Source of the DNA: Kordiimonas aquimaris
GTDB lineage: Bacteria > Pseudomonadota > Alphaproteobacteria > Sphingomonadales > Kordiimonadaceae
NCBI RefSeq assembly: GCF_025574485.1
Contig: NZ_JAOBPO010000001.1
Span: 627,501-691,500, forward strand
Length of the DNA: 64,000 bases
Direction: 5' to 3'
Position 1 is the first letter of the stretch. Every line of letters begins with the position of its first letter. The notes under the pieces were generated by a model that saw only the letters and a program-made list of their open reading frames with translations, was not told the origin of the DNA and did not search any database. The position numbers and the translations under genes are program-made. Below are positions 1 through 64,000 of the stretch, piece after piece.

Positions 1-1557
1 TGCAACCTTTTCTGCCGCTAGGCGTGGCTTTAAAAGCATATGTAGGCGCAGTGTGATATCAGCGTCTTCGGCTGCATACTCCGTTGCTTTATCGAGCGGG
101 ATTTGATCAAAGGTTAGCTGGTTTTTACCGGTTCCGGCAATCTCTTTAAATGCTATCGGTGTCATATCCAGATGAATGCCTGCAAGTTCATCCATACCGT
201 GATTATGCAGACCTGCCTCCAGCGTGTAGGACATCAGCATGGTGTCATCAATGGGCGTGAGATCGATTCCAGCGCGCGCTAAAATAGAGATATCGTATTT
301 AAGGTTTTGCCCAACTTTAAGAACCGCCGGGTCAGTGAATAAACCTTGTAGAGCTTCAATCACGACTGCTTTTTCTAGCTGGTCCGGTTTTTCGGAAAGC
401 AAATCACCACCGGCACCGCCGTGCCCAACAGGGATGTAGCAAGCTTGCCCCGGCGCCGTTGCAATTGAAATGCCGACAAGGTCAGCAGCACTGGCATCAA
501 GGCCGGTTGTTTCGGTATCAACAGCAATGACACCTGCTGCATATGACGCGTTGATCCATTTGTTCAACGCTGCAATGTCAGTCACACACTCGTAATTTTT
601 CTCAGCGCTTTCGACTGTCTCGCTGAGTGTGTCTGCTGGTAGGTCGCCGCCCCATGCTTGACGGGCCTTTACTTGGAGTGAGCGAAAATCCTGTGCGTCA
701 AAGAACTTTAACAGAGGCTCTGGGTCGGGGGCAGTTAACGCAAATCCATCGATTGTGTGTGCAACATCAATATGCTGATCAAGTGTAACCAACTGGCGGC
801 TGATACGCGCTTGCTCTGCATATTCTATTAGACTCTCACGGCGTTTTGGCTGTTTGATTTCCGTTGCACGCGCAAGCAAACTGTCAAGATCACCGTACTC
901 ATTAATCAGCTGTGCTGCCGTTTTGATACCAATGCCAGGCACACCGGGGACATTGTCAACGCTATCCCCCGCAAGAGATTGCACATCAATGACTTTGTCA
1001 GGCCCAACACCGAACTTTGCCATGACCCCATCAGCTGAATTGCGTACGTTTTTCATGGTGTCAAACATATCAGTATGGTTGTCGACCAGCTGCATCAGGT
1101 CTTTGTCCGAGCTGACAATGGTAACTTGCCAATCGTTCTCGCGGGCGTGCCGTGTATATGTTGCGATCAGGTCATCAGCTTCATAACCATCCATTTCAAT
1201 GGATGGCAAGCCAAACGCTTCTACAGCTTCTCTGATAATCGGGAACTGCGGCCTGAGGTCTTCAGGAGCTGGCGGTCTGTTGGCTTTATATTCGGTATAA
1301 ATCTTATTGCGAAAGGTTTTACCTGGCGCATCAAAGATAACGGCCAGATGTGTTGGTTGTTCACCGTCTTCAAGATCACGCAGTAACTTCATCAACATGT
1401 TCGAAAAGCCGAACACTGCCCCAATAGGTGTGCCATCGCTTCTGGTCATTGGTGCGCGGCCTTTGCCGCCATAAGCCATTGCATGATAGGCACGAAAAAT
1501 ATAGCCGGACCCATCGATTAGATACAGATGAGGCCTGTCTGATTTTGACGGTGCCAT
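1..1557 (-). CDS. polA: DNA polymerase I, N-terminal part (3' end outside window)
   Basis: Repair and lagging-strand polymerase. The visible 519 codons start at ATG 1557 with the 5'-3' exonuclease domain (LYLIDGSGYIFRAYHAM; further on the helix-hairpin-helix segment VDNVPGVPGIGIKTAAQLI). They continue into the 3'-5' exonuclease domain, which keeps the VDTETTGLD motif, so proofreading is probably active, as in E. coli Pol I and unlike Taq. The frame runs open through position 1; the polymerase domain lies outside the window. It reads leftward, 42 bp after the zf-CHCC gene, and could be co-transcribed with it. Identity is certain from the motif order. Confidence 0.96.
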   Translation of the reverse strand, partial: MAPSKSDRPHLYLIDGSGYIFRAYHAMAYGGKGRAPMTRSDGTPIGAVFGFSNMLMKLLRDLEDGEQPTHLAVIFDAPGKTFRNKIYTEYKANRPPAPEDLRPQFPIIREAVEAFGLPSIEMDGYEADDLIATYTRHARENDWQVTIVSSDKDLMQLVDNHTDMFDTMKNVRNSADGVMAKFGVGPDKVIDVQSLAGDSVDNVPGVPGIGIKTAAQLINEYGDLDSLLARATEIKQPKRRESLIEYAEQARISRQLVTLDQHIDVAHTIDGFALTAPDPEPLLKFFDAQDFRSLQVKARQAWGGDLPADTLSETVESAEKNYECVTDIAALNKWINASYAAGVIAVDTETTGLDASAADLVGISIATAPGQACYIPVGHGGAGGDLLSEKPDQLEKAVVIEALQGLFTDPAVLKVGQNLKYDISILARAGIDLTPIDDTMLMSYTLEAGLHNHGMDELAGIHLDMTPIAFKEIAGTGKNQLTFDQIPLDKATEYAAEDADITLRLHMLLKPRLAAEKVA

Positions 1558-1599
1558 ATGGAATGCTCTCCCAAGTACGATAAAATTATATCGTGATGA

Positions 1600-1785
1600 T
1601 TAATTAGTAGTTTTATCTGAAGGGCCGCCTTGCAAAAGATACTGGCGGTCACAATATGGACATTCTACTTGTCCGTTTTCATCCATGGTCAGATATACGC
1701 GTGGATGGCCAAGTGGTCCTTCGTCACCGTCACAGCTTACTTTGCGGGTTGTAACGGTAATTTTTTCTGGTGCGTCGATGGTCAT
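1600..1785 (-). CDS. zf-CHCC zinc-finger domain protein
   Basis: A 61-residue protein of the zf-CHCC family, related to the mitochondrial complex I accessory subunit NDUFS6 and common in alphaproteobacteria. The metal ligands are visible: Cys in VSCDG, His in LGHPRVYL and the pair in VECPYCDRQY, i.e. C-H-C-C. The central GHPRVYL and the C-terminal CPYC-x-YxL block are the family signature. It probably binds one zinc ion; the bacterial role is not well defined. It lies just upstream of polA on the same strand and is divergent from the ABC ATPase gene. Confidence 0.85.
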   Translation of the reverse strand: MTIDAPEKITVTTRKVSCDGDEGPLGHPRVYLTMDENGQVECPYCDRQYLLQGGPSDKTTN

Positions 1786-1819
1786 TGAATACTCTCGCTC
1801 AAGAAAACACTGTTTAATT

Positions 1820-1843
1820 CCATAATTTCACTCAAAATTATGG
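1820..1843. promoter_or_regulatory. Inverted repeat between divergent genes
   Basis: CCATAATTT and AAATTATGG form a perfect 9-bp inverted repeat with a 6-nt spacer. It sits in the AT-rich gap between the zf-CHCC gene (leftward) and the ABC ATPase gene (rightward). Its position suits an operator for either gene, but no regulator family can be assigned from the sequence. A hairpin in an untranslated leader is the alternative. Confidence 0.35.
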
Positions 1844-1951
1844 ATATATGATCTATATACTAACGCAAAGGCATGGGACAAGCGGCACTATGCAATAATC
1901 GTCACTATGCTTCATGTAAGCTTTAGGAAGGCCGTATCGAAAGGCAATGTC

Positions 1952-2896
1952 GTGACAAAAAATGCAATCGAAATCAAAGGCCTGAAGAAAATATATAAAG
2001 GCAGCGGTGGAGGCGAAGACAAACTCGCCTTGAAAGGAATTGACCTCAATATTCCGCAAGGGTCTATGTTTGGTTTGCTTGGTCCTAACGGTGCAGGTAA
2101 ATCAACAACGATTAATATTCTCGCAGGGTTGGTCAATAAAACCGAAGGGGCAGCTAGCATTTGGGGTTTTGATATTGATGCCAATCCTCGTAATGCACGC
2201 GCTAACATTGGTGTTGTGCCACAAGAATTGATGTTTGATGCTTTCTTCACACCGCGCGAGATGCTTGAAGTACAGGCCGGTCTTTATGGTGTACCAAAAG
2301 CGGAACGTCGTACCGAGGAACTTCTTTCGGCTGTGCATTTGCTAGACAAAGCAGATGCGTATTCGCGCTCTTTGTCAGGCGGCATGAAACGCCGGTTACT
2401 GGTCGCCAAAGCATTGGTGCATACACCACCTGTCCTGATTCTGGATGAGCCAACAGCAGGTGTTGATATTGAACTGCGTCAACAGCTATGGGATTATGTA
2501 CGCGAATTACATGCGCGCGGCACGACCATTGTGTTAACCACGCATTACCTCGAAGAAGCTGAGGAATTGTGCGATACCATTGCCATAATTAATCACGGTG
2601 ATGTTGTTTGCTGTGAACCAACAGAGCAATTATTGAAGCGCATAGATGAGAAAGAAATTATCATTACGCTTAGCGATAAATTGTCGGAAATTCCGGCAGC
2701 ATTAAATGCATTTAAATCCCACATGAAAGGCGATTACCAGCTTGCCGTTCAGATCAATCAAACGGATGCAAATGTTGGTCAGGTGCTGGCGGCAGTGCAG
2801 CAGGCCGGATTGACAATCACAGATATCGCAACTGATGAAACTGACCTGGAAGACATTTTCCTTCAATTGACATCTGCAAAAAACAAGGCTGCATGA
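1952..2896 (+). CDS. ABC transporter ATP-binding protein (ABC-2 type)
   Basis: ATPase subunit of an ABC-2-type exporter, 314 aa from GTG 1952. That start is preferred because GAAAGG stands 7 nt before it; an ATG at 1907 in the same frame has no recognisable ribosome site. Visible motifs are Walker [10 protein letters not shown], the signature [10 protein letters not shown], Walker [13 protein letters not shown] and the H-loop TTHYLEEAE. The C-terminal ~90 residues form the usual regulatory extension of the DrrA/NatA/CcmA type. Such genes are normally followed by a membrane permease; here nadB follows after 1 nt, so the partner must be encoded elsewhere. The substrate cannot be predicted. Confidence 0.88.
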
Positions 2897-2897
2897 T

Positions 2898-4532
2898 ATG
2901 CGTCGTACCTATGATGTTGTGATTGTCGGGTCTGGTGCTGCTGGCTTAACGGCAGCGCTTAAACTTGCTCCGCATCAGCGTGTTGCCGTGTTGTCAAAAG
3001 GTGAAATTTCTGGCGGTTCAACCCGTTGGGCGCAAGGTGGTATTGCAGCTGTTCTTGAAGCAACTGATTCGATCGAGTCGCATATTAATGACACGCTCGT
3101 TGCTGGTGCCGGTTTGTGTGATAAGCAAGCGGTTCAATTTGTTGTTGAGCGTGGCCGTGATGCTATTGAAAGCCTTATTTCACTGGGTGTTGAGTTTGAT
3201 AAGTCAGGTGAAAACGCGCACGAAGATGGATACGATTATCACCTTACCCGTGAGGGTGGGCACAGTCATCGGCGAATCATCCATGCCGCTGATGCAACAG
3301 GTAAGGCTGTACAAAAAACATTGAATGAACGCGTACTTGCAGAGCCTAATATTGATGTGTTTGAAAACCATGTTGCCATTGATGTAATCACCAACAGGCA
3401 TTTAAAAAATAAAGCATCATACACCGACCAGGCCCACGGTGTTTATGTGATGAATCTGAATAAGGATAGGGTTGAAACATTTGCTGCACGTTCAACCATT
3501 ATTGCCACAGGCGGCGCAAGCCGTGTTTACCTTTATAGCTCAAACCCGGATGCCAGTACAGGGGATGGCATTGCCATGGCATGGCGCGCCGGTTGCAAGG
3601 TGACAAATATGGAATTTAACCAGTTCCATCCAACCTGTTTGTATCACCCTGAGGCTAAAACGTTTTTGATAACTGAGGCAATGCGCGGTGAAGGCGCATA
3701 TCTGCGCGGTGTAGGTGGTGAACGGTTTATGCTGCGTTATGACAGTGATCGTGCAGAACTGGCGCCGCGTGATGTTGTTGCGCGAGCGATTGATAGCGAA
3801 ATGAAACGCACAGGTGTTGATAATGTTTGGCTGGATATCACGCACAAAAATGCAGACTTTGTCATTTCACATTTTCCGAATATTTACCGGCACTGTCTGG
3901 GTTTAGGCATTGATATCACAAAAGATATGATCCCTGTTGTTCCGGCTGCGCATTACACATGCGGTGGGATAGATGTGAATTTGGATGCCGCAACCGATCT
4001 GGACCGGCTGTATGCTATTGGCGAATGTGCGCATACCGGATTGCATGGTGCGAACCGCATGGCCTCCAATAGTCTGCTTGAATGTTTGGTTATGGGTAAC
4101 GCTGCTGCCGATGACATTCTTGCTCGTGAAGATAATATGCCGCCACCGGCAATTGCGCGCGATTGGGATGAAAGTAAGGTTACCAATTCAGATGAAGAAG
4201 TAGTGGTGAGCCATAACTGGCGTGAGCTTCGCCGGTTTATGTGGGATTATGTTGGTATTGTGCGAACGGACAAGCGTTTGGCGCGCGCCAAACGACGGGT
4301 TGATCTCCTGTTAAGCGAAATTCAGGAGTATTATGGTAATTTCCGTGTTACGGGCGACCTGCTTGAACTGCGTAATCTTGTAACAGTGGCGGATCTTATA
4401 GTGCGCTCTGCCCAAAAACGTAGCGAGTCGCGTGGCCTGCATTATACCGCTGACTATCCTTTGTTAGGTGAGGATGCGCGCGAAACTACGCTGATACCGT
4501 TCAATCGATCAGTTACGGACCGCGTTGAATAA
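2898..4532 (+). CDS. nadB: L-aspartate oxidase
   Basis: FAD enzyme that oxidises L-aspartate to iminoaspartate, the first step of de novo NAD synthesis, supplying quinolinate synthase NadA. The 544-aa length fits the family. The N-terminus has the Rossmann dinucleotide motif [15 protein letters not shown], followed by the flavoprotein segment [11 protein letters not shown] and the substrate-site region [15 protein letters not shown] that separates NadB from succinate dehydrogenase. [19 protein letters not shown] and [15 protein letters not shown] are also present. It starts 1 nt after the ABC ATPase stop, so the two are probably co-transcribed. nadA and nadC are not in the window. Confidence 0.96.
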
Positions 4533-4592
4533 AGGTTTTTTTTGGGTGTCGGGCCGCTTGAGGTTTGTATTGTAGCAATGGGCCATAAAAAT

Positions 4593-4618
4593 ACGGCCCT
4601 CTCCTGAAAGAGGGCCGT
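4593..4618 (-). terminator. Rho-independent terminator between convergent genes
   Basis: ACGGCCCTCT and AGAGGGCCGT form a perfect 10-bp GC-rich stem with a 6-nt loop. Read leftward it is followed by ATTTTTATGG, a T-rich tail, so it best fits the end of the leftward TonB-like gene. Its stem could also stop rightward transcription from nadB. Confidence 0.8.
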
Positions 4619-4681
4619 CACACATTGTACGGTGGTGTTTTTACTCAAAACTCAATACTGAATTCCGTACAAAAAATGCTT

Positions 4682-5062
4682 TTAATTAAGTGTCCAGCTT
4701 AGTGGTAGCACAAATGACAATTCAGTTTTGGCGTCTGGAAGTGCTGGAAGCGGGTTAAGGCGTTTCACGAGCTTTGGAATTTCTTTGTCCAGAATTGACT
4801 CGCCTGTTTCTTGCACAACTTCATGTGTGGAAATAGAACCATCAGCCATTACTGTTAGGCGGATTTTCGCCTTACCTTCAATTTCGCGCGCTAAAGCTGC
4901 GCGTGGGTATTTTTGTTTTTTAGCAACCTTTTTAGCGACGGCGCGTTTCCAGTCACCCATTTCGTCAGCGCTTGCTGACATACTGGTGCCGCCAACGGCG
5001 AAAGTTAATGCGATTGCGATAGCAAATACTTTATTGATTTTCTTCAACATGATTTCATCCAC
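4682..5062 (-). CDS. Small periplasmic TonB C-terminal-domain protein
   Basis: A 126-aa protein with a signal peptide (hydrophobic stretch about residues 10-30, cleavage near SASA-DE). It is followed by a TonB C-terminal fold: YPRAALAREIEGKAKIRLTV, an ADGSI turn, a TGESILDKEI segment and a final LNPLPALPDA. It lacks the long Pro/Lys-rich spacer and uncleaved anchor of a true energy transducer, so it may instead be one of the soluble TonB-fold proteins common in alphaproteobacteria. ATG 5062 is used; ATG 5050, four codons on, is an equally possible start. A terminator follows. Confidence 0.75.
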   Translation of the reverse strand: MDEIMLKKINKVFAIAIALTFAVGGTSMSASADEMGDWKRAVAKKVAKKQKYPRAALAREIEGKAKIRLTVMADGSISTHEVVQETGESILDKEIPKLVKRLNPLPALPDAKTELSFVLPLSWTLN

Positions 5063-5377
5063 TCGTATGTTTGCGTGTACCCGTTGGACCTTGAACTGTG
5101 TGACTTCAACCCCTGGGCTTGTGGAGCTAGTTATACGGATGCGTTGTTAATCTCTGGTAATCAAAAGGATAAAATTTTATGCATCACACGCAAATACCCG
5201 CAACATATTGTATTTAATGGATTATTTTTTTAATAAAATTTCCACTATGGTCACGAAGCTGTGAAGCGGGCTATTGTATGGAGCTGAAATTTAACGCTTT
5301 TATTGAAGTTTCTTTTTAAGAGTCTTGCACCGTTTGGAATGGGCGTGTACTTTCCGCGCCGTCTATATTTTATATGC
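5063..5377. other. Intergenic region upstream of tRNA-Arg
   Basis: A 315-bp stretch between the leftward TonB-like gene and the rightward tRNA. It must hold both promoters. It is AT-rich in its middle (5205-5250). I found no convincing -35/-10 pair at the right distance from either gene, no small ORF with a ribosome site and no repeat. Confidence 0.4.
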
Positions 5378-5460
<83 letters not shown>

Positions 5461-5519
5461 TTATATCAAATCAATGACTTATGATGACGGAACTTAATGA
5501 GGTTTTTGCTTTCGGTCAG

Positions 5520-5541
5520 AGTGTGGCCAAAAGTGTGGCCA
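5520..5541. repeat. Tandem 12-bp-period repeats, candidate integrase arm sites
   Basis: AGTGTGGCCA occurs twice with a 12-bp period (5520-5529 and 5532-5541), 60 bp inside attL. Direct repeats of this size close to an attachment core are typical of arm-type sites bound by the N-terminal domain of tyrosine recombinases. The assignment is positional. Confidence 0.45.
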
Positions 5542-5608
5542 TTTGCGCCAATTATCATGAGCGCCTAATAGCGGGTAATAGCCTCTAGCCGAGCGGAAGC
5601 GCTAGGCT

Positions 5609-5809
5609 TTATTCTTGGATTTCAATCAGGTCTTCGACATCACATTCTAAGTAAATACAAAGTTTCTCTATTGCCTCAAGTTCAACTCGCTCTGCCGTTT
5701 CATGGTAGAGCCGAGTGATTGTACCTCTATTAAGTCCAGTGTCGCGCGCAACATCTGAAATCTTGAGCTTGCGTTCACCCATTAGGCGAGAGAGGTTTAT
5801 TTTGACCAT
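5609..5809 (-). CDS. Small XRE-family HTH regulator
   Basis: A 66-residue, single-domain Cro/CI-type helix-turn-helix protein. LKISDVARDTGLNRGTITRLYH is the HTH and LEAIEKLCIYLECDVEDLIEI the C-terminal helices of the domain, as in YozG/YdaS-like small regulators. It is divergent from the integrase gene, and the 200 bp between them contain repeated AAGATCATTG-type motifs. It therefore probably represses itself and the integrase, like a phage or island excision switch. Its start is followed directly by VKINLSRLMGERK. Confidence 0.85.
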   Translation of the reverse strand: MVKINLSRLMGERKLKISDVARDTGLNRGTITRLYHETAERVELEAIEKLCIYLECDVEDLIEIQE

Positions 5810-5820
5810 TTTATATTCAT

Positions 5821-5983
5821 AATGATCTCTTGTAGATCATTTTATCCTTGATAAAATACATAATGTGTGCATATTGGTCTTTAGAAGATCATTGTGCCTT
5901 ATAGATAATCAGTTTGCAGACTGTGATACTACATAATAACTGACCTTAATGCTACTGGTATTGCGGTAGCGACCAATGATCTT
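5821..5983. promoter_or_regulatory. Operator array between xre and int
   Basis: AATGATCT (5821-5828) and AGATCATT (5834-5841) form an 8-bp inverted repeat with a 5-nt spacer, just upstream of the XRE start. AAGATCATTG (5885-5894) and its exact reverse complement CAATGATCTT (5974-5983) follow, the last just before the int ribosome site. Four copies of one half-site (GATCATT) in a divergent promoter region are a good candidate for the binding sites of the adjacent XRE protein. Confidence 0.6.
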
Positions 5984-6009
5984 CCTTGGATTGATGAGGA
6001 GGTACTTTG

Positions 6010-7239
6010 ATGGCCAGTATTAAGACTCGAAACGAAATATTGCAGTATGATTTGCGCTATCATGGTGTTCGCATACGTGAAAGTTCAGGCCTCAAAACAA
6101 ATCGTGAAAATAAGCGTTTGTGCGAAGCTAAACTTCGTAAAATTCTCGCCGAGATTGATATAGGTATTTTTGATCCTGTGGATCATTTTCCAAACAGTAA
6201 GAAGCTACGGAAAATATTTGGTGTAGAAAGTTGTGACGCTGAAGTTGAGCCCTCAATTAGCTTCGAGACATTTGCGGAGCAGTGGTTTGTAGAGAAGCGT
6301 GTAGAGTGGCGCTACTCATATATGAAAACGATTAGAGGCACGATTGATAAGTATTTAATTCCTACTTTTGGCGAAACACCCGTAGAAGAAATCACAAAGG
6401 CTCAGATACTTGAATTTCGTGTGACACTCGCGCAATTGGCTGGGAAGAGCGCCGCCTCTACAATGTCTCCATCACGGATTAATCATATTATGACACCGCT
6501 TCGTATGATTATGGTGGAAGCAGCAGACCGTTATGGTTTTGTGTCTCCTTGGCAGAACATCAAGCCGCTGAAAGAGCCGCGTGTACAGGTGGAGCCATTT
6601 AGTTTTGATGAAGTGAAACAGATACTACGGCGTGTACGGCAAGATTATCGTACCTATTATATTGTACGTTTCTTGACGGGTCTTCGTTCCAGCGAAGTCG
6701 ACGGCCTTAAGTGGGAATATGTTGACTTCGACCGCAAACAGATATTGGTGAGAGAAGCGTTAGTACAACGCCGTATGGTACCCACCAAAACGGATGGTTC
6801 TATGCGTGACATTGATATGAACTCAATGGTGTTAGATGCGCTTGCTCGCCACAAGAGAGGAGCTGAAGGTTGCAGCGAATATGTATTTGCAAGTAGTACA
6901 GGTCAACCGTATTCAAACCGTTACGTCACGCGGTGTATATGGTATCCACTGCTTAAGCAATTAGGCTTGAAAGCTAGGCGGCCATATCAAACACGCCATA
7001 CTGCTGCCACGCTATGGTTGGCATCAGGTGAAAGTCCAGAATGGATTGCACGTCAGATGGGGCACACTACAACCGAGATGTTGTTTCGGGTATACTCGCG
7101 CTATGTGCCAAATCTCACAAGACAAGATGGCTCCGCATTTGAAAAGCTACTTGCAGCACGATTTTCGCGTTCTGGGTCAGAGCGTCATGATTTTTTAAGA
7201 GATAAAAGCCTTCTTAAAACGCATTTAAATGGCATTTAA
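6010..7239 (+). CDS. int: Tyrosine recombinase/integrase of the island
   Basis: Site-specific recombinase of 409 aa, start ATG 6010 after GAGGAGG (a TTG at 6007 is in frame). Residues 1-60 resemble the DUF3596 arm-binding domain (LRYHGVRIRESSGLK), 80-185 the core-binding SAM-like domain, and 195-380 the catalytic domain. Catalytic residues: Arg226 (TGLRSSEVDGL), Arg329 in YQTRHTAAT (Tyr replaces the usual first His of box II), His352 in QMGHTT, and nucleophile Tyr362 in RVYSRYVP. Placed next to attL in tRNA-Arg, it is expected to integrate and excise the island. No excisionase gene was recognised. Confidence 0.95.
   Translation: MASIKTRNEILQYDLRYHGVRIRESSGLKTNRENKRLCEAKLRKILAEIDIGIFDPVDHFPNSKKLRKIFGVESCDAEVEPSISFETFAEQWFVEKRVEWRYSYMKTIRGTIDKYLIPTFGETPVEEITKAQILEFRVTLAQLAGKSAASTMSPSRINHIMTPLRMIMVEAADRYGFVSPWQNIKPLKEPRVQVEPFSFDEVKQILRRVRQDYRTYYIVRFLTGLRSSEVDGLKWEYVDFDRKQILVREALVQRRMVPTKTDGSMRDIDMNSMVLDALARHKRGAEGCSEYVFASSTGQPYSNRYVTRCIWYPLLKQLGLKARRPYQTRHTAATLWLASGESPEWIARQMGHTTTEMLFRVYSRYVPNLTRQDGSAFEKLLAARFSRSGSERHDFLRDKSLLKTHLNGI
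7225..7239. repeat. 15-bp palindrome at int 3' end, shared with right end
   Basis: TTAAATG-G-CATTTAA is an odd-centred palindrome overlapping the int stop codon. The same motif with a different centre base, TTAAATG-C-CATTTAA, lies at 37208-37222, about 180 bp before attR. Its presence near both ends suggests a protein site used in recombination, but chance in AT-rich DNA is not excluded. Confidence 0.35.
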
Positions 7240-7399
7240 GAACACCGCCTGAGGGGGCGCCCTCGCTTGCCTGACTGCTTGGCGGTAAAGCTCCAAAGGC
7301 AGGCAAAAACGTGGCAATTTATCATCCGATAAGTGATAGTTACTGGCCATAATAAAAGAGGTAAAATACCGTCAAAAAAATCAATACATCGTTTCAATC

Positions 7400-7443
7400 T
7401 TGACTCTGTTCTCATAGATGCAGTATTAGAACAAAAGAAGAAC
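7400..7443 (+). promoter_or_regulatory. SOS promoter with LexA box for imuA-imuB-dnaE2
   Basis: GAAC-AAAAGAA-GAAC at 7429-7443 is an exact match to the alphaproteobacterial LexA box GAAC-N7-GAAC. It lies 30 bp before the imuA start. TTGACT (7400-7405) and TATTAG (7424-7429), 18 bp apart, form a plausible sigma-70 promoter whose -10 touches the box, so LexA would block RNA polymerase. Confidence 0.85.
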
Positions 7444-7473
7444 AAATAAACTCCCCTGAGAAAAGCCCGAGTC

Positions 7474-8253
7474 ATGACAGCAACAAATCAACACGACAGA
7501 AAGGACAATTTGGCACTTCAAGGTGCGCAATCAACTGGTTGTAATATAATAAATAAACTGAATTATAAAAAATATGATAACCAAAGCTCTTCATTTGAAT
7601 TGATCAAAGAAAACGCTTTAAGCGAAATCCTGCCAGCGACGTACCGTGATAGGGTCGCGGCTCTTGGTGCGACTATGGCCTTCCTCTCAGGAATATTGCA
7701 GCAAAACAGAGGTACGATTATTTGGTGCCAGCTACGAGATCCAGACCGTTTGCATCTGCATGCACCAGGGCTGGCAGCTTTTGGTATAGACCCACTACAA
7801 ATCACCAAAGTTACACTAGCAACAGAGAAAGATCTGCTGTGGGCCATGGAAGAAGCAATTGCGTCCAATGCAGCAAGCGCTGTTGCTGGTGTGCTCTGGT
7901 CTGAAAAACTATACGATTTTACCGCTAGCAAGCGACTGCGCGTCCGTGCAGCTGAAGCAGGCATACCGGCATTGCTTGTGCGCTCCCACCGGGCAAACGG
8001 GACCACGGCTGCTGATATGCGCTTTGCGGTTACAAGCCGCGCCAGCCATACGGTGCTTGCTAAAGAACGCGCCTTTGCACGTCTTGGCAACCCTGAATGG
8101 CAGCTTAGCCTCACCAAGAGCAGAGGCATGAAGCCGCGCTCTGATCACGTGCGTTGGCACCATGAAACGTTACATCTCGGTATGGCTACCAAACTGGGCA
8201 ATCGAATGCCACAGTCGCCGCCTCAGCCAGCCAGCCAGCATCAAACAGGATAA
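7474..8253 (+). CDS. imuA: ImuA, SOS mutagenesis accessory protein (RecA-like)
   Basis: 259 aa, first gene of the damage-inducible imuA-imuB-dnaE2 mutasome. The fold is a reduced RecA-like domain (GTIIWCQLRDPDRLHLHAPGLAAFGID, AVAGVLWSEKLYDFTASKRLRVRAAEAGIPALLVR) and the C-terminal segment before residue 230 has the ImuA pattern ending RSDHVRWHHETLHL. There is no usable Walker A, as in the family. The first ~35 residues are not conserved, so a later start is possible. Its last 31 codons overlap imuB by 92 nt. A LexA box precedes it. Confidence 0.85.
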   Translation: MTATNQHDRKDNLALQGAQSTGCNIINKLNYKKYDNQSSSFELIKENALSEILPATYRDRVAALGATMAFLSGILQQNRGTIIWCQLRDPDRLHLHAPGLAAFGIDPLQITKVTLATEKDLLWAMEEAIASNAASAVAGVLWSEKLYDFTASKRLRVRAAEAGIPALLVRSHRANGTTAADMRFAVTSRASHTVLAKERAFARLGNPEWQLSLTKSRGMKPRSDHVRWHHETLHLGMATKLGNRMPQSPPQPASQHQTG

Positions 8254-9739
8254 GGCTACTGGCCCTTTTGTTCTTGTCGCCCCCGCCCAGGGCGGTATTC
8301 GGGTCATGGCAGCCAACCATCAAGCAAAGCATGAAGGTATTAGTGTCGGCCAATCACTGGCGGATGCGCGCTTGCTCAGCCCAACCCTTAAGGCTGCCGA
8401 CCATGATCCATCGGGTGATGCAGCGGCTTTAACGAGGCTCACTTTTTGGCTGACCCGTTATAGCCCATGGGTTAGCGATGACCCCACCGATGGTTTATTC
8501 ATGGATATCACAGGCTGTGCGCACTTGCTGGACGGCGAAATGGCCTTAGCCGAAGACCTGATACACCGATTGCACCATTTTGGTGTCACAAGCCGTGTTG
8601 CTATTGCCGCTACCATCGGCGCCGCCTGGGCTTTCGCGCGTCATAGCACCGATATGCTCACGATTATAAAAAGCGATAAAACGGCACAAGCGCTCAAGCC
8701 ATACCCCATCTCAGCCTTGCGGGTTGACGAAGCGATCACTGCGCGTGTCACACAGGTGGGCCTTAAAACCATTGGCATGATTACAGAGAAGCCGCGCGCG
8801 CCGCTGGCCGCGCGCTACGGTAGACAGTTGATGACACGCCTTGATCAAGCACTAGGCTTGAAAAGTGAAGCCTTGTCACCGATCACAGCGCCACCAGAAT
8901 ACCGGGTGTCAGCAAGCTTTATGGAGCCGATCCAGCATTTGGGTGCAGTTGAGGTCAACCTCGGTGACCTGATAGCCTCACTTGCGACCCAACTGGAAGA
9001 AGCATCCGTTGGGGCTAGGCGCTTTGACCTGACACTCTACCGTGTCGACGGTATTGCCCACACCGTGATGATCAGAAGCAGTGCACTGACATCAAACACA
9101 GCCCTGATTAAACGCCTGTACACTGAGAAACTGAAACTTTTCGCAGAAACCTATGATGTTGGCTTTGGTATTGATCAGCTTAACCTCGCGGCTTTTGAAT
9201 GCGAGCGCATTGGACAAAACCAATCAGACCTGACTGGTAAAAGTGAAGGTGACAAAGAGATTGCGCTGCAAACACTGCTCGACCGCTATAGTAACCGTTT
9301 TGGCCGCGAGAGTGTCGGGCGCTTCATCCCGCAGGCAAGCTATATCCCGGAACGCTCAGAACGCTTGGTGCCTGTTGCAGACGCGCCAAAAACACCGCCG
9401 GATTGGCATGTTTTCCTGGAGCAATTGCAGGGTGACACGCATCTGGGGCGCCCGGTCGCACTGTTGCCGCGCCCGGAACCTATCACGGCTATTGCTGAAG
9501 TGCCGGACGGACCACCTGTTGTGTTTGAGTGGCGACGCCTCAAGCATCGCATCATATGCGCTGAAGGACCGGAGCGTATCGCTCCTGAATGGTGGGCGAG
9601 GCCTGCCAAAGGTGTTGAACCCACACGTGACTATTACCGCGTAGAAGACGGTGACGGCTATCGTTACTGGCTTTACCGGCAAGGCCTTTATGAGCGCGGT
9701 GAAAACCCACACTGGTTTATGCATGGATTTTTCGCATGA
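8162..9739 (+). CDS. imuB: ImuB, inactive Y-family polymerase adaptor
   Basis: 525 aa. ImuB bridges the beta clamp, ImuA and DnaE2 during translesion synthesis and is itself catalytically dead. The opening RYISVWLPNWAIECHSRR matches the family and lacks the acidic residue present there in DinB. FMDITGCAHLLDGE is the degenerate second catalytic motif, and the little-finger region follows at about 250-380. The long C-terminal tail (MHVFLEQLQGD to the final YRYWLYRQGLYERG-PHWFMHG) is the conserved ImuB tail. It overlaps imuA by 92 nt and dnaE2 by 4 nt (ATGA), so translation is coupled. Confidence 0.92.
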   Translation: MKRYISVWLPNWAIECHSRRLSQPASIKQDKATGPFVLVAPAQGGIRVMAANHQAKHEGISVGQSLADARLLSPTLKAADHDPSGDAAALTRLTFWLTRYSPWVSDDPTDGLFMDITGCAHLLDGEMALAEDLIHRLHHFGVTSRVAIAATIGAAWAFARHSTDMLTIIKSDKTAQALKPYPISALRVDEAITARVTQVGLKTIGMITEKPRAPLAARYGRQLMTRLDQALGLKSEALSPITAPPEYRVSASFMEPIQHLGAVEVNLGDLIASLATQLEEASVGARRFDLTLYRVDGIAHTVMIRSSALTSNTALIKRLYTEKLKLFAETYDVGFGIDQLNLAAFECERIGQNQSDLTGKSEGDKEIALQTLLDRYSNRFGRESVGRFIPQASYIPERSERLVPVADAPKTPPDWHVFLEQLQGDTHLGRPVALLPRPEPITAIAEVPDGPPVVFEWRRLKHRIICAEGPERIAPEWWARPAKGVEPTRDYYRVEDGDGYRYWLYRQGLYERGENPHWFMHGFFA

Positions 9740-12700
9740 GCGGATATGCAGAGCTTTCCGTCACCAGCAATTTCTCGTTCCTGCGCGGTGCATCGCATCC
9801 AGACGAGCTGGTCGAGCAAGCCGCCAAGCTTGGTTACAAGGCTGTCACCATCACCGACAGAAACAGTCTTGCTGGTATTGTACGCGGTCATACAGCTGCC
9901 AAAGAAGCAGGCATCCAGTTTATCGTCGGTGTGAGATTGGTGCTCACCTGCGGTTTTGAGGCGCTGTGTTTCCCGAAGAACCGTGCCGCTTATGGCAGAC
10001 TCACCAAACTGCTCACTAAAGGCAATCGCTGCGCAGAGAAGGGCAGTTGTATTCTCGCTAAAGAAGACATGCATGAGTTGGCGGGTGACCATCTCTTCAT
10101 TGCGGTATCACCTTATAAACTCAGCACCCCATTCGAGCAGGATCTTGGCTGGCTTAGCGAGCTATTCCCTGGGTCAGTCTATCTCAGCGCGACACGGCTC
10201 TACCGCGGCAACGATGATGCACGGCTCGAAAAGCTCGCATTGATATCCAGTCAAAAGCAGGCACCGCTCGTTGCTATCGGCGATGTGCACTATCACATCC
10301 CCAACAGAAGGCCTCTACAGGATATTCTCACCTGTATCCGGGAGCACACGACCATTGCTGAAGCTGGATTGTGCCTCAACATTAACGCAGAGCGGCACCT
10401 CAAGGGCGTCAACGAGATTGAGAGGGTCTTTAAAGGTTATGAGGATTCTGTGGCGCGCACGCTAGAGATTGCAGCGCAGTGTAGGTTTTCACTTGATGAG
10501 CTGAAGTATGAATATCCCAAGGAACCAACCGGTAAAAGTGCAACACCGCAAGAGGAGCTAGAGCGCCTTACATGGATCGGGGCAAAACGCCGCTATCCTG
10601 ACGGTGTTACACCCAAAGTAAAAAAGACAATTGCACATGAACTTAAACTAATCGCGGAGCTGGAATATGCACCGTATTTCCTGACCGTTGATGACATTGT
10701 CCGCTATGCGCGTGGCCAAGATATCCTGTGCCAGGGACGCGGCTCTGCCGCCAACTCTGCCGTTTGCTACTGCCTCGGCATTACCTCGGTTGACCCCACC
10801 CAGATAGACCTGTTGTTTGAACGGTTCGTTTCTGCAGATCGAGGCGAGCCGCCAGATATCGATGTGGACTTCGAGCACGAACGCCGCGAAGAAGTGATCC
10901 AGTATATCTACACGAAATACGGTCGGCATCGTGCCGGTATTGCTGCAACCGTCATCACCTACCGCGCGCGCAGTGCAATCCGCGAAGTCGGTAAAGCTAT
11001 GGGCTTGTCACTTGATACCGTCAGCGCCTTGTCCGCTAATGCATCAGGCTGGAGCAGAGGCGGCCTTGCGGTCGAGCGCGTCACAGAGCTAGGGCTCGAC
11101 GCCAGTGACCCAACCTTGATGCAAGCGATCAAGCTCACCCACGAAATTGCGGGGTTTCCGCGCCATCTGTCGCAGCATGTGGGCGGATTCGTCATGACAG
11201 ACGGGCCACTTGAAGAAGTGATACCCATTGCCAATGCGGCAATGAAAGACCGCACTTATGTGGAATGGGATAAGGACGACCTGGACGCGCTTGGTATCTT
11301 GAAGGTTGATGTGCTTGCCCTTGGTATGCTGTCAGCTATCCGTAAAGCCTTTACGCTCATCAAGCAGCATTACGGTAAGCCTTACGAACTCGCGACTGTG
11401 CCGATTGAGGATAGCGGCGTTTACGATATGATCTGCAAGGCGGACACCATCGGCGTGTTCCAGATAGAGAGCAGAGCGCAGATGTCGATGCTACCGCGCC
11501 TTAAGCCGCGCAACTTTTATGACTTGGTAATTGAAGTCGCGATTGTACGGCCGGGGCCCATTCAAGGCGACATGGTGCACCCGTACCTCAAGCGCCGTAA
11601 CGGCTTGGAAGAAGTAACATATCCTTCTGAAGCCCTGAAAGAGGTGCTTGATAAAACGAAAGGCGTGCCGCTGTTTCAGGAACAGGCGATGAAGATCGCT
11701 ATTGTTGGGGCGGGTTTCACGCCGGGCGAAGCTGACAAACTCCGTAAGGCCATGGCGACCTTCAAACGCACAGGGCAGATCGGTGATTTTAAGGAAAAAT
11801 TCCTGAACGGTATGGTGGGCAATGGCTATGAACCTGACTTTGCTGAGCGCTGTTTCAAGCAAATCGAAGGCTTTTCTGATTACGGCTTTCCAGAAAGCCA
11901 TTCAGCCAGTTTTGCATTGCTTGCTTACATATCGTCCTGGATTAAATGCTATTATCCTGATGCCTTCACCTGTTCACTCTTAAACTCACTCCCGATGGGG
12001 TTCTATTCCAGTTCATCACTTGTGCACGACTTTCGCGATCACAAAGGCGAAGTACGTGCCGTTGATGTCAACTACAGCACTTGGGATCACTTGCTTGAAA
12101 AAGTAGACAATATGGCAGCACAAACACCTGAGGGTGGCGGTGTCATGGCACTGAGGCTCGGCCTTCGGCAAATCAAAGGTGTCAGCGAGCATGAAGCGGA
12201 GGTTCTTACAAACGTGAGAGGTTCAGGCTTTGACAGTGTGCGGGATTTGTACTTCAGGACAGGCCTGTCAGTCGCAACGATTGAGAAACTCGCTCGCGCT
12301 GACTGCTTCCGCTCAATCGGCCTCGACAGACGTGATGCGCTGTGGGCCGTGCAGGGGCTTGGTGCGCCAACAGGTGCTAGGAGCGCTGTTGAAGACCTGC
12401 CGTTATTTGAGCATGCTTTGAATGACAGTGCCGAGGTCATGCAAAAGGAGGCCGAGGTATGCTTGCCGACCATGCCACTCGGTGAGCATGTCGTTGAAGA
12501 TTATACAACGCTCAAACTATCGCTGAAAGCCCATCCCGTTAGTTTTATTCGGCCTAACCTTGAAGCATGTAAGTTCATCACTGCAGCAGAACTAATGGAG
12601 CATCCTGCAAACCGTTTGGTGACTGTCGCGGGCCTCGTGCTTGTCAGGCAGCGGCCTGGTACAGCAAGCGGCGTTATCTTTGCCACGCTCGAGGACGAAA

Positions 12701-13017
12701 CGGGTATCATTAATATTATCATCTGGCCCAAGTTATTCGAAGCAGAACGGCGCACGGTTATTGGAGCGCGGTTTTTGGGTGTCGTTGGTATGCTGCAGCG
12801 CGAGGAAACTGTTATGCATGTTGTAGCACGTCAGCTTGTCGATATGAGCGATGAGTTGGCAAGCATCTGTGACTGTGAAGAATTACCTAACTCCTACGAA
12901 CCATCAGACGAAGTGACGAATGGCGGTTTAGCTGAGCATATTAGCTTAAGCGAGCAGGAGGCCAATAAACCTGGGCGCGTATCATCAATATTGCCTAAAG
13001 GAAGAAATTTTCATTGA
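9736..13017 (+). CDS. dnaE2: Error-prone DNA polymerase III alpha subunit DnaE2 (ImuC)
   Basis: 1093 aa, the catalytic subunit of the inducible mutasome. It opens with AELSVTSNFSFLRGASHPDELV, the PHP domain as found in DnaE2. The polymerase core shows GRGSAANSAVCYCLGIT and the catalytic PPDIDVDFEHERREEV, then a tandem HhH and an OB fold near residues 960-1040. It ends in GRNFH, the characteristic DnaE2 C-terminus, so the gene is complete. Start ATG 9736 overlaps the imuB stop. Expression is expected to be SOS-dependent through the LexA box at 7429. Its location on a mobile island is unusual. Confidence 0.95.
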   Translation: MSGYAELSVTSNFSFLRGASHPDELVEQAAKLGYKAVTITDRNSLAGIVRGHTAAKEAGIQFIVGVRLVLTCGFEALCFPKNRAAYGRLTKLLTKGNRCAEKGSCILAKEDMHELAGDHLFIAVSPYKLSTPFEQDLGWLSELFPGSVYLSATRLYRGNDDARLEKLALISSQKQAPLVAIGDVHYHIPNRRPLQDILTCIREHTTIAEAGLCLNINAERHLKGVNEIERVFKGYEDSVARTLEIAAQCRFSLDELKYEYPKEPTGKSATPQEELERLTWIGAKRRYPDGVTPKVKKTIAHELKLIAELEYAPYFLTVDDIVRYARGQDILCQGRGSAANSAVCYCLGITSVDPTQIDLLFERFVSADRGEPPDIDVDFEHERREEVIQYIYTKYGRHRAGIAATVITYRARSAIREVGKAMGLSLDTVSALSANASGWSRGGLAVERVTELGLDASDPTLMQAIKLTHEIAGFPRHLSQHVGGFVMTDGPLEEVIPIANAAMKDRTYVEWDKDDLDALGILKVDVLALGMLSAIRKAFTLIKQHYGKPYELATVPIEDSGVYDMICKADTIGVFQIESRAQMSMLPRLKPRNFYDLVIEVAIVRPGPIQGDMVHPYLKRRNGLEEVTYPSEALKEVLDKTKGVPLFQEQAMKIAIVGAGFTPGEADKLRKAMATFKRTGQIGDFKEKFLNGMVGNGYEPDFAERCFKQIEGFSDYGFPESHSASFALLAYISSWIKCYYPDAFTCSLLNSLPMGFYSSSSLVHDFRDHKGEVRAVDVNYSTWDHLLEKVDNMAAQTPEGGGVMALRLGLRQIKGVSEHEAEVLTNVRGSGFDSVRDLYFRTGLSVATIEKLARADCFRSIGLDRRDALWAVQGLGAPTGARSAVEDLPLFEHALNDSAEVMQKEAEVCLPTMPLGEHVVEDYTTLKLSLKAHPVSFIRPNLEACKFITAAELMEHPANRLVTVAGLVLVRQRPGTASGVIFATLEDETGIINIIIWPKLFEAERRTVIGARFLGVVGMLQREETVMHVVARQLVDMSDELASICDCEELPNSYEPSDEVTNGGLAEHISLSEQEANKPGRVSSILPKGRNFH

Positions 13018-13072
13018 AGTTACTCAAGCTGAAAATGATAGTTATTAGCTATAATGTAAGATTATATATTTT

Positions 13073-13121
13073 TTGCAAAAAGCTAAGATCATTGCAAATT
13101 GCAATTGCAATTTGCAATGAT
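13073..13121. promoter_or_regulatory. Enhancer region: 34-bp perfect palindrome with two TTGCAA-N-TTGCAA sites
   Basis: 13088-13121 is a perfect 34-bp palindrome. Its core is two abutting 13-bp sites of form TTGCAA-N-TTGCAA (13092-13104 and 13105-13117). TTGCAAAAAGC at 13073-13083 recurs at 23621-23631. The region is 50-95 bp upstream of the sigma-54 promoter at 13169, the usual place for an NtrC-type activator site. Single TTGCAA half-sites continue downstream (13180, 13191). Confidence 0.7.
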
Positions 13122-13168
13122 GCATTATGCCAAGATACATTAACCTAGGCGTATCGGCTGAAAACTGC

Positions 13169-13184
13169 TGGCATAACGATTGCA
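13169..13184 (+). promoter_or_regulatory. Sigma-54 promoter of the H-NOX operon
   Basis: TGGCATAACGATTGCA matches TGGCAY-N5-TTGCW with exact -24/-12 spacing. The predicted transcript starts near 13195, giving a ~58-nt leader with AAGGA before the H-NOX ATG at 13253. The operon encodes its own sigma-54 activator, so autoregulation is likely. Confidence 0.75.
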
Positions 13185-13252
13185 ACGTTATTGCAAGTTG
13201 AAAAGAACTTTGCGAATTCGCAACTTGTCTTGCAATGACACAAGGATAAGCT

Positions 13253-13786
13253 ATGCGCGGTTTAATGTTTACAGAATATTTGGATTATGCGGCATCACTC
13301 GTTTCCGATGATGTAATCGACGCTATATTTAATGACCTAGGTGATGAAGTTACTGGTGCTTATACCGCCGTTGGGAATTATAGTTTCAATGAGTTTGCCG
13401 CTATTCATGTAAAATTAGCTGAATATATGGGTGTTGCACCTGATGAACTTGCTCGTCGTTTTGGTTATTTATTGTTATCGCGATTCAAAGAAATATTCCC
13501 AGCTTACTTTGAAGGTGTAGAGAGTGGATTGGACTTTCTAGAGAAAGTCGGCGCACACATTCACGGTGAAGTTAGGAAGCTGTATCCAGATTCTTCTCCG
13601 CCAAATATCACATTGCATCGCATTGACGAACGATCGTGTGAACTGGTTTATCGTTCTCACAGACCATTGGCTGCCGTTGCGCAAGGCCTTACTGAAGCAT
13701 GCTTTGACGAGTTCGACGATCCATATAAAATTGCCAAGATATTGCCGAATGGAAACCAAACAACCTTTATACTCGAACGGATCTAA
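13253..13786 (+). CDS. H-NOX heme nitric-oxide sensor protein
   Basis: 177 aa, a stand-alone H-NOX (HNOB) domain. Such proteins bind NO on a ferrous heme and control a partner kinase or cyclase. The opening MRGLMFTEYLDYAA is typical. The proximal heme ligand is His104 within AHIHGEVRKLYP, aligned with the conserved IHxEVxKLYP of bacterial H-NOX proteins. The YxSxR heme-propionate clamp is present as Tyr133-Ser135-Arg137. The kinase gene begins 1 nt after the stop, the usual H-NOX/kinase arrangement. No distal Tyr assignment was attempted; NO rather than O2 is the likely ligand. Confidence 0.9.
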   Translation: MRGLMFTEYLDYAASLVSDDVIDAIFNDLGDEVTGAYTAVGNYSFNEFAAIHVKLAEYMGVAPDELARRFGYLLLSRFKEIFPAYFEGVESGLDFLEKVGAHIHGEVRKLYPDSSPPNITLHRIDERSCELVYRSHRPLAAVAQGLTEACFDEFDDPYKIAKILPNGNQTTFILERI

Positions 13787-13787
13787 T

Positions 13788-16070
13788 ATGTCGTCTAGCG
13801 AGGAGATTGATCTATTAAACCGTAAACTGAGCCGAGAGAATAAAGCCCGCCTTGAGGCCGAGCAGTTGCTCGAGGAGAAAAGCGCGGCTCTTTATGAGGC
13901 GAATCAAGCTTTAACAGCAGTTAATAGTGGCCAACAAGAATACCTAACTGTATTGAGCGATTTTGCTTTGGCGATAACAACAATTAAAAGTATTGATGAG
14001 TTAGCATGGTATGTTGTGCGTGAAGTTGTTGGTCGACTAGGGTTCTCTGATTGTGTTTTCTATCTATATGATGCTTCGACGAAGTCTATTATTCAATGTG
14101 CTGCAATTGCTGATAAGAACCCGGAAGGTCAAAAGATACTTAACCCATTAAGTATCTCCTTGGGACAGGGTATAACCGGATCTGTTGCAGCAAGTCGCCG
14201 CCCTGAGATTGTCAATGATGTTTCAACTGATCCACGCTATGTACCAGATATTACACCAGGCGGTTCAGAAGTATGCGTTCCGATGCTTCATGATGGGATA
14301 TTAATCGGTGTTATTGATTGTGAGAGTCCTGAAAAGAACTTTTTTAGTGAGCAACATTTAACCGCTCTTGAAACTGTTGCTTCATATGCAAGTGCAAAAG
14401 TCGCGGAACGCCAGGCACATGACAGAGCTACCGCTCGAACAAAAGACTTGGAACAAAAAATTGTTCAATTGACTAAACTGAAGGAAGAATTGGAGGCAGC
14501 AAAAGAAAAAGCGGAAGAAAGCAGTGCGCTGAAATCCCGCTTCGTTGCTACTATAAGCCATGAGATACGGACTCCTCTGAGCGGGATACTTGGTAGCCTC
14601 GACTTATTGCAGGATGAAGAAATGCCTACCAAAGCTGGAACGCTGGTTGAAATGGCACGAAATAGCGGTCAAACGCTTCAAGCCCTCTTAAATGACGTTA
14701 TTGACTTCGCACGTTCTGAGGCTGGCATGCTTCAAATTGAACCATCAGCTTTTTCAATAATAGAGCTTGTATCTTCGATACAAAGCTTTTGGTTACCGCA
14801 CGCAAAAGCGCGTAATGTAGCGCTGGATATCGACGTTAAAGATGATATAGCAAAAAATTATTGGGGAGACCCCGCGCGTATTCGCCAAATCATTAACAAC
14901 TATTTTTCCAATGCCTTGAAATACGCTAAGTCTGCTCGTCTCATCCTCTCTGTTGAAAATGTAGCTATGGCTGGTGGTGACGGGACCCAAGTTCAATTTT
15001 CTATTATAGATTTTGGTCCCGGGATATCGGCAGAAGATCAAGAACAATTGTTCAGTGAGTTTACCCGTGTTGGTGCACATAAACGACAAATAGGAGACGG
15101 CGCAGGGCTTGGCCTCGCTATTTGTCGCCAAATGGCAGAGCTGATGGATGGCAGTGTCGGGGTTGATAGTCAGCCTGGTTCAGGTAGTCGGTTTTGGCTA
15201 AGATTGCCCATTCAGTCAGTACTAGAGCAAGTTGACGATAGACCTGCGACCACAAGGTCGCTTGATAGTTTCCGCGAGCGACTGGGGGCACGCCCAAGAA
15301 TATTAGTTGCTGAAGATGTGCCGACTAATCAGACAATAATTCGTATGACACTGGAAGCATTTGATTGCCGAGTAACAATAGTCAACAACGGTATCGAGGC
15401 TGTTGAAGCAACGCTTAATCATGATTTTGATCTCATTTTCATGGACATAGCAATGCCTGAAATGGACGGCATGGCGGCCACTTCGAGAATCCATAAGCTT
15501 TTAGGTAAGGAAAAAGCGCCGCCAATTTATGCCTTAACGGCACATGGCATGGATACGGACCGTGAAGAATTTGAAGCAGCTGGCATGGTGGGTATTGTCA
15601 CTAAGCCATTTGACAGGCAAGATTTGTATACTGCTATTGAACAATGCCTTCTCCATGAGAAGACGGGTAAGGAAGATACAAACATACAAGGCATGTATGA
15701 ATTTGATGAACATAGTATGCTTGATCGTGACATGCTCATGGCACTTTTGGACCCGTTAGATACAGATAGTAGGTCTATGCTACTCAATCAATGCATCGCA
15801 GATTTGTCCAGTTGCCTCCAGTTGATAACTGATGGTTTTCATCAAAAAGACACCAAGAAGGTTGCGGATGCCACACATAAGCTTAAGAGTGTAAGTGGTA
15901 CATTTGGGTTGGTGCAGCTACAGCACCTTTCCGGAACAGCAAGTGAGTTAGGCAAGCAAGGTGTGGATGCGGAGTGTTTAGCAACTGCTGAGGTTATTGT
16001 TGATAGACTACCTGTTGGAATTGAAGCCCTTCGTTTGTTGGTAGATGCTCCACCAGTGGGAGAGGTTTAA
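13788..16070 (+). CDS. Soluble hybrid histidine kinase (GAF-HisKA-HATPase-REC-Hpt)
   Basis: 760 aa from ATG 13788, chosen because it lies 1 nt after the H-NOX stop; the frame is open further upstream inside H-NOX. Domains in order: coiled coil 5-45, GAF about 55-200, coiled coil 205-245, HisKA with His258 (ATISHEIRTPLSG), HATPase (N box IINNYFSNALKY, GPGIS, GAGLGLAIC), receiver with Asp553 (DLIFMDIAMPEMDG), and Hpt with His697 (ATHKLKSVSG). There is no membrane segment. It is the probable target of H-NOX, and its Hpt can pass phosphate to the adjacent sigma-54 activator or to the receivers at 34903 and 35385. Confidence 0.92.
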   Translation: MSSSEEIDLLNRKLSRENKARLEAEQLLEEKSAALYEANQALTAVNSGQQEYLTVLSDFALAITTIKSIDELAWYVVREVVGRLGFSDCVFYLYDASTKSIIQCAAIADKNPEGQKILNPLSISLGQGITGSVAASRRPEIVNDVSTDPRYVPDITPGGSEVCVPMLHDGILIGVIDCESPEKNFFSEQHLTALETVASYASAKVAERQAHDRATARTKDLEQKIVQLTKLKEELEAAKEKAEESSALKSRFVATISHEIRTPLSGILGSLDLLQDEEMPTKAGTLVEMARNSGQTLQALLNDVIDFARSEAGMLQIEPSAFSIIELVSSIQSFWLPHAKARNVALDIDVKDDIAKNYWGDPARIRQIINNYFSNALKYAKSARLILSVENVAMAGGDGTQVQFSIIDFGPGISAEDQEQLFSEFTRVGAHKRQIGDGAGLGLAICRQMAELMDGSVGVDSQPGSGSRFWLRLPIQSVLEQVDDRPATTRSLDSFRERLGARPRILVAEDVPTNQTIIRMTLEAFDCRVTIVNNGIEAVEATLNHDFDLIFMDIAMPEMDGMAATSRIHKLLGKEKAPPIYALTAHGMDTDREEFEAAGMVGIVTKPFDRQDLYTAIEQCLLHEKTGKEDTNIQGMYEFDEHSMLDRDMLMALLDPLDTDSRSMLLNQCIADLSSCLQLITDGFHQKDTKKVADATHKLKSVSGTFGLVQLQHLSGTASELGKQGVDAECLATAEVIVDRLPVGIEALRLLVDAPPVGEV

Positions 16071-16072
16071 GT

Positions 16073-17488
16073 ATGGCGGTCAAAGAACAGAAAATCTTGT
16101 TGGTGGAAGATGTTCTATCAATGGCAATGCTATATGAAAAACACCTGCAGGTTGCCGGGATTGTATCTGTAACAGCCGAAAGCCTCGCTGATGCAAGGCA
16201 AGCACAGGCCAAAGACAAGTTTGACCTAATCTTGTTAGATCTCAATTTGCCTGACGGTGACGGCCTTGCGTATTTGGAAGAAATACAAGGCACTGACATG
16301 GAGACACCGGCTATTGTTATTACGGCGGATGCATCTCTTAACAATGCAGTGCGCGCAATGAAACTTGGTGCACTTGATTATCTTGTTAAACCGTTTTCAG
16401 AAAGCCGGCTTGTTACAACGGTAAATAACACGCTTGAACGTGTGCAGCTTCGCCAGCAAGTAGATACGTTGCGGCATAAGCAGCAAGATGGTGCTTTTTA
16501 CGATTTCATTGGCAACTCCGTAGCCATGCAACGTGTGTATCGTACCATTGAAAACGTAGCGGCCTCGAAGGCAACTGTTTTTGTGACAGGTGCTTCAGGG
16601 ACAGGGAAAGAATTGTGTGCCGAAGCTATTCACAAGGCTGGGCCACGCGTTGGAAGGCCATTCGTGCCACTTAACTGTGCTGCGATTCCTCATGATTTGT
16701 TGGAGTCTGAACTTTTTGGTCACTTAAAAGGATCGTTCACGGGAGCTATTTCTGATCGCCAAGGCGCGGCGCGGTCGGCTGAAGGTGGTACACTGTTTTT
16801 GGATGAGATGTGTGAGTTAGACCTCAGTTTACAAAAAAAGCTACTGAGGTTTTTACAGACTAATACAGTACAACCTGTTGGGTCACCCAAAGCTGAGAAA
16901 GTTGATGTTCGTGTGATCTGTGCGACTAATCGCGACCCGTTAGAAGAAGTGCGCGCGGGTCGTTTTCGAGAAGATTTATACTTTAGACTGAATGTTGTAC
17001 CGATCAATTTGCCTATACTTAAAGAGCGCGGCCGCGATGTAATAGACATTGCGCGGTATTTCCTTGAGAAATATGTCGCAGAAGAAGGTAAGAATTTTAA
17101 AGACTTTGCCCCGGATGCACAGGCACTTCTTATGGCTCATTCTTGGCCTGGAAATGTGCGTGAATTGCAAAATACGGTCCGTAACGTTGCTGTCTTGCAA
17201 GATGGCGAATTTGTGACAGCTGCCATGTTTCCGATGCTTGAAGGCCAGAGCTTGGCATCTACAGAAGCCAATAGTCTTGCTACAACCTTTGTTCCTAGCT
17301 CGGATATGAGAGCGAACAAGCCTGCTGACGAAACCTTACTAATGGCTTCACTGGCGGATGTAGAACGAAAAACAATCGAAGATAGGATTGCTGTCTTTGA
17401 TGGATCCATCCCCAAAGCCGCTGACTCTCTCGGCGTAAGCCCTTCTACAATATACCGAAAAAAAGAAACGTGGGAACAAGCAGAGTAA
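16073..17488 (+). CDS. NtrC/LuxO-type sigma-54 response regulator
   Basis: 471 aa: receiver (Asp56 in DLILLDLNLPDGDG), AAA+ sigma-54 activation domain about 140-380 (Walker A GASGTGKE, loop 1 GSFTGA instead of the canonical GAFTGA, Walker B GGTLFLDEM, arginine region RFREDLYFRLNV), and a Fis-type HTH at the end (AADSLGVSPSTIYRK). It begins 2 nt after the kinase stop. The four sigma-54 promoters on the island and the TTGCAA-N-TTGCAA sites are its natural candidate targets. It resembles both LuxO, which also ends an H-NOX relay in Vibrio, and PrsR-type exosortase-locus regulators. Confidence 0.92.
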   Translation: MAVKEQKILLVEDVLSMAMLYEKHLQVAGIVSVTAESLADARQAQAKDKFDLILLDLNLPDGDGLAYLEEIQGTDMETPAIVITADASLNNAVRAMKLGALDYLVKPFSESRLVTTVNNTLERVQLRQQVDTLRHKQQDGAFYDFIGNSVAMQRVYRTIENVAASKATVFVTGASGTGKELCAEAIHKAGPRVGRPFVPLNCAAIPHDLLESELFGHLKGSFTGAISDRQGAARSAEGGTLFLDEMCELDLSLQKKLLRFLQTNTVQPVGSPKAEKVDVRVICATNRDPLEEVRAGRFREDLYFRLNVVPINLPILKERGRDVIDIARYFLEKYVAEEGKNFKDFAPDAQALLMAHSWPGNVRELQNTVRNVAVLQDGEFVTAAMFPMLEGQSLASTEANSLATTFVPSSDMRANKPADETLLMASLADVERKTIEDRIAVFDGSIPKAADSLGVSPSTIYRKKETWEQAE

Positions 17489-17489
17489 A

Positions 17490-19499
17490 TCACAACGCTG
17501 CCTTAATAGCTGTTTGAATATCCTTTAATGTAGCGTTGTATTCTTGCTGTCCAGGCTCCAGTTTCACAGCTTGGAGTGCCATTTTTTCTGCTCTATCCAA
17601 GTCTTTGTTTTTATCAAGAAGTCTTACAGCAAGATTGTTTAATGCCATATGGTTTTCAGGAGAGATTTCCAGAATGGCCCGATAACTGGCAATAGCTAGA
17701 TTGTAATCTCTATTTTGTTCGCTGTATGCAGCAAGGATTGATAACCTATCGGTAAGGAGCTTCGTGGTGCTTTCAGATGTCACCATTATGCCTCGCGCCT
17801 GCATTTCCAGCCTCGAAATGCTGGTCCACCAATGTGCAAGTTCTGCAGGCCCAATATTTCGACCTTCTTCATAATATTTAATGGTTAATCTGAGCGCAGC
17901 AATGGCACTATCAGGTTCAGTTTTTGCTGCTGTTGCCAAGTGAGCGTAGGCAGCATCTAGGTCATCAAAATAAGCGTACCCTGCCGACGCTAGTAGCTGA
18001 GACGTTGCATCATCTGGTGCCCATTTTAACACAGGCCTTAGTAAACGAAGGCCCTCAGCCATACTATCGTCCGTCTCTTTAGCGATCGCTGAACGTGCTT
18101 TGGCAACGCGCCATAATGTGGCTTCATTAGGGCTTTTTTCACGCAACTGTTCCAAAAGTGCAGCTTCAGGTTTGTAACCAGCAGCGAGCGCTGTACGCCA
18201 TGCATCGAAATTAGAAGAGTCTGCATATAACTTCTGACCCATGCATGATGTGTCGGATTTGCCGCAGCTCTTGGTTTCTTTGTTGATCATGTTTCTTACG
18301 AAAACACCTCGATTACCCAGGCCAAGCATTTGAGCATGTTTTTCGTGCTTGCCAGCAAGGGCTTCTTCACCAATGGACCTATATAGGTTTTCGAGTAACT
18401 GATGGGCGATAGCGCTCGATGTGACAATGTTTTTCATATTGCTTAATGCGTCGATTGTACGACTTGGGTTGATGGTGTCCGCTTCAAGCTCTTTCAGGAG
18501 CTGACCCCAACGGCTAGCGGTATATATACCATGCCGTCTCTTGTACTCATGCTGGTTAAAGCCAGTTCTACACGATTGATTTAGTTGTTTTTGAGCCAAA
18601 CAAACTATCATATTAACTTCAGCTGGTATGATGCCGCTGTGAGGACGTGTCAGAAAACTTGATAACACATCATATTCTGCACGTTTCCAAAGAAGGCGAG
18701 CATGCCTTTTCAACAAACTGCCCGGCATTAAACGGGTTGGTTGGTTTAATAACGCAATTGCGGCAAGCTCATCACCTTGAGAAACAAGCAAAGATGTGGC
18801 TACGGCAAGATCGTTGTCAGAAAGTGTGGAAGACAATGACTTTATGTCCTCTTGAGTTAATGTTGTAGCCTGCCGACTTGTTGACTTAGCGGCTAGACGA
18901 GCAAATGAACTTGGTATGTCTGGGGCAAGTTGAGATGCAATAGCGAGTAAATCACCGTTGTTTCTCAATAGTTTCAAGATCATTGCCCATTGGAAAAGCG
19001 AGGCGTCACTTTCGCTAAATCGGAGCAAATCTTCTTCAGCAGCTTCAAGGTCTTGCAAGCGCAGTGATGCTGATAAGCCTATTAATGCAGCTTTGGCGCC
19101 AGATACGCGCCGCGCCAATTTCTGGGCATTATACCAATCGCCGCGAACAAGGTTTGCAGAGGCTTCCGTTAAGCTGTAGCTGGTATCTCTTTGGAGATTC
19201 CAGCCTAATTTTGTGAGTAATAGCTGTTGGTTTGTATGTGCATTGTCAGGCAATGGCACTTCCAAACGTGCTTCGCTGAGCAGTTTAACAGCAGCAACGT
19301 CTGACTTGCTTCTGCATTTACTTTGAGAAAAATAAAGAGTGAGCTCTTTGATGGCATCTGCATGGTACCCATCGTTTTGGAGAGTGGTCGCTGTGTCTAG
19401 CCAATCATTACAACGTTTGTCTGTGATTTTATTATAGCTGATGTAAGCGCCGGCTGCTGCTGCTGCAATGAGCGCTGCGAATGCTACTTTCTTAATCAT
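17490..19499 (-). CDS. Membrane-anchored TPR protein of the exosortase operon
   Basis: 669 aa from ATG 19499, which overlaps the exosortase stop by one base (TGATG) and has GGAG upstream; an ATG at 19514 is in the same frame. One N-terminal membrane segment (VAFAALIAAAAAGAYISY) is followed by a long helical, TPR-like region; the clearest repeats are at the end (NLAIASYRAILEISPENHMALNNLAVRLL). TPR proteins of this kind (PrsT-like) accompany exosortase/polysaccharide loci, but orthology was not tested. It is last in the leftward sigma-54 operon and ends 2 nt from the convergent regulator gene. Confidence 0.75.
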   Translation of the reverse strand: MIKKVAFAALIAAAAAGAYISYNKITDKRCNDWLDTATTLQNDGYHADAIKELTLYFSQSKCRSKSDVAAVKLLSEARLEVPLPDNAHTNQQLLLTKLGWNLQRDTSYSLTEASANLVRGDWYNAQKLARRVSGAKAALIGLSASLRLQDLEAAEEDLLRFSESDASLFQWAMILKLLRNNGDLLAIASQLAPDIPSSFARLAAKSTSRQATTLTQEDIKSLSSTLSDNDLAVATSLLVSQGDELAAIALLNQPTRLMPGSLLKRHARLLWKRAEYDVLSSFLTRPHSGIIPAEVNMIVCLAQKQLNQSCRTGFNQHEYKRRHGIYTASRWGQLLKELEADTINPSRTIDALSNMKNIVTSSAIAHQLLENLYRSIGEEALAGKHEKHAQMLGLGNRGVFVRNMINKETKSCGKSDTSCMGQKLYADSSNFDAWRTALAAGYKPEAALLEQLREKSPNEATLWRVAKARSAIAKETDDSMAEGLRLLRPVLKWAPDDATSQLLASAGYAYFDDLDAAYAHLATAAKTEPDSAIAALRLTIKYYEEGRNIGPAELAHWWTSISRLEMQARGIMVTSESTTKLLTDRLSILAAYSEQNRDYNLAIASYRAILEISPENHMALNNLAVRLLDKNKDLDRAEKMALQAVKLEPGQQEYNATLKDIQTAIKAAL

Positions 19500-20866
19500 C
19501 ACAATGTACTCCATTGAGTTGGGGTCTTTTTGAGAAAATCCAATGCGGTTTGCTGTCGCTTTTTGAGCGGTATAGACGAGGTCTCAACAACCTGTAGACG
19601 CAGTGCACCTTTTTCATGTTCAGTCGTAATCGCTGAAGGCTGAACAGTAATCTCGGTTACTGCTTGAATGATGGTATGATTTCGAACGATAAGATGAGTG
19701 ATCTGAACGCCAGGCGCTAATGTCTCTCGCTTCACTTGTTTCGTTTGCCAGCCCATCGCTTTATAACATTTTTCACTTGAATGTTCGGCCGCCACTCTTG
19801 GGTCTCTGTGAAACATTGTTGTCACTAGAAGTGAACGATCATTGTCTGGTGAAGTATATAAACGCCTGACTGCCTGGTCCGCTGAGAGAATTTTAGCCTC
19901 GGCTTCGGGAATTGCTTCGTTTTTGCCGATCCAACCAGCCACGTATAAAGGGATGGAAACGGGAGTTTCCACGGTACTTTTGGTGAGGACATTTGTCAGT
20001 GTGTGTGATGCTGCAGCAATAATGGAAACTCCAAGCATCACTATAGTGAAGTTGTACGATATCTTCAGGTCAGGCTCTTGTAGGCTGCCATAAATATTCA
20101 CCCAAATAATAGGTGCTGCCCATGCAATTGGCATGGCTACCCATCCTGCTATGTCATGTAAGTTATCTGTCACATCCGCGGTTAGCGTAAAATTAGCAAT
20201 GACCAAAATAGCTAAGCGAATGACATTTATAGCAAACGCCAAAGGAAAAGCCGCCAGTGTTATCGCGGTTTTTTCTAGCAATGAGCCGCGATACTGTATC
20301 GATGCAGTTAGGCAGCCAATAAAGGATGGTATGAGCAACAATGTACCACTGCAGTCACTGTTAATAGTAACCGCTTGCTCACCCATAATTACTTGTGGGC
20401 CTAGTTGATAAAGCGCCATGCCTAGTGTCTGGCCAAACGCCACAAATAGGGCGGCCTCACGTTCAGCCAACCATACGGATATGGAGGTTTCCATTCCTGC
20501 AGGTAACGGCAGTGTAGACAGGAAGCAAAACAATATAAGCAAAGTTGCTTTTGGGCTTAACCTGCAAAAATGACCGATTGTCCCGGACAAGAGAATAATT
20601 GCAGATACATATTGTAGTTTATCTATCTCAGATATGTTGCCAGCGACAAGCAATAAGCCACCAAGAATTGCCGAATAAGCAAGCATTGATCGTTGTTGCT
20701 TTCCCTCGGGCGCTCCCCCGAGGATTAGCCATGCGCTGATAGTGGCTAAGACGAAAATCGACCAGCGGCCAAGGCTGTTGCTGGACATAAGAAACGGCCC
20801 CATCAATACTGCGGCAAGTAGGGCTGCCGCGATTGCTGCGATGTTTAAAAAGTTACTGTTTTTCAC
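19499..20866 (-). CDS. Exosortase fused to an EpsI-like domain
   Basis: 455 aa from GTG 20866, overlapping the upstream stop (GTGA). Residues 1-285 are a polytopic exosortase, the membrane transpeptidase that cleaves PEP-CTERM-like tails. The catalytic triad is visible: Cys172 (SDCSGTLLL), Arg217 (INVIRLAIL), His237 (NLHDIAGW). After a last membrane segment near 280-295, residues 310-430 form an EpsI-type periplasmic domain (VAGWIGKNEAI, SLLVTTMFHRDPR, HSSEKCYKAMGWQ). Its probable substrate is encoded directly upstream. The subtype (XrtA, XrtD or other) cannot be settled by eye. Confidence 0.9.
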   Translation of the reverse strand: MKNSNFLNIAAIAAALLAAVLMGPFLMSSNSLGRWSIFVLATISAWLILGGAPEGKQQRSMLAYSAILGGLLLVAGNISEIDKLQYVSAIILLSGTIGHFCRLSPKATLLILFCFLSTLPLPAGMETSISVWLAEREAALFVAFGQTLGMALYQLGPQVIMGEQAVTINSDCSGTLLLIPSFIGCLTASIQYRGSLLEKTAITLAAFPLAFAINVIRLAILVIANFTLTADVTDNLHDIAGWVAMPIAWAAPIIWVNIYGSLQEPDLKISYNFTIVMLGVSIIAAASHTLTNVLTKSTVETPVSIPLYVAGWIGKNEAIPEAEAKILSADQAVRRLYTSPDNDRSLLVTTMFHRDPRVAAEHSSEKCYKAMGWQTKQVKRETLAPGVQITHLIVRNHTIIQAVTEITVQPSAITTEHEKGALRLQVVETSSIPLKKRQQTALDFLKKTPTQWSTL

Positions 20867-21711
20867 AAGCCGGCTCTGAATTGGAAACGTTTTCTAGCGC
20901 GAGCAGCGAAGAAAAATAACGGCCCGAGTAATGCAGCCAATGGGCCAGGTAATGGTACTGCTTTTGCAATAAGCTCTTTTGCATTTGCTACGCCAATGTC
21001 AAGGGCCACCACGACGTCGTTGTAATCCTCATCACCGCCGCCAAACAGGTCTTCTGTGCCAACTAGAACATACGGGCTATCCGGTGTTGCCAGTACTACA
21101 AAATGATCTATGCCGTCTGGGTTTAAATCAATGTCTGTGAAGTATGTATCTGTTCCTCCTGAAGCACCGTTCGCAATCAGGAACAAGTTTAGCTGTGTGT
21201 CACTTGCAAATTCACCAAGATCAACGAAATCACCGGAAGCTACGGGTGCATACCTCGATCTATAACTACTTCCAGTTGGGTTATAATATGACGATGACGT
21301 ACTGGCATCAGGCATAATAAGTGAAGCATCGCCAGTAAGAGCCTCTGCGCTGTCACCTGTGTAAACACCTAATGAATTTCTGTATCCTGCGCCTTCGCCA
21401 ATAAAGTACGCTCGCACATTTGATGTGTTTGTTATTAGTAGATCGTTCGGGCTGAGTGCGATGGATGATAAGTTGCCGATCGACTGGCTCTCAGTCAGCG
21501 TATTATTTACAATCGCCTGAAGTCCCGGCAGAGCATTCTGTGAGAATTCTGCTGATTTATCATCGGAGCCAGCCAGTTGTACTGTCCCAATTATATCAAG
21601 GCCGAAAGGTCTGGCACTTGATTGAACCGGCGACACAGTGCTGGCGTAACTTGGGTAAAAAGACATACCAGCCAGTGCAATTGCGATGGCTCCTTTATGA
21701 AGGTTTTGCAT
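20863..21711 (-). CDS. DUF4114 surface protein with VPLPG-type C-terminal sorting signal
   Basis: 282 aa from ATG 21711, with GGGAG 6 nt upstream and 1 nt after the previous stop. It has an N-terminal signal peptide (AIAIALAGMSFYPSYAS). A DUF4114-like domain occupies about 165-250 and ends in an acidic Gly/Asp motif (LFGGGDEDYNDVVVALDIG), probably calcium-binding. The tail is VPLPGPLAALLGPLFFFAA followed by RARKRF, i.e. motif, hydrophobic helix and basic end of a PEP-CTERM-family signal. The following gene is an exosortase, so this is its likely cargo, to be released or attached to polysaccharide at the surface. Confidence 0.85.
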   Translation of the reverse strand: MQNLHKGAIAIALAGMSFYPSYASTVSPVQSSARPFGLDIIGTVQLAGSDDKSAEFSQNALPGLQAIVNNTLTESQSIGNLSSIALSPNDLLITNTSNVRAYFIGEGAGYRNSLGVYTGDSAEALTGDASLIMPDASTSSSYYNPTGSSYRSRYAPVASGDFVDLGEFASDTQLNLFLIANGASGGTDTYFTDIDLNPDGIDHFVVLATPDSPYVLVGTEDLFGGGDEDYNDVVVALDIGVANAKELIAKAVPLPGPLAALLGPLFFFAARARKRFQFRAGL

Positions 21712-21712
21712 T

Positions 21713-23452
21713 TTATTCTCCCTTGAGGAATTTGACTTGTACAAACGGTTGCAAAGTGCCGCCTGCAAGTTGGAGGGTTGGGGAAACGGCTCGAACCACT
21801 TGGTTCCAGCTTTCTATCCAATTGTCGGGAACGTAAACGATGTCATCAGGCATTAGCTCCAAATCTGGTGCGCGGCCTTTTAGGATGTCTTTGGCATTAA
21901 CGAGAATTAGTTGACCCTCGACTGCCGAATGAACGCGGATGACGCGCACTTGAGATAACAACGCTGCCGATTTAACAGGCCCTCCAACCTGTGTAAGTGC
22001 CTTCAGAAGTGTCATTGGTTCGTTAGAGAAAGGTACTGCGCCAGCACGGGCAACGGCACCTAAAACATATGCTTTCTTGTCGGCCTTGCTTGGTACAAAC
22101 AGAGTATCACCGGGCAGCAAAGGTACGTTGTGCTCTGATCGGCCATCAATCAACAGTGCCTGCATATCAACAGCTGCAATTGCACCCTGTCTCCAAAGCC
22201 TAGCACCGCTAAGGTGGGCGAGTTCAGAAAGGCCTCGTCCCATACTTAAAATTTGAAGAAGATTTGTTGGTCCTTCCATGTAAACTACGCCAGGATTATT
22301 GAATTGGCCCAGCAAGTACACTGGGCGGCTGCGATGTGCAGTAATTTGAACAACAACCCATGGTTCGCGGAACTGTCTTGCGAATCCTTTTTTCAGAGCA
22401 GTTTGAATTTCCGCAACTGTTGCACCGCCAACTTCCAATTGTTCAAGATAGGGAACCTGTATGAAACCAGCGCCATCAACAGCAACTTCCAGATTGTCCA
22501 GGCCTTCCTCACCGAATACGTTGATCAGTAATTTGTCTCCGCTACCTACGCGGTAAATTGGGTCTTGCGGTTCCGTTTGTTCCGAGGGAATGGATACGGG
22601 CTCTATGTCAACAATTGAGGGATCCTGACGGGCACCGTATGCCCGCACTTCTTTTTCATATGCAGCATCAGCTTTGATAAATTTTCGTGTCGCTAATCGC
22701 TCTCCGCATGCAGTTAGTAGTAAAAGGCAAAAAATAGGAATTATAGCCAAGGTAGTTTTTGGTATTCTCTTGAGTATTTTCTTGGAAATGAATGCTATAG
22801 TTAAAGCGATGATCACAAGATCATACTTGGCATTTTGATTGTAAATGTAATCGAGTTCAGCCTCAAACCGAGTTGACCAATCATCGATCAGGCCGTTTGA
22901 ATCTGCATTATCGAATATACAAACTTGTGCCAAGCTAGTTAGGCCTGGTCGTACTTGTTGACGCCGATTAAAGCCGGGTATTTTTTCCGCTAATTCACTG
23001 GCTAATGAGGGTGCAATTGGACGAGGGCCGACCAGCGCCATTTCGCCCTTAACAACATTATATAGTTGAGGAAGTTCATCTAGTTTCATATCTCGCAATA
23101 TTTGCCCAACAGACGTAATCATTGGGTCACTTCGATCAACACGGCGGGCACGCGACAGGTCTTTGTCTGCACCTACACTCATGGTTCTTATTTTGTAAGC
23201 GGTGAATGATTTACCATTCAAGCCAGGGCGTTTTTGACTGTAGATGAAGGGTCCTTTGCTGGTTGATTTGACCAGTACGAGCAGGACCAAGAATAAAGGA
23301 GTTAGCAAGATAAGACTTGTTGCTGCGGTAACGCGCTGAAAACCAATCCAGAAAGCCGAGCGGTTTGCTTCTGCATGCCACAGCTGATTTTTCCAATTGT
23401 ATCGCGCAGAATCATTGTTTGTCAGATTAGTTGATTGCGTTGTTACAGACAT
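21713..23452 (-). CDS. Fusion of sugar-phosphate transferase and OPX outer-membrane lipoprotein
   Basis: 579 aa in one open frame. Residues 30-225 are a bacterial sugar transferase (WcaJ/RfbP C-terminal type) that starts repeat-unit synthesis on undecaprenyl phosphate: membrane segment 42-61, KIRTM, LDELPQLYNVVKGEMALVGPRP, RPGLTSLAQV. Residues 228-249 then look like a complete lipoprotein signal, KRIPKTTLAIIPIFCLLLLTAC with lipobox LTAC (Cys249), and 270-579 are a Wza-like export protein (YRVGSGDKLLINVFGE plus SLBB domains). These halves act in the cytoplasm and outer membrane, so cleavage or internal initiation seems necessary; the only in-frame candidate start nearby is GTG at codon 213. 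It follows a sigma-54 promoter. Confidence 0.88.
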   Translation of the reverse strand: MSVTTQSTNLTNNDSARYNWKNQLWHAEANRSAFWIGFQRVTAATSLILLTPLFLVLLVLVKSTSKGPFIYSQKRPGLNGKSFTAYKIRTMSVGADKDLSRARRVDRSDPMITSVGQILRDMKLDELPQLYNVVKGEMALVGPRPIAPSLASELAEKIPGFNRRQQVRPGLTSLAQVCIFDNADSNGLIDDWSTRFEAELDYIYNQNAKYDLVIIALTIAFISKKILKRIPKTTLAIIPIFCLLLLTACGERLATRKFIKADAAYEKEVRAYGARQDPSIVDIEPVSIPSEQTEPQDPIYRVGSGDKLLINVFGEEGLDNLEVAVDGAGFIQVPYLEQLEVGGATVAEIQTALKKGFARQFREPWVVVQITAHRSRPVYLLGQFNNPGVVYMEGPTNLLQILSMGRGLSELAHLSGARLWRQGAIAAVDMQALLIDGRSEHNVPLLPGDTLFVPSKADKKAYVLGAVARAGAVPFSNEPMTLLKALTQVGGPVKSAALLSQVRVIRVHSAVEGQLILVNAKDILKGRAPDLELMPDDIVYVPDNWIESWNQVVRAVSPTLQLAGGTLQPFVQVKFLKGE

Positions 23453-23489
23453 ACTGGCCTCGTTTATTTCAATTTCTGACGAGTACTAG

Positions 23490-23505
23490 CGCAATCCACA
23501 TGCCA
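23490..23505 (-). promoter_or_regulatory. Sigma-54 promoter of the leftward exosortase operon
   Basis: Read leftward, TGGCATGTGGATTGCG matches TGGCAY-N5-TTGC exactly. Transcription would start near 23479, 27 nt before ATG 23452, with GAGG in the leader. It is divergent from the promoter at 23690 and shares the enhancer region between them. Confidence 0.75.
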
Positions 23506-23613
23506 ACTGGCCGGACCGATTAAGTCGTTGAAAAAGCTTATCTTTTATAGATTTTTGGTTTTTTGCATTCTTTGCAAAATGCGAATTTCATTCGAGTTTG
23601 AGAATTTTTCACT

Positions 23614-23631
23614 GTGCAAATTGCAAAAAGC
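23614..23631. promoter_or_regulatory. Enhancer site between divergent EPS promoters
   Basis: GTGCAA-A-TTGCAA (23614-23626) matches the TTGCAA-N-TTGCAA site of the H-NOX promoter in all but one base, and TTGCAAAAAGC (23621-23631) is an exact copy of 13073-13083. It lies about 65 bp from the rightward and 110 bp from the leftward sigma-54 promoter, so one bound activator could serve both. GCATT-N8-AATGC with an inner TTTGCAAA at about 23566-23583 may be a second site. Confidence 0.65.
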
Positions 23632-23689
23632 AAAACGGGTCAATTATTTTTTCTTTATATTTTTCAGTATCTTAAGTGATGCGGTGAAA

Positions 23690-23705
23690 TGGCACAGCGA
23701 TTGCG
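23690..23705 (+). promoter_or_regulatory. Sigma-54 promoter of the rightward EPS operon
   Basis: TGGCACAGCGATTGCG is a full match to TGGCAC-N5-TTGC. The predicted transcript start (about 23716) coincides with the ATG at 23717, so this mRNA would be leaderless or nearly so. Confidence 0.8.
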
Positions 23706-23716
23706 ACGATAGGGCC

Positions 23717-24979
23717 ATGAAACATTCACGCACATCAGTAGTAATCGCAGGCGCTGCTCCCGACACCGGGAACCACGGCGTCACCGCATTGTGTCATTCT
23801 GCAGTGCTTGGCTTGCAAGAGCGAGGCATCGAAGAGTTCACTATATTTGATCATGATCTCGGGATCGGTCCAACAGGCAAGCCTGCTGGTCAGGATGAGT
23901 TCCAGACTAAGAGTCTTCCGTTCAAAGCTGGTAAAAGAGTTTATCAGGGCGCCAACATGCACCATGCCCGATTGAAGCAGTTGATGGGAATGAGTTCTCC
24001 TCCATTGAGGGCCATGCATGGTTCTGATGCTGTGGTAGATGTTAGTGGAGGCGATAGCTTCACGGACATATATGGCCCAGCCCGTTTTGATCAAATCACG
24101 TTGCCAAAATTGATGGCACTTGATGCGAATGTACCTCTTATTTTGATGCCACAAACATACGGTCCGTTTCTTTACAAACGGTCTCGTAAAATTGCTCGCA
24201 AAATACTGAGTGAATGCACATTAGCTTTTGCGCGTGACGTCGACAGTTTGGAATATTTGAGAGAACTTCTAGGCGAGAGCTTCGATGAAGATAAACACCG
24301 TCTTGGTGTTGATTTAGCGTTTGGTTTACCTGCAATTGGTGACGTTAAAAAACCTTTTGATGCGGTTGGTATTAACGTCAGTGGCCTTCTCTGGAATAAA
24401 CTAGACAATGCGCGTGAGCAATTTGGTCTTAAGGCTAATTATCGTGGTGTGTTGGCCAATCTTTGTCGTCACATTCTTAAAACCACTCAAGTTTCTATTT
24501 TATTAGTGCCTCATGTAACACCAGGTGGTGGCGGGGAAAGCGACTTGCCTGCGTGTCGTGCACTAAAGGCTAGTTTGCCTGAACACTTTCGTTCGCGGGT
24601 TCTCATTGAAGAAAACGCCCGGACGCCAGCTACTTTGAAAGGCGTTATAGCTCAAACCCAATGGTTTGCTGGGGCTCGGATGCACGCAACAATAGCTGCT
24701 CTATCATCAGTGGTACCTGTTGCCAACATGGCATACAGCGGAAAAGCCCGCGGAGTATTCGCTTCGTGTAAAGCGGCAGAACATGTCTTTGATATGCGCA
24801 CTATGCGGACGGACGAGCTAACCAATGCGCTGATCGAAGATTTTGAAAACCGAGACAAGAACCACACTGCATTACGCTCTCAGGTGCTCCAGGTAAAACG
24901 CCAATGGGCATATCAGATGGATGCAATAAGTGCTGCGATTAAAGCTTGCGCAAACCTGAAGGAAAAAGCATATGCTTAA
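23717..24979 (+). CDS. Polysaccharide pyruvyl transferase family protein
   Basis: 420 aa. Start ATG 23717 is chosen because upstream codons contain the sigma-54 promoter and are AT-rich and non-coding in character. The family transfers a pyruvyl ketal from phosphoenolpyruvate to a sugar of an exopolysaccharide, adding negative charge. Visible signs are the N-terminal Rossmann-like SVVIAGAAPDTGNHGVTALCH, VVDVSGGDSFTDIYG, LILMPQTYGPF and, near the end, the conserved TQWFAGARMHATIAALS. It is the first gene of the rightward operon and overlaps the flippase gene by 8 nt. Acceptor sugar unknown. Confidence 0.85.
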   Translation: MKHSRTSVVIAGAAPDTGNHGVTALCHSAVLGLQERGIEEFTIFDHDLGIGPTGKPAGQDEFQTKSLPFKAGKRVYQGANMHHARLKQLMGMSSPPLRAMHGSDAVVDVSGGDSFTDIYGPARFDQITLPKLMALDANVPLILMPQTYGPFLYKRSRKIARKILSECTLAFARDVDSLEYLRELLGESFDEDKHRLGVDLAFGLPAIGDVKKPFDAVGINVSGLLWNKLDNAREQFGLKANYRGVLANLCRHILKTTQVSILLVPHVTPGGGGESDLPACRALKASLPEHFRSRVLIEENARTPATLKGVIAQTQWFAGARMHATIAALSSVVPVANMAYSGKARGVFASCKAAEHVFDMRTMRTDELTNALIEDFENRDKNHTALRSQVLQVKRQWAYQMDAISAAIKACANLKEKAYA

Positions 24980-26222
24980 TCCATCTCAAGCACACAAGTT
25001 TGGCTATGTTGCTTCAAATCAGTTGCTTACTGAGTTGTGTGTTTTTGCCCGGAATGTGATCGTTGCCAGGATTGTTGGTGCAGAGACATTGGGAGAATTT
25101 ATTTTCCTAGTTTTGAGCATCCGGCTGTTTGCAATGTCAACAGATCTCGCTGCTGAGCGCCACATTATCAGTGTCAAAGATAAAGAAATTGATGGTGCTC
25201 TGGCTGCTGCTCATTTCACAGCGCGTATACGTGGTGGTTTGCTGGCCATTATCTTGCTTTTCATGGGTTTGTATAATGTTCAAGGCATTAGCTTTTTGAG
25301 CTATTTACTACTTGCACTTGCCGCCTTGGTTCGTGGGTATACGCATCAAGGTTATAGGTTGCACCAGCGCTCACTTAATTTTCGCCCTGCGCTTTGTGTG
25401 GAAGGTGTCACTGTTGTTTTAGGTACAATCGGTGTCTTTTTCGCTACCTCAATGGCACCTACTCTAGAAGCGGTATGTGCTTGTATGTTGTTGCAAGGTT
25501 TCATGCATACAGCTCTTTCACACATTATGTCTGATGCAGCGTACCGCTCTGATTTTGATATGCAAAAGCTTAACAAGCTATTCCACTTTGGCACGCCTCT
25601 ATTGCTAACAGGCGTTACCATGTTCTGGAGTATGCAAGGAGAGCGAGTAATTCTTTCTGCATTGTTGCCAGCAGATGCCTTCGCCCATTTCTCAATGATG
25701 TTCCAGCTAGCACTTGTGCCGGTTCTTGTTCTTAGTCGCATGACATTAACCATTGGTTTGCCAATGTTTGCCGCTGAGAGGGAAAACAGCGAGAACTTTG
25801 AATACAAATTAAAGAATGTTCATATCTGGATATATGGGCTCGCTGTTTTCTTTATGGCTGGCTTTATATTCTTTGCTAATCCCTTGTTAACGCTGATGTT
25901 TGGCGCTGACTTTAAAGCTGAAACAATCGCGATTTTTCTTGTGGCATTTGCGCAAGCACTTCGTTTGTGCCGGGCCCCACAATCAGTGGCGGCTCAGGCT
26001 CTGGGTCAAACTGACATACCTTTCAAAGCTAACCTTGTGCGCGTTTTTGCGGTTTTAGTCGCGATTACGAGCGTGATGTCAGGTGGTTCCCTTGTCACTT
26101 TATTAATTATTGCTTGTTTTGGCGAAGGCGCTGCCTGGACAGCTCAAGGCTTAATGTTTTCGTTGCGTAATCGGCGCACTCAACAGATTCAAGCACCACA
26201 GCCACAGGAGATTTTACAATGA
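24972..26222 (+). CDS. Wzx-like oligosaccharide flippase
   Basis: 416 aa, polytopic, of the MOP/PST flippase superfamily that moves lipid-linked repeat units across the inner membrane. The N-terminus shows the family pattern (YVASNQLLTELCVFARNVIVARIVGAETLGEFIFLV), and about ten to twelve hydrophobic segments follow at regular spacing. It overlaps the pyruvyltransferase gene by 8 nt and the next gene by 4 nt (ATGA). Together with the Wzy-like polymerase and the Wzz/Wzc-like and OPX proteins it completes a Wzx/Wzy export route. Confidence 0.82.
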   Translation: MLNPSQAHKFGYVASNQLLTELCVFARNVIVARIVGAETLGEFIFLVLSIRLFAMSTDLAAERHIISVKDKEIDGALAAAHFTARIRGGLLAIILLFMGLYNVQGISFLSYLLLALAALVRGYTHQGYRLHQRSLNFRPALCVEGVTVVLGTIGVFFATSMAPTLEAVCACMLLQGFMHTALSHIMSDAAYRSDFDMQKLNKLFHFGTPLLLTGVTMFWSMQGERVILSALLPADAFAHFSMMFQLALVPVLVLSRMTLTIGLPMFAAERENSENFEYKLKNVHIWIYGLAVFFMAGFIFFANPLLTLMFGADFKAETIAIFLVAFAQALRLCRAPQSVAAQALGQTDIPFKANLVRVFAVLVAITSVMSGGSLVTLLIIACFGEGAAWTAQGLMFSLRNRRTQQIQAPQPQEILQ

Positions 26223-27478
26223 TCCGTCAGCCTTCCTCCCTGAAAGATGTTGTAGAAAACCGTATGTGTACGGGCTGTGGTGCTTGTGCTGCAATGGCCC
26301 CTCTCTTTGTTAAAATGGCAGAAACTGAAGACGAAAACCGGCGTCCTATTATTGATCAGTCCATTGGTGCTGATACGGAAGCTTTGCTTTTACAATCTTG
26401 TCCGTCAGTAACAGGCGAGGTTTCGACAGATACATCGGATGTTGGGCAGGCGTGGGGACCTATAGAGCAGATATGGGAAGGTTTTGCTGTAGACAAAACA
26501 ATCCGTTTTAAAGGATCAAGCGGAGGCGCGGTTACCGCACTTTCTCTTTTCGCTATCGATATGCTCGATTTCGGCGGCATTTTGCATGTGAAAGCTAGCA
26601 AAGATAACCCTGCCTTAAATGAAGCACGTTTGAGTAAATCATATGAAGAACTGATGGAGGGTGTTGGCTCACGTTATGCGCCTGCAAGCGTATGTGACAG
26701 TCTTGATCTAGTTGCAGATGCAACAGATGCCTGCGTTGTGATTGGTAAACCGTGTGATATCGCTGGTGTGAACAAGGTTGCAAAGAATGATACGCGTGTA
26801 GCTGCCAATTTAGGCCTGACAATATCAATTTTCTGCGCCGGTACGCCGAGCCACCGTGGCACCAAAGCGTTGCTTAAGCACCTTGCGCCGGCAACGGCTG
26901 CGAAATTGGAGAGCTTGAAATACCGAGGTGATGGTTGGCCAGGTGATATGGAAGCGCGCTGGAAAGCGTCTAATGGCCAAATTGAAGCACATTCAACAAG
27001 CTATAGTGATGGGTGGGGTAACATCCTGCAAAAGCATCGCCAATGGCGCTGCCATACATGTGCTGACCACACTGGTGAGGAAGCTGATATTTCGGTTGGT
27101 GACCCATGGCAGACACCAATTGATGCCGACAACTATGGGAAATCTTTGATCATTGCTCGCACTAAGCGCGGACAGGAATTTTTGCGCCGTGCTATTGCGG
27201 CTGGTTATTTACAGGCCGAACTTCGTGACCCAGAGATATTATTCGACGCACAACCCAATCTGTTCGCTGCAAAAGGTGCGGTTTGGGGGCGTAGTATCGC
27301 GATACTTTTAGTGGGCCGTAAAGCTCTGTCGTTACGAGCAGATAGTTTCAATTGTTGGGTCGCATTGCCTTTCAGAGCAAAAGCACAATCACTTGTTGGT
27401 ACCTTCAAGCGTGTTGTCACTAAGAAACTTTACCTACGGAAGAAAACGAACTGGCTTAAGGAAGGGTACTTTTCTTGA
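26219..27478 (+). CDS. FrhB-like (coenzyme F420 hydrogenase beta-subunit family) protein
   Basis: 419 aa with an N-terminal 4Fe-4S-type cluster motif CTGCGAC (Cys17, 20, 23) and the FrhB_N/FrhB_C architecture: GFAVDKTIRFKGSSGGAVTALSLF, VIGKPCDIAGVNK, and a cysteine pair in WRCHTCADHTGEEADISVGDPW. Members recur in exopolysaccharide clusters of bacteria that lack F420, where they are thought to reduce or modify a sugar or its pyruvyl group; the reaction is not established. It overlaps both neighbours by 4 nt, so it belongs to the EPS operon. Confidence 0.8.
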   Translation: MIRQPSSLKDVVENRMCTGCGACAAMAPLFVKMAETEDENRRPIIDQSIGADTEALLLQSCPSVTGEVSTDTSDVGQAWGPIEQIWEGFAVDKTIRFKGSSGGAVTALSLFAIDMLDFGGILHVKASKDNPALNEARLSKSYEELMEGVGSRYAPASVCDSLDLVADATDACVVIGKPCDIAGVNKVAKNDTRVAANLGLTISIFCAGTPSHRGTKALLKHLAPATAAKLESLKYRGDGWPGDMEARWKASNGQIEAHSTSYSDGWGNILQKHRQWRCHTCADHTGEEADISVGDPWQTPIDADNYGKSLIIARTKRGQEFLRRAIAAGYLQAELRDPEILFDAQPNLFAAKGAVWGRSIAILLVGRKALSLRADSFNCWVALPFRAKAQSLVGTFKRVVTKKLYLRKKTNWLKEGYFS

Positions 27479-28782
27479 GCACAGCCACTACATATAAACC
27501 TGCGGCTAAGTGGCCAGCTCTTCCAGTGGTAATTTTACTGTTAACTTTTACCTTGCCACCAGAAACCTCTTTGTCGGTTGGTTCTCTGCGGTTGTCTCCT
27601 TACCGCGTTACGTTGATAGCATTGATTGTTCCGGCAATTAACATGCTGTTGCAGGATCGCCACAACCCTGCTGGATGGCCGGATGGATTAATGGCAATGC
27701 ACGGCCTTTGGGCTGGTTTGTCTTTAATTGTTACGATGGGTTTATCTGAAGGCATTGAAACTGCTGGCATATACTTTGTTGAAACATTCGGTGCCTACGT
27801 TGTGGCACGTGCTTATATCAAAACAACAGATGATTATGCCGCTGTTTTAAAGTTGATATTTACTGTTGCAGCAGGCCTTTTGATTTTTGCTGCCGCTGAA
27901 TCTTTCTCCGGTACGCACATACTGCGTGAACCATTCAAAGCTATTTTTGGTGGCTCTGGACCACATTACATTGAACCGCGCCTTGGCTTAACTCGTGCGT
28001 TTGCTTCATTTGAACATCCTATTTTGTTTGGCGTTTTTTCTGCCAGCGCGTTTGCGGGTACATATTACATTCTGGGCAATGCGCAGCTTAACCTTGCAAG
28101 CGTGAAAAAACTTGCTGCTATCGGGATGGCGACATTCTTCTCTTTGTCTGGTGGCCCCTTTACGGCTTTGGCACTTCAAATGGGTATTATTGCCTGGGAT
28201 CGATTTACGGCAGGAGTAGCTAACCGATGGACGATCTTGCTGGCGATAATGGCGGCTGCTTGGTTGGTTCTAACTATGGCTTCGAACCGTTCACCCATAC
28301 TTGTATTCATCTCTTATCTGACTTTTAGTGCAAACAGCGCTTATAACCGCGTGCACATATGGAATTATGGTACTGCTGAAGTAGCACGCCACCCAATCTT
28401 TGGTATTGGTTTGAATGACTGGATACGGGCTCCATGGATGAGCTCGAGCATGGACAACTTTTGGCTGCTGACAACTGTACGTTATGGTTTGCCTGCGTTG
28501 CTTTTCCTTCTGCTATCGCTAGTGATTATTGGCATGCGCCAAACGCGCCAAAAATCAACCAGCGACGCCAACAAGAATGCACGCAAATCATGGTTGGTAA
28601 CTCTATTAAGTTTCACCCTTGCTGGCCTGACAGTTCATTTCTGGAACTCATTGATGGTGCAGTTCTTCTTCTTGATTGGTTGTGGTGTTGCTTTGACGCA
28701 AGAACACCGACCTTCGCAAGCTAAACAACAGTTTACACCTCAAAAATCACCCCAAATACAGGAGAGGCTCTTATGGATTTGA
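27475..28782 (+). CDS. Wzy-like O-antigen polymerase/ligase family membrane protein
   Basis: 435 aa, about ten membrane segments, start TTG 27475 (TTGA overlap with the previous stop; AAGGAAGGG upstream; no ATG before residue 60). The Wzy_C-like periplasmic loop and following pattern are visible around YNRVHIWNYGTAEVARHPIFGIGLNDW, the typical region of O-antigen ligase/polymerases. It most likely polymerises the repeat units exported by the Wzx-like flippase. Confidence 0.8.
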   Translation: MSTATTYKPAAKWPALPVVILLLTFTLPPETSLSVGSLRLSPYRVTLIALIVPAINMLLQDRHNPAGWPDGLMAMHGLWAGLSLIVTMGLSEGIETAGIYFVETFGAYVVARAYIKTTDDYAAVLKLIFTVAAGLLIFAAAESFSGTHILREPFKAIFGGSGPHYIEPRLGLTRAFASFEHPILFGVFSASAFAGTYYILGNAQLNLASVKKLAAIGMATFFSLSGGPFTALALQMGIIAWDRFTAGVANRWTILLAIMAAAWLVLTMASNRSPILVFISYLTFSANSAYNRVHIWNYGTAEVARHPIFGIGLNDWIRAPWMSSSMDNFWLLTTVRYGLPALLFLLLSLVIIGMRQTRQKSTSDANKNARKSWLVTLLSFTLAGLTVHFWNSLMVQFFFLIGCGVALTQEHRPSQAKQQFTPQKSPQIQERLLWI

Positions 28783-29717
28783 GCATCATAATCGTCAATT
28801 GGAATACACGCGCTATGTTGCGAGATTGCCTGCATTCAGTCTTTGATGGCAGCCCTAAAGGCAGTTTTGAGGTTCTAGTGGTTGATAACGCATCAAATGA
28901 TGGCAGTGCAGCTATGGTGTCCAGAGAATTTCCAGCTACGAGGCTTTACTGCAATAGTGAAAATGTTGGTTTTGCCGCAGCGAACAACCAAGTGATTCAA
29001 AGAGCAAGAGGCAGGTATATCTTGCTTTTGAATTCAGACACCCTTGTTCATGGTGATGTTCTTCAGCAATCAATAGAATTTATGGATTCAGATTCAAATG
29101 CAGGTGCAATGGGGTGTCGGGTTTTAAATAGAGATGGAACGCTTCAACATAGCACAAGCCAATTCCCTTCTTTCCTGAATTTGACAATGCAAACATTGGG
29201 ATTGGACCGCATAAACGGTGTTCCATTTTTTAAACGTTACCGCATGTTGGATTGGGATAGAACGACGACACGGAATGTAGATACTGTGTCTGGATGTTAT
29301 ATGATGGTGCGCCGTGAATGTGTCAATGAAGTTGGCCTTTTGGATGAACGTTTCTTCTTTTTCGGTGAAGAGACCGATTGGTGCAGGCGAATGAGAGCAG
29401 CTGATTGGGATGTGGTGTTTGCGCCTGTAGGCGAAATAACACATTTTGGTGGAGGCAGTTCTGGAGGCCTTAATCACAAGCGCGATGTTATGCTTTCGGA
29501 AGCAACCGTGAAGTTACACCGAAAGTATAATGGTCCTGTTGTTTCTTTAGCCGTGTTTCTTTTGTTGTTTGTTTTCAATAGCAGCCGTTTTGTTTTCTGG
29601 TGGTTCCAGTCACGCCGTGCAAATGGTCGAAATCATTTGGTGCGGATGAAGCATTTCTTCAATGTAACAGTTAGTTTTGCTGCTGCATGGCCGACAGGCA
29701 AGGGGACAATGTCATGA
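28773..29717 (+). CDS. Family 2 glycosyltransferase (rhamnosyltransferase-like)
   Basis: 314 aa. GT-A fold: LSIIIVNWNTRAMLRDCLHSV, VVDNASNDGS, ENVGFAAANNQ, the DxD-like LLLNSDT and, later, LLDERFFFFGEETDWCRRM, the signature of WbbL-type GT2 enzymes. A C-terminal hydrophobic helix (VVSLAVFLLLFVFNSS) suggests membrane association. It adds one sugar to the lipid-linked repeat unit; donor unknown. It overlaps the polymerase gene by 10 nt and the next gene by 4 nt. Confidence 0.9.
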   Translation: MDLSIIIVNWNTRAMLRDCLHSVFDGSPKGSFEVLVVDNASNDGSAAMVSREFPATRLYCNSENVGFAAANNQVIQRARGRYILLLNSDTLVHGDVLQQSIEFMDSDSNAGAMGCRVLNRDGTLQHSTSQFPSFLNLTMQTLGLDRINGVPFFKRYRMLDWDRTTTRNVDTVSGCYMMVRRECVNEVGLLDERFFFFGEETDWCRRMRAADWDVVFAPVGEITHFGGGSSGGLNHKRDVMLSEATVKLHRKYNGPVVSLAVFLLLFVFNSSRFVFWWFQSRRANGRNHLVRMKHFFNVTVSFAAAWPTGKGTMS

Positions 29718-31027
29718 ATTGGCGGCCTAAAGTAATGGCACTTGCCCCGTATTGTGATGGTACAGATGTTGGTGAAGCCTGGTGTGCCTATATGTGGATC
29801 AATGAATTGTCAAAGCAGGCTGACGTAACATTAATTTCATTCGAGCGCCCCGGTAGAAAGCCACTGAGCGAACAATTGCCGGATGTAACCGTTATTTCAA
29901 AACTTGAACCATCGTGGACGCGCCGATTTGAACGGATTAACGCAATGGCGAAGCTGTCATATCCTGCATATTACAGGTGGGCCAAACGGCAGATTAAAAT
30001 TCTTCTGAAAACTGATACTGCGTTTGATATTGGCCATCAATTTTCGCCGATCGCTCTACGCTTTCCGTCACCGTTCAAGTGTTTTGATTTGCCTTATTTT
30101 TTAGGCCCTCTGGGGGGTAGTCTTTCAACACCATCTGCGTTTGAAAAAGAATGTGGAAGTGCTGCATGGTACACGCGATTTCGTAGCCTCGATAAGTGGC
30201 GGTTGTCCTTAGACCCAATGTTGAAAAGTAGTTATAGGAAAGCTTCGGGTATTCTTGGAGTAGCTCCTTATGTCGAAGATGCGATAGGTCATACTAATAT
30301 ACGCCGATTTAAAGTGATGAGCGAGCTTGGCATTACTGAACTTCATGAAAGATCCAGTTCAAAGTTCTCTCATGCAGGTTTGCGTCTTTTACACGTGGGC
30401 CGCGGTGTCAGAACTAAGGGACTTCGTGACTGCGTAAGAGCAATGGAATTGCTTCGTGATGTACCTGGAATTCACCTCGATGTGGCGGGTAAAGGTGAAG
30501 AAATGGAGCTATGCAAAGAGTTGGCTGAAGATTTAAATATCAGCCATTTAATAACGTTTCATGGTCAAATAACACGAGAAGAAGTGGATACACTTTACTC
30601 TAGAGCAGATGTGTTTTGCTTCCCGAGCTTTCGTGAGCCGAGTGGTAGTGTTGTCTTTGAAGCATTAAGTCATGGGTTACCTGTAATTGTAGCTGACCGC
30701 GGTGGGCCGGGCCATGTTGTAGACGACAGTTGCGGGTTTAAGGTCGCGGTAACCGAGCCAGATTTGTTTGCAGGGCAAATTGCGACTGCGGTTCGCACGC
30801 TTGCTTCTATGCCAGAGCTTCGTCGGCGTTTGTCCGATGGAGCAATCCAAAAAATGACCAAAATCGGCCTTTGGCCAGCAAAAATTGCACAACTTTTATC
30901 AATGTACGAACATGTTCTAAACATACCTCAAAATAAGAAGGAGACATCGTCATCATGCCTAAATCACAGAAAAAAACCAAAATCCTTGCCGTTGCTTCCG
31001 GAGGAGGCCATTGGATCCAAATGCTAA
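29714..31027 (+). CDS. Family 4 glycosyltransferase
   Basis: 437 aa from ATG 29714 (ATGA overlap with the preceding stop). GT-B fold with a glycosyl-transferase-1 domain: LRLLHVGRGVRTKGLRDCVRAM, LDVAGKGEEM, and the donor-site stretch FCFPSFREPSGSVVFEALSHGLPVIVADRGGPGHVV with the E-x7-E pattern. The last ~25 codons overlap the next gene by 73 nt and look unconserved. One sugar addition in EPS repeat synthesis. Confidence 0.9.
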   Translation: MNWRPKVMALAPYCDGTDVGEAWCAYMWINELSKQADVTLISFERPGRKPLSEQLPDVTVISKLEPSWTRRFERINAMAKLSYPAYYRWAKRQIKILLKTDTAFDIGHQFSPIALRFPSPFKCFDLPYFLGPLGGSLSTPSAFEKECGSAAWYTRFRSLDKWRLSLDPMLKSSYRKASGILGVAPYVEDAIGHTNIRRFKVMSELGITELHERSSSKFSHAGLRLLHVGRGVRTKGLRDCVRAMELLRDVPGIHLDVAGKGEEMELCKELAEDLNISHLITFHGQITREEVDTLYSRADVFCFPSFREPSGSVVFEALSHGLPVIVADRGGPGHVVDDSCGFKVAVTEPDLFAGQIATAVRTLASMPELRRRLSDGAIQKMTKIGLWPAKIAQLLSMYEHVLNIPQNKKETSSSCLNHRKKPKSLPLLPEEAIGSKC

Positions 31028-31419
31028 GGCTACGGCCTGCCTTTCGTGATTGTGATGTTACTTATGTCACAGTGAATCTAGGTTCTAGGTCTGAAGTTGG
31101 TGACAGCCCGTTTTATGTCATTCCAGATGGAAACCGTGATACGAAGTTATCGCTTATTCTGATGGCAATCCGTGTTTTATATCTGGTGTTACGTGTGCGC
31201 CCAAATGTTGTAGTTTCCACGGGTGCTGCACCAGGTTATTTTGCTTGTCGCTTTGCCAAGTTGGTTGGGGCAAAGAGCCTCTTTATTGATAGCGTTGCAA
31301 ATGCTGAAGAAATGTCTCTGTCAGCTAAACTTGCTACATCCCATGCTAGCCGTGTGTTCAGTCAGTGGCCAAGAGTGGCTGAAAAGTTTGGCGTAGAGTG
31401 TCACGGGAGCGTTCTCTAA
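30955..31419 (+). CDS. ALG14/PssD-like glycosyltransferase membrane subunit
   Basis: 154 aa. It resembles the N-terminal half of a GT28 enzyme: KILAVASGGGHWIQMLRL with the glycine-rich acceptor loop, hydrophobic LSLILMAIRVLYLVLRV that anchors it to the membrane, and VVSTGAAPGYFACRFAKLVGAKSLFIDSVAN. In EPS systems this subunit pairs with an ALG13/PssE protein to make one enzyme. The partner follows at 31488, separated by a promoter/terminator element. It begins inside the preceding GT4 frame with GAAGGAG upstream. Confidence 0.88.
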   Translation: MPKSQKKTKILAVASGGGHWIQMLRLRPAFRDCDVTYVTVNLGSRSEVGDSPFYVIPDGNRDTKLSLILMAIRVLYLVLRVRPNVVVSTGAAPGYFACRFAKLVGAKSLFIDSVANAEEMSLSAKLATSHASRVFSQWPRVAEKFGVECHGSVL

Positions 31420-31431
31420 CTAAATTGCGAC

Positions 31432-31447
31432 TGGCACAGGCATTGCT
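31432..31447 (+). promoter_or_regulatory. Internal sigma-54 promoter before the ALG13-like gene
   Basis: TGGCACAGGCATTGCT matches TGGCAC-N5-TTGC exactly, 12 nt after the ALG14-like stop. Transcription would begin near 31458, at the loop side of the hairpin at 31446-31480, so this transcript would lack most of the left stem arm. Confidence 0.72.
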
Positions 31448-31487
31448 CCTTCTAGGACAGAAAACAAGTCCTAGAAGGAGATTTTTT
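31446..31487 (+). terminator. Terminator-like hairpin sequestering a ribosome binding site
   Basis: CTCCTTCTAGGAC (31446-31458) and GTCCTAGAAGGAG (31468-31480) form a perfect 13-bp stem with a 9-nt loop, followed by ATTTTTT and then the ATG at 31488. It has the form of an intrinsic terminator, and its right arm contains AAGGAG, the ribosome site of the next gene. Read-through RNA from upstream could form it; RNA from the promoter at 31432 could not. Confidence 0.7.
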
Positions 31488-31991
31488 ATGATTTTTGCAA
31501 CTGTTGGAACCCAATTACCATTTGATAGATTAATTACGTCATTGGAAAAATGGTCATTGAAACAGAATGTTAGTGGTTGCTTTGCCCAAGTGGGTCCAGA
31601 AGGAAAGGTGCCTCAGCATATAGAAAGTGCGGCCACATTAACACCTTTGCAATTTGCAAAACAGGTTGCGGATTGCAAAGTCATTGTTTCGCATGCTGGT
31701 ATGGGCACCATTCTGACTGCCTTGCAACATTGCAGACCAATTATCGTTATGCCCCGGCTTGTTAAGTTTGGCGAACACCGGAATGATCATCAATTGGCGA
31801 CCGTTTCAAACCTTGAAGACCGTGAGGGCATCCATGTTGCGCGAAGTGAAGACGAATTATTTGAGAAATTAGATGCCATAGCATCTCTTGAAACTGGGGA
31901 TGGTGCATCCGTTTCCGCTGAGCCTCAACTGCTTTCGGCAATTGGTCATTTCATCATGAGCAACGGTGCTTCGGGAGACACTCATGCCTAG
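31488..31991 (+). CDS. ALG13/PssE-like glycosyltransferase catalytic subunit
   Basis: 167 aa from ATG 31488, preceded by AAGGAG. It is the C-terminal half of a GT28 fold: MIFATVGTQLPFDRLITSLEKW, then the donor-binding VIVSHAGMGTILTALQHCRPIIVMPRLVKFGEHRNDHQ. It should form a heterodimer with the ALG14-like protein to transfer a sugar nucleotide donor. Being expressed from its own sigma-54 promoter while its partner is upstream is notable. It overlaps the next gene by 8 nt. Confidence 0.9.
   Translation: MIFATVGTQLPFDRLITSLEKWSLKQNVSGCFAQVGPEGKVPQHIESAATLTPLQFAKQVADCKVIVSHAGMGTILTALQHCRPIIVMPRLVKFGEHRNDHQLATVSNLEDREGIHVARSEDELFEKLDAIASLETGDGASVSAEPQLLSAIGHFIMSNGASGDTHA
31647..31659. promoter_or_regulatory. 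TTGCAA-N-TTGCAA site inside the ALG13-like gene
   Basis: TTGCAATTTGCAA is a perfect copy of the 13-bp motif in the H-NOX promoter palindrome, 200 bp downstream of the internal sigma-54 promoter. Enhancer proteins can work from downstream, but the bases also encode ordinary residues (LQFAKQ), so its use as a site is inference. Confidence 0.45.
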
Positions 31992-32844
31992 TATGCCTAA
32001 ATGTACTGTTATTATCCCCGCATTTAATGAAGAAGCGGCGATTGGTGGAACCCTTGGTGCTTTGCAGACAGGTATGTTTCCGGGTGAGTTTGATATTATC
32101 GTTGTGTGTAATGGATGCACGGATCAGACAGTCAGAAAGGCACATAGTGTAGCGCCGAGCGCTAAAGTCGTTGATATTCAATTACCGTCAAAGACGATGG
32201 CTTTAAATGTTGGTATCGCTGCAGCAAAACATAAACCGATCGTTTTCCTTGATGCGGATATCAAAACAAGCCCGGAAGCGGTGCGCTCACTTGTGAACAC
32301 CCTTCTTGATGGCGGTATTTACCTTGCATATGGAAATGCGTTTCTACAAACGAGAGAAAGCAGCGTAAACGTTAGAGCTTTTTATCGTGCTTGGTCTCAA
32401 AATGGCTACTTTGATAATCGTAAAGTCGGTGGTTTTTTTGCTATAAGTTCTGCTGGATTAAAGTGTCTGGGTACTTTTCCTGATGTCATTAATGATGATG
32501 AGTTTGTGCGCCGCCAGTTGAGCGAGCGCTCTCTTTGGGTTGAACACGCTCAGTATGTCGTTCGGGCACCACTAACGCTCAAAAGCCTTATGAAGGTTCG
32601 TAGTCGCGTATACAGAGGAAATGCTCAATTGGAGCGCTCGGCGTTTGCTTTAGGAGCGTGGCAGAAATTCAAGAATGCCTGTATTTTTTTAGGAAGGTTG
32701 TTTGTTCGCCCAATGCTTTGGCATGGTGCTATCGTTTTTCTGTCAGTTTCTGTTGCCGCACATATCCGAAATCGTTTGTTCGTTGGCAAAAAACCAACCT
32801 GGGAGCAAGATCAAAGTGCTCGCAATATATGTGCTGAGGTGTAA
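31984..32844 (+). CDS. Family 2 glycosyltransferase
   Basis: 286 aa from ATG 31984 (GGGAG upstream; overlaps the preceding stop by 8 nt). GT-A fold with CTVIIPAFNEEAAIGGTLGAL, DIIVVCNGCTDQT and the metal-binding IVFLDADIKTS. A late hydrophobic segment (VRPMLWHGAIVFLSVSVAAH) is probably membrane-associated. It adds a sugar in EPS assembly; donor unknown. Confidence 0.87.
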   Translation: MPSMPKCTVIIPAFNEEAAIGGTLGALQTGMFPGEFDIIVVCNGCTDQTVRKAHSVAPSAKVVDIQLPSKTMALNVGIAAAKHKPIVFLDADIKTSPEAVRSLVNTLLDGGIYLAYGNAFLQTRESSVNVRAFYRAWSQNGYFDNRKVGGFFAISSAGLKCLGTFPDVINDDEFVRRQLSERSLWVEHAQYVVRAPLTLKSLMKVRSRVYRGNAQLERSAFALGAWQKFKNACIFLGRLFVRPMLWHGAIVFLSVSVAAHIRNRLFVGKKPTWEQDQSARNICAEV

Positions 32845-32849
32845 GCACC

Positions 32850-34922
32850 ATGAGTGTTCAAGGCATAGATGGTGATGCTGCCGAAACTGTTGGCAATCCT
32901 GCTTTATGGCAAGTTAAGGATTTTGTGGAGGAAAATGCTCCAGCACCGGTGAATCCAGTTAAAGCTGTAACCCGCATTTACCGTGGACAATGGGGTAAGC
33001 TCGCCGGTTTGGCCTTGTTGCTGGGACTCGGTTTTGCATTCATTGCTTACACCGTTGTTAAGCCTGTTTTTGAAAGCCAGGGATTGGTACGTGTTGTCGC
33101 AAAAGAACCCAAGATATTATATGCTGATAATGATGATAGCCGCTTGAGGCTTTACGATGCTTTTGTTTCAGCAGAGGCTACATATATACAAAGCCAACAA
33201 GTGCTCTCGCGTGCCCATGAAATTCTGATCGAAAAACTGGATGATCAAGGTTATGTGGGGCCACGCCCTCGATTAAGGGACGTTATCGATGCGCTTGAAG
33301 TCAAGAAATTAAAGGGCTTAATTGCGGTTAGCGGGAAGAGTACTGATGGCACCAGAGCGCAGCAGCTTGTAAACGCTCTCCTCGCCAGCTATGCGGAGCT
33401 TCATGAGCGGCAGTCTGACTCGCGGCAAATCCTTCGTGCACGTGAACTAGAGGTGCGCGTTCAAGAACTTATGGCAAAGCAGTATACCTTGAACAAGGAA
33501 TTGCTGGAGGTTGGAGAAGAATACGATGCGTCTTCTTTAGCAAAGGCGCATTTAACCAAAGTGACTCAACTCGAGGAATTGGATATTCGCGTTGGAGAAT
33601 TGACCAACACCTTGGTGGAAATGGAGACGACGGACGGTGCACTTGATGCAGATACAGGAGACATGGAAATCAAACGGGCCACGTTGTTGGACCGCGCCAT
33701 GGCTGACATGGTCTTTGAACGGGCAAAACGCGCTGCTGAATTGGAGAAACTGAAATTGCGCTACATGTCAGAGCACCCGAAAGTAGCAAATTTAACTGCT
33801 TCTTTGCAGGTGATTGATGATGCTATCGAGTCCCGCCGCCGCCTTATTGCAACACTTGGTAAGACAGGTGCAATCACTGGTGCTGACGGTGCCGCAAAAT
33901 CGCAATCATTGGCAGAATTAAATGCACTGAAAAGGAAGTTAATAGCGCGCCGGAATGAACTCTCTATCAACGCCAAAGATCTCAACAGTAAACTCATTCA
34001 ACTCAAGCGTATTAACGCTGAACAATTCCAGATCGCAGGGATGCTTGCTGAAACACGCCGCATACTTGACCAAGTGCGTCTGGAAAGCAGGAATAGTCTA
34101 CCAGGAACGATTGAAGTGCTTTCCCGCGGCAACATGCCTGATTCAGCAGCTAGTGACAAGCGTGCTCAATTTGCCATGGTTGGGTTCATGGCGGGTTGTT
34201 TTTTTGCGGCAGTTTTACTCTTTGCACGAAGACAGCTGTCTTCCAGCATAATATACAGTGACGATGTTGAAATTGCGCCTTCACATGCAGGTGTAGATTT
34301 AGCTGTGTTGTCACCGGCCCCAACCTGTTCCGATATGGCAATTTTCTTGAGCCAATTGCAATTCAGCGGGCATTGGAGAAGAGACAGAACCAATGTTATT
34401 AGCATTGTTCGCTTCGATCCAGAGACGCATGTTCCGCTAACTCCACTGGCCGAAGTTGCAATCCATCAGGGGTTAAAGACCTTAGTCGTTTGTGCAGCTG
34501 ATGATGGAGCCAATGAAAATTCTGGATTTATTGAAAGCATATGTTACGGCGAAGAAATTAGGATAAGTACAGAGAGCTCCTTTGACTACATATCATTTGG
34601 GAGCAGAGGAAGGGCCGAGGGCTATAGTATTGATGCTGCCAGAAACTGGCTACAAAAGCACGCTCAGCAATACGATCTGGTTTTAATTTACACAGGAGTG
34701 GTGGAACAGCATTATTCTACGCGGGTTTTACCTTCTCTGTCTGATCTCACAATCGCTTCTATATCCCCAGGTAATGAAAAGCGCCTTGTTCGACGTTTTA
34801 CTTCTCAATGTCAGAATTTAGTCCCCTTGTTTTTTGGCGCACGCAAAGACGACCCCAATCTTGCCCAAACTGAAACCAAGTCAACCTCACCGAAAGGATT
34901 TGATGATGCAAAAGCTGCGTAA
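32850..34922 (+). CDS. Wzz/Wzc-like polysaccharide co-polymerase with degenerate kinase domain
   Basis: 690 aa. A first membrane segment (LAGLALLLGLGFAFIAYTVV, about 50-70) starts the Wzz-type periplasmic domain with long coiled coils (residues 190-430), and a second (FAMVGFMAGCFFAAVLLF, 437-456) ends it. The cytoplasmic 230 residues resemble a BY-kinase Rossmann domain (NVISIVRFDPE, LKTLVVCAADD, YDLVLIYTG) but have no Walker A Gly-Lys-Ser/Thr, no Walker A' aspartates and no Tyr cluster at the C-terminus. It probably sets chain length and contacts the OPX channel without kinase activity. Confidence 0.85.
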   Translation: MSVQGIDGDAAETVGNPALWQVKDFVEENAPAPVNPVKAVTRIYRGQWGKLAGLALLLGLGFAFIAYTVVKPVFESQGLVRVVAKEPKILYADNDDSRLRLYDAFVSAEATYIQSQQVLSRAHEILIEKLDDQGYVGPRPRLRDVIDALEVKKLKGLIAVSGKSTDGTRAQQLVNALLASYAELHERQSDSRQILRARELEVRVQELMAKQYTLNKELLEVGEEYDASSLAKAHLTKVTQLEELDIRVGELTNTLVEMETTDGALDADTGDMEIKRATLLDRAMADMVFERAKRAAELEKLKLRYMSEHPKVANLTASLQVIDDAIESRRRLIATLGKTGAITGADGAAKSQSLAELNALKRKLIARRNELSINAKDLNSKLIQLKRINAEQFQIAGMLAETRRILDQVRLESRNSLPGTIEVLSRGNMPDSAASDKRAQFAMVGFMAGCFFAAVLLFARRQLSSSIIYSDDVEIAPSHAGVDLAVLSPAPTCSDMAIFLSQLQFSGHWRRDRTNVISIVRFDPETHVPLTPLAEVAIHQGLKTLVVCAADDGANENSGFIESICYGEEIRISTESSFDYISFGSRGRAEGYSIDAARNWLQKHAQQYDLVLIYTGVVEQHYSTRVLPSLSDLTIASISPGNEKRLVRRFTSQCQNLVPLFFGARKDDPNLAQTETKSTSPKGFDDAKAA

Positions 34923-35385
34923 ACTACTAATACTCGATGATGACCCACACTATTCTGGCATGCTTGCCCTTAAGCTTCGCATGCAGTTTCCAGAATTGTT
35001 AATTAGCTCAAGTGAGCGTGACACTGTGTTAAGCGGATATGACATTTATATTCTTGATAATGATTTTTCAGGGGAAAAATGCGGAGCCAAACTCGCAGAA
35101 GAAGTGCGGCAGGTCACGCCTGAAAGTCTGGTGGTCGTTTTGTCAGGCACTCTTGAATTTTCTCTGCTGAAACGGCTCGTTAATTGTCATGCTGCAGGCG
35201 TTTTCGATAAAAGCAGTGATGCTGACATTGAAGCCATGAAAGTAATGATAGAGCGTTATCTTATGGCTACACCTGTTCAAGCGTCGCTCCCAAAACACTC
35301 AATTAAAAGCACAGTTAGCAACGTTAAAGAGCTGATTGCCGAGTGGAATCGTAAGCTGGCGTTCGAAGAGAGGAGGGTTCAGTGA
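34903..35385 (+). CDS. Stand-alone receiver-domain protein
   Basis: 160 aa from ATG 34903, with AAAGGA 4 nt upstream, overlapping the co-polymerase stop. A CheY-like receiver: LLILDDDP acidic pocket, phosphoacceptor Asp52 (IYILDNDFSG), Ser in VVVLSGT and Lys in GVFDKS. The final 55 residues are not recognisable. It has no output domain, so it probably relays or buffers phosphate within the system; the Hpt of the kinase at 13788 is a candidate donor. It is coupled to the next receiver gene. Confidence 0.85.
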   Translation: MMQKLRKLLILDDDPHYSGMLALKLRMQFPELLISSSERDTVLSGYDIYILDNDFSGEKCGAKLAEEVRQVTPESLVVVLSGTLEFSLLKRLVNCHAAGVFDKSSDADIEAMKVMIERYLMATPVQASLPKHSIKSTVSNVKELIAEWNRKLAFEERRVQ

Positions 35386-36086
35386 TGTGTAAAACGGGCA
35401 AAAGAATACTCATTGTTGAAGATACAGATAGTATTGCGCTACTTTTGGAAGCGAACCTTCGTCAACAAGGGTATGTGCCAGAAGTGGCCGGCACGGTAAA
35501 GCAAGCACTTGAGTGCTTTAAAAAAGCTGAAGCTGGACCAATACCATATGACTTGTTGTTACTTGACGTGAGCCTGCCAGATGGGAACGGACTCTCCTTG
35601 CTAGAGCAATTGGTCTCTCTTGAAAACTGTCCTCCTATATTTGTTTTAAGTGCAGATGGTTCTTCAATAGCAAAAGAAAATGCACGCTTATCGGGTGCAT
35701 CCATGTTTTTTGAAAAGCCGTTTAATTTTCCGCGGCTTAATGAGGCGATCAATCAGCATATCGTGCATAAAAAGCCTGAGCGTTATGCTGTATGTGATGT
35801 AGATATTGAGGCCGAAAAAAAAGCGCTGACAAAAAGCTACCGCGATTATCTTAAAAATGTAGCTGAGCAGCTCCAAGGTGGTATGTCACATAAAGCCCTC
35901 ACATCGTTACTCCACCAATTGAAAGGTAGCGCACACTTGTACGGCCTTAATCGATTGTCGGAATTGTCAACAGCGTTGGGAGAGCAACTTATTAACCTGG
36001 GACCTAAAGCGGCGCCTGAGGTTAAATCGGTTCTCAGGCAAGAGATAATTGTTGATGTTGACTCAAATTCAATATTTGCAGATTAG
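35385..36086 (+). CDS. Receiver-Hpt phosphorelay protein
   Basis: 233 aa from ATG 35385 (AGGAGG upstream; the TGA of the previous gene overlaps its A). A receiver with Asp61 (DLLLLDVSLPDGNG), Ser/Thr and Lys positions (FVLSADG, FFEKPF), then an Hpt domain with His177 (LLHQLKGSAHLYGLNRL). Such proteins can take phosphate from one relay and pass it to another. It is last in the EPS operon, which therefore ends with two signalling proteins that match the multi-step relay encoded by the H-NOX operon. Confidence 0.88.
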   Translation: MCKTGKRILIVEDTDSIALLLEANLRQQGYVPEVAGTVKQALECFKKAEAGPIPYDLLLLDVSLPDGNGLSLLEQLVSLENCPPIFVLSADGSSIAKENARLSGASMFFEKPFNFPRLNEAINQHIVHKKPERYAVCDVDIEAEKKALTKSYRDYLKNVAEQLQGGMSHKALTSLLHQLKGSAHLYGLNRLSELSTALGEQLINLGPKAAPEVKSVLRQEIIVDVDSNSIFAD

Positions 36087-36176
36087 GAAGCAATATTTTC
36101 ATTTTGCAAAAGGTACTTATGTAACTGCTAAGCCGCAATAATAGATGTATAAATAGTCATTATATAACAATAACTT

Positions 36177-36202
36177 AAACCGCATTCATTGGAGCGGTTT
36201 TT
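36177..36202 (+). terminator. Probable terminator after the EPS operon
   Basis: AAACCGC (36177-36183) and GCGGTTT (36194-36200) form a 7-bp stem with a 10-nt loop, followed by further T. It lies 90 bp after the receiver-Hpt stop and 40 bp before the next gene. A modest but plausible intrinsic terminator. Confidence 0.6.
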
Positions 36203-36241
36203 GCAATGGTTTTTCCAGAAATATTATCTGGAGAAATCTAA

Positions 36242-36796
36242 ATGTTAATCAAGCTTAACAGAAAAATATTAGCGTATTCCCACATTGGTATATGTTTAAT
36301 TTTGTTGGGGCACAATCAAGCGTTTTCGTCAGATTACTACTTCCGGCCAACCAGAGTCGCAATGGTTCATAGCTGGACTCCTGACTTAGAATTTGTTGTT
36401 TCAAACCCAAGCGATAAACCTGTTTTACTCAACCTCAGTACTGCTGAAGTTGGAATCATGAATGCTAACCTGAAAAGTAGAGTTAGCGCCTTAAAAGTTT
36501 TCCCAAAACGTGTCCTCTTGCAACCAGGTGAGAGCAGGGCGATCACAATCGAACACGATACACAATCTATGCAGTCGTCGTATGAAATAGTAGTGGACCA
36601 GGTGCCCATTTGGTTTGGTAAGCCGGGTGGTGTTAAAATGCCAAAAACAATGACTGTTACCCGTTATACTGCGGAGGTTATTGCGCGCTCTGGCGGGGAA
36701 GCGAGAAAACAGTTTGCCGTTTCCGGTTTCTCTACAAGTTCTCAACTCGATTTGTATCGCGAATTTGCGAATATTGAGGATGTGCGTAAACGATGA
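36242..36796 (+). CDS. Periplasmic PapD-like chaperone-fold protein
   Basis: 184 aa with a signal peptide (ILAYSHIGICLILLGHNQAFS). The mature part has the pattern of the N-terminal immunoglobulin domain of pilus chaperones: FRPTRVAM, LEFVVSNPSDKPVLLNLSTAEV, LKVFPKRVLLQPGESRAITIEHD and a YEIVVDQVPI strand. The second chaperone domain appears shortened. In chaperone-usher systems an usher and pilins follow; here only a short ATGA-coupled frame of 25 codons follows, so the locus may be a decayed pilus operon or a stand-alone surface chaperone. Confidence 0.6.
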   Translation: MLIKLNRKILAYSHIGICLILLGHNQAFSSDYYFRPTRVAMVHSWTPDLEFVVSNPSDKPVLLNLSTAEVGIMNANLKSRVSALKVFPKRVLLQPGESRAITIEHDTQSMQSSYEIVVDQVPIWFGKPGGVKMPKTMTVTRYTAEVIARSGGEARKQFAVSGFSTSSQLDLYREFANIEDVRKR

Positions 36797-37404
36797 TTTT
36801 GAAGACTAGTGATGTGTCAGAAAATCTAATTTTGAATTTAAAATATCCACGGCGTAAGCCAGCCGTTTAGTTACATGGGCCGCCGGTATGATGCGGCTAT
36901 CCAGGTTGCGTCCGGCGTACTTCTCGAAGGCAAAAGGTTTGTGGACGCTGTTCTAGATATCAATGTTGGTGAAACGTTAGTTGTAGGCGCTGTGGCCACA
37001 ATTGGTTTTAGAGCCTTGAAACAAATCAACAAACTGAGGCAGCTACACAAAGATTATAAATATGTAAAACAAAGTGTTCGACAAAGTCGGCGAAGAAACC
37101 ACACGAGAAATAAGGAAGCGGAAGGCATCACGAAAACAAGGGCCAGCCAGGCCATCAGCCTATGAAGCTAGTGGTAAGCTGACTGGTGATGGCCGTTTAG
37201 ACAGAGTTTAAATGCCATTTAAGGCAGAGGCTAAAATGGGCGTGAATTTAGCTAATTGCGTGGGGTCCATTTTGTGCCCACAGTGTGACTGAGATGAGTA
37301 ATCTTTCGCTTTCGCGTCCCGGATAATCCCGTATCTTCCCGCCAAATCCCGGTATTTCCTGTAATTTCCGGACTAAATATGATCATCATTCTTATAGGAA
37401 TATA
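36797..37404. other. Right-end stretch of the island without a confident gene
   Basis: 608 bp. A 25-codon frame (36793-36870, MILKTSDVSENL...) overlaps the PapD-like stop by ATGA and looks like the stump of a lost gene. A 96-codon frame at 36875-37165 has no ribosome site and matches nothing I recognise; it may be a remnant. 37208-37222 holds the 15-bp palindrome shared with the int 3' end, and 37317-37370 the 10-bp repeat array. Confidence 0.5.
37317..37370. repeat. Six helically phased 10-bp repeats next to attR
   Basis: TCCCG occurs at 37317, 37327, 37337 and 37347, followed by TCCTG at 37357 and TCCGG at 37367: six units spaced exactly 10 bp, separated by AT-rich bases. The array ends 35 bp before attR. 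Spacing of one helical turn puts all copies on one DNA face, as in arrays bound cooperatively by recombinase arm domains or an excision factor. Confidence 0.65.
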
Positions 37405-37455
37405 CTCCGAAGGCAGAGGCCAGAGGTTCGAATCCTCTAGGGTGCGCCATTTTCT
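37405..37455 (+). repeat. attR, right 51-bp direct repeat (tRNA-Arg 3' fragment)
   Basis: Identical to 5410-5460: the 3' half of tRNA-Arg(CCG) from the anticodon loop, with CCA and six bases more. No 5' half precedes it, so it is not a functional tRNA but the original chromosomal 3' end displaced by integration. Confidence 0.95.
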
Positions 37456-37572
37456 CTTTACCTTATTCCCTATACCTTAGCTTTGTTCACATATGTGTGC
37501 GCCGTGTTGGTTTTTGCCGGGGTGCATGCTAGCGTTTGCGCGCTAATGGCTGGCAAACTTAAGGGGGAACTC

Positions 37573-38631
37573 ATGCGTTCATTATTCACGGTGGCATTCG
37601 CTGCGCTTTTTGCGCTTTCGGCATGCAATAGCAGCGAGACGGCAACACCAACCAACACTGGCGCAGATGCGCAAACATCAACGGAAGCTGTTGTACAGGA
37701 AAGCAAGGGAACGCCGACAGTGGGCGAAGGGCGGTTGATCCCTGTGCACACTGAAAAAGGCACCTTTAATGTGTGGACCAAAAAGGTCGGTGACAACCCG
37801 ACCATAAAGGTTTTGTTGCTGCACGGTGGCCCCGGCATGACACATGAAATTTATGAAGTGTTCGGCGAGCATTTTCCGGATGAAGGCATAGAGTTTTACT
37901 ATTATGACCAGCTCGGGTCTTATTTCTCTGATCAGCCTGATGAGCCTGATCTCTGGACAACGGCGCGGTTTGTTGAGGAGGTTGAGCAGGTGCGCATAGC
38001 ACTTGGTTTGGGGCCGGATAATTTCTACCTGTTTGGTCAGTCGTGGGGTGGTATTTTAGGCATTGAATATGCCCTCAAGTATCAAGCGAACCTTAAAGGC
38101 CTCATCATCTCGAACATGATGGCCAGCATTCCTGCCTACAATGATTATGCAGCCAATGTGTTGATGGCAGACATGGACCCGGCCGTTCTTGCGAAATTGA
38201 AAGCGATTGAAGCCGCCAAAGATTATAGCAACCCAGAGTATGTCTCATTGTTGATTGAACATCATTATGTTGATCATGTGCTGCGCATGCCAGCTGATCA
38301 ATGGCCTGATGCCATTAATCGCAGCTTCGGCCATGTGAACAACGATGTTTACATTCCAATGCAGGGGCCAAGTGAACTGGGCGCCAGTGGCCTGCTTGAA
38401 AACTGGGACCGTACAGCTGACTTGTCCAAAATCACGGTGCCAACGCTGATTATTGGTGCGTCGCATGATACGATGGATCCTGCGCATATGGAGTGGATGG
38501 CCGGCCAAGTTGCCAATGGCCGCTTTCATCTGTGTCCGGGTGGCTCACACCTGTCGCAGCTAGACGATGAAGACGTGTTCTTTGAGGGTCTTATTCGCTT
38601 CTTGCGCGATGTTGATAGTGGTGCGTTTTAG
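37573..38631 (+). CDS. Lipoprotein alpha/beta hydrolase, proline iminopeptidase family (S33)
   Basis: 352 aa from ATG 37573, with AAGGGGGAA upstream. A lipoprotein signal (SLFTVAFAALFALSAC, lipobox LSAC) is followed by a Thr/Glu-rich linker and a hydrolase domain: oxyanion-loop HGGPGMTHE, nucleophile elbow GQSWGG, acid in SHDTMDP and His in GGSHLSQ. Length and motifs match proline iminopeptidase-like enzymes that cleave N-terminal proline or act on small amides. It is the first chromosomal gene to the right of the island. Confidence 0.88.
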   Translation: MRSLFTVAFAALFALSACNSSETATPTNTGADAQTSTEAVVQESKGTPTVGEGRLIPVHTEKGTFNVWTKKVGDNPTIKVLLLHGGPGMTHEIYEVFGEHFPDEGIEFYYYDQLGSYFSDQPDEPDLWTTARFVEEVEQVRIALGLGPDNFYLFGQSWGGILGIEYALKYQANLKGLIISNMMASIPAYNDYAANVLMADMDPAVLAKLKAIEAAKDYSNPEYVSLLIEHHYVDHVLRMPADQWPDAINRSFGHVNNDVYIPMQGPSELGASGLLENWDRTADLSKITVPTLIIGASHDTMDPAHMEWMAGQVANGRFHLCPGGSHLSQLDDEDVFFEGLIRFLRDVDSGAF

Positions 38632-38655
38632 CTAATAACTTAAGCGAGGTGTATA

Positions 38656-39183
38656 ATGATTGACGTGACAAAAATGATAGGTGGTATCTGTTTGGGCAGC
38701 ATGCTTTTTGTGCCTTCTGCGCTGGCTGATATCGTCAAGGCAAAAGCAGACCACTATACCTTAAAGCATGAAGCAACCTCTGATATGGCACCGGCTGTTC
38801 TGTGGGCACGGTTGATACAGCCCGAGATATGGTGGCACCCTGAACATAGCTATTCTGGCGTTTCGGCAAACTTGTCGCTGGATGCAACGGCGGGTGGTTT
38901 GTGGAGAGAAGACTGGGCGGGTGGTTCGGTGGCGCACGGCGAGGTTTTATCTGTGCAAACGGGAAAACAGCTGCGACTGAACGCCCCGTTTGGGCCGTTG
39001 CAGGGTCTCGGTGTTAATGTTGTCTGGACCATCACCATCACACCTGAAGGTGACGGATCCAAAGTTACGTTTGATGAAATTGCAAATGGTACTTCGGAAA
39101 GTGGTCTGGATGCTTTGGCGCCAGCTGTTGACTTTGTTAAAGGTGAGGCAATCAAAAGGCTTGCCACGTCCAGCCTGGAATAG
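38656..39183 (+). CDS. Exported SRPBCC-fold protein
   Basis: 175 aa with a signal peptide (GGICLGSMLFVPSALA). The rest follows the START/AHA1-like SRPBCC pattern: VLWARLIQPEIWWHPEHSYSG, ATAGGLWREDWAGGSVAHGEVL, VVWTITITPEGDGSKVTFDEIANG. These domains form a hydrophobic ligand pocket; the ligand is unknown. It starts 24 nt after the hydrolase gene, with GAGGTG upstream, so the two are likely co-transcribed. Confidence 0.75.
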   Translation: MIDVTKMIGGICLGSMLFVPSALADIVKAKADHYTLKHEATSDMAPAVLWARLIQPEIWWHPEHSYSGVSANLSLDATAGGLWREDWAGGSVAHGEVLSVQTGKQLRLNAPFGPLQGLGVNVVWTITITPEGDGSKVTFDEIANGTSESGLDALAPAVDFVKGEAIKRLATSSLE

Positions 39184-39214
39184 CTAAATCATATTAGCCG
39201 TGTTGAGGCATCGT

Positions 39215-40792
39215 TTATAAGGGTAATCCAGCTGCTTTTATGATTTTGGTCATGGGTTGCAACTCGCTTTCATAATGCCTCCAGCGCCCAACTGAACGCG
39301 TGTGTGCAGGCTCGCGCACCTGAACAGCACTGGCGGTTGATACAGCACTTTTTTGCTGATGGAAATTCAAGCAATCATCTTGCCATGGCAGGTCTAAAAA
39401 ACTGATCAGGCGGCGCGCGGTGTCTTCCAGGTTTTGTACGGTTTCTTCATACGAGATGTTAATCATTTGCTCGCCGAGCACATCCTGCCACTGGTCCATG
39501 ATGCGTCTGTATCGTACATGGTGGCGCGCCATTTCTTCCAGATTGTAGGAATGTGGGTAGGCATCAGCAAACAGTTGCTTGAAGCTGGCAAAGCAACTGT
39601 CCATTGGCCCGCGCATAACGTGGATAAATTTTGCTTGCGGCAGGGCACGTGCAATTAACGGTGCGTACAGGTAATTTGCAGGCATCTTATCTACAAAGTG
39701 TGCGGCTTTTTGGGCATGATTACGCGTGCCTGTTACATAGGCGCTGCCAAGTTTGCCGGGGTCTATTGACACGGCACTTTCCATCAAGGCAGCTGTATTG
39801 CGAGCAGGTGTTGCGATGTTCGAAATTCTGCGTATAGCAAGGTAGAACTGCTGTAGTTCACCGGCTGACGCCACATCGGAGTGGCTGGTGATAATACGTT
39901 CTATCAATGTTGTGCCGGTGCGCGGTTGCCCGATAATGAAGATGGGAGCACTGCTTTTAATGTCACTGTCGTTGCTTTGCATCCATTCCTGTGTACATTT
40001 TTTGGCAAGTACGCCGAATATGCGTTCTTCTTCGGCTTCATCGTAGTTAATCGTTTTTCTCTTGGCAGCAGCGCCTCTATTGAACGCATCAAAAGCACGT
40101 GGCCAATCCTCAATGTCTTCATATTCCTTGCCAGCACCATAATACAGAAATGCGGCTGCGTGCGGCTGCTTTGCTTGCTGGGCTGCAATGTTGCTCATTG
40201 TGTTTGCATGGTCACTGTTTGTGGCTTTGGACAGGCCTGCGCGTATCCAGTGTGCCTGCGGATTGGATGGATGGTCTTCCAGTACCGCCTCGATTGTGTT
40301 CATGGCATCATGTGTGTGGCCCAGAAAGCTTTCCGCGTTTGCACGGTTAACACCGTATGTGGATGATTTTGGTTCTGCCATGTGTGCCTTCAAGAACCAG
40401 CTATGTGCTTTTTCATGTTCACCCAACAAGGTCCATACCGAGCCAATAACATTCTGGATTAAGGGTCGGTCCGTTGAAAACTTCTCAGCATTTTTGAGCG
40501 CATCATCCGCACGCACGGTATAGCCGAGCTCGCTAAAAACCTTTGCCAAGTGCGCCCACGCGGCTGTATTTTTTGGATCCAACTGCGTCACAGTGTGAAA
40601 TGCGCTTGCAGCCAATTTACGGTTCTTGGTTTCAATGGCTATCAGGCCAACAAGGAAATGCGCTTGCGGAATTTTGGCATTATTACCAAGTACTTTTTGG
40701 CAACAGCTTTCTGCGGTTTTCAAGTCACCAGATTGCAATGCCGCAAACCCGCGCTGTAACAATTCGGCGTTTTTTCTCTGGTCGTTTTGCAT
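39215..40792 (-). CDS. TPR-sulfotransferase family protein
   Basis: 525 aa. About the first 250 residues are TPR repeats (LLQRGFAALQSGDLKTAESCCQKVL and similar). The second half is a PAPS-dependent sulfotransferase: 5'-phosphosulfate loop IFIIGQPRTGTTLIERIITSHSDV and a 3'-phosphate region around FIHVMRGPMDSCFASFKQLF. This architecture is common in alphaproteobacteria and uses an unknown acceptor. It is convergent with the SRPBCC gene. Confidence 0.9.
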   Translation of the reverse strand: MQNDQRKNAELLQRGFAALQSGDLKTAESCCQKVLGNNAKIPQAHFLVGLIAIETKNRKLAASAFHTVTQLDPKNTAAWAHLAKVFSELGYTVRADDALKNAEKFSTDRPLIQNVIGSVWTLLGEHEKAHSWFLKAHMAEPKSSTYGVNRANAESFLGHTHDAMNTIEAVLEDHPSNPQAHWIRAGLSKATNSDHANTMSNIAAQQAKQPHAAAFLYYGAGKEYEDIEDWPRAFDAFNRGAAAKRKTINYDEAEEERIFGVLAKKCTQEWMQSNDSDIKSSAPIFIIGQPRTGTTLIERIITSHSDVASAGELQQFYLAIRRISNIATPARNTAALMESAVSIDPGKLGSAYVTGTRNHAQKAAHFVDKMPANYLYAPLIARALPQAKFIHVMRGPMDSCFASFKQLFADAYPHSYNLEEMARHHVRYRRIMDQWQDVLGEQMINISYEETVQNLEDTARRLISFLDLPWQDDCLNFHQQKSAVSTASAVQVREPAHTRSVGRWRHYESELQPMTKIIKAAGLPL

Positions 40793-40808
40793 GAGGCCTT
40801 ACCGTCGC

Positions 40809-41111
40809 TTATCCGTTCTTTTTGGCAGTAGCGATTAACGCCAGGCAATTGACAGCAATCGTTGCTGCGGCCAGTGCGGTGATGGCGCTGACGTCATGTG
40901 CCGGTGCAACTTCGACAACATCTGCAGATTTGATGTTTAAACTCTTCAGGCCGCGTAGTATCTGCTGTGCTTCCATTGAGGTCAGGCCGCCGACAACCGG
41001 CGTGCCTGTGCCGGGCGCAAAGGCAAGATCAATATCTGAAATGACTTCGGTTATCGATTTTCTCCCGAATTGGTCTTTTCGCACGGATAAAGCGCTGACT
41101 GCACCAGCCAT
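40809..41111 (-). pseudogene. Agmatinase-family remnant
   Basis: Only about 100 codons, matching the C-terminal third of agmatinase/ureohydrolases: [25 protein letters not shown] and [11 protein letters not shown] are family signatures. The manganese-binding region is absent and the usual DIDxxDPAFAPGTG is shortened to [11 protein letters not shown], losing a metal-ligand aspartate. The N-terminal two thirds cannot be found upstream, where only 50 bp separate it from the TonB receptor gene. A non-functional deletion remnant is the best reading. Confidence 0.8.
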
Positions 41112-41164
41112 ATCAACTGGTGCATAATTGAGTTACGTAACAGCGCCTCTTGGTCTGCTTAGTC

Positions 41165-43489
41165 TTAACTGCCAAAGCTTCTAGAAAAGCGAACTCCGAA
41201 TGTACGCGGCCTGCTTGGACCAAAGAAATGCGCCGGTATTACCGCATCATTGTTGTTACCTTGGTCGTAGTAAAGCTCGTTGGTCAGGTTTTCGACGTAA
41301 GCCGTCAGTGACCATGCATCTTCACGGTAACCTGCTCGGATAGTGGTGTCAGTGAAACTACCTACTCTTGATATAGCACTGTTTTCAATGCCGCCACCTT
41401 TGGAAGATTCGAAGAACATCTCAGCGGTTGCAAACAGCTCTCCCTCGCCCATCGGCACATGACCGTTTAAAACAACAGCACCAGACCAGCGCGGTGTACC
41501 GAGCGTGTTACCGTCACATGTTGGCAACGAGCATGCAGGCCCCGCATCGGTAATATCTGTTTCATTAAATGCAAGGCTTGCGAAGGCATCAAAATACTGG
41601 TTCAGGTTGCCGGTGATTGTACCTTCTGCACCGTAACCTTTCACATTACCCAGATTGAAGATCAGGCCGCCGCCATCTTGGAACACCAGCAATTGCAGGT
41701 CTTTATAATCGTAATAATAAAGGTTCAGGTCTGTTGAAATACGGCCATCCAAGAACCGGCCTTTGTGACCAGCCTCAAAGGACCATAGTTTTTCTGGATC
41801 AAAGTCATCAGGGACGGCGTCGCCGGGTTGTAGTTCGTCGCCAGCAGATATTGCAGGGCCACCCGGCACTGGTGAAAAACCAAACGTACCAAACCCGCCA
41901 GCCTTAAACCCGCGAGTCACGCTTGCATAATATGTATTGTCGTCGTCTGGTCGCCAGCGAGCTACAAACCGCGGTGTTAATGCATCGTATGAACGTGTGT
42001 CTGTGAGTGGTCCGTTTGTTGTTATACTATAGGTGAAAAATGGCCCAAGAGCGCTGGTTACAGGCAATACATTGTTGCTGAATGTTTTCTTGTCATCAGT
42101 ATAACGCAGCCCGATACTGAAATCGAATGTGTCTGTGAACTGGTATGTCAGATCAACGTATGCTGCATAGCCCGTGTATTTGCCGTCCACATCGCCTTGC
42201 TCCAACAACCCTTCAGGTACGGCTGTGGCATAATATACATCTGCAAGACAGCTGCCGTTCAGGTTTTCGCCGTAGTATGCGAAGTAATAATAGGCACAGA
42301 TAACTTCTTCATCACCTTGCGCAGAAAACAGGGCATCCAAATCTTCGTTATAATAGGAAGCACCAACATACCAGGATAGCGGGCCGTCATTTTGACTGAC
42401 GAGTCGTAGTTCTTGCTCGAAATAGGTGCCTTTTTGATCCAGCCCAAAGTTGTTGATGCTGATAGGGAGGCCGTCAAAGTCTTCCCGGTAATTATATGTG
42501 TGTTCTTTATAGCCTGTTTGAGATGTAAGAACTGCAAAATCGAGATCATAGTCAACGCGTAGTGTAACGCTGCCGACTTCACCTTCATCGATACTGCCAA
42601 ATGAATTATCCTGATTAACATCTCGGCCGTCTTCCGGCAGATTAAACGGACCAAATAGTTCTTCAAGCGCGTCAAAATTATCGCCGAGGCCCGTAGCGCG
42701 GTAAACAGAACCTGATTGCTCGCGGTCTTCATATTCCGCGGTTAGCTGTATGCTTAATGGGCCGTTTTGATAATCGGCAGAGCCGCGCACAGCCCATTTG
42801 TCATGGGCAATCAAACGGTCACCGTTCGGGTCGAAGGCATTGTCAACATAACCATCTTCTGTTGAGTAGTAGCCAGCAAACCGCAAGGCAAAGTTTTCAT
42901 TTACAGGTAGGTTGATTGCACCTTCGCCGACGAAGTGGCCACGCTCTCCAACGTCAAGATCGATAAATCCAGATGTGCTGTCAAACTTAGGTCGTGCAGT
43001 GTGTGTGCTAATGGCACCTGATATGGCGTTGCGACCAAAGAGGAAATTTTGCGGGCCGCGCAAGACCTCTGCACGCTCTATATCAAACAAACTGGATACC
43101 ACTGCACCATTGCGGCCTTGATAAAAGCCGTTTTTAAAGAAGCCAACAGAAGGATCGCCGCCAACGCCGAAATCCTGTGTGCGAATACCGCGAATAGCAA
43201 CGGCATCAATGAAGCTGTCTTTCGAGTTGCCGGTTATGCCGGGTGAGTATGTGATCAGGTCTTTTACATCATCAAGATTGCGGTCACGTGTGAAGTCGCC
43301 GGAAAAGGCAAGAATGGCCAAAGGCACTTCCGTAATTGCTTCAGTCCGCTTTGTAGCTGTTACAAGAATTTCCTCAACTGCAAGATTATCGCTTTGTCCG
43401 TAAGCCTGTGCTGAGGCAAGCGTGATTGCTGTTGTTGACAGCAAACGGACAATGGTTTTCTTGTTAATCACATGAAACTGGCTGTTCAT
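41165..43489 (-). CDS. TonB-dependent outer-membrane receptor
   Basis: 774 aa. Signal peptide (LLSTTAITLASAQAYG), TonB box and plug start (VEEILVTATKRTEAITEVPLAI), plug domain with DLITYSPGITG and VEVLRGPQNFLFGRNAISGAIST-like motif (ERAEVLRGPQNFLFGRNA), then a 22-strand barrel region ending FGVRFSRSFGS with a C-terminal aromatic-type end. The substrate is not deducible; FMN dehydrogenase, peptidase and amidase genes lie nearby and might use what it imports. Confidence 0.93.
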   Translation of the reverse strand: MNSQFHVINKKTIVRLLSTTAITLASAQAYGQSDNLAVEEILVTATKRTEAITEVPLAILAFSGDFTRDRNLDDVKDLITYSPGITGNSKDSFIDAVAIRGIRTQDFGVGGDPSVGFFKNGFYQGRNGAVVSSLFDIERAEVLRGPQNFLFGRNAISGAISTHTARPKFDSTSGFIDLDVGERGHFVGEGAINLPVNENFALRFAGYYSTEDGYVDNAFDPNGDRLIAHDKWAVRGSADYQNGPLSIQLTAEYEDREQSGSVYRATGLGDNFDALEELFGPFNLPEDGRDVNQDNSFGSIDEGEVGSVTLRVDYDLDFAVLTSQTGYKEHTYNYREDFDGLPISINNFGLDQKGTYFEQELRLVSQNDGPLSWYVGASYYNEDLDALFSAQGDEEVICAYYYFAYYGENLNGSCLADVYYATAVPEGLLEQGDVDGKYTGYAAYVDLTYQFTDTFDFSIGLRYTDDKKTFSNNVLPVTSALGPFFTYSITTNGPLTDTRSYDALTPRFVARWRPDDDNTYYASVTRGFKAGGFGTFGFSPVPGGPAISAGDELQPGDAVPDDFDPEKLWSFEAGHKGRFLDGRISTDLNLYYYDYKDLQLLVFQDGGGLIFNLGNVKGYGAEGTITGNLNQYFDAFASLAFNETDITDAGPACSLPTCDGNTLGTPRWSGAVVLNGHVPMGEGELFATAEMFFESSKGGGIENSAISRVGSFTDTTIRAGYREDAWSLTAYVENLTNELYYDQGNNNDAVIPAHFFGPSRPRTFGVRFSRSFGS

Positions 43490-43745
43490 TAGATTTTTCC
43501 CCGAAAGTTATCTTTATGGTTCACTTTGGGCTCTTCTTCGCAATATAAGAAAAGCCTGCCCCCAATATTTTGTTATTTTACAAAACAATATAGCGCATAA
43601 CTTAAAAAGTATAACGCTCTTCCTTGAGGGATTTTGGCTGTTATTTTGCCGCGAGTAAACACATACTTCTGATTATTTGCTAACTTTGATAGTGTGCTCG
43701 GTATTTTCACATATGATGTGTGCAAAATGGGGAGCTAACGTCAGT

Positions 43746-44876
43746 ATGAGATTATCAAAATGTCATAACATAAGTGACTTACGCACGTTGGCGCAGCGCC
43801 GCCTGCCAGCACCAATGTTTCACTATATTGACGGCGGTGCTGACGATGAATGGTCATTGCACAATAATACGGCGGCATTTGACAAATATGAGCTTATGCC
43901 AAACGTATTGGTCGATGTTGACAGGATTGATTTGAAAACCAAACTTCTGGGTACGGAAATAGCATTACCCTTTTTCCTGTCCCCAACAGGTATGTCACGC
44001 CTTTTCCATCACGACAAAGAATTGGCGGTGGCTCGGGCAGCGGACAAGTTTGGTACTGCTTATGCCCTCTCAACACTTGGAACGACGCGCCTTGAAGATA
44101 TAGCTGATGCCATTGATGTGCCGAAGATATTCCAGCTGTACATTATGAAAGACCGCGGACTAACGCGGGAATTTGTTGCGCGCTGTAAAGCGGCCGGATA
44201 CACAGCGCTTTGTTTGACTGCTGATACACCCGTTGCAGGGAACCGCGAGCGCGACTTGCGTACGGGCATGACAATGCCACCCAAGTTTGGCCTTAAGGGT
44301 TTGTTGAATTTTGCCATGCACCCGCACTGGTCGCTCAGCTACCTGCGGCACCCTAACTTTGATCTGGCGAACGTTGCGCACCGCACAGACGCACTGTCTG
44401 GCGGATCAATGGGGTTGATCGACTATGTTAACAGCCAGTTTGACCGAACGGTTTCATGGAAAGATGTGGAATGGCTTGTTGGTGAATGGGGTGGGCCATT
44501 TATAATCAAGGGACTGCAATCTGTTCCTGATGCTTTGAAAGCACGCGATGTAGGTGCCACCGCATTGATGATATCGAACCATGGTGGCCGCCAACTTGAA
44601 AGCGCCCCAGCCCCTATTGATTGTGTGAAAGATATTCGCGCCGCTGTTGGAAATGACCTGGAGCTTATTGTAGACGGAGGTATCAGGCGCGGTAATCATA
44701 TTGTAAAAGCTTTGAATGCAGGTGCCGATGCATGCTCCATTGGGCGGGCTTATTTATACGGCCTTGCAGCAGGCGGGCAGGCTGGTGTTGAGCGTGCGTT
44801 AACGATTTTGAAAACAGAAACCGAGCGTACAATGGCATTAATGGGATGCCCGTCTATTAATGACATTAAAGGCTGA
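43746..44876 (+). CDS. FMN-dependent alpha-hydroxy acid dehydrogenase (LldD family)
   Basis: 376 aa from ATG 43746, the length expected for L-lactate dehydrogenase/glycolate oxidase homologues; the frame is open 23 codons further upstream but without family sequence. The (beta/alpha)8 barrel shows FHYIDGGADDEWSLHNN, LSPTGMSRLFH, QLYIMKDR, ALCLTADTPVAGNRERD, IIKGLQSVPDA, active-site His/Arg in ISNHGGRQLESAPAPID and VDGGIRRGNHIVKALNAGA. It oxidises a 2-hydroxy acid; lactate is likely but not certain. Confidence 0.9.
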   Translation: MRLSKCHNISDLRTLAQRRLPAPMFHYIDGGADDEWSLHNNTAAFDKYELMPNVLVDVDRIDLKTKLLGTEIALPFFLSPTGMSRLFHHDKELAVARAADKFGTAYALSTLGTTRLEDIADAIDVPKIFQLYIMKDRGLTREFVARCKAAGYTALCLTADTPVAGNRERDLRTGMTMPPKFGLKGLLNFAMHPHWSLSYLRHPNFDLANVAHRTDALSGGSMGLIDYVNSQFDRTVSWKDVEWLVGEWGGPFIIKGLQSVPDALKARDVGATALMISNHGGRQLESAPAPIDCVKDIRAAVGNDLELIVDGGIRRGNHIVKALNAGADACSIGRAYLYGLAAGGQAGVERALTILKTETERTMALMGCPSINDIKG

Positions 44877-44888
44877 AGGGCAGCTTCC

Positions 44889-47015
44889 TTATTGCGCCAA
44901 TCTTTCATGAAGATATGTATACTCGATTGCTCTAGCGGTGGAGCGAAGGTGGTAATCACCAGGCGCAGGCCCGCCTGCCAATTCCCAGTAATGGCCGCCC
45001 TGCTTATCTTCGAAATAGAGTGTATCATGGCCTAGTGTTTTTAATTTGGCATGGAAGCGTCTTGCATGACCAGGCAGCACACGATCATCATCAACAGATG
45101 TGATAATCAGGGGTGTCGGGTAAACGGCATTGCGTTTCAGCCGTTGTAGCGGCGAGTAGCCTGCAATGTAATCACGAATATCACTGCTATCGCGAGGGTC
45201 GCCGTATTCAGCGGCCCATGTCGAACCGGGTCCAAGCTTGTGATACGTCAGCATATCGATAAGCGGGCCGCCAACAACAACGGCGTTCATGAGTTCAGGG
45301 CGCTGTGTCATTAGGGCGGCGACCATCAAGCCACCATTTGAGCGTCCCATGATGCCGGTATGTTTGGGAGCAGTAATGCCACGCTTATGTAAATCCTCTA
45401 ATATAGCGGCCATATCATCGTAGGGCTGCTGGCGATTTTTAAGCATGGCTGTTTGGTGCCATGCTGGCCCTCGTTCACCACCACCACGCAGATAGGCGTG
45501 GACGTAAACACCACCTTTTTCCAGCCACAGCTTGCCAAAAATAGCCTCATAGCGCGGTGTAACGGCAACATCAAAACCGCCGTAGCCATAAACAAGTGTT
45601 GGGTTTTTACCGTTATACTCCATGTTTTTGCGGTGCATGATCGTGTATGATAGCAGTGTGCCGTCTTCGCTGGTGGTGTGTAATATTTTTGTGGTTAGGT
45701 TATCCGTTTTAAATGCGGGTTGAGAGCGGTACAGAATTTTTTCTGTGCCGTTTTCGGGATCAAAAAGAGATAAACGAGGCGGGGACAGTGGCGCTTCAAT
45801 TTTGAGCGCTAATTGCCCTGCTTCGGTACCTTGAAGTGTAATAAAATGATCTGCCGGTAATGGTAAAGTTTCCGCATGAATACCTGATTCTATTTCATTA
45901 ACAGCAATGATGCGGCTGCGATATGCACGTAACAGTTCGATATAAAGCGTATCCCCTATACTGGCGGTGGACCTGATCGCTTCGCCGGATTTGGGAATAT
46001 AAAGCGCTTTTACATCGGCAATGTTTTGACTTTGCATCAAGGCCACTAGTGAAACGGAAACAAGCGCCCCGCTGGGCAGGAGTTCTGTTGTGCCAGGTGG
46101 CAGCCAATCCTGATTAAGTCTTATGAGTAACCCGCCTTTGAAGGCACCAATGACTTGTGCTTTGCGCGGCAGTGGTATAGGCGCTTGTGCGCCATCAAGG
46201 CCAATGTATGTATATTCGGTATCAAAGAAACTAGGGCGCGTTGCAACAACAAAACCATCGACGCCGCCAGCGCGTACCAGCATAGGAAACTGAAAAGCAT
46301 CTTGTGCGTCAATTTCAAATAACGTGACAGCACTAGACAGGCTTGTGCCGCGGCGCCATAGGCGCAGTGTTGCAGGCAACCCTGCCTCATTGGCTCGTCC
46401 ACCTTCAAGTGTGCTGCCAACAAGTAAGGTGTCCGTATCGTACCAAGTGACTGATGATTTATCTTCTCTCAGCATGAAGCCGTTTTCAACGAAACGCATA
46501 CTTGAAAGGTCAAATTCCCGAACCTCATGTGCGTCTTTCCCGTTATCAGATATCGAAACAAGACAGCGATTATCATTACAGTTTGCGCCTGCAAATATCC
46601 ATTTACGATCTTCTTCCTGAGCTAGGGCATCAAAGTCCAGCAGGGTTTCCCAGCGTGGTTGGCCTGCATAATACTGTACGCGTGATGTGCGCTGCCACAA
46701 TCCTAACGGATGATCTGTTCCTTGATAGTAATTGAAAACATTGTTGCCTGAGAAGCGTACATTGGGAAGCCTGCCAGGCCTTGTTAGAACGGCTTCTGCC
46801 TCGAGCTGGTACACCTCGAAAAGCTGGTTTTGCTGCAATGCACGCCGGGTCTTATTAGTCTCGGCTTCTGCCCAAAAAAGAGCGCGAGCCCCATAGCTTT
46901 CGTCGAGCCATGCATTTTCCCATGAATTATCTTGTGCATATGAAGACATGCCGAATAGGCCGTATATGGCCGTTATAGATACCAAGAAAAAATATTGTGT
47001 GGCGCGCAATGTCAT
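44889..47015 (-). CDS. Exported prolyl oligopeptidase-family serine peptidase (S9A)
   Basis: 708 aa from ATG 47015 with GAGG upstream; a TTG seven codons earlier is in frame. Signal peptide (FFLVSITAIYGLFGMSSYA). An N-terminal seven-bladed propeller region is followed by the hydrolase domain: NPTLVYGYGGFDVAVTPRY, LRGGGERGPAWH, nucleophile GRSNGG, Asp in SVDDDRVLPGHARRF and His in GGHYWELAGG. It cleaves short proline-containing peptides in the periplasm. It is convergent with the hydroxy-acid dehydrogenase gene. Confidence 0.92.
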   Translation of the reverse strand: MTLRATQYFFLVSITAIYGLFGMSSYAQDNSWENAWLDESYGARALFWAEAETNKTRRALQQNQLFEVYQLEAEAVLTRPGRLPNVRFSGNNVFNYYQGTDHPLGLWQRTSRVQYYAGQPRWETLLDFDALAQEEDRKWIFAGANCNDNRCLVSISDNGKDAHEVREFDLSSMRFVENGFMLREDKSSVTWYDTDTLLVGSTLEGGRANEAGLPATLRLWRRGTSLSSAVTLFEIDAQDAFQFPMLVRAGGVDGFVVATRPSFFDTEYTYIGLDGAQAPIPLPRKAQVIGAFKGGLLIRLNQDWLPPGTTELLPSGALVSVSLVALMQSQNIADVKALYIPKSGEAIRSTASIGDTLYIELLRAYRSRIIAVNEIESGIHAETLPLPADHFITLQGTEAGQLALKIEAPLSPPRLSLFDPENGTEKILYRSQPAFKTDNLTTKILHTTSEDGTLLSYTIMHRKNMEYNGKNPTLVYGYGGFDVAVTPRYEAIFGKLWLEKGGVYVHAYLRGGGERGPAWHQTAMLKNRQQPYDDMAAILEDLHKRGITAPKHTGIMGRSNGGLMVAALMTQRPELMNAVVVGGPLIDMLTYHKLGPGSTWAAEYGDPRDSSDIRDYIAGYSPLQRLKRNAVYPTPLIITSVDDDRVLPGHARRFHAKLKTLGHDTLYFEDKQGGHYWELAGGPAPGDYHLRSTARAIEYTYLHERLAQ

Positions 47016-47179
47016 AGACTCAACCTCGTATCCCAACCTTATCTTTTTATGTTAACTTGTTATACGCTTGGTGAACATAGCATTTACATTGATGCTTTTA
47101 TGTAGCGGTTTTCTCAACTACGTGAATTGGCACATATAGTTTTATACGATAGAGTTTCGGTAGTAGGCTATTAAGGGGA

Positions 47180-48745
47180 ATGTCGATGGTTTGGTCACGC
47201 GTGATTATGGGTGTTAGTCTTTGTTTGGGGGTTGCTGCGTGTGAAGAAGTGGCGCCAGCACCATTTTCGTTTGTTGAGGCAACAATTGCTGATGTTCACC
47301 AAGCGATTACTTCGGGTCAGATGACTTGTGAGCAGGTTGTTTCAGGGTATGTAGCACGTATCGAGGCGCACGATAAATCAAGCGGTTTAAATGCAATTAC
47401 TAACATTAATGCCTATGCAATAAATCGTGCACGTGAAACAGATACTTCTCTCAGAAACGGTGAGCAACAAGGGCCGCTTTTTTGTGTACCAATTCTAGTC
47501 AAAGATAACTTTGATACGCATGACATGCCGACAACAGGTGGCTCAATTGCGCTTAAGGACAGTTACCCACCGGATGATGCTTTTATGGTGCGCAAACTGC
47601 GCGCAGCAGGCGCTATTATCGTCGCGAAAACCAATATGGCGGAATGGGCCTTTAGTCCGCGCCAAACAGTTAGTTCCTCCAATGGCACAACAGCGAATGC
47701 TTATAATTTGGACCGTGTGCCAGCGGGCTCAAGCGGTGGCACGGCGTCAGGCATTGCGGCGAGCTTTGCTGTTGCGGGTATGGGTACAGATACGGGTAAT
47801 TCAATCCGCGGTCCTTCATCGCATCTGGCTTTGTTTGGCATTCGTTCAACGATTGGCCTGACCAGCCGTGACGGCGTTATCCCATTATCATTTGATTGGG
47901 ATATTGCAGGACCGATGACCCGCACGGTCACCGACGGTGCCAAGTTATTTAATGTTGTCGCAGGGTATGATCCTGCTGACCCATTTACCGAACTTGGTAA
48001 GGGTAAACGCGAAGCAGACTATACAGCGTTTCTGGATAAAGATGGCCTAAAGGGAGTGCGTCTCGGTGTCTTGCGTGCGCTTGTAGACACCGATGATGCA
48101 GATCCTCAAGTGATTGCTCTTTTTGAAAAGTCACTAGATGACTTGCGCGCCGCTGGCGCTGTCATTGTTGACCCGTTTACTGTCGATAATTTTAACGCCC
48201 ACCTGAACGCAGATGTTTTCTGCGTACGGTTTCGTTATGACATGGGACAATACCTGAAATCACTCGGTGAAAATGCACCTATTAAAGATGTGATGGAAGC
48301 TTATGAAGCTGGTCAGTATTCTGACTATATAAAAGATGGCTTTGAATTTTTTGGCAGCAAGCCAATGAATGTGCATCCAGAACAAGGTGATCCACCGTGC
48401 CTGGATTATCCTAAGCATCCGGCTCGTAAGGCTTTTAAAGACGATATTTTAAAAGCAATGAATGACAATAATGTTGATGCTGTGCTGTATCCGTCCTGGA
48501 CTAACCCGCCAGCTTTCATTGATAAAGCGGATGAAGGTTACAAAGGCGATAATAGCCAGCTTGTTTCACCGCCGTCTGGTTTGCCTGCCGTAACGGTGCC
48601 AATGGGTTACAGTTACGGGAACTTGCCCGCAGGTCTGCAAATACTAGGGGCACCATACGGTGAAGGAAACCTTATAAAATATGCCTATGCTTATGAGCAG
48701 AAAACCAAACACCGCAAACCACCTGAGCAGTTTGCTGTTGAGTGA
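47180..48745 (+). CDS. Amidase-signature lipoprotein
   Basis: 521 aa with a lipoprotein-like signal (IMGVSLCLGVAAC, lipobox). Amidase-signature residues of the Ser-cisSer-Lys triad are visible: Lys in PILVKDNFDT, Ser in AGSSGGTASGIAASFAVAGMGTDTG-type segment and catalytic Ser in NSIRGPSSHLALFG. It hydrolyses an amide of unknown type, probably in the periplasm. Start ATG 47180; AAGGGGAATG precedes it. Confidence 0.9.
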   Translation: MSMVWSRVIMGVSLCLGVAACEEVAPAPFSFVEATIADVHQAITSGQMTCEQVVSGYVARIEAHDKSSGLNAITNINAYAINRARETDTSLRNGEQQGPLFCVPILVKDNFDTHDMPTTGGSIALKDSYPPDDAFMVRKLRAAGAIIVAKTNMAEWAFSPRQTVSSSNGTTANAYNLDRVPAGSSGGTASGIAASFAVAGMGTDTGNSIRGPSSHLALFGIRSTIGLTSRDGVIPLSFDWDIAGPMTRTVTDGAKLFNVVAGYDPADPFTELGKGKREADYTAFLDKDGLKGVRLGVLRALVDTDDADPQVIALFEKSLDDLRAAGAVIVDPFTVDNFNAHLNADVFCVRFRYDMGQYLKSLGENAPIKDVMEAYEAGQYSDYIKDGFEFFGSKPMNVHPEQGDPPCLDYPKHPARKAFKDDILKAMNDNNVDAVLYPSWTNPPAFIDKADEGYKGDNSQLVSPPSGLPAVTVPMGYSYGNLPAGLQILGAPYGEGNLIKYAYAYEQKTKHRKPPEQFAVE

Positions 48746-48758
48746 TAATGCGTAATAC

Positions 48759-49703
48759 CTAATTGCGCCTAGCTAGCCAAGCATCAAGGTCATGTATCAT
48801 GCTGCGTAACTGTTGCAGCCTGACTTCATGCACACTTTTCTCTGAGCTAACGCCCTCGGAAATCCAATACCAGGTCGGCGCTTGCTTTCGTATCGCGAGA
48901 TCTTCTTCAAATGATGGTGTTTTAGCGGTCCACTCATTCTCCAGCGATTTCAGGTCAGCCAGTTTTTGCTCAATCAGAGAATAGATCTCGTTTGATCTTC
49001 CCGATTTCTGTATCTGCTCAGTGACAGTAACTGGTAGAAGAAAAGAGGGGTAGGGCGCGTTTGTAGGCATTCGTTTTAACTCTTCAAGAAGAAGGTTAAC
49101 CGCCTGATCTGCGTCCCCGTTTTCAAAATAGTTTGAGATATAAACCGCTAGCTGTTTGGAGCGCCCATTAATCTCGATACTACTGGGTGCATATTTGGCG
49201 ATATACTCATCAAGCATTTCACGTGTTTCTTCAGGTCTGTCATAGGCTCGGCGACGAATTTGCATGACACGTTGCCACGATATGCGGCCAATAACATCTT
49301 CTCGCTCCATCAGGTCTTCAAGGTGAGCCTCAGAGTCGACAGCCATTAATGACAAAAACAATAGGTTGCCCAGTGCAAATTGATCTACAGGGTTTTCGGG
49401 CATTGTGTTGATGTCAGGTGCAACAAAAGGCATATATTTTTGCATGATCGCACGTTGATTACGTGTGTAAAGTGACTGCTTTTCCATAAGTTCGGTCATG
49501 GCAAGCGCGAGCACATCATTCGGGCTGATAACACCGGCATAGGAGCCAACTGGAGGTGGTGTGCTGTCTTCTTGTGCGGATGCATGTGATGTTAGAGTTG
49601 ACGCTGTAATTAGAATAGTCAGAAAAAATGGGATGGTAGCAAGCCGCGACATAACGTTAACTGTTGCTTGTCGTGAGGGTTTTGTATCAGAGGTCATTCT
49701 CAT
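48759..49703 (-). CDS. Exported protein of unknown function
   Basis: 314 aa, not recognised. A signal peptide is likely but begins late (SRLATIPFFLTILITASTLTSHASAQ), so ATG 49652 may be the true start. The mature part is helical, with an arginine/glutamate-rich repeat-like middle (QIRRRAYDRPEETREMLDEYIAKY) and an NYFENGDADQAVNLLLEELKRMP helix pair that resembles a TPR. It is convergent with the amidase and divergent from the LytS-type kinase. Confidence 0.6.
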   Translation of the reverse strand: MRMTSDTKPSRQATVNVMSRLATIPFFLTILITASTLTSHASAQEDSTPPPVGSYAGVISPNDVLALAMTELMEKQSLYTRNQRAIMQKYMPFVAPDINTMPENPVDQFALGNLLFLSLMAVDSEAHLEDLMEREDVIGRISWQRVMQIRRRAYDRPEETREMLDEYIAKYAPSSIEINGRSKQLAVYISNYFENGDADQAVNLLLEELKRMPTNAPYPSFLLPVTVTEQIQKSGRSNEIYSLIEQKLADLKSLENEWTAKTPSFEEDLAIRKQAPTWYWISEGVSSEKSVHEVRLQQLRSMIHDLDAWLARRN

Positions 49704-49950
49704 TTCAATTCACCTTATTATTGACGGTAAATCAATGTATGCGGTGAATACACAGAAACCCATTTCGGCTTCTCTAGATGGTCCGAGTAGTGTGTTGAGC
49801 GGTCAAATATGTTTTGGCGGTGGGGTGGCACATATAAATTTACCGTTGGTACTGCTGCACAGACCGGTTAGCCGCATTGTTGTTGAGAGCCTGAAGTAAA
49901 CACTGTTGTTTGATGTTGGTGTATTTAACAGGAAAGAAGTGACAGCTGTG

Positions 49951-50994
49951 ATGAGGTTTCCTCGATATGAACGTAGCTTTTGGTTTAGTTATTCGCTGGC
50001 GTGGCTGACATTTGCGTCCGGGTATGCGGCGCTTCATTTGTTGTCGGAAAATCCGTCCGTGGTGAAGGCAATTAGCATATCTTTGCGAAATATTGTTCCT
50101 GCCGCGCTGCTTGGTATTGCGGTAATATTCTATAATAACCGGGTAATGCAACGGTTTGAAAATCGGTGGGTGCAGCTGGCTATTCAGGCGGTATCTGCAT
50201 TTTGTTATGCCGGGTTTTGGGTGTTGCTGGTTTGGCTTATGGGGCTATCGAGGATGAGTTTGCTAAAAGGCACCTTCTTTTTCTTTTTGCCGCCCATCGA
50301 AGCTGTTCACTGGCATATGTTGGCGGGTGTTTTGATTTACTCAACTATATCCGGTGTGCAGTATGCCATCGCTGAATCACAGACAAAGTGGGCGATGTTG
50401 AAAAATGCAGAAGTACAACTCGCGCTGGCGAAATTTGACCCGCATTTCCTTTTCAACACACTTAATGGCATACGCCATCTAATCAGAAAAGATTCTGCCG
50501 CTGCAGAGAGCGCTCATGTCAAGTTGGCTGAACTGTTACGTGCGTCTTTAGTCGCCGTTCAAACAGGTGAAGATGCTGTTAGTTTGGCGTATGAAATGGA
50601 ACTCAGTAATTTATATCTTGAGCTGCAGCAGCTACGTTTTAGGGACCGCCTTTCCATTGTCAGAAACATTGATAAAAGTGCATTGGATGTGATGGTGCCA
50701 CCATTGATTTTGCAGCCGCTTCTGGAGAATGCCATACGATACGGCGTTGAAGGTAGTAGCCAAAATAGCACCCTTCATTTGGATGTGATGGATGACCTGA
50801 AGCACGCCACAATCCAAGTGCGTAACACGATCACTTCTCAAAAAGACGATGAATTTGATGAACGTGAAGGTATGGGGCTATCTATTGTAAAAACACGACT
50901 TAAAGGTTTTGCTAGTGACGCACATATGAAGGCACGTACGTCAGATGATGGCAAATGTTTTACTGCTATAATAACCGTGCCGCACGAATGTTAA
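49951..50994 (+). CDS. LytS-type sensor histidine kinase
   Basis: 347 aa from ATG 49951 (GTG 49939 is also possible). Four hydrophobic segments occupy residues 1-140 (WFSYSLAWLTFASGYAALHL and following). The His_kinase domain has FDPHFLFNTLNGIRHLI, with the phosphoacceptor His, and a compact ATPase domain (LILQPLLENAIRYGVEG, GMGLSIVKTRLKG). The LytTR regulator follows after 19 nt, forming a two-component pair. Signal unknown. Confidence 0.88.
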   Translation: MRFPRYERSFWFSYSLAWLTFASGYAALHLLSENPSVVKAISISLRNIVPAALLGIAVIFYNNRVMQRFENRWVQLAIQAVSAFCYAGFWVLLVWLMGLSRMSLLKGTFFFFLPPIEAVHWHMLAGVLIYSTISGVQYAIAESQTKWAMLKNAEVQLALAKFDPHFLFNTLNGIRHLIRKDSAAAESAHVKLAELLRASLVAVQTGEDAVSLAYEMELSNLYLELQQLRFRDRLSIVRNIDKSALDVMVPPLILQPLLENAIRYGVEGSSQNSTLHLDVMDDLKHATIQVRNTITSQKDDEFDEREGMGLSIVKTRLKGFASDAHMKARTSDDGKCFTAIITVPHEC

Positions 50995-51013
50995 GAATGA
51001 TGAAAGCATCGCC

Positions 51014-51745
51014 ATGAAATGCGTCATTGTTGAAGATGAAACATTGTCTGCTGAAAGCCTCTCTTTTCTGATCGAGCAAACCAGTCTTGATTTGGTTGGC
51101 CTGGCGACAAACGGCTCAGATGCTATTGAAATGATAGACACGCTCAAGCCTGATGTGGCGTTTCTGGATATAAAAATACCAGGTATTTCAGGTTTGAAGG
51201 TGGCGGCTTTAACTATGCATAAGCCTCATATTATTTTCACAACTGCATATGCACAGCATGCCATTACAGCATTTGAACTGGGTGTCGTAGATTACTTGTT
51301 GAAACCATATGACAGTGATCGTTTTGATCTGGCGATTGAGCGAGCGCAGGCTATCGTTCAAGCTTCTCAGATTCCAACTGAAGCAAGTCGTCTAATGGAG
51401 GTAAGCGATACCAATGCACCGCTCAGCCGTGTGTATGTTCGTCAAGGTGTCAATGTATTTAGTGTGCATTTGGATGAGGTGGAGCGGATTACTGTAGCCG
51501 GAGGGTATTGTGCTCTTATTCGTGGCGACAATGAATATTTGATTGGAATTAGTTTAACAGAATTAGAGAAGAAGCTGGATTGTGAACAATTTATTCGTCT
51601 CAACAGAACCACTGTAATTAACTTACGATATGTTGAAAGTTTGATGCCTCACCCTGATCGCCGATTCAGGGTGTATTGTCGTAATGGTGATGTCTTGATT
51701 GCCAGCCGAAGTGTTTCGAAAAACTTAAGAAGTAAAATACTATAA
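51014..51745 (+). CDS. LytTR-family response regulator
   Basis: 243 aa: receiver (CVIVEDETLSAESL, phospho-Asp in PDVAFLDIKIPGISG, FTTAYAQHAITAFELGVVDYLLKPY) and a C-terminal LytTR DNA-binding domain (VYVRQGVNVFSVHLDEVERITVAGGYCALI, FIRLNRTTVINLRYVESL). It is the partner of the upstream LytS-type kinase. Targets are unknown; the solute-binding-like gene 97 bp downstream is one candidate. Confidence 0.92.
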   Translation: MKCVIVEDETLSAESLSFLIEQTSLDLVGLATNGSDAIEMIDTLKPDVAFLDIKIPGISGLKVAALTMHKPHIIFTTAYAQHAITAFELGVVDYLLKPYDSDRFDLAIERAQAIVQASQIPTEASRLMEVSDTNAPLSRVYVRQGVNVFSVHLDEVERITVAGGYCALIRGDNEYLIGISLTELEKKLDCEQFIRLNRTTVINLRYVESLMPHPDRRFRVYCRNGDVLIASRSVSKNLRSKIL

Positions 51746-51841
51746 GGAATATTATACTTATTGTTACTGGGTGTTATCTGTTTATAAACATTTATAGAAC
51801 AAAGTAATATATTGCATGGGGGTGTGGAGGAGGATTGCTGC

Positions 51842-52600
51842 GTGAACCGTTGCATGGCGCGTTTAATTGGGTCTTTACTTTTATGTGTGTCAACTTCTGC
51901 CTGGGCATTACAGGTGCCAGATAGTGCAGATGCATCCCCTGATATTTCTATTGCCAGCATGGAAATCCCGCTTGCGTATGAAGAGAATGGTAACGGTGTT
52001 TACAACGATGTGCTCAAAAAATTAACAGAAGGGTACACTGGCAATATTAACACTTCTTTTTACCCGGCAGCACGGTTCGATCGCATTATGTCGGGCAGAA
52101 GTGCTGATTGTGCCTATATAGCTACGGATTCGCTGAGTGTGTGGGAATCTGAAGGCATTATGCCGGACGAGCTTGAGTTTATTGGTCCCGTTAATACACT
52201 TTATGTTGTTGTCTATATTCCTAGTGATGCGCCTGATGTCACAACACTGGAAGAAGTGAAGCGGCTTAATGTTGCGTCGGATGTTAATTTATTAGGTGTC
52301 ATCCATTCGTTGGGAATTAAGGAAACGCTAGCACTCCAAAGTCAGGTGCAGATGCTTAATCTTTTAGCAGTTAAACGGATTAATGGCCTGATAGGTTATG
52401 ACTTTGATCTGGATTTTCTATCCAGGGAATTAGGGCATTCTGATAAAATGAAAAAAGCTTCTGTAAGGCTAGATTCGTTAACTGATGGTGTTTTGTGCTT
52501 AAAAACTGAAAAAACAGCATCATTTCGAGCACACTTGCGTGCGCGGCTATCTGAGCTTGAAGACTCAGGTTGGTTGAAAAAGGCCTTTGCAGATTACTAA
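51842..52600 (+). CDS. Periplasmic solute-binding-like protein (family 3)
   Basis: 252 aa from GTG 51842, chosen because GGAGGAGG lies 9 nt before it. Signal peptide (LIGSLLLCVSTSAWA), then a SBP_bac_3-like pattern: ISIASMEIPLAYEENGNGVYNDVLKKLTEG, FYPAARFDRIMSGRSADCAYIATDSLS, and a terminal LRARLSELEDSGWLKKAF. No transporter genes are near. Orphan proteins of this kind often sense a ligand for a signalling system, here perhaps the LytS/LytTR pair. Confidence 0.7.
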   Translation: MNRCMARLIGSLLLCVSTSAWALQVPDSADASPDISIASMEIPLAYEENGNGVYNDVLKKLTEGYTGNINTSFYPAARFDRIMSGRSADCAYIATDSLSVWESEGIMPDELEFIGPVNTLYVVVYIPSDAPDVTTLEEVKRLNVASDVNLLGVIHSLGIKETLALQSQVQMLNLLAVKRINGLIGYDFDLDFLSRELGHSDKMKKASVRLDSLTDGVLCLKTEKTASFRAHLRARLSELEDSGWLKKAFADY

Positions 52601-52783
52601 AAGCTTTCGCCTCAAAAGATGCTAACTTTTGGCCAGTTTATAATAACTTTAGATACAAATAATATGTCTTTAGTTTATTTTATATTCAAAAATTTATATT
52701 TATTTGAATAGGCGGCTATTGCTCGTTACCGTTATGTATTCCCGATTCGGGATTGGCCAACAACGACAGCGAGGGGGATCGTC

Positions 52784-55700
52784 ATGTCATTAAAAACAAA
52801 CAAAACGCTAACGGCGGCGTTATTTGCAACAAGTTTACTCTACACACCTGCAATTGCAGCAACCATCACTACACCAGTACCTGAGAAGTGGCATGAGCCA
52901 CCCTATACACTGGAAAAAGATGGTGCAGCTGACGAAGGTGCTGGCGACAAAAAAGGGCTACCTTTAGCGCCGGAACGTACGGTCGAATTTGAAACTGATG
53001 AAGCGACCTGGATTTCATTAGATATCTCACCTGATGGCGCATCGATTATTTTCGAGCTTCTCGGTGATATATATACGATGCCAATGAGCGGCGGTGCAGC
53101 CACCGCAATTGTAACAGGCATGGGCTTTCAAAGTCAGCCGGCATACTCGCCAAATGGTGCACAGATCGCTTTTGTGTCTGATCAAGGTGGCTCCGAGAAC
53201 CTATACATTGCAAATGTTGATGGCACGAAACCAAAGAAATTATCATCATCAAATTCTGGCGATTTCATGAGCCCGACATGGTCAGCTGATGGCAATTATG
53301 TATACGTTTCACAAGTTGGTAACGGTATCGGTGCTAACGAAATCTGGATGTACCACAAGCATGGCGGTAAGGGCATTCAGGTAACGAACTCCAAACCTGG
53401 TGGCCCTAACACACCGCGTAATCAACAGCCAAATGCACAAGGTGTGTCAGTATCAAAAGATGGTCGCTATCTATATTATGCAACGAAACTTGGCGGTTTT
53501 TCATACAATATGACGAGCTTCCCGTGGCGTGTCGTGCGCCGTGACCTGCAAGAAGGCACAACAGATACGATTGCAACAGCATATGGCGGCGCTATCCGCC
53601 CTGTTGTATCTCCTGATGGTAATTCACTGGTTTATGGTACGCGCTATGAAGCTAAAACCGGCTTGCGCTTGCGTGATCTGACAACAGGTGAAGATCGCTG
53701 GCTTGCATATCCTGTTACACGTGATGATCAGGAATCGCGTGCAACAAGGGACTTGTTGCCAGGTTACAGTTTTACGCCTGATAGTAGTACTATTGTTATC
53801 AATAATGATGGCAAGATCGAACGGATTGCTATTGAAGATGGTGCGCGCTCGGTTATTCCTTTCACAGCAAAGGTTAAACTGGATATTGGCCCTAACCTAG
53901 TGCAGCAGGAAAAAGACCCGGAAGGACCGGTTGTTGCGCGTTTGGCGCAAACACCATCTTTGTCACCGAACAATGACACAGTTGTTTTCTCGACGCTGGG
54001 TGAACTATACTCCATGCCTCTTGAAGACGGTGCGGCCCCTTCAAAAATTAATCGTGCGGGTGAAAATGTTTTCCAGCCTAGCTGGTCACGCGATGGTCGT
54101 TATCTGACATATATCAGTTGGGATCCAAATGGTGGCCATGTATGGCGTATGCGTGCAAACGGTCGTGGCCGACCAGAGCAAGTTACCAGCACTGCCAATT
54201 ATTACAGTGACCCACACTTCACGCCAGATGGTTCAGAGATTGTTGCCATTCGTACTTCAAATCATGAATTTAACATGGCAGGTGGCGGTGCACAGCGTGA
54301 CTTGGTCGCGATCAATGTCGATAGCGGCGATGTACGTGTGATTATGTCTGGCACAGGTTTCAACAGTATTCACTTCGGTGATGCGCCAAACCGGGTATAT
54401 TTATACAGTGGTGGTGGTTTTGGTGGTGCATCTGATGCTCTGTTTTCTGTCCGTCTGGATGGTACAGATCGCCGTGAACATTTGCGTGTGACGGGTAAGG
54501 GGTTGTATTTTGCAGCAAAACCTGTTGGCGCTCGTGATATGCGCCTTAGCCCAAATGGTCAGTATGCGTTAGCACGTTCTCAGGAACAGCTTCAATTGGT
54601 GACAGTGCCGCAAACAGGTAAGAAAGCAGCAACAGTGAATGTTGCCGCACCGTCTGTGCCACTTAAAACAATCTCGGATTACGGGGTTGATCACTTTGAG
54701 TGGTCTAATGACGGCGAAACTATTATGTGGGCTGTGGGCAGCACCATTTATACGCAGAATCTGTCTGATGTGGAATGGGTTAAACCAGAGCCTGAAGAAA
54801 CTGACGATAAGCAAGACGGCGAAGCTGAAGAGAGTGCGGAAGATACCGCAGTTGAAAGCGTAGCAACGTCAGAGGCTGAAGCTGAAGAAGAAAAAGCTTA
54901 CACAGCGTATACCGCACGTGTTGAAGTGCCGCGTGACAACCCTGAAGGAACGATTGTTCTGCGCGGTGCTACTGTACTGACAATGGGCGACGCCGGTGTC
55001 ATTGAAAATGCTGATGTTGTTGTTGAAAACGGTAAGTTTATCGCTGTTGGTGCTCCAGGTAGTGTTGATATCCCGCGCGGTGCTGAAGTGCGCGATATGT
55101 CTGGTAAGTTCATTACACCTGGTTTTGTTGATAGCCACGGACATTGGCGTAACTGGAGCCGTAATCAGGTTATCGAACAAAACTTCTGGCCGTTTTTGGC
55201 AAATGTTGCATACGGTGTAACCTCCGGACTTGATGTGCAGACATCCACGACTGATATTTTTGCTTATCAGGATATGGTTGAAGCTGGTCGCATGATTGGT
55301 ATGAGGGCATGGTCAACAGGGCCGGGTGTGTTCTCGGATACTGCGATCCAATCCAAGGAGCAAGCGGTTAAAGTTCTCACGCGCTATAAGAACCATTACC
55401 GTACGAAAAATATCAAGGCATATATTACGGGTAATCGTAAGCAGCGTCAGTATGTGATAGAGGCATCCAAGGAAGTTGGTATCATGCCAACAACTGAGGG
55501 TAGTCTGGATACCAAACTTGACCTGACGCATATGATTGATGGCTTTGCCGGTACAGAACATAATATGCCTGTCTTCCCAGTTTATAAAGATGTGCAACAG
55601 CTTGCTGCTCAAACAGGTATCGGTTACACGCCAACACTTTTGGTGACATATGGTGGTCCATGGGCTGAGAATTACTTCTTCACTAAGATGAACCCTCATA

Positions 55701-56182
55701 ACGATGAGAAGGTGAATCGTTTCATGCCGCATAATGTCATTGCTCAACGCACAAATCGTGCAGCGTGGTTCCGTGATGAAGAGTATGCTTTCAAAGGGTT
55801 TGCTGATGCGGCCATCGATATCCAGCGTGCTGGCGGCAAGGTCGGTGTTGGTAGTCACGGTCAATTCCAAGGCCTTGGTTATCACTGGGAGCTGTGGTTG
55901 TTGGGCTCAGGCAAGGCAACGCCGATGGAGGCATTAAAGGCTGCTACCATAGATGGTGCACATATCATCGGTCATGAGAATGAAGTTGGTTCTATTGAAG
56001 CCGGTAAGTTCGCAGACCTTGTTGTTCTTAACAGTGACCCTCGTGCGGATCTTCAGAATACAACGGATATTCACCGTGTGATGGCGAATGGCCGTTTGTA
56101 CAACGATGATACGCTTGAAGAAGTATGGCCGCGCCAACGTGAACTGCCGAAACTATGGTTCCACGACAACGGACCAAAGTAA
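52784..56182 (+). CDS. Exported PD40 beta-propeller amidohydrolase
   Basis: 1132 aa. Signal peptide (AALFATSLLYTPAIAA), then TolB-like PD40 repeats to about residue 650 (LDISPDGASIIFELLGDIYTMPMSGG, PAYSPNGAQIAFVSDQGG and further copies). An acidic linker at 665-705 (Glu/Asp/Ala-rich) follows, then an amidohydrolase domain: metal-binding HxH in FVDSHGHWRNW, GKFADLVVLNSDPRADL at the end. Large periplasmic hydrolases of this design are frequent in marine alphaproteobacteria and may act on cyclic dipeptides or amides; substrate unknown. A strong terminator follows. Confidence 0.9.
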   Translation: MSLKTNKTLTAALFATSLLYTPAIAATITTPVPEKWHEPPYTLEKDGAADEGAGDKKGLPLAPERTVEFETDEATWISLDISPDGASIIFELLGDIYTMPMSGGAATAIVTGMGFQSQPAYSPNGAQIAFVSDQGGSENLYIANVDGTKPKKLSSSNSGDFMSPTWSADGNYVYVSQVGNGIGANEIWMYHKHGGKGIQVTNSKPGGPNTPRNQQPNAQGVSVSKDGRYLYYATKLGGFSYNMTSFPWRVVRRDLQEGTTDTIATAYGGAIRPVVSPDGNSLVYGTRYEAKTGLRLRDLTTGEDRWLAYPVTRDDQESRATRDLLPGYSFTPDSSTIVINNDGKIERIAIEDGARSVIPFTAKVKLDIGPNLVQQEKDPEGPVVARLAQTPSLSPNNDTVVFSTLGELYSMPLEDGAAPSKINRAGENVFQPSWSRDGRYLTYISWDPNGGHVWRMRANGRGRPEQVTSTANYYSDPHFTPDGSEIVAIRTSNHEFNMAGGGAQRDLVAINVDSGDVRVIMSGTGFNSIHFGDAPNRVYLYSGGGFGGASDALFSVRLDGTDRREHLRVTGKGLYFAAKPVGARDMRLSPNGQYALARSQEQLQLVTVPQTGKKAATVNVAAPSVPLKTISDYGVDHFEWSNDGETIMWAVGSTIYTQNLSDVEWVKPEPEETDDKQDGEAEESAEDTAVESVATSEAEAEEEKAYTAYTARVEVPRDNPEGTIVLRGATVLTMGDAGVIENADVVVENGKFIAVGAPGSVDIPRGAEVRDMSGKFITPGFVDSHGHWRNWSRNQVIEQNFWPFLANVAYGVTSGLDVQTSTTDIFAYQDMVEAGRMIGMRAWSTGPGVFSDTAIQSKEQAVKVLTRYKNHYRTKNIKAYITGNRKQRQYVIEASKEVGIMPTTEGSLDTKLDLTHMIDGFAGTEHNMPVFPVYKDVQQLAAQTGIGYTPTLLVTYGGPWAENYFFTKMNPHNDEKVNRFMPHNVIAQRTNRAAWFRDEEYAFKGFADAAIDIQRAGGKVGVGSHGQFQGLGYHWELWLLGSGKATPMEALKAATIDGAHIIGHENEVGSIEAGKFADLVVLNSDPRADLQNTTDIHRVMANGRLYNDDTLEEVWPRQRELPKLWFHDNGPK

Positions 56183-56201
56183 GTACCGTAAGCAATAAAA
56201 C

Positions 56202-56230
56202 AGGAAGAACCTATTTGGGTTCTTCCTTTA
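56202..56230 (+). terminator. Rho-independent terminator after the amidohydrolase
   Basis: AGGAAGAACC (56202-56211) and GGTTCTTCCT (56218-56227) form a perfect 10-bp stem with a 6-nt loop, followed by TTATT. It ends only 16 bp before the next start codon. Confidence 0.85.
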
Positions 56231-56245
56231 TTCAAGGGTGCAATA

Positions 56246-56851
56246 ATGCCTCAAATCAATCCAGACAATGTGCAGGATGAGAGTGTTTACTGGATCAAGC
56301 ATCCAGATCAATTTGAATGTTTGATGTCTGCGCGCCGGATGGAAATTGTTGATCAGTTAGCGCAAATTGGTGTGTGCTCTGTAGCGGAGATTGCTAACAC
56401 TCTTGGTGTTAAAGTGTCATCGCTATATCATCACATTGAGCTACTTTTGTCGGTTGGCTTGATCGAATGTGTGGGTAAACGCGGTGTTGGGCGCTGCGAG
56501 GAAAAGCTATACCGCACACCTGGTGCTGTGATGCGGTACGGCATTACACTTGGCGATTCTAGCTCATTCGATATTTATCGTCGATTGAGTGAATACCAGG
56601 CCCGTCAAGCGACCCGCGACTTTACCCGTGGTCTTCGGTCTAAGCATCTTGTTGATGCAGGATCACAGAAAAATATATGGATATTTCGCCTTGTTGGTGC
56701 CCCAGATGCTGACACCTTGGCAAAGATTAACCAGCACATTGAAGCAATAGCTGAGTTGTTTTGGAGTTCTGCCGGACAAGACAACCCATTGGTTGTTATG
56801 TCAGCAATTGTTGCTCCTGTGCCGCGTGCTGGTGAAGAAACACAATCGTGA
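56246..56851 (+). CDS. ArsR-like winged-helix regulator
   Basis: 201 aa. An N-terminal HTH_20/ArsR-type winged helix (ARRMEIVDQLAQIGVCSVAEIANTLGVKVSSLYHHIELLLSVGLIE) precedes a C-terminal domain of ~110 residues with no metal-binding cysteine motif. It starts after AAGGG. Its position between the amidohydrolase and a convergent acyl-CoA ligase suggests local control, but no operator was recognised. Confidence 0.82.
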   Translation: MPQINPDNVQDESVYWIKHPDQFECLMSARRMEIVDQLAQIGVCSVAEIANTLGVKVSSLYHHIELLLSVGLIECVGKRGVGRCEEKLYRTPGAVMRYGITLGDSSSFDIYRRLSEYQARQATRDFTRGLRSKHLVDAGSQKNIWIFRLVGAPDADTLAKINQHIEAIAELFWSSAGQDNPLVVMSAIVAPVPRAGEETQS

Positions 56852-56860
56852 ATTCGACCG

Positions 56861-58555
56861 TCAGGCTGTTCCCACCTCAGAAATAGACAGCTCTTCGCGC
56901 ATCGTTTCTCGCATGACAAACTTCTGAATTTTCCCCGTAACAGTCATGGGATATGTATCAACAAATTTAATATGGCGCGGCACTTTATAGTGGGCGATTT
57001 TGCCATTACAAAATGCGGTTACATCGTTTGCACTCAAAGACTTTTCGCCTGCTCGCAATATGATCCATGCGCAAACCTCTTCACCGAACTTATCGTCCGG
57101 AATACCGAAAACCTGTACATCCTGCACTGCTGGATGTGTATAGAGAAACTCTTCAATTTCACGCGGGTATATATTTTCGCCGCCGCGAATAATCATGTCT
57201 TTCAGTCGACCTGTAATGTTGGCGTATCCATCATCGTCCATAACAGCCAAATCGCCGGTGTGCATCCAGCCTGATGTGTCTATGGCCTCGTTAGTGCGAT
57301 CAGTATCATTCCAGTATCCCAGCATTACGCTGTAGCCTCGCGTACATAGCTCGCCTTGCATGCCGCGATTTACAGTGCATCCTTGTTTGTCAACAATTTT
57401 AACTTCAACAAACGGATGAATTTGCCCAACAGTGCTGACACGTTTGCCGATTGGATCATCTTTTTTGCTTTGAAAGCTTACTGGTGCTGTCTCTGTCATG
57501 CCGTAAGCGATAGTTACCTCGCTCATGTGCATCTCGGTAATGACGCGTTTCATCACTTCAATCGGACAGGGTGACCCTGCCATTGCACCTGTGCGCAGGC
57601 TTGATAGATCAAATTCTTTAAACTGTGGGTGTTCGAGTTCGGCAATAAACATCGTGGGTACACCGTATAGTGCAGAGCATTGTTCTGCCTGAATGGCTTC
57701 AAGTACTGAAACTGGTTCAAATGCTTCGCCAGGAAAAACCATGCAAGCACCGTGTGTTACACAACCTAGAACACCCATAACCATACCAAAGCAATGATAC
57801 AGCGGCACGGGTATGCAAAGTTTATCGTTGTGCGTAAAACTTTGGCGTTTAGCCACAAAGTAACCGTTGTTGAGAATACTGTGGTGGGACAGAGTTGCTC
57901 CTTTTGGAAAACCCGTTGTGCCAGAGGTGAACTGAATATTGATCGCGTCATCGGGCTGTAAAATAGTGGACAATTCAGATAGTTTGCGCTGTGCTGCAGG
58001 TGAAGGGTTTTCTGAAAGTGCGGCAAACTTTATAAAGCCAGCAGGTGGGTTATCACTGAGCGATATTGCGTGCTTCAGGTCCGGCAATTGTTTTGCGTGC
58101 CATTTTCCGGCTGGAGCAATTTCTATCTCTGGTGCTAGTTGTGTCAGCATGCCTGTGTAGTCAGAGCTTTTGAATTCACTTGCAAGTATCAGCGCCTTAC
58201 ACCCTACTTTGTTGAGTGCATATTCCAGTTCGGATAATCGGTAAGCAGGGTTGATGTTAACTAAAACAAGGCCAGCTTTTGCTGTCGCGAATTGTGTTAA
58301 AACCCATTCAGCACAGTTCGGTGCCCACAAACCAACACGGTCACCGGGGATTAACCCAAGATCAATGAGGCCTGCGGCCAATGTATCAGCTCTTTCGCGC
58401 AATTCATGATATGTCCAGCGTATATTCTGGTGCCTAACAATCAGGGCTTCACGGTCACCATGCTGGTCTGCTGTGGTATCAAGTGCATTGCCAATTGTTT
58501 GGTACAGAAGCGGTGTATCGCTTGTTCCTGCAACATAGCTGGGCATTGGTGTCAT
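56861..58555 (-). CDS. Acyl-CoA ligase (AMP-binding, fatty-acyl-CoA synthetase)
   Basis: 564 aa. ANL-superfamily enzyme that adenylates a carboxylic acid and transfers it to CoA. Motifs in order: P-loop [40 protein letters not shown]-x-[34 protein letters not shown] and the C-terminal Lys in [10 protein letters not shown]. Medium- or long-chain fatty acid is the likely substrate. GGAG precedes the start. Confidence 0.92.
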
Positions 58556-58698
58556 CTAGGGTGTCTCCTACCTGTCTATGACAAAAGAATAGGAGCGATA
58601 TGGGCTTGCGTCGAACAGAAAATGTTTGCTTGCTTGAATATGGCAGAAATTGAAACGGTAATTGAGAGAAAACCGTTTCAATGTGCTTATTGGTAGGG

Positions 58699-59262
58699 TT
58701 ATTTTTTCTTTGTCATTGTTTCTGTAATAAACACGGGCCATTCGTGTGCGGCTTGTGTCCCTCTGTTAAGGCGCATGGTCATTGTGATTTCGTCTTCACT
58801 GATTGCCCACTCTTCGGATACACGTGGACCGCTGCTACCATCGCCGCCGTATATGTAGCCACGAATCATCATCGTGCCATTTGATTTATCAAGATAGGCA
58901 TCGCCAACTTTTCTGCCTACCGGAAGCTGGAAAACTGTCGTTTCTTCAAACTGTTTTGTGCGTGCATTGTAGTTAAAATAGGTCTCGAGGTCTCGTGCTT
59001 GTCCGTTTGCAGCTTCGCCTGCAAATATAGATTTCGTCGAACATTTTATATAGGTATCACGCAAGGTATAGGCGCATGAACGTGTACCGTTTGCCTTGTT
59101 GCCATTGGCGTAACTGGTTTCCAGTATCCATTCTCCCACAAGGAAATTCATATCTTGCAGAGATTGGTTTTCATGTGCTTCCTGTGCTGATGCATATGTT
59201 GACCCGATAAATACAGATGCTGTTGCGATCAATGCTGTCAGATTAATTCTCTTTTGTTTCAT
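58699..59262 (-). CDS. Exported DUF1579-like protein
   Basis: 187 aa from ATG 59262 (AGGAAC upstream); the frame is open 21 codons earlier without a signal sequence. Signal peptide (LTALIATASVFIGSTYASA). The mature part fits a small beta-barrel of the DUF1579/lipocalin-like kind (MNFLVGEWILETSYANGNKANGT, RTKQFEETTVFQLP, SEEWAISEDEITMTMRLNR). Function unknown. It is divergent from the CadC-like regulator. Confidence 0.65.
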   Translation of the reverse strand: MKQKRINLTALIATASVFIGSTYASAQEAHENQSLQDMNFLVGEWILETSYANGNKANGTRSCAYTLRDTYIKCSTKSIFAGEAANGQARDLETYFNYNARTKQFEETTVFQLPVGRKVGDAYLDKSNGTMMIRGYIYGGDGSSGPRVSEEWAISEDEITMTMRLNRGTQAAHEWPVFITETMTKKK

Positions 59263-59449
59263 GATGACTGTTCCTGCAATAATGGAATTTATTACGACCA
59301 CTGGCCGATGTGCCATGTGGCACATAAATTTCCTTAAGCGGGGCTTTGTTTAAAGTCCTCACGGTGACCTCAAGAAAACATCAAGAAATAGAATTGTTCG
59401 GAATTTAGTGGCAGACTGAATTGAAACAAATTTGTGTGACGCATAATTT

Positions 59450-61228
59450 ATGAAATTCAAGGTTGGCGATTGGACTGCGATCGCAACAACAAATGAACTG
59501 GCGAAAGGACAAGAGTGTGTGCGCATAGAGGCGCGGGCAATGGATGTGCTTAAGCTATTGTATGAGAACCGCGGCGCGGTGGTATCGAAAAGTGAGCTGA
59601 TTGATACAGTATGGAAGCTGCAGGTTGTAAGTGACCACTCTATAACAGTTGCTATCAGTAACCTGCGCCGTGCATTGAACGATGATCCCAAAAACCCGAA
59701 GTATATCGAGACGATACCTAAGCGGGGGTACCGCCTCCTTGATACTGGCCCCGAGAGAGATGATGTTGACAACGCGCTGGCGCAGCACGGAGCACCAGAA
59801 ACAGAAAAAGGGGTTCCGTTCTTAATAAAGCAACATGTGCCGAAATGGTTGATGGCATTTGTTGTGTTGTGCCTGATGGCATTAGTGGTTTGGGTTAATT
59901 CCGTTTACGAGGCGCCAACTGATTCGCCTCAGTTATTTGTATTGGACACAGAAAACGCCACATCTGATCCAGTGTTAGACCCGCTTGCTGCAACCATTAC
60001 AGAACTGACGCTCGATACTCTTTCGCAATCAGAAGACATTCAATTGGTTCGCTGGCGGTATGAGCCTGATGACAAGGCATTCTTGAATTATAATGATAAT
60101 GCCTGGATTTTGACACCGAAACTAGTGGTAGGTGAACGTGGGCCATTGCTAACCATGCAGCTTAAAAGCCACATGACAAATCGAATTCAGTGGTCTACCA
60201 CCCAGTCCGTGTCTTTGCGTCATTTTCGGCTTGCTGAAGCGACAGCAATGAAAGGTTTGGCAGCAGCACTTGGGTTGACAGTTTCCATAAACCAGCAACC
60301 AAGGTTCTCTGCTTTGGCAGAAGAAATGTATTGGCGTGCGCGGTATTTATGGAGTTTGCGACAACGTGACCCTGCAATCCGTGCACAGCAATTACTACTG
60401 GAAGTGCTCGAGATTGAGCCTAGTTTTGCACGTGCTCATACCGCACTTGCTGATCTTTATATCTATAAAACTGGCGGGTTTTTCTATGATGCTGAAGTTG
60501 ATCCTCTTGCTAAAGCAAAGTGGCATATTGAACAAGCCGAACTGTTATCTCCTGCTTCGATCGATTTATTTTTGGCCAAGGCTCATTATGCCCTTTTTGT
60601 TAACGGAGAAGCACAGGAGGCCTTAGCCAGTTTGATAAGGGTTGTTGAGTTAGCGCCTAATAATGTCATTGCATGGGTTAGTTACGCCAATGCGCTTGCG
60701 TCCGTTGGTAAAATGGAAGACGCGGTAGAGGCAATAACGATTGCGCAGTCTGTTGACCCGATGGATCCTGCTTTGAGGCTGGATAAAGTCTGGATATTAT
60801 TTTTGGCTGAACGATACGACGAAGCTATTGTTGCAGCAGATGATGCAACAGACCTCGGCATGTCTGGTGATCTATACCGCGGCCTTGTGTGGGGAGCTTC
60901 TGGTCAGTACCAAAAGTCTGTAGAGGCCTGGGTAAAACATTTCAAATCTACCACGCCGGCATCAGTACAATTGGCCGCACGTTACAAAAGTGCACTGGAA
61001 GCAGTTAATAACGGTGGTCATGCCGCGGCCTACAGCATTCTCGGAGAATTGGTTTCGCCTTCTTCGGCTATCATCAAAGCTATGCTGTATAGTTTAGCTG
61101 CTGACTATGAACAGGCACATGCTGTCCTTGAGCAAACAAAGACAGCCGAAAAAAACTGGGTAAAGCTATGGGCTCACCGCGTGCCAGTTTTAAGGCGCAT
61201 GTATGGATATAATGCGAGTACAGAGTAA
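59450..61228 (+). CDS. CadC-like membrane transcriptional regulator with TPR domain
   Basis: 592 aa. An OmpR/PhoB-type winged helix at 1-105 (IEARAMDVLKLLYENRGAVVSKSELIDTVW, HSITVAISNLRRALNDDPKNPKYIETIPKRGYRL), one membrane segment at 130-150 (LMAFVVLCLMALVVWVNSVY), and a periplasmic region with TPR repeats from about 280. It therefore senses in the periplasm and binds DNA in the cytoplasm without a kinase. Signal and targets are unknown; the divergent exported protein is the nearest candidate. Confidence 0.88.
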   Translation: MKFKVGDWTAIATTNELAKGQECVRIEARAMDVLKLLYENRGAVVSKSELIDTVWKLQVVSDHSITVAISNLRRALNDDPKNPKYIETIPKRGYRLLDTGPERDDVDNALAQHGAPETEKGVPFLIKQHVPKWLMAFVVLCLMALVVWVNSVYEAPTDSPQLFVLDTENATSDPVLDPLAATITELTLDTLSQSEDIQLVRWRYEPDDKAFLNYNDNAWILTPKLVVGERGPLLTMQLKSHMTNRIQWSTTQSVSLRHFRLAEATAMKGLAAALGLTVSINQQPRFSALAEEMYWRARYLWSLRQRDPAIRAQQLLLEVLEIEPSFARAHTALADLYIYKTGGFFYDAEVDPLAKAKWHIEQAELLSPASIDLFLAKAHYALFVNGEAQEALASLIRVVELAPNNVIAWVSYANALASVGKMEDAVEAITIAQSVDPMDPALRLDKVWILFLAERYDEAIVAADDATDLGMSGDLYRGLVWGASGQYQKSVEAWVKHFKSTTPASVQLAARYKSALEAVNNGGHAAAYSILGELVSPSSAIIKAMLYSLAADYEQAHAVLEQTKTAEKNWVKLWAHRVPVLRRMYGYNASTE

Positions 61229-61253
61229 ACAAGAAACTCACATGTGTACTGGC

Positions 61254-61472
61254 TTAATAGTTAGTCGGCAGATCTTCTTCAAGCATACACATGGTGAAAG
61301 AAAACGATAGCTCGCCTTCGTCTTCATCACGGTAAACAACGCCGATAAATTCATCGCCAAGCAACACTTCAACAGAGTCAGGCGCTTGTGGCCTTCTTAC
61401 GAGGCGAAACGCGCTATTGTTAAACTTGCGCTGTAGATACGTCTGTACGCGTGCTGTTTCGTTTGGTGTCAC
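61254..61472 (-). CDS. DUF3126 family protein
   Basis: 72 aa, matching the alphaproteobacterial DUF3126 family: ETARVQTYLQRKFNN, VEVLLGDEFIGVVYRDEDEGELSFSFTMCML and an ending LEEDLP. Single small domain, function unknown. It is convergent with the CadC-like regulator. Confidence 0.85.
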   Translation of the reverse strand: MTPNETARVQTYLQRKFNNSAFRLVRRPQAPDSVEVLLGDEFIGVVYRDEDEGELSFSFTMCMLEEDLPTNY

Positions 61473-61639
61473 CGGAAGCTCCTTGGGATCATGTGATTGC
61501 TATTGGTTTATCCAAGGCAGGCTATATATGGCAAGTAAAACTATTCTTTTTGTCTTTTTACTCTGTGTTTGTTTCTGATGGGCATTATATAGTAGGCTGT
61601 GATATATGAGCGATTGCAAGGAATGAAAGGCGACTGCAC

Positions 61640-62038
61640 ATGTCAGATGAAGATGATTTTGCTTACGCCAATGACCCCGAATTGATTGAACAATTTGTTA
61701 ATTGGACAACAGAAGCCGTTGAAGAGCTGAAAACAATTGTTTCCAATCTGGCAGGTGATGAAGTCAGCACAGGTGATGCAGCTGTCCGCATCTATGATCT
61801 GGCGCATAACATTAAAGGTATGGGAAGTAGCTTTGATTTCCCTTTGATGACCGATGCTGGAAATTCATTGTGTGTTTACATAAAAAACCTGTCGGGTGAT
61901 CAACCTGTTACCCAGCGTGTTGTGGACGCGCATGTGAAAGTTTTCGAAGTGGTGCTGACACACAAGATACAAGGCAGTGGCGGCGAAAAAGGCGATGCAA
62001 TTCGTAAGCGATTGGCCGCGATTATCTCTGAAACATAG
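61640..62038 (+). CDS. Stand-alone Hpt domain protein
   Basis: 132 aa. Opening FAYANDPELIEQFVNWTTEAVEELK and phosphoacceptor His in IYDLAHNIKGMGSSFDFPLM identify a histidine phosphotransfer domain. AAAGG precedes the start. It would carry phosphate between a hybrid kinase and a response regulator; no kinase with a receiver is adjacent, although the sensor at 62343 is near. Confidence 0.85.
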   Translation: MSDEDDFAYANDPELIEQFVNWTTEAVEELKTIVSNLAGDEVSTGDAAVRIYDLAHNIKGMGSSFDFPLMTDAGNSLCVYIKNLSGDQPVTQRVVDAHVKVFEVVLTHKIQGSGGEKGDAIRKRLAAIISET

Positions 62039-62110
62039 AGGCTTTGGCCAACAATCTCGTTTCAGGTATTAACCAGCAATAGATGGTTAATAGAATTTGT
62101 TAATTGCGCC

Positions 62111-62323
62111 TTGCAGTGCAGTATGCAGAGCCGAAAGCTGGAGGAGGTATGGCGTAATTTGCCACCTGAAGCTGACGCGCTTGTCCCTTCACGAAGTAGC
62201 TTGAAAGTTCACCATATCCCAGACCTTTTACCTGATGTTGCAGATTGGAATGGTCCGCTTGAGTGGATAGATATAGGTGCTGGTGTGGCTGAGCTTCTGT
62301 CTTCTGCTTCAGCACACAGTTAA
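62111..62323 (+). CDS. Short PAS_5-like protein, possibly truncated
   Basis: 70 aa from ATG 62111. LEEVWRNLPPEADALVPSRSSLKVHHIPDLLPDVADWNG resembles the first half of a PAS_5 domain, common at the start of alphaproteobacterial sensory proteins, but the domain stops after GAGVAELL. It could be a remnant of a longer gene or a small independent protein. No close ribosome site. Confidence 0.35.
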   Translation: MQCSMQSRKLEEVWRNLPPEADALVPSRSSLKVHHIPDLLPDVADWNGPLEWIDIGAGVAELLSSASAHS

Positions 62324-62342
62324 ATTGGATTACGTTGAAATC

Positions 62343-64000
62343 CTAGTCATCTATATCTGGCATTTTTATATAACTTGACCAGCGGTTGCGCCCATCCTTG
62401 TTTTCTAGAATGTTTTGCAACGCCGCTACAACGCGCCGCTCATAACGTTTGCCTGTTTCGGCTTGAAGAATGTCGATTGCTTTATCGAAACCAAGGCTTG
62501 CGCGGTGTGCCCGTGTTGATACGATTCCGACAAAATCATTCGCGACCGATAAAATACGTGCGCCAGGCTCAATATCTTCAGCCTTATGGCCGTTTGGCTC
62601 ACCAGAGCCATCCCAATGTTCACGCATTTGGTTAAGTGTCGCGGCAACCGGGCCGGTAAATTCAATGCCAGATAGTAGATTATTGCCTCTGCGCATACTG
62701 TCGCGCACCATCAATAACTCATCGTCGGTCAAGGGTGTTTGCTTGGTCAAAATATCGATCGGTACAAATATCTTGCCCAGATTAACAAGTTGTCCGGCAA
62801 TTTCCATCGTCTCGCATGTTTCTTCATCACAGCCCATTTCCTGAGCAATGGCCGCCGCAACATCTGCAACACGCTCAGAATGGTGCTTGCTCCAGGGGTC
62901 ACGGGCATCGATGATTTGTGTCAGGGTGCCGATCAACTGATGGAACAAAGCTTCGGATCGTTCGTTTGCTGCTACGAGGTCTGTGATTTCCTGCATTACA
63001 AGCAGCACTTGTGCCGATGTGTCACCGCTGGACCGTAACGGCAAGATATCCGTTTTGAATAATCTGTCTTTTGCGATTGCAGTGCTGACCGAAGCAATAG
63101 AATCAGGTACCCCTGTTGCGGCGCGCTCAACCTTTCCTCGCAGCAATTCTGCTGTTTCATGATCGAAGATAGTGTCCAGTCGTCTGTTTTCCAGCTCTGT
63201 GGCTGGTAGTCCGGCGATTACACCCATTTGTTTGTTTACAAAACGAGCCTTCATGTCGGTATCCATCGCGGCAATTGCTGCTGGCTGATTGTCACTAACG
63301 GCGCGTAAAAATACGCTTAAGGACTCGTTTTGCCCAGATAGGGCGGCTTGTTCCTCAAATGACTTTGCAAGTCTGGTTGATACGCCGTGACGCCAGATAA
63401 GAATCATAGCGACCGTTAATGCTGTCGCGGCTAACAGTAGTGTAATAAAAAGACTGTTACGTTGTGCGTTGATGTCTGCAAATGCTTCACTTGTTTCGAT
63501 AGTGCGCACCAGTATCCATGGTACTGGTGTCGATAATTCCCGCCCTGTTACAAGAACGCTGCGACCATCGTAGTTTGTATATTCTCCAAAGCCTCCCGGT
63601 GTTCGCGCGGCAAAACTGGCGGCTGGGTCCGTGCGTGCACTCCCAGTTTTTCCGCCGTGTTTTAGCGGAGAAATCGGTGTTACGATTTGCCCTTCGCCCG
63701 CTATAACCAGATAGTTTTCGGCTGTGGCGCTATAGTCACCAGGTTGAACAAGGGTCACTAAGAAGTCTTGGTCTAAAGGACGGGCTCCTACAAGCCACGC
63801 AGATACATCTAGGTTATTTTCGGCCATGGTGATCGGTGTGCCGACCAGCATTAATGGCGTTTTGTCTGCAAGAGTAGGGCCTAGTTTTACAAAAGACCGT
63901 GCTCCAGTAAGGCTTAGCTCTTCAGGTCGCAGCATTGGCATGCCGGCAGATGCAACGAGTATACGCCCTTCGCTATTTACAACAGCAAGGCCAGCCCTGT
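62343..64000 (-). CDS. Membrane sensor with PAS and degenerate HD-GYP domain (5' end outside window)
   Basis: The frame is open to position 64000, so the N-terminus is missing; 552 codons are visible. A periplasmic dCache-like sensor region comes first, then a membrane segment (SLFITLLLAATALTVAMILIW), a PAS domain (LRAVSDNQPAAIAAMDTDMKARFVN), a coiled coil, and an HD-GYP-like domain from about HHSERVADVAAAIAQEMG. Key residues are lost: the HD pair is VN (GQLVNLGKIFVP), GYP is GEP (HWDGSGEP) and the VADxFDAL block reads VANDFVGI. It probably does not hydrolyse cyclic di-GMP, and may bind it or act as a scaffold. Confidence 0.82.
   Translation of the reverse strand, partial: RAGLAVVNSEGRILVASAGMPMLRPEELSLTGARSFVKLGPTLADKTPLMLVGTPITMAENNLDVSAWLVGARPLDQDFLVTLVQPGDYSATAENYLVIAGEGQIVTPISPLKHGGKTGSARTDPAASFAARTPGGFGEYTNYDGRSVLVTGRELSTPVPWILVRTIETSEAFADINAQRNSLFITLLLAATALTVAMILIWRHGVSTRLAKSFEEQAALSGQNESLSVFLRAVSDNQPAAIAAMDTDMKARFVNKQMGVIAGLPATELENRRLDTIFDHETAELLRGKVERAATGVPDSIASVSTAIAKDRLFKTDILPLRSSGDTSAQVLLVMQEITDLVAANERSEALFHQLIGTLTQIIDARDPWSKHHSERVADVAAAIAQEMGCDEETCETMEIAGQLVNLGKIFVPIDILTKQTPLTDDELLMVRDSMRRGNNLLSGIEFTGPVAATLNQMREHWDGSGEPNGHKAEDIEPGARILSVANDFVGIVSTRAHRASLGFDKAIDILQAETGKRYERRVVAALQNILENKDGRNRWSSYIKMPDIDD

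Follow-up and report, generated by a model that had tools for sequence, protein, structure and literature searches.

Could one mobile element carry a gas sensor together with the matrix genes that it switches? The question is raised by a 64,000-nucleotide stretch of Kordiimonas aquimaris DNA (the window), in which an operon for an H-NOX protein, a hybrid kinase and a sigma-54 activator (RR54) lies next to exopolysaccharide (EPS) and exosortase operons (Table 1). The host is a marine Kordiimonas-type bacterium.

Table 1. Genes and predicted sites of the island (window positions; a point in the strand column means no strand)
Feature	Position	Strand	Remarks
tRNA-Arg(CCG), integration target	5378..5454	+	
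attL	5410..5460	.	51-bp exact direct repeat
Tyrosine integrase	6007..7239	+	PF00589, 59.4 bits; arm-binding domain
imuA(?)-imuB-dnaE2, presumed mutasome cassette	7474..13017	+	IMS and DNA_pol3_alpha domains
34-bp perfect palindrome	13088..13121	.	two perfect LuxO-type sites (13092-13104, 13105-13117)
Sigma-54 promoter P1, H-NOX operon	13169..13184	+	conserved in 8/11 loci
H-NOX	13253..13786	+	PF07700, 88.2 bits (cut-off 25.5); His104, YxSxR
Hybrid kinase GAF-HisKA-HATPase-REC-Hpt	13788..16070	+	
RR54, LuxO-like REC-AAA+-Fis sigma-54 activator	16073..17488	+	
TPR protein, weakly PrsT-like	17490..19514	-	TIGR02917, 46.4 bits (cut-off 312.2)
Exosortase fused to EpsI domain	19499..20866	-	PF09721 and PF11984
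DUF4114 protein, likely exosortase substrate	20863..21711	-	predicted LecB-like calcium lectin
Phosphoglycosyltransferase (PGT)-Wza (OPX) fusion	21713..23452	-	internal lipobox Cys249
Sigma-54 promoter P2, exosortase operon	23490..23505	-	11/11 loci
Shared enhancer region	23572..23633	.	one-mismatch LuxO-type sites at 23572, 23607, 23614, 23621
Sigma-54 promoter P3, EPS operon	23690..23705	+	before PST in 11/11 loci
EPS genes: pyruvyl transferase, flippase, FrhB-like, Wzy, GT2, GT4, Alg14-like	23717..31419	+	
Sigma-54 promoter P4, before alg13	31432..31447	+	10/10 loci
Alg13/PssE-like glycosyltransferase (alg13)	31488..31991	+	
Perfect LuxO-type site inside alg13	31647..31659	.	
GT2 and 690-aa protein	31966..34922	+	
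REC-like protein and REC-Hpt protein	34906..36086	+	REC-like by eye, no family match; REC-Hpt from 35382
Chaperone-like protein	36242..36796	+	by eye, no family match
attR	37405..37455	.	51-bp exact direct repeat

Extent of the island

The 3' end of tRNA-Arg recurs as a 51-bp exact direct repeat, and the two copies bound a 32-kb island. Tyrosine integrase, tRNA target and direct repeats are those of a tRNA-targeting integrative element, in line with the single mobile element of the preliminary description, the limits of which (13018-36086) have to be moved to 5410-37455. Excision or transfer of this tRNA-Arg integrative island is putative. In the island composition test the flanks served as background, a choice favouring a difference. 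The genes preceding the H-NOX operon we take to be an imuA-imuB-dnaE2 mutasome cassette, the first of them lacking a Pfam match and being named imuA by position only. Mobility is seen for the window copy only; no tRNA was present in 20 stretches around the locus copies of ten relatives and G002, and the ORFs called around the relatives' copies included no homologue of the integrase encoded in the window.

Sensor, kinase and activator

Family profiles and gene order agree with the proposed operon of H-NOX, hybrid kinase and sigma-54 activator; as in the HnoX-HahK type, H-NOX and kinase share one operon and the sigma-54 regulator follows downstream. His104, which we take to be the proximal haem ligand, is invariant in all 13 aligned H-NOX proteins, and 12 of 13 aligned rows have YxSxR (Y133, S135, R137) entire, as has the window protein, so both are as intact as first described. 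Assuming the roles commonly ascribed to the proximal His and YxSxR in H-NOX, the window protein would bind NO through haem. The kinase gave no match to membrane domain families in a family profile search; its H258, D553 and Hpt H697 are invariant (8/8), as is D56 of RR54 (11/11 aligned rows). The AAA+ loop reads GSFTGA in the 10 H-NOX-linked RR54 rows and GAFTGA in a core paralogue discussed below. PrsK/PrsR-type systems had been named as governing some exosortase loci; RR54 is LuxO-like rather than PrsR-like (549 vs 361 bits): its best family was the LuxO equivalog NF041946, with 549.2 bits still below the curated cut-off of 800, and PrsR (TIGR02915) was rejected at 361.1 bits against a curated cut-off of 502.6.

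According to our proposal, which we consider rather probable, the island is a complete, self-wired matrix module leading from NO via H-NOX, kinase and RR54 to four promoters; gene content and synteny, the att repeats, the sites for promoters and enhancers and the conserved phosphorelay residues can be read directly from the DNA. NO would bind the H-NOX haem and, by contact of H-NOX with the kinase encoded alongside, change the activity of the latter. Phosphate would then pass from His258 via Asp553 and Hpt His697 to Asp56 of RR54, and RR54~P, binding TTGCA-N3-TGCAA enhancers, would together with RpoN fire the four promoters. At its own operon promoter RR54~P would exert positive feedback; the other targets would be the promoter of the PGT-Wza/lectin/exosortase/TPR operon, that of the EPS operon and the internal one before alg13. 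The output would be exopolysaccharide plus an exosortase-processed DUF4114 protein, a probable LecB-type lectin gluing cells to it. Inhibition of the kinase by NO, with the matrix switched off as a result, is the likely sign, which we favour because of the analogy with Vibrio fischeri (see below).

Promoters and enhancer sites

Sigma-54 consensus promoters had been noted at the starts of the EPS and exosortase operons, and P2 and P3 indeed recur in 11 of 11 loci each. The three sites of the original set stand, and a fourth, P4, had been overlooked. P3 lies 27 bp before the start (exactly at -27 at PST in 9 of 11 loci), which predicts a near-leaderless EPS mRNA. Single sites are modest: shuffled upstream regions of P1-P3 give a site scoring at least 8.5 in 1-23%, and 16 more sigma-54 sites with scores of at least 9.5 occur elsewhere in the loci of the 11 locus-bearing genomes, mostly intragenic. 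Perfect TGGCAYN5TTGC matches number 37 genome-wide, vs 18 for the reversed-pattern control, and four of the 37 fall within the 23-kb locus. It is the positional conservation across loci that makes the four promoters more than chance. In one genome (G006), alg13 and the right half were not seen because its sequence stops shortly past the divergent promoters.

Beside the H-NOX, PGT-Wza/exosortase and EPS promoters, LuxO-type sites show an enrichment of about 30-fold. As at LuxO targets, TTGCAW3TGCAA sites and sigma-54 promoters are conserved at the predicted targets of RR54, which supports the earlier view of one regulatory operon connected to both the EPS and the exosortase operon; the sites are predicted enhancers to which RR54 would bind. 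A site within alg13 was found in 9 of 10 loci vs 0.63 expected under synonymous recoding (the p-value takes as independent loci that are related), and this disfavours a mere by-product of coding. The result is a predicted regulon of four promoters, the enhancer code of which can be read from the sequence.

This raises the question if the sites are read by RR54 at all, or if a core LuxO-like paralogue is the chief activator of P1-P4 and the neighbouring H-NOX secondary, so that the island would be read out by a host regulator. One further LuxO-like match exists in each of 29 Kordiimonadaceae genomes (shared neighbourhood read in four); that of the window's own genome is 49% identical to RR54, exceeds it on the LuxO model (602.6 vs 549.2) and has one perfect LuxO-type site 77 bp upstream. 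The corresponding gap of the three other genomes read lacks this site, however, and in all four genomes the gap before the paralogue is free of sigma-54 sites scoring at least 9. Furthermore, genomes with only the paralogue lack the locus, and promoters with such sites accompany RR54 and H-NOX, in a second family as well (plain counts). We regard control by the paralogue as quite improbable and retain RR54 as the activator. A Qrr-like RNA beside the paralogue was considered and dropped (no Rfam match in four loci, no sigma-54 site of at least 9).

Exosortase operon and polysaccharide genes

The exosortase operon is present as described, but its first gene has to be corrected to a PGT-Wza fusion. 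The exosortase reaches 70.2 bits with PF09721 (cut-off 25.7), and C172, R217 and H237 are invariant in 10/10. XrtD (TIGR04152) is its best NCBIfam match and VPLP in the substrate recalls VPLPA-CTERM, but identity to plasmid XrtD is 22-23%; membership was rejected for XrtD (85.9 bits, curated cut-off 400) and for XrtA (35.9 bits, cut-off 208). The search for plasmid copies of the window exosortase returned only remote XrtD, in 3 records.

The DUF4114 protein ends in VPLPG, a hydrophobic stretch and a basic tail, and is likely processed by the exosortase. Its residues E220, D221, D227, D229, N231 and D232 are invariant in 40/40 sequences and align with the LecB calcium loop, where the corresponding positions presumably act as calcium ligands. 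These six acidic/Asn positions, and possibly the predicted fold, resemble LecB (PA-IIL), from which the protein differs by a three-residue loop insertion, an N-terminal extension and the exosortase-type tail. We propose a calcium-lectin function for DUF4114: the protein is probably a LecB-type calcium lectin, with predicted sugar binding. The structure model used was built from 40 sequences; a first one from 9 sequences (pLDDT 43) was set aside. In the EPS operon, the Wzy assignment rests on a score below cut-off; the 690-aa protein, with no Pfam or NCBIfam match, was judged Wzc/GumC-like from its sequence.

Occurrence in relatives

A genome search for H-NOX/kinase/activator operons next to exosortase-EPS loci, as the preliminary description had advised, yielded 10 further Kordiimonadaceae genomes, 9 of them with H-NOX. 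The flanks of these loci differ, and one promoter and enhancer grammar is common to the H-NOX and EPS/exosortase units; both argue against plain adjacency, i.e. the chance sharing of an island by a passenger H-NOX operon and an unrelated EPS cluster. Although the island also bears the unrelated mutasome cassette, we hold such adjacency to be extremely improbable.

A more serious, though still unlikely, alternative accepts the path from RR54 via sigma-54 to EPS and exosortase genes, but lets H-NOX sense redox state, oxygen or CO, or only fine-tune, with the GAF domain or another kinase as the main input. It would fit the kinase's own GAF domain, the absence of a NirK match over the cut-off, and G019, in which the locus has other kinases and no detected H-NOX. 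On the other hand, H-NOX and the locus co-occur, the haem-ligand His and YxSxR are conserved, and RR54-type regulators lie at most 6 kb from H-NOX in 19 of the 33 other H-NOX-positive genomes of the order. NO sensing by H-NOX is kept as the preferred input. EPS genes are present alongside in 17 of these other genomes of the order. Wherever H-NOX and activator are encoded with no kinase gene in between, as in the second family, the partner of H-NOX may be the activator itself or a kinase encoded far away.

The promoter and enhancer counts that include the second family drew on 53 loci and scored those with an H-NOX BLAST match; the other nine gave no RR54 match over 300 bits. At L227, L231, L232 and L233, the RR54-like matches near H-NOX (34-41%, 221-282 bits) are LuxO-like or other NtrC-like. 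The phylum sample comprised 20 neighbourhoods read out of 103 H-NOX genomes, and the regulator tree excludes L194, L201, L203 and G002 (all H-NOX-linked) as well as L063, L066 and L169, for which fewer than 300 aa were read. We give even chances to a wider idea: the pairing of H-NOX with a LuxO-type sigma-54 activator would be a general and transferable switch from NO to matrix in the order, and also in at least one genome from another class, with an enhancer code of its own that includes an enhancer inside alg13. The Kordiimonas version would be a full mobile kit for polysaccharide and an exosortase-processed LecB-type lectin, both switched off or on by NO.

Relation to known systems

In Vibrio, the quorum circuit of H-NOX, HqsK and LuxU continues to LuxO. 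From the available parts of two reports on this circuit (PMC3759921, PMC6759604), the window resembles it in the H-NOX input towards a LuxO-type activator and in an equal enhancer consensus, TTGCAW3TGCAA; its output is qrr small RNAs, in contrast to the structural EPS, lectin-like and exosortase operons of the window. In Vibrio fischeri, according to the sections at hand, the kinase of the hnoX-hahK operon reaches SypG, the sigma-54 activator of the syp polysaccharide cluster, with Hpt supplied by SypF or LuxU (PMC12369376, PMC10162802). HnoX-HahK-SypF-SypG-syp thus shares with the window an H-NOX and kinase operon, a sigma-54 activator and a polysaccharide cluster. There, hnoX-hahK and syp are separate units and these sections name no exosortase, whereas the window holds one mobile unit, the kinase of which contains REC and Hpt.

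With this functional precedent, the window circuit varies a known kind of system: the Vibrio circuit from H-NOX via sigma-54 to polysaccharide is extended to a recurrent alphaproteobacterial module and put on an island. The initial statement that no H-NOX/sigma-54/exosortase system had been described holds insofar as our literature search found no paper joining H-NOX and exosortase, but the H-NOX/sigma-54/EPS link is not unique. The search also found no paper uniting H-NOX, sigma-54 and exopolysaccharide, none combining exosortase, nitric oxide, polysaccharide and sigma-54, and, among the matches listed, none on H-NOX in sphingomonads.

In the PrsK/PrsR/PrsT system of PEP-CTERM bacteria, a sigma-54 response regulator and a TPR protein are found by exosortase/EPS genes with sigma-54 promoters (PMC1569441, PMC9850573, as far as the accessible text goes), and the former describes what stimulates PrsK as obscure. 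The window likewise has a sigma-54 regulator, a TPR protein and sigma-54 promoters by exosortase/EPS genes; unlike that system it encodes a haem sensor, its substrate carries VPLPG instead of PEP, and its scores stay below the PrsR and XrtA cut-offs. Here a haem gas sensor and a sigma-54 activator are encoded in one transcription unit near an exosortase operon that is preceded by LuxO-type sites and sigma-54 promoters, which makes the question of the stimulus directly testable.

The locus and its island

The H-NOX, exosortase and EPS operons of the window (the locus) represent a real, conserved and unusually complete form of an already known circuit type. In this 3.81-Mb genome, the complete locus lies between tRNA-Arg(CCG), which is followed downstream by a tyrosine integrase gene, and an exact 51-bp copy of the last bases of this tRNA. 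The GC content of the island (0.465) is like that of its flanks (0.468 and 0.472), and its trinucleotide usage is mildly different with the flanks as background. The mutasome cassette (imuB/dnaE2) that it also carries is richer in GC (0.527). No tRNA was found in 20 stretches surrounding the relatives' copies of the locus, and none of 10 proteins scanned from their flanks matched an integrase family; mobility is documented for the window copy only.

Features of the window and of related neighbourhoods
Feature	Position	Strand	Description
tRNA-Arg(CCG)	5378-5454		
imuB/dnaE2 cassette	7474-13017		
H-NOX	13253-13786	+	PF07700
Kinase	13788-16070	+	GAF, HisKA, HATPase, REC, Hpt
RR54	16073-17488	+	REC, sigma-54 AAA+, Fis
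PGT-Wza	21713-23452	-	phosphoglycosyltransferase-Wza fusion
Promoter P3 to PST start	23690-23717		
51-bp repeat	37405-37455		
Core LuxO-like paralogue	L206:9093-10520; G000:C1:496387-496866		
Second H-NOX (G010, G023)	L028:17185-17778; L035:3358-3951		
DUF4114+DUF4842 protein	L217:9464-11143		
EPS cluster relatives	L078:2979-10834		planctomycete contig

Conservation in the Kordiimonadaceae

The preliminary description had suggested searching for H-NOX/kinase/activator operons next to exosortase-EPS loci, and relatives do carry them. Among 29 Kordiimonadaceae genomes, including Kordiimonas laminariae (G010), Eilatimonas milleporae (G003) and an uncultured Kordiimonas (G024), H-NOX and the exosortase of the locus each occur in 11, together in 10, and 17 have neither (Fisher p=5.8e-6, uncorrected for kinship). 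The single occurrences are H-NOX in G002 and the exosortase in G019, a 76% complete genome. Gene order is identical in the relatives and the flanks differ. Departures are seen in G003, where the sigma-54 activator RR54 precedes H-NOX and kinase, in G028, where RR54 and the H-NOX/kinase pair are transcribed divergently, and in G019, where other kinases take the place of the sensor operon and RR54 lies on a separate contig; in G006 the contig stops shortly past the divergent promoters. Judged from the G019 sequence, the sensor operon is replaceable while promoters and enhancers remain. Two genomes, G010 and G023, have an additional H-NOX gene in divergent orientation at the far end of the EPS locus, accompanied by a kinase-like protein of 442 aa.

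Regulatory genes

H-NOX is the first of three co-directional genes with short gaps, followed by the kinase and RR54. The phosphorelay residues H258, D553 and H697 of the kinase are invariant in 8/8 aligned orthologues, as is D56 of RR54 in 11/11. The best family for RR54 is LuxO (549 bits, below its cut-off of 800); the PrsR model reaches 361 bits, below its cut-off of 502.6. In a tree of 40 RR54 rows, which leaves out seven hits, the Kordiimonadaceae locus regulators form one clade (100/97). Two other rows fall within it: one from G019 that lacks H-NOX linkage, and the second of the H-NOX-linked G028 copies. On this tree, H-NOX linkage involves 3 changes versus 10.5 in shuffles. An additional LuxO-like match was present in every one of the 29 genomes. 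A core LuxO-like paralogue is encoded roughly 5 kb from rpoN and is preceded by a single perfect LuxO-type site.

Output operons

The leftward operon encodes the PGT-Wza fusion, a DUF4114 protein, an exosortase-EpsI fusion and a TPR protein; at the C-terminus of the DUF4114 protein, VPLPG is followed by a hydrophobic segment and a few basic residues. The exosortase retains Cys172, Arg217 and His237 in 10/10 rows and scores above cut-off for the general models PF09721 and TIGR04178, and below that of each named Xrt subfamily listed. Its strong form (E below 1e-160) was found in 11 of 296 genomes of the order (GTDB Sphingomonadales), and all 11 are Kordiimonadaceae. The rightward operon is a Wzx/Wzy-type EPS cluster whose last genes encode REC and REC-Hpt proteins. 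All 9 of 9 PGT-Wza sequences retain an internal lipobox cysteine (Cys249; the window protein reads LLLLTAC), so lipoprotein signal peptidase may split the chain into two proteins.

Sigma-54 promoters and LuxO-type sites

Promoters were scanned with the sigma-54 consensus TGGCAC-N5-TTGCW (GG and GC required). Sites were found ahead of PGT-Wza (P2; G002, whose match is a different protein, was left out) and of the pyruvyl transferase gene PST (P3) in 11/11 loci each, ahead of H-NOX (P1) in 8/11 and ahead of alg13 (P4) in all 10 loci with this gene. G003 has the site before RR54 instead of H-NOX; in G028 and G002 the scan found none ahead of H-NOX. P3 lies exactly 27 bp ahead of the PST start codon in nine loci, and from this spacing a near-leaderless mRNA is predicted. 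Since shuffled P1-P3 upstream regions gave a site scoring at least 8.5 in 1-23% of cases, and 16 additional sites scoring at least 9.5 occur elsewhere across the 11 loci (three inside alg13 at a similar position), lone sites are weak proof, and the argument rests on position and recurrence. The genome of the window has 37 perfect matches to TGGCAYN5TTGC, four of these within the locus, versus 18 for the reversed pattern.

The LuxO site is given as TTGCAWWWTGCAA in PMC11443567 and PMC10162802. The window has two adjacent perfect sites within a 34-bp perfect palindrome, 52 bp (near edge) and 77 bp (far edge) upstream of P1; three of the genome's 12 perfect sites belong to the locus. Allowing up to one mismatch, 21 sites lie upstream of H-NOX (8/11 loci; 0.67 expected), and the divergent region has 19 (10/11 loci; 0.71 expected). 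A perfect site also occurs inside alg13 in 9/10 loci, where synonymous recoding predicts 0.63 loci; counted from the start, it sits at position 159 in some loci and 178 in others, and two reading frames are involved. Enhancers downstream of the promoter are known for the sigma-54 activators FlrC and FlbD.

Proposed circuit

The likely path would lead from NO via H-NOX and the kinase to RR54 and the four sigma-54 promoters, with RR54 feeding back on its own operon. In Vibrio fischeri, according to PMC12369376, HnoX inhibits HahK and NO inhibits biofilm formation. The sign of the NO effect is taken from this species by analogy; it could be the reverse here. NirK as an NO source gave no match above cut-off. 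Within the literature searched, four features are new: the circuit is gathered on one mobile unit, its output includes an exosortase and a lectin-like protein, its enhancer code extends to a site inside a gene, and H-NOX is repeatedly paired with LuxO-type activators in genomes throughout the order.

Occurrence beyond the Kordiimonadaceae

H-NOX is present in 44 of the 296 genomes of the order, and the H-NOX neighbourhoods of all 33 outside the Kordiimonadaceae were read. An RR54-type regulator (399-476 bits) lies within 6 kb of H-NOX in 19 and in none of the remaining 14; in 18 of the 19 it follows H-NOX immediately with no kinase between, L187 having an intervening kinase. These 19 loci carry, by counts made with no shuffle control, a sigma-54 site scoring at least 9.5 ahead of H-NOX (19/19), one or more LuxO-type sites that are perfect or deviate at a single position (18/19, perfect in seven) and at least three genes belonging to a single EPS cluster (17/19).

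Outside the order, the linkage was found in one of 16 class genomes (G421, with an intervening kinase), whose neighbourhood yielded neither promoter nor EPS gene, and in one of 20 neighbourhoods of the phylum sample (L217 of G886, 343 bits). L217, from another class, has H-NOX, kinase and RR54 with a divergent Wza-Wzy cluster. Its DUF4114+DUF4842 protein has a sigma-54-like site upstream and no exosortase-type tail. On a planctomycete contig, relatives of the EPS cluster (GT2, GT4, Alg14, Alg13, GT2, Wzc) adjoin a DUF4114 protein. A sigma-54 response-regulator-like gene is found on the stretch of 10 of 48 non-Kordiimonadaceae DUF4114 loci (L056-L103), namely L057, L062, L063, L064, L066, L075, L077, L084, L094 and L097, in seven cases on the opposite strand within 5 kb.
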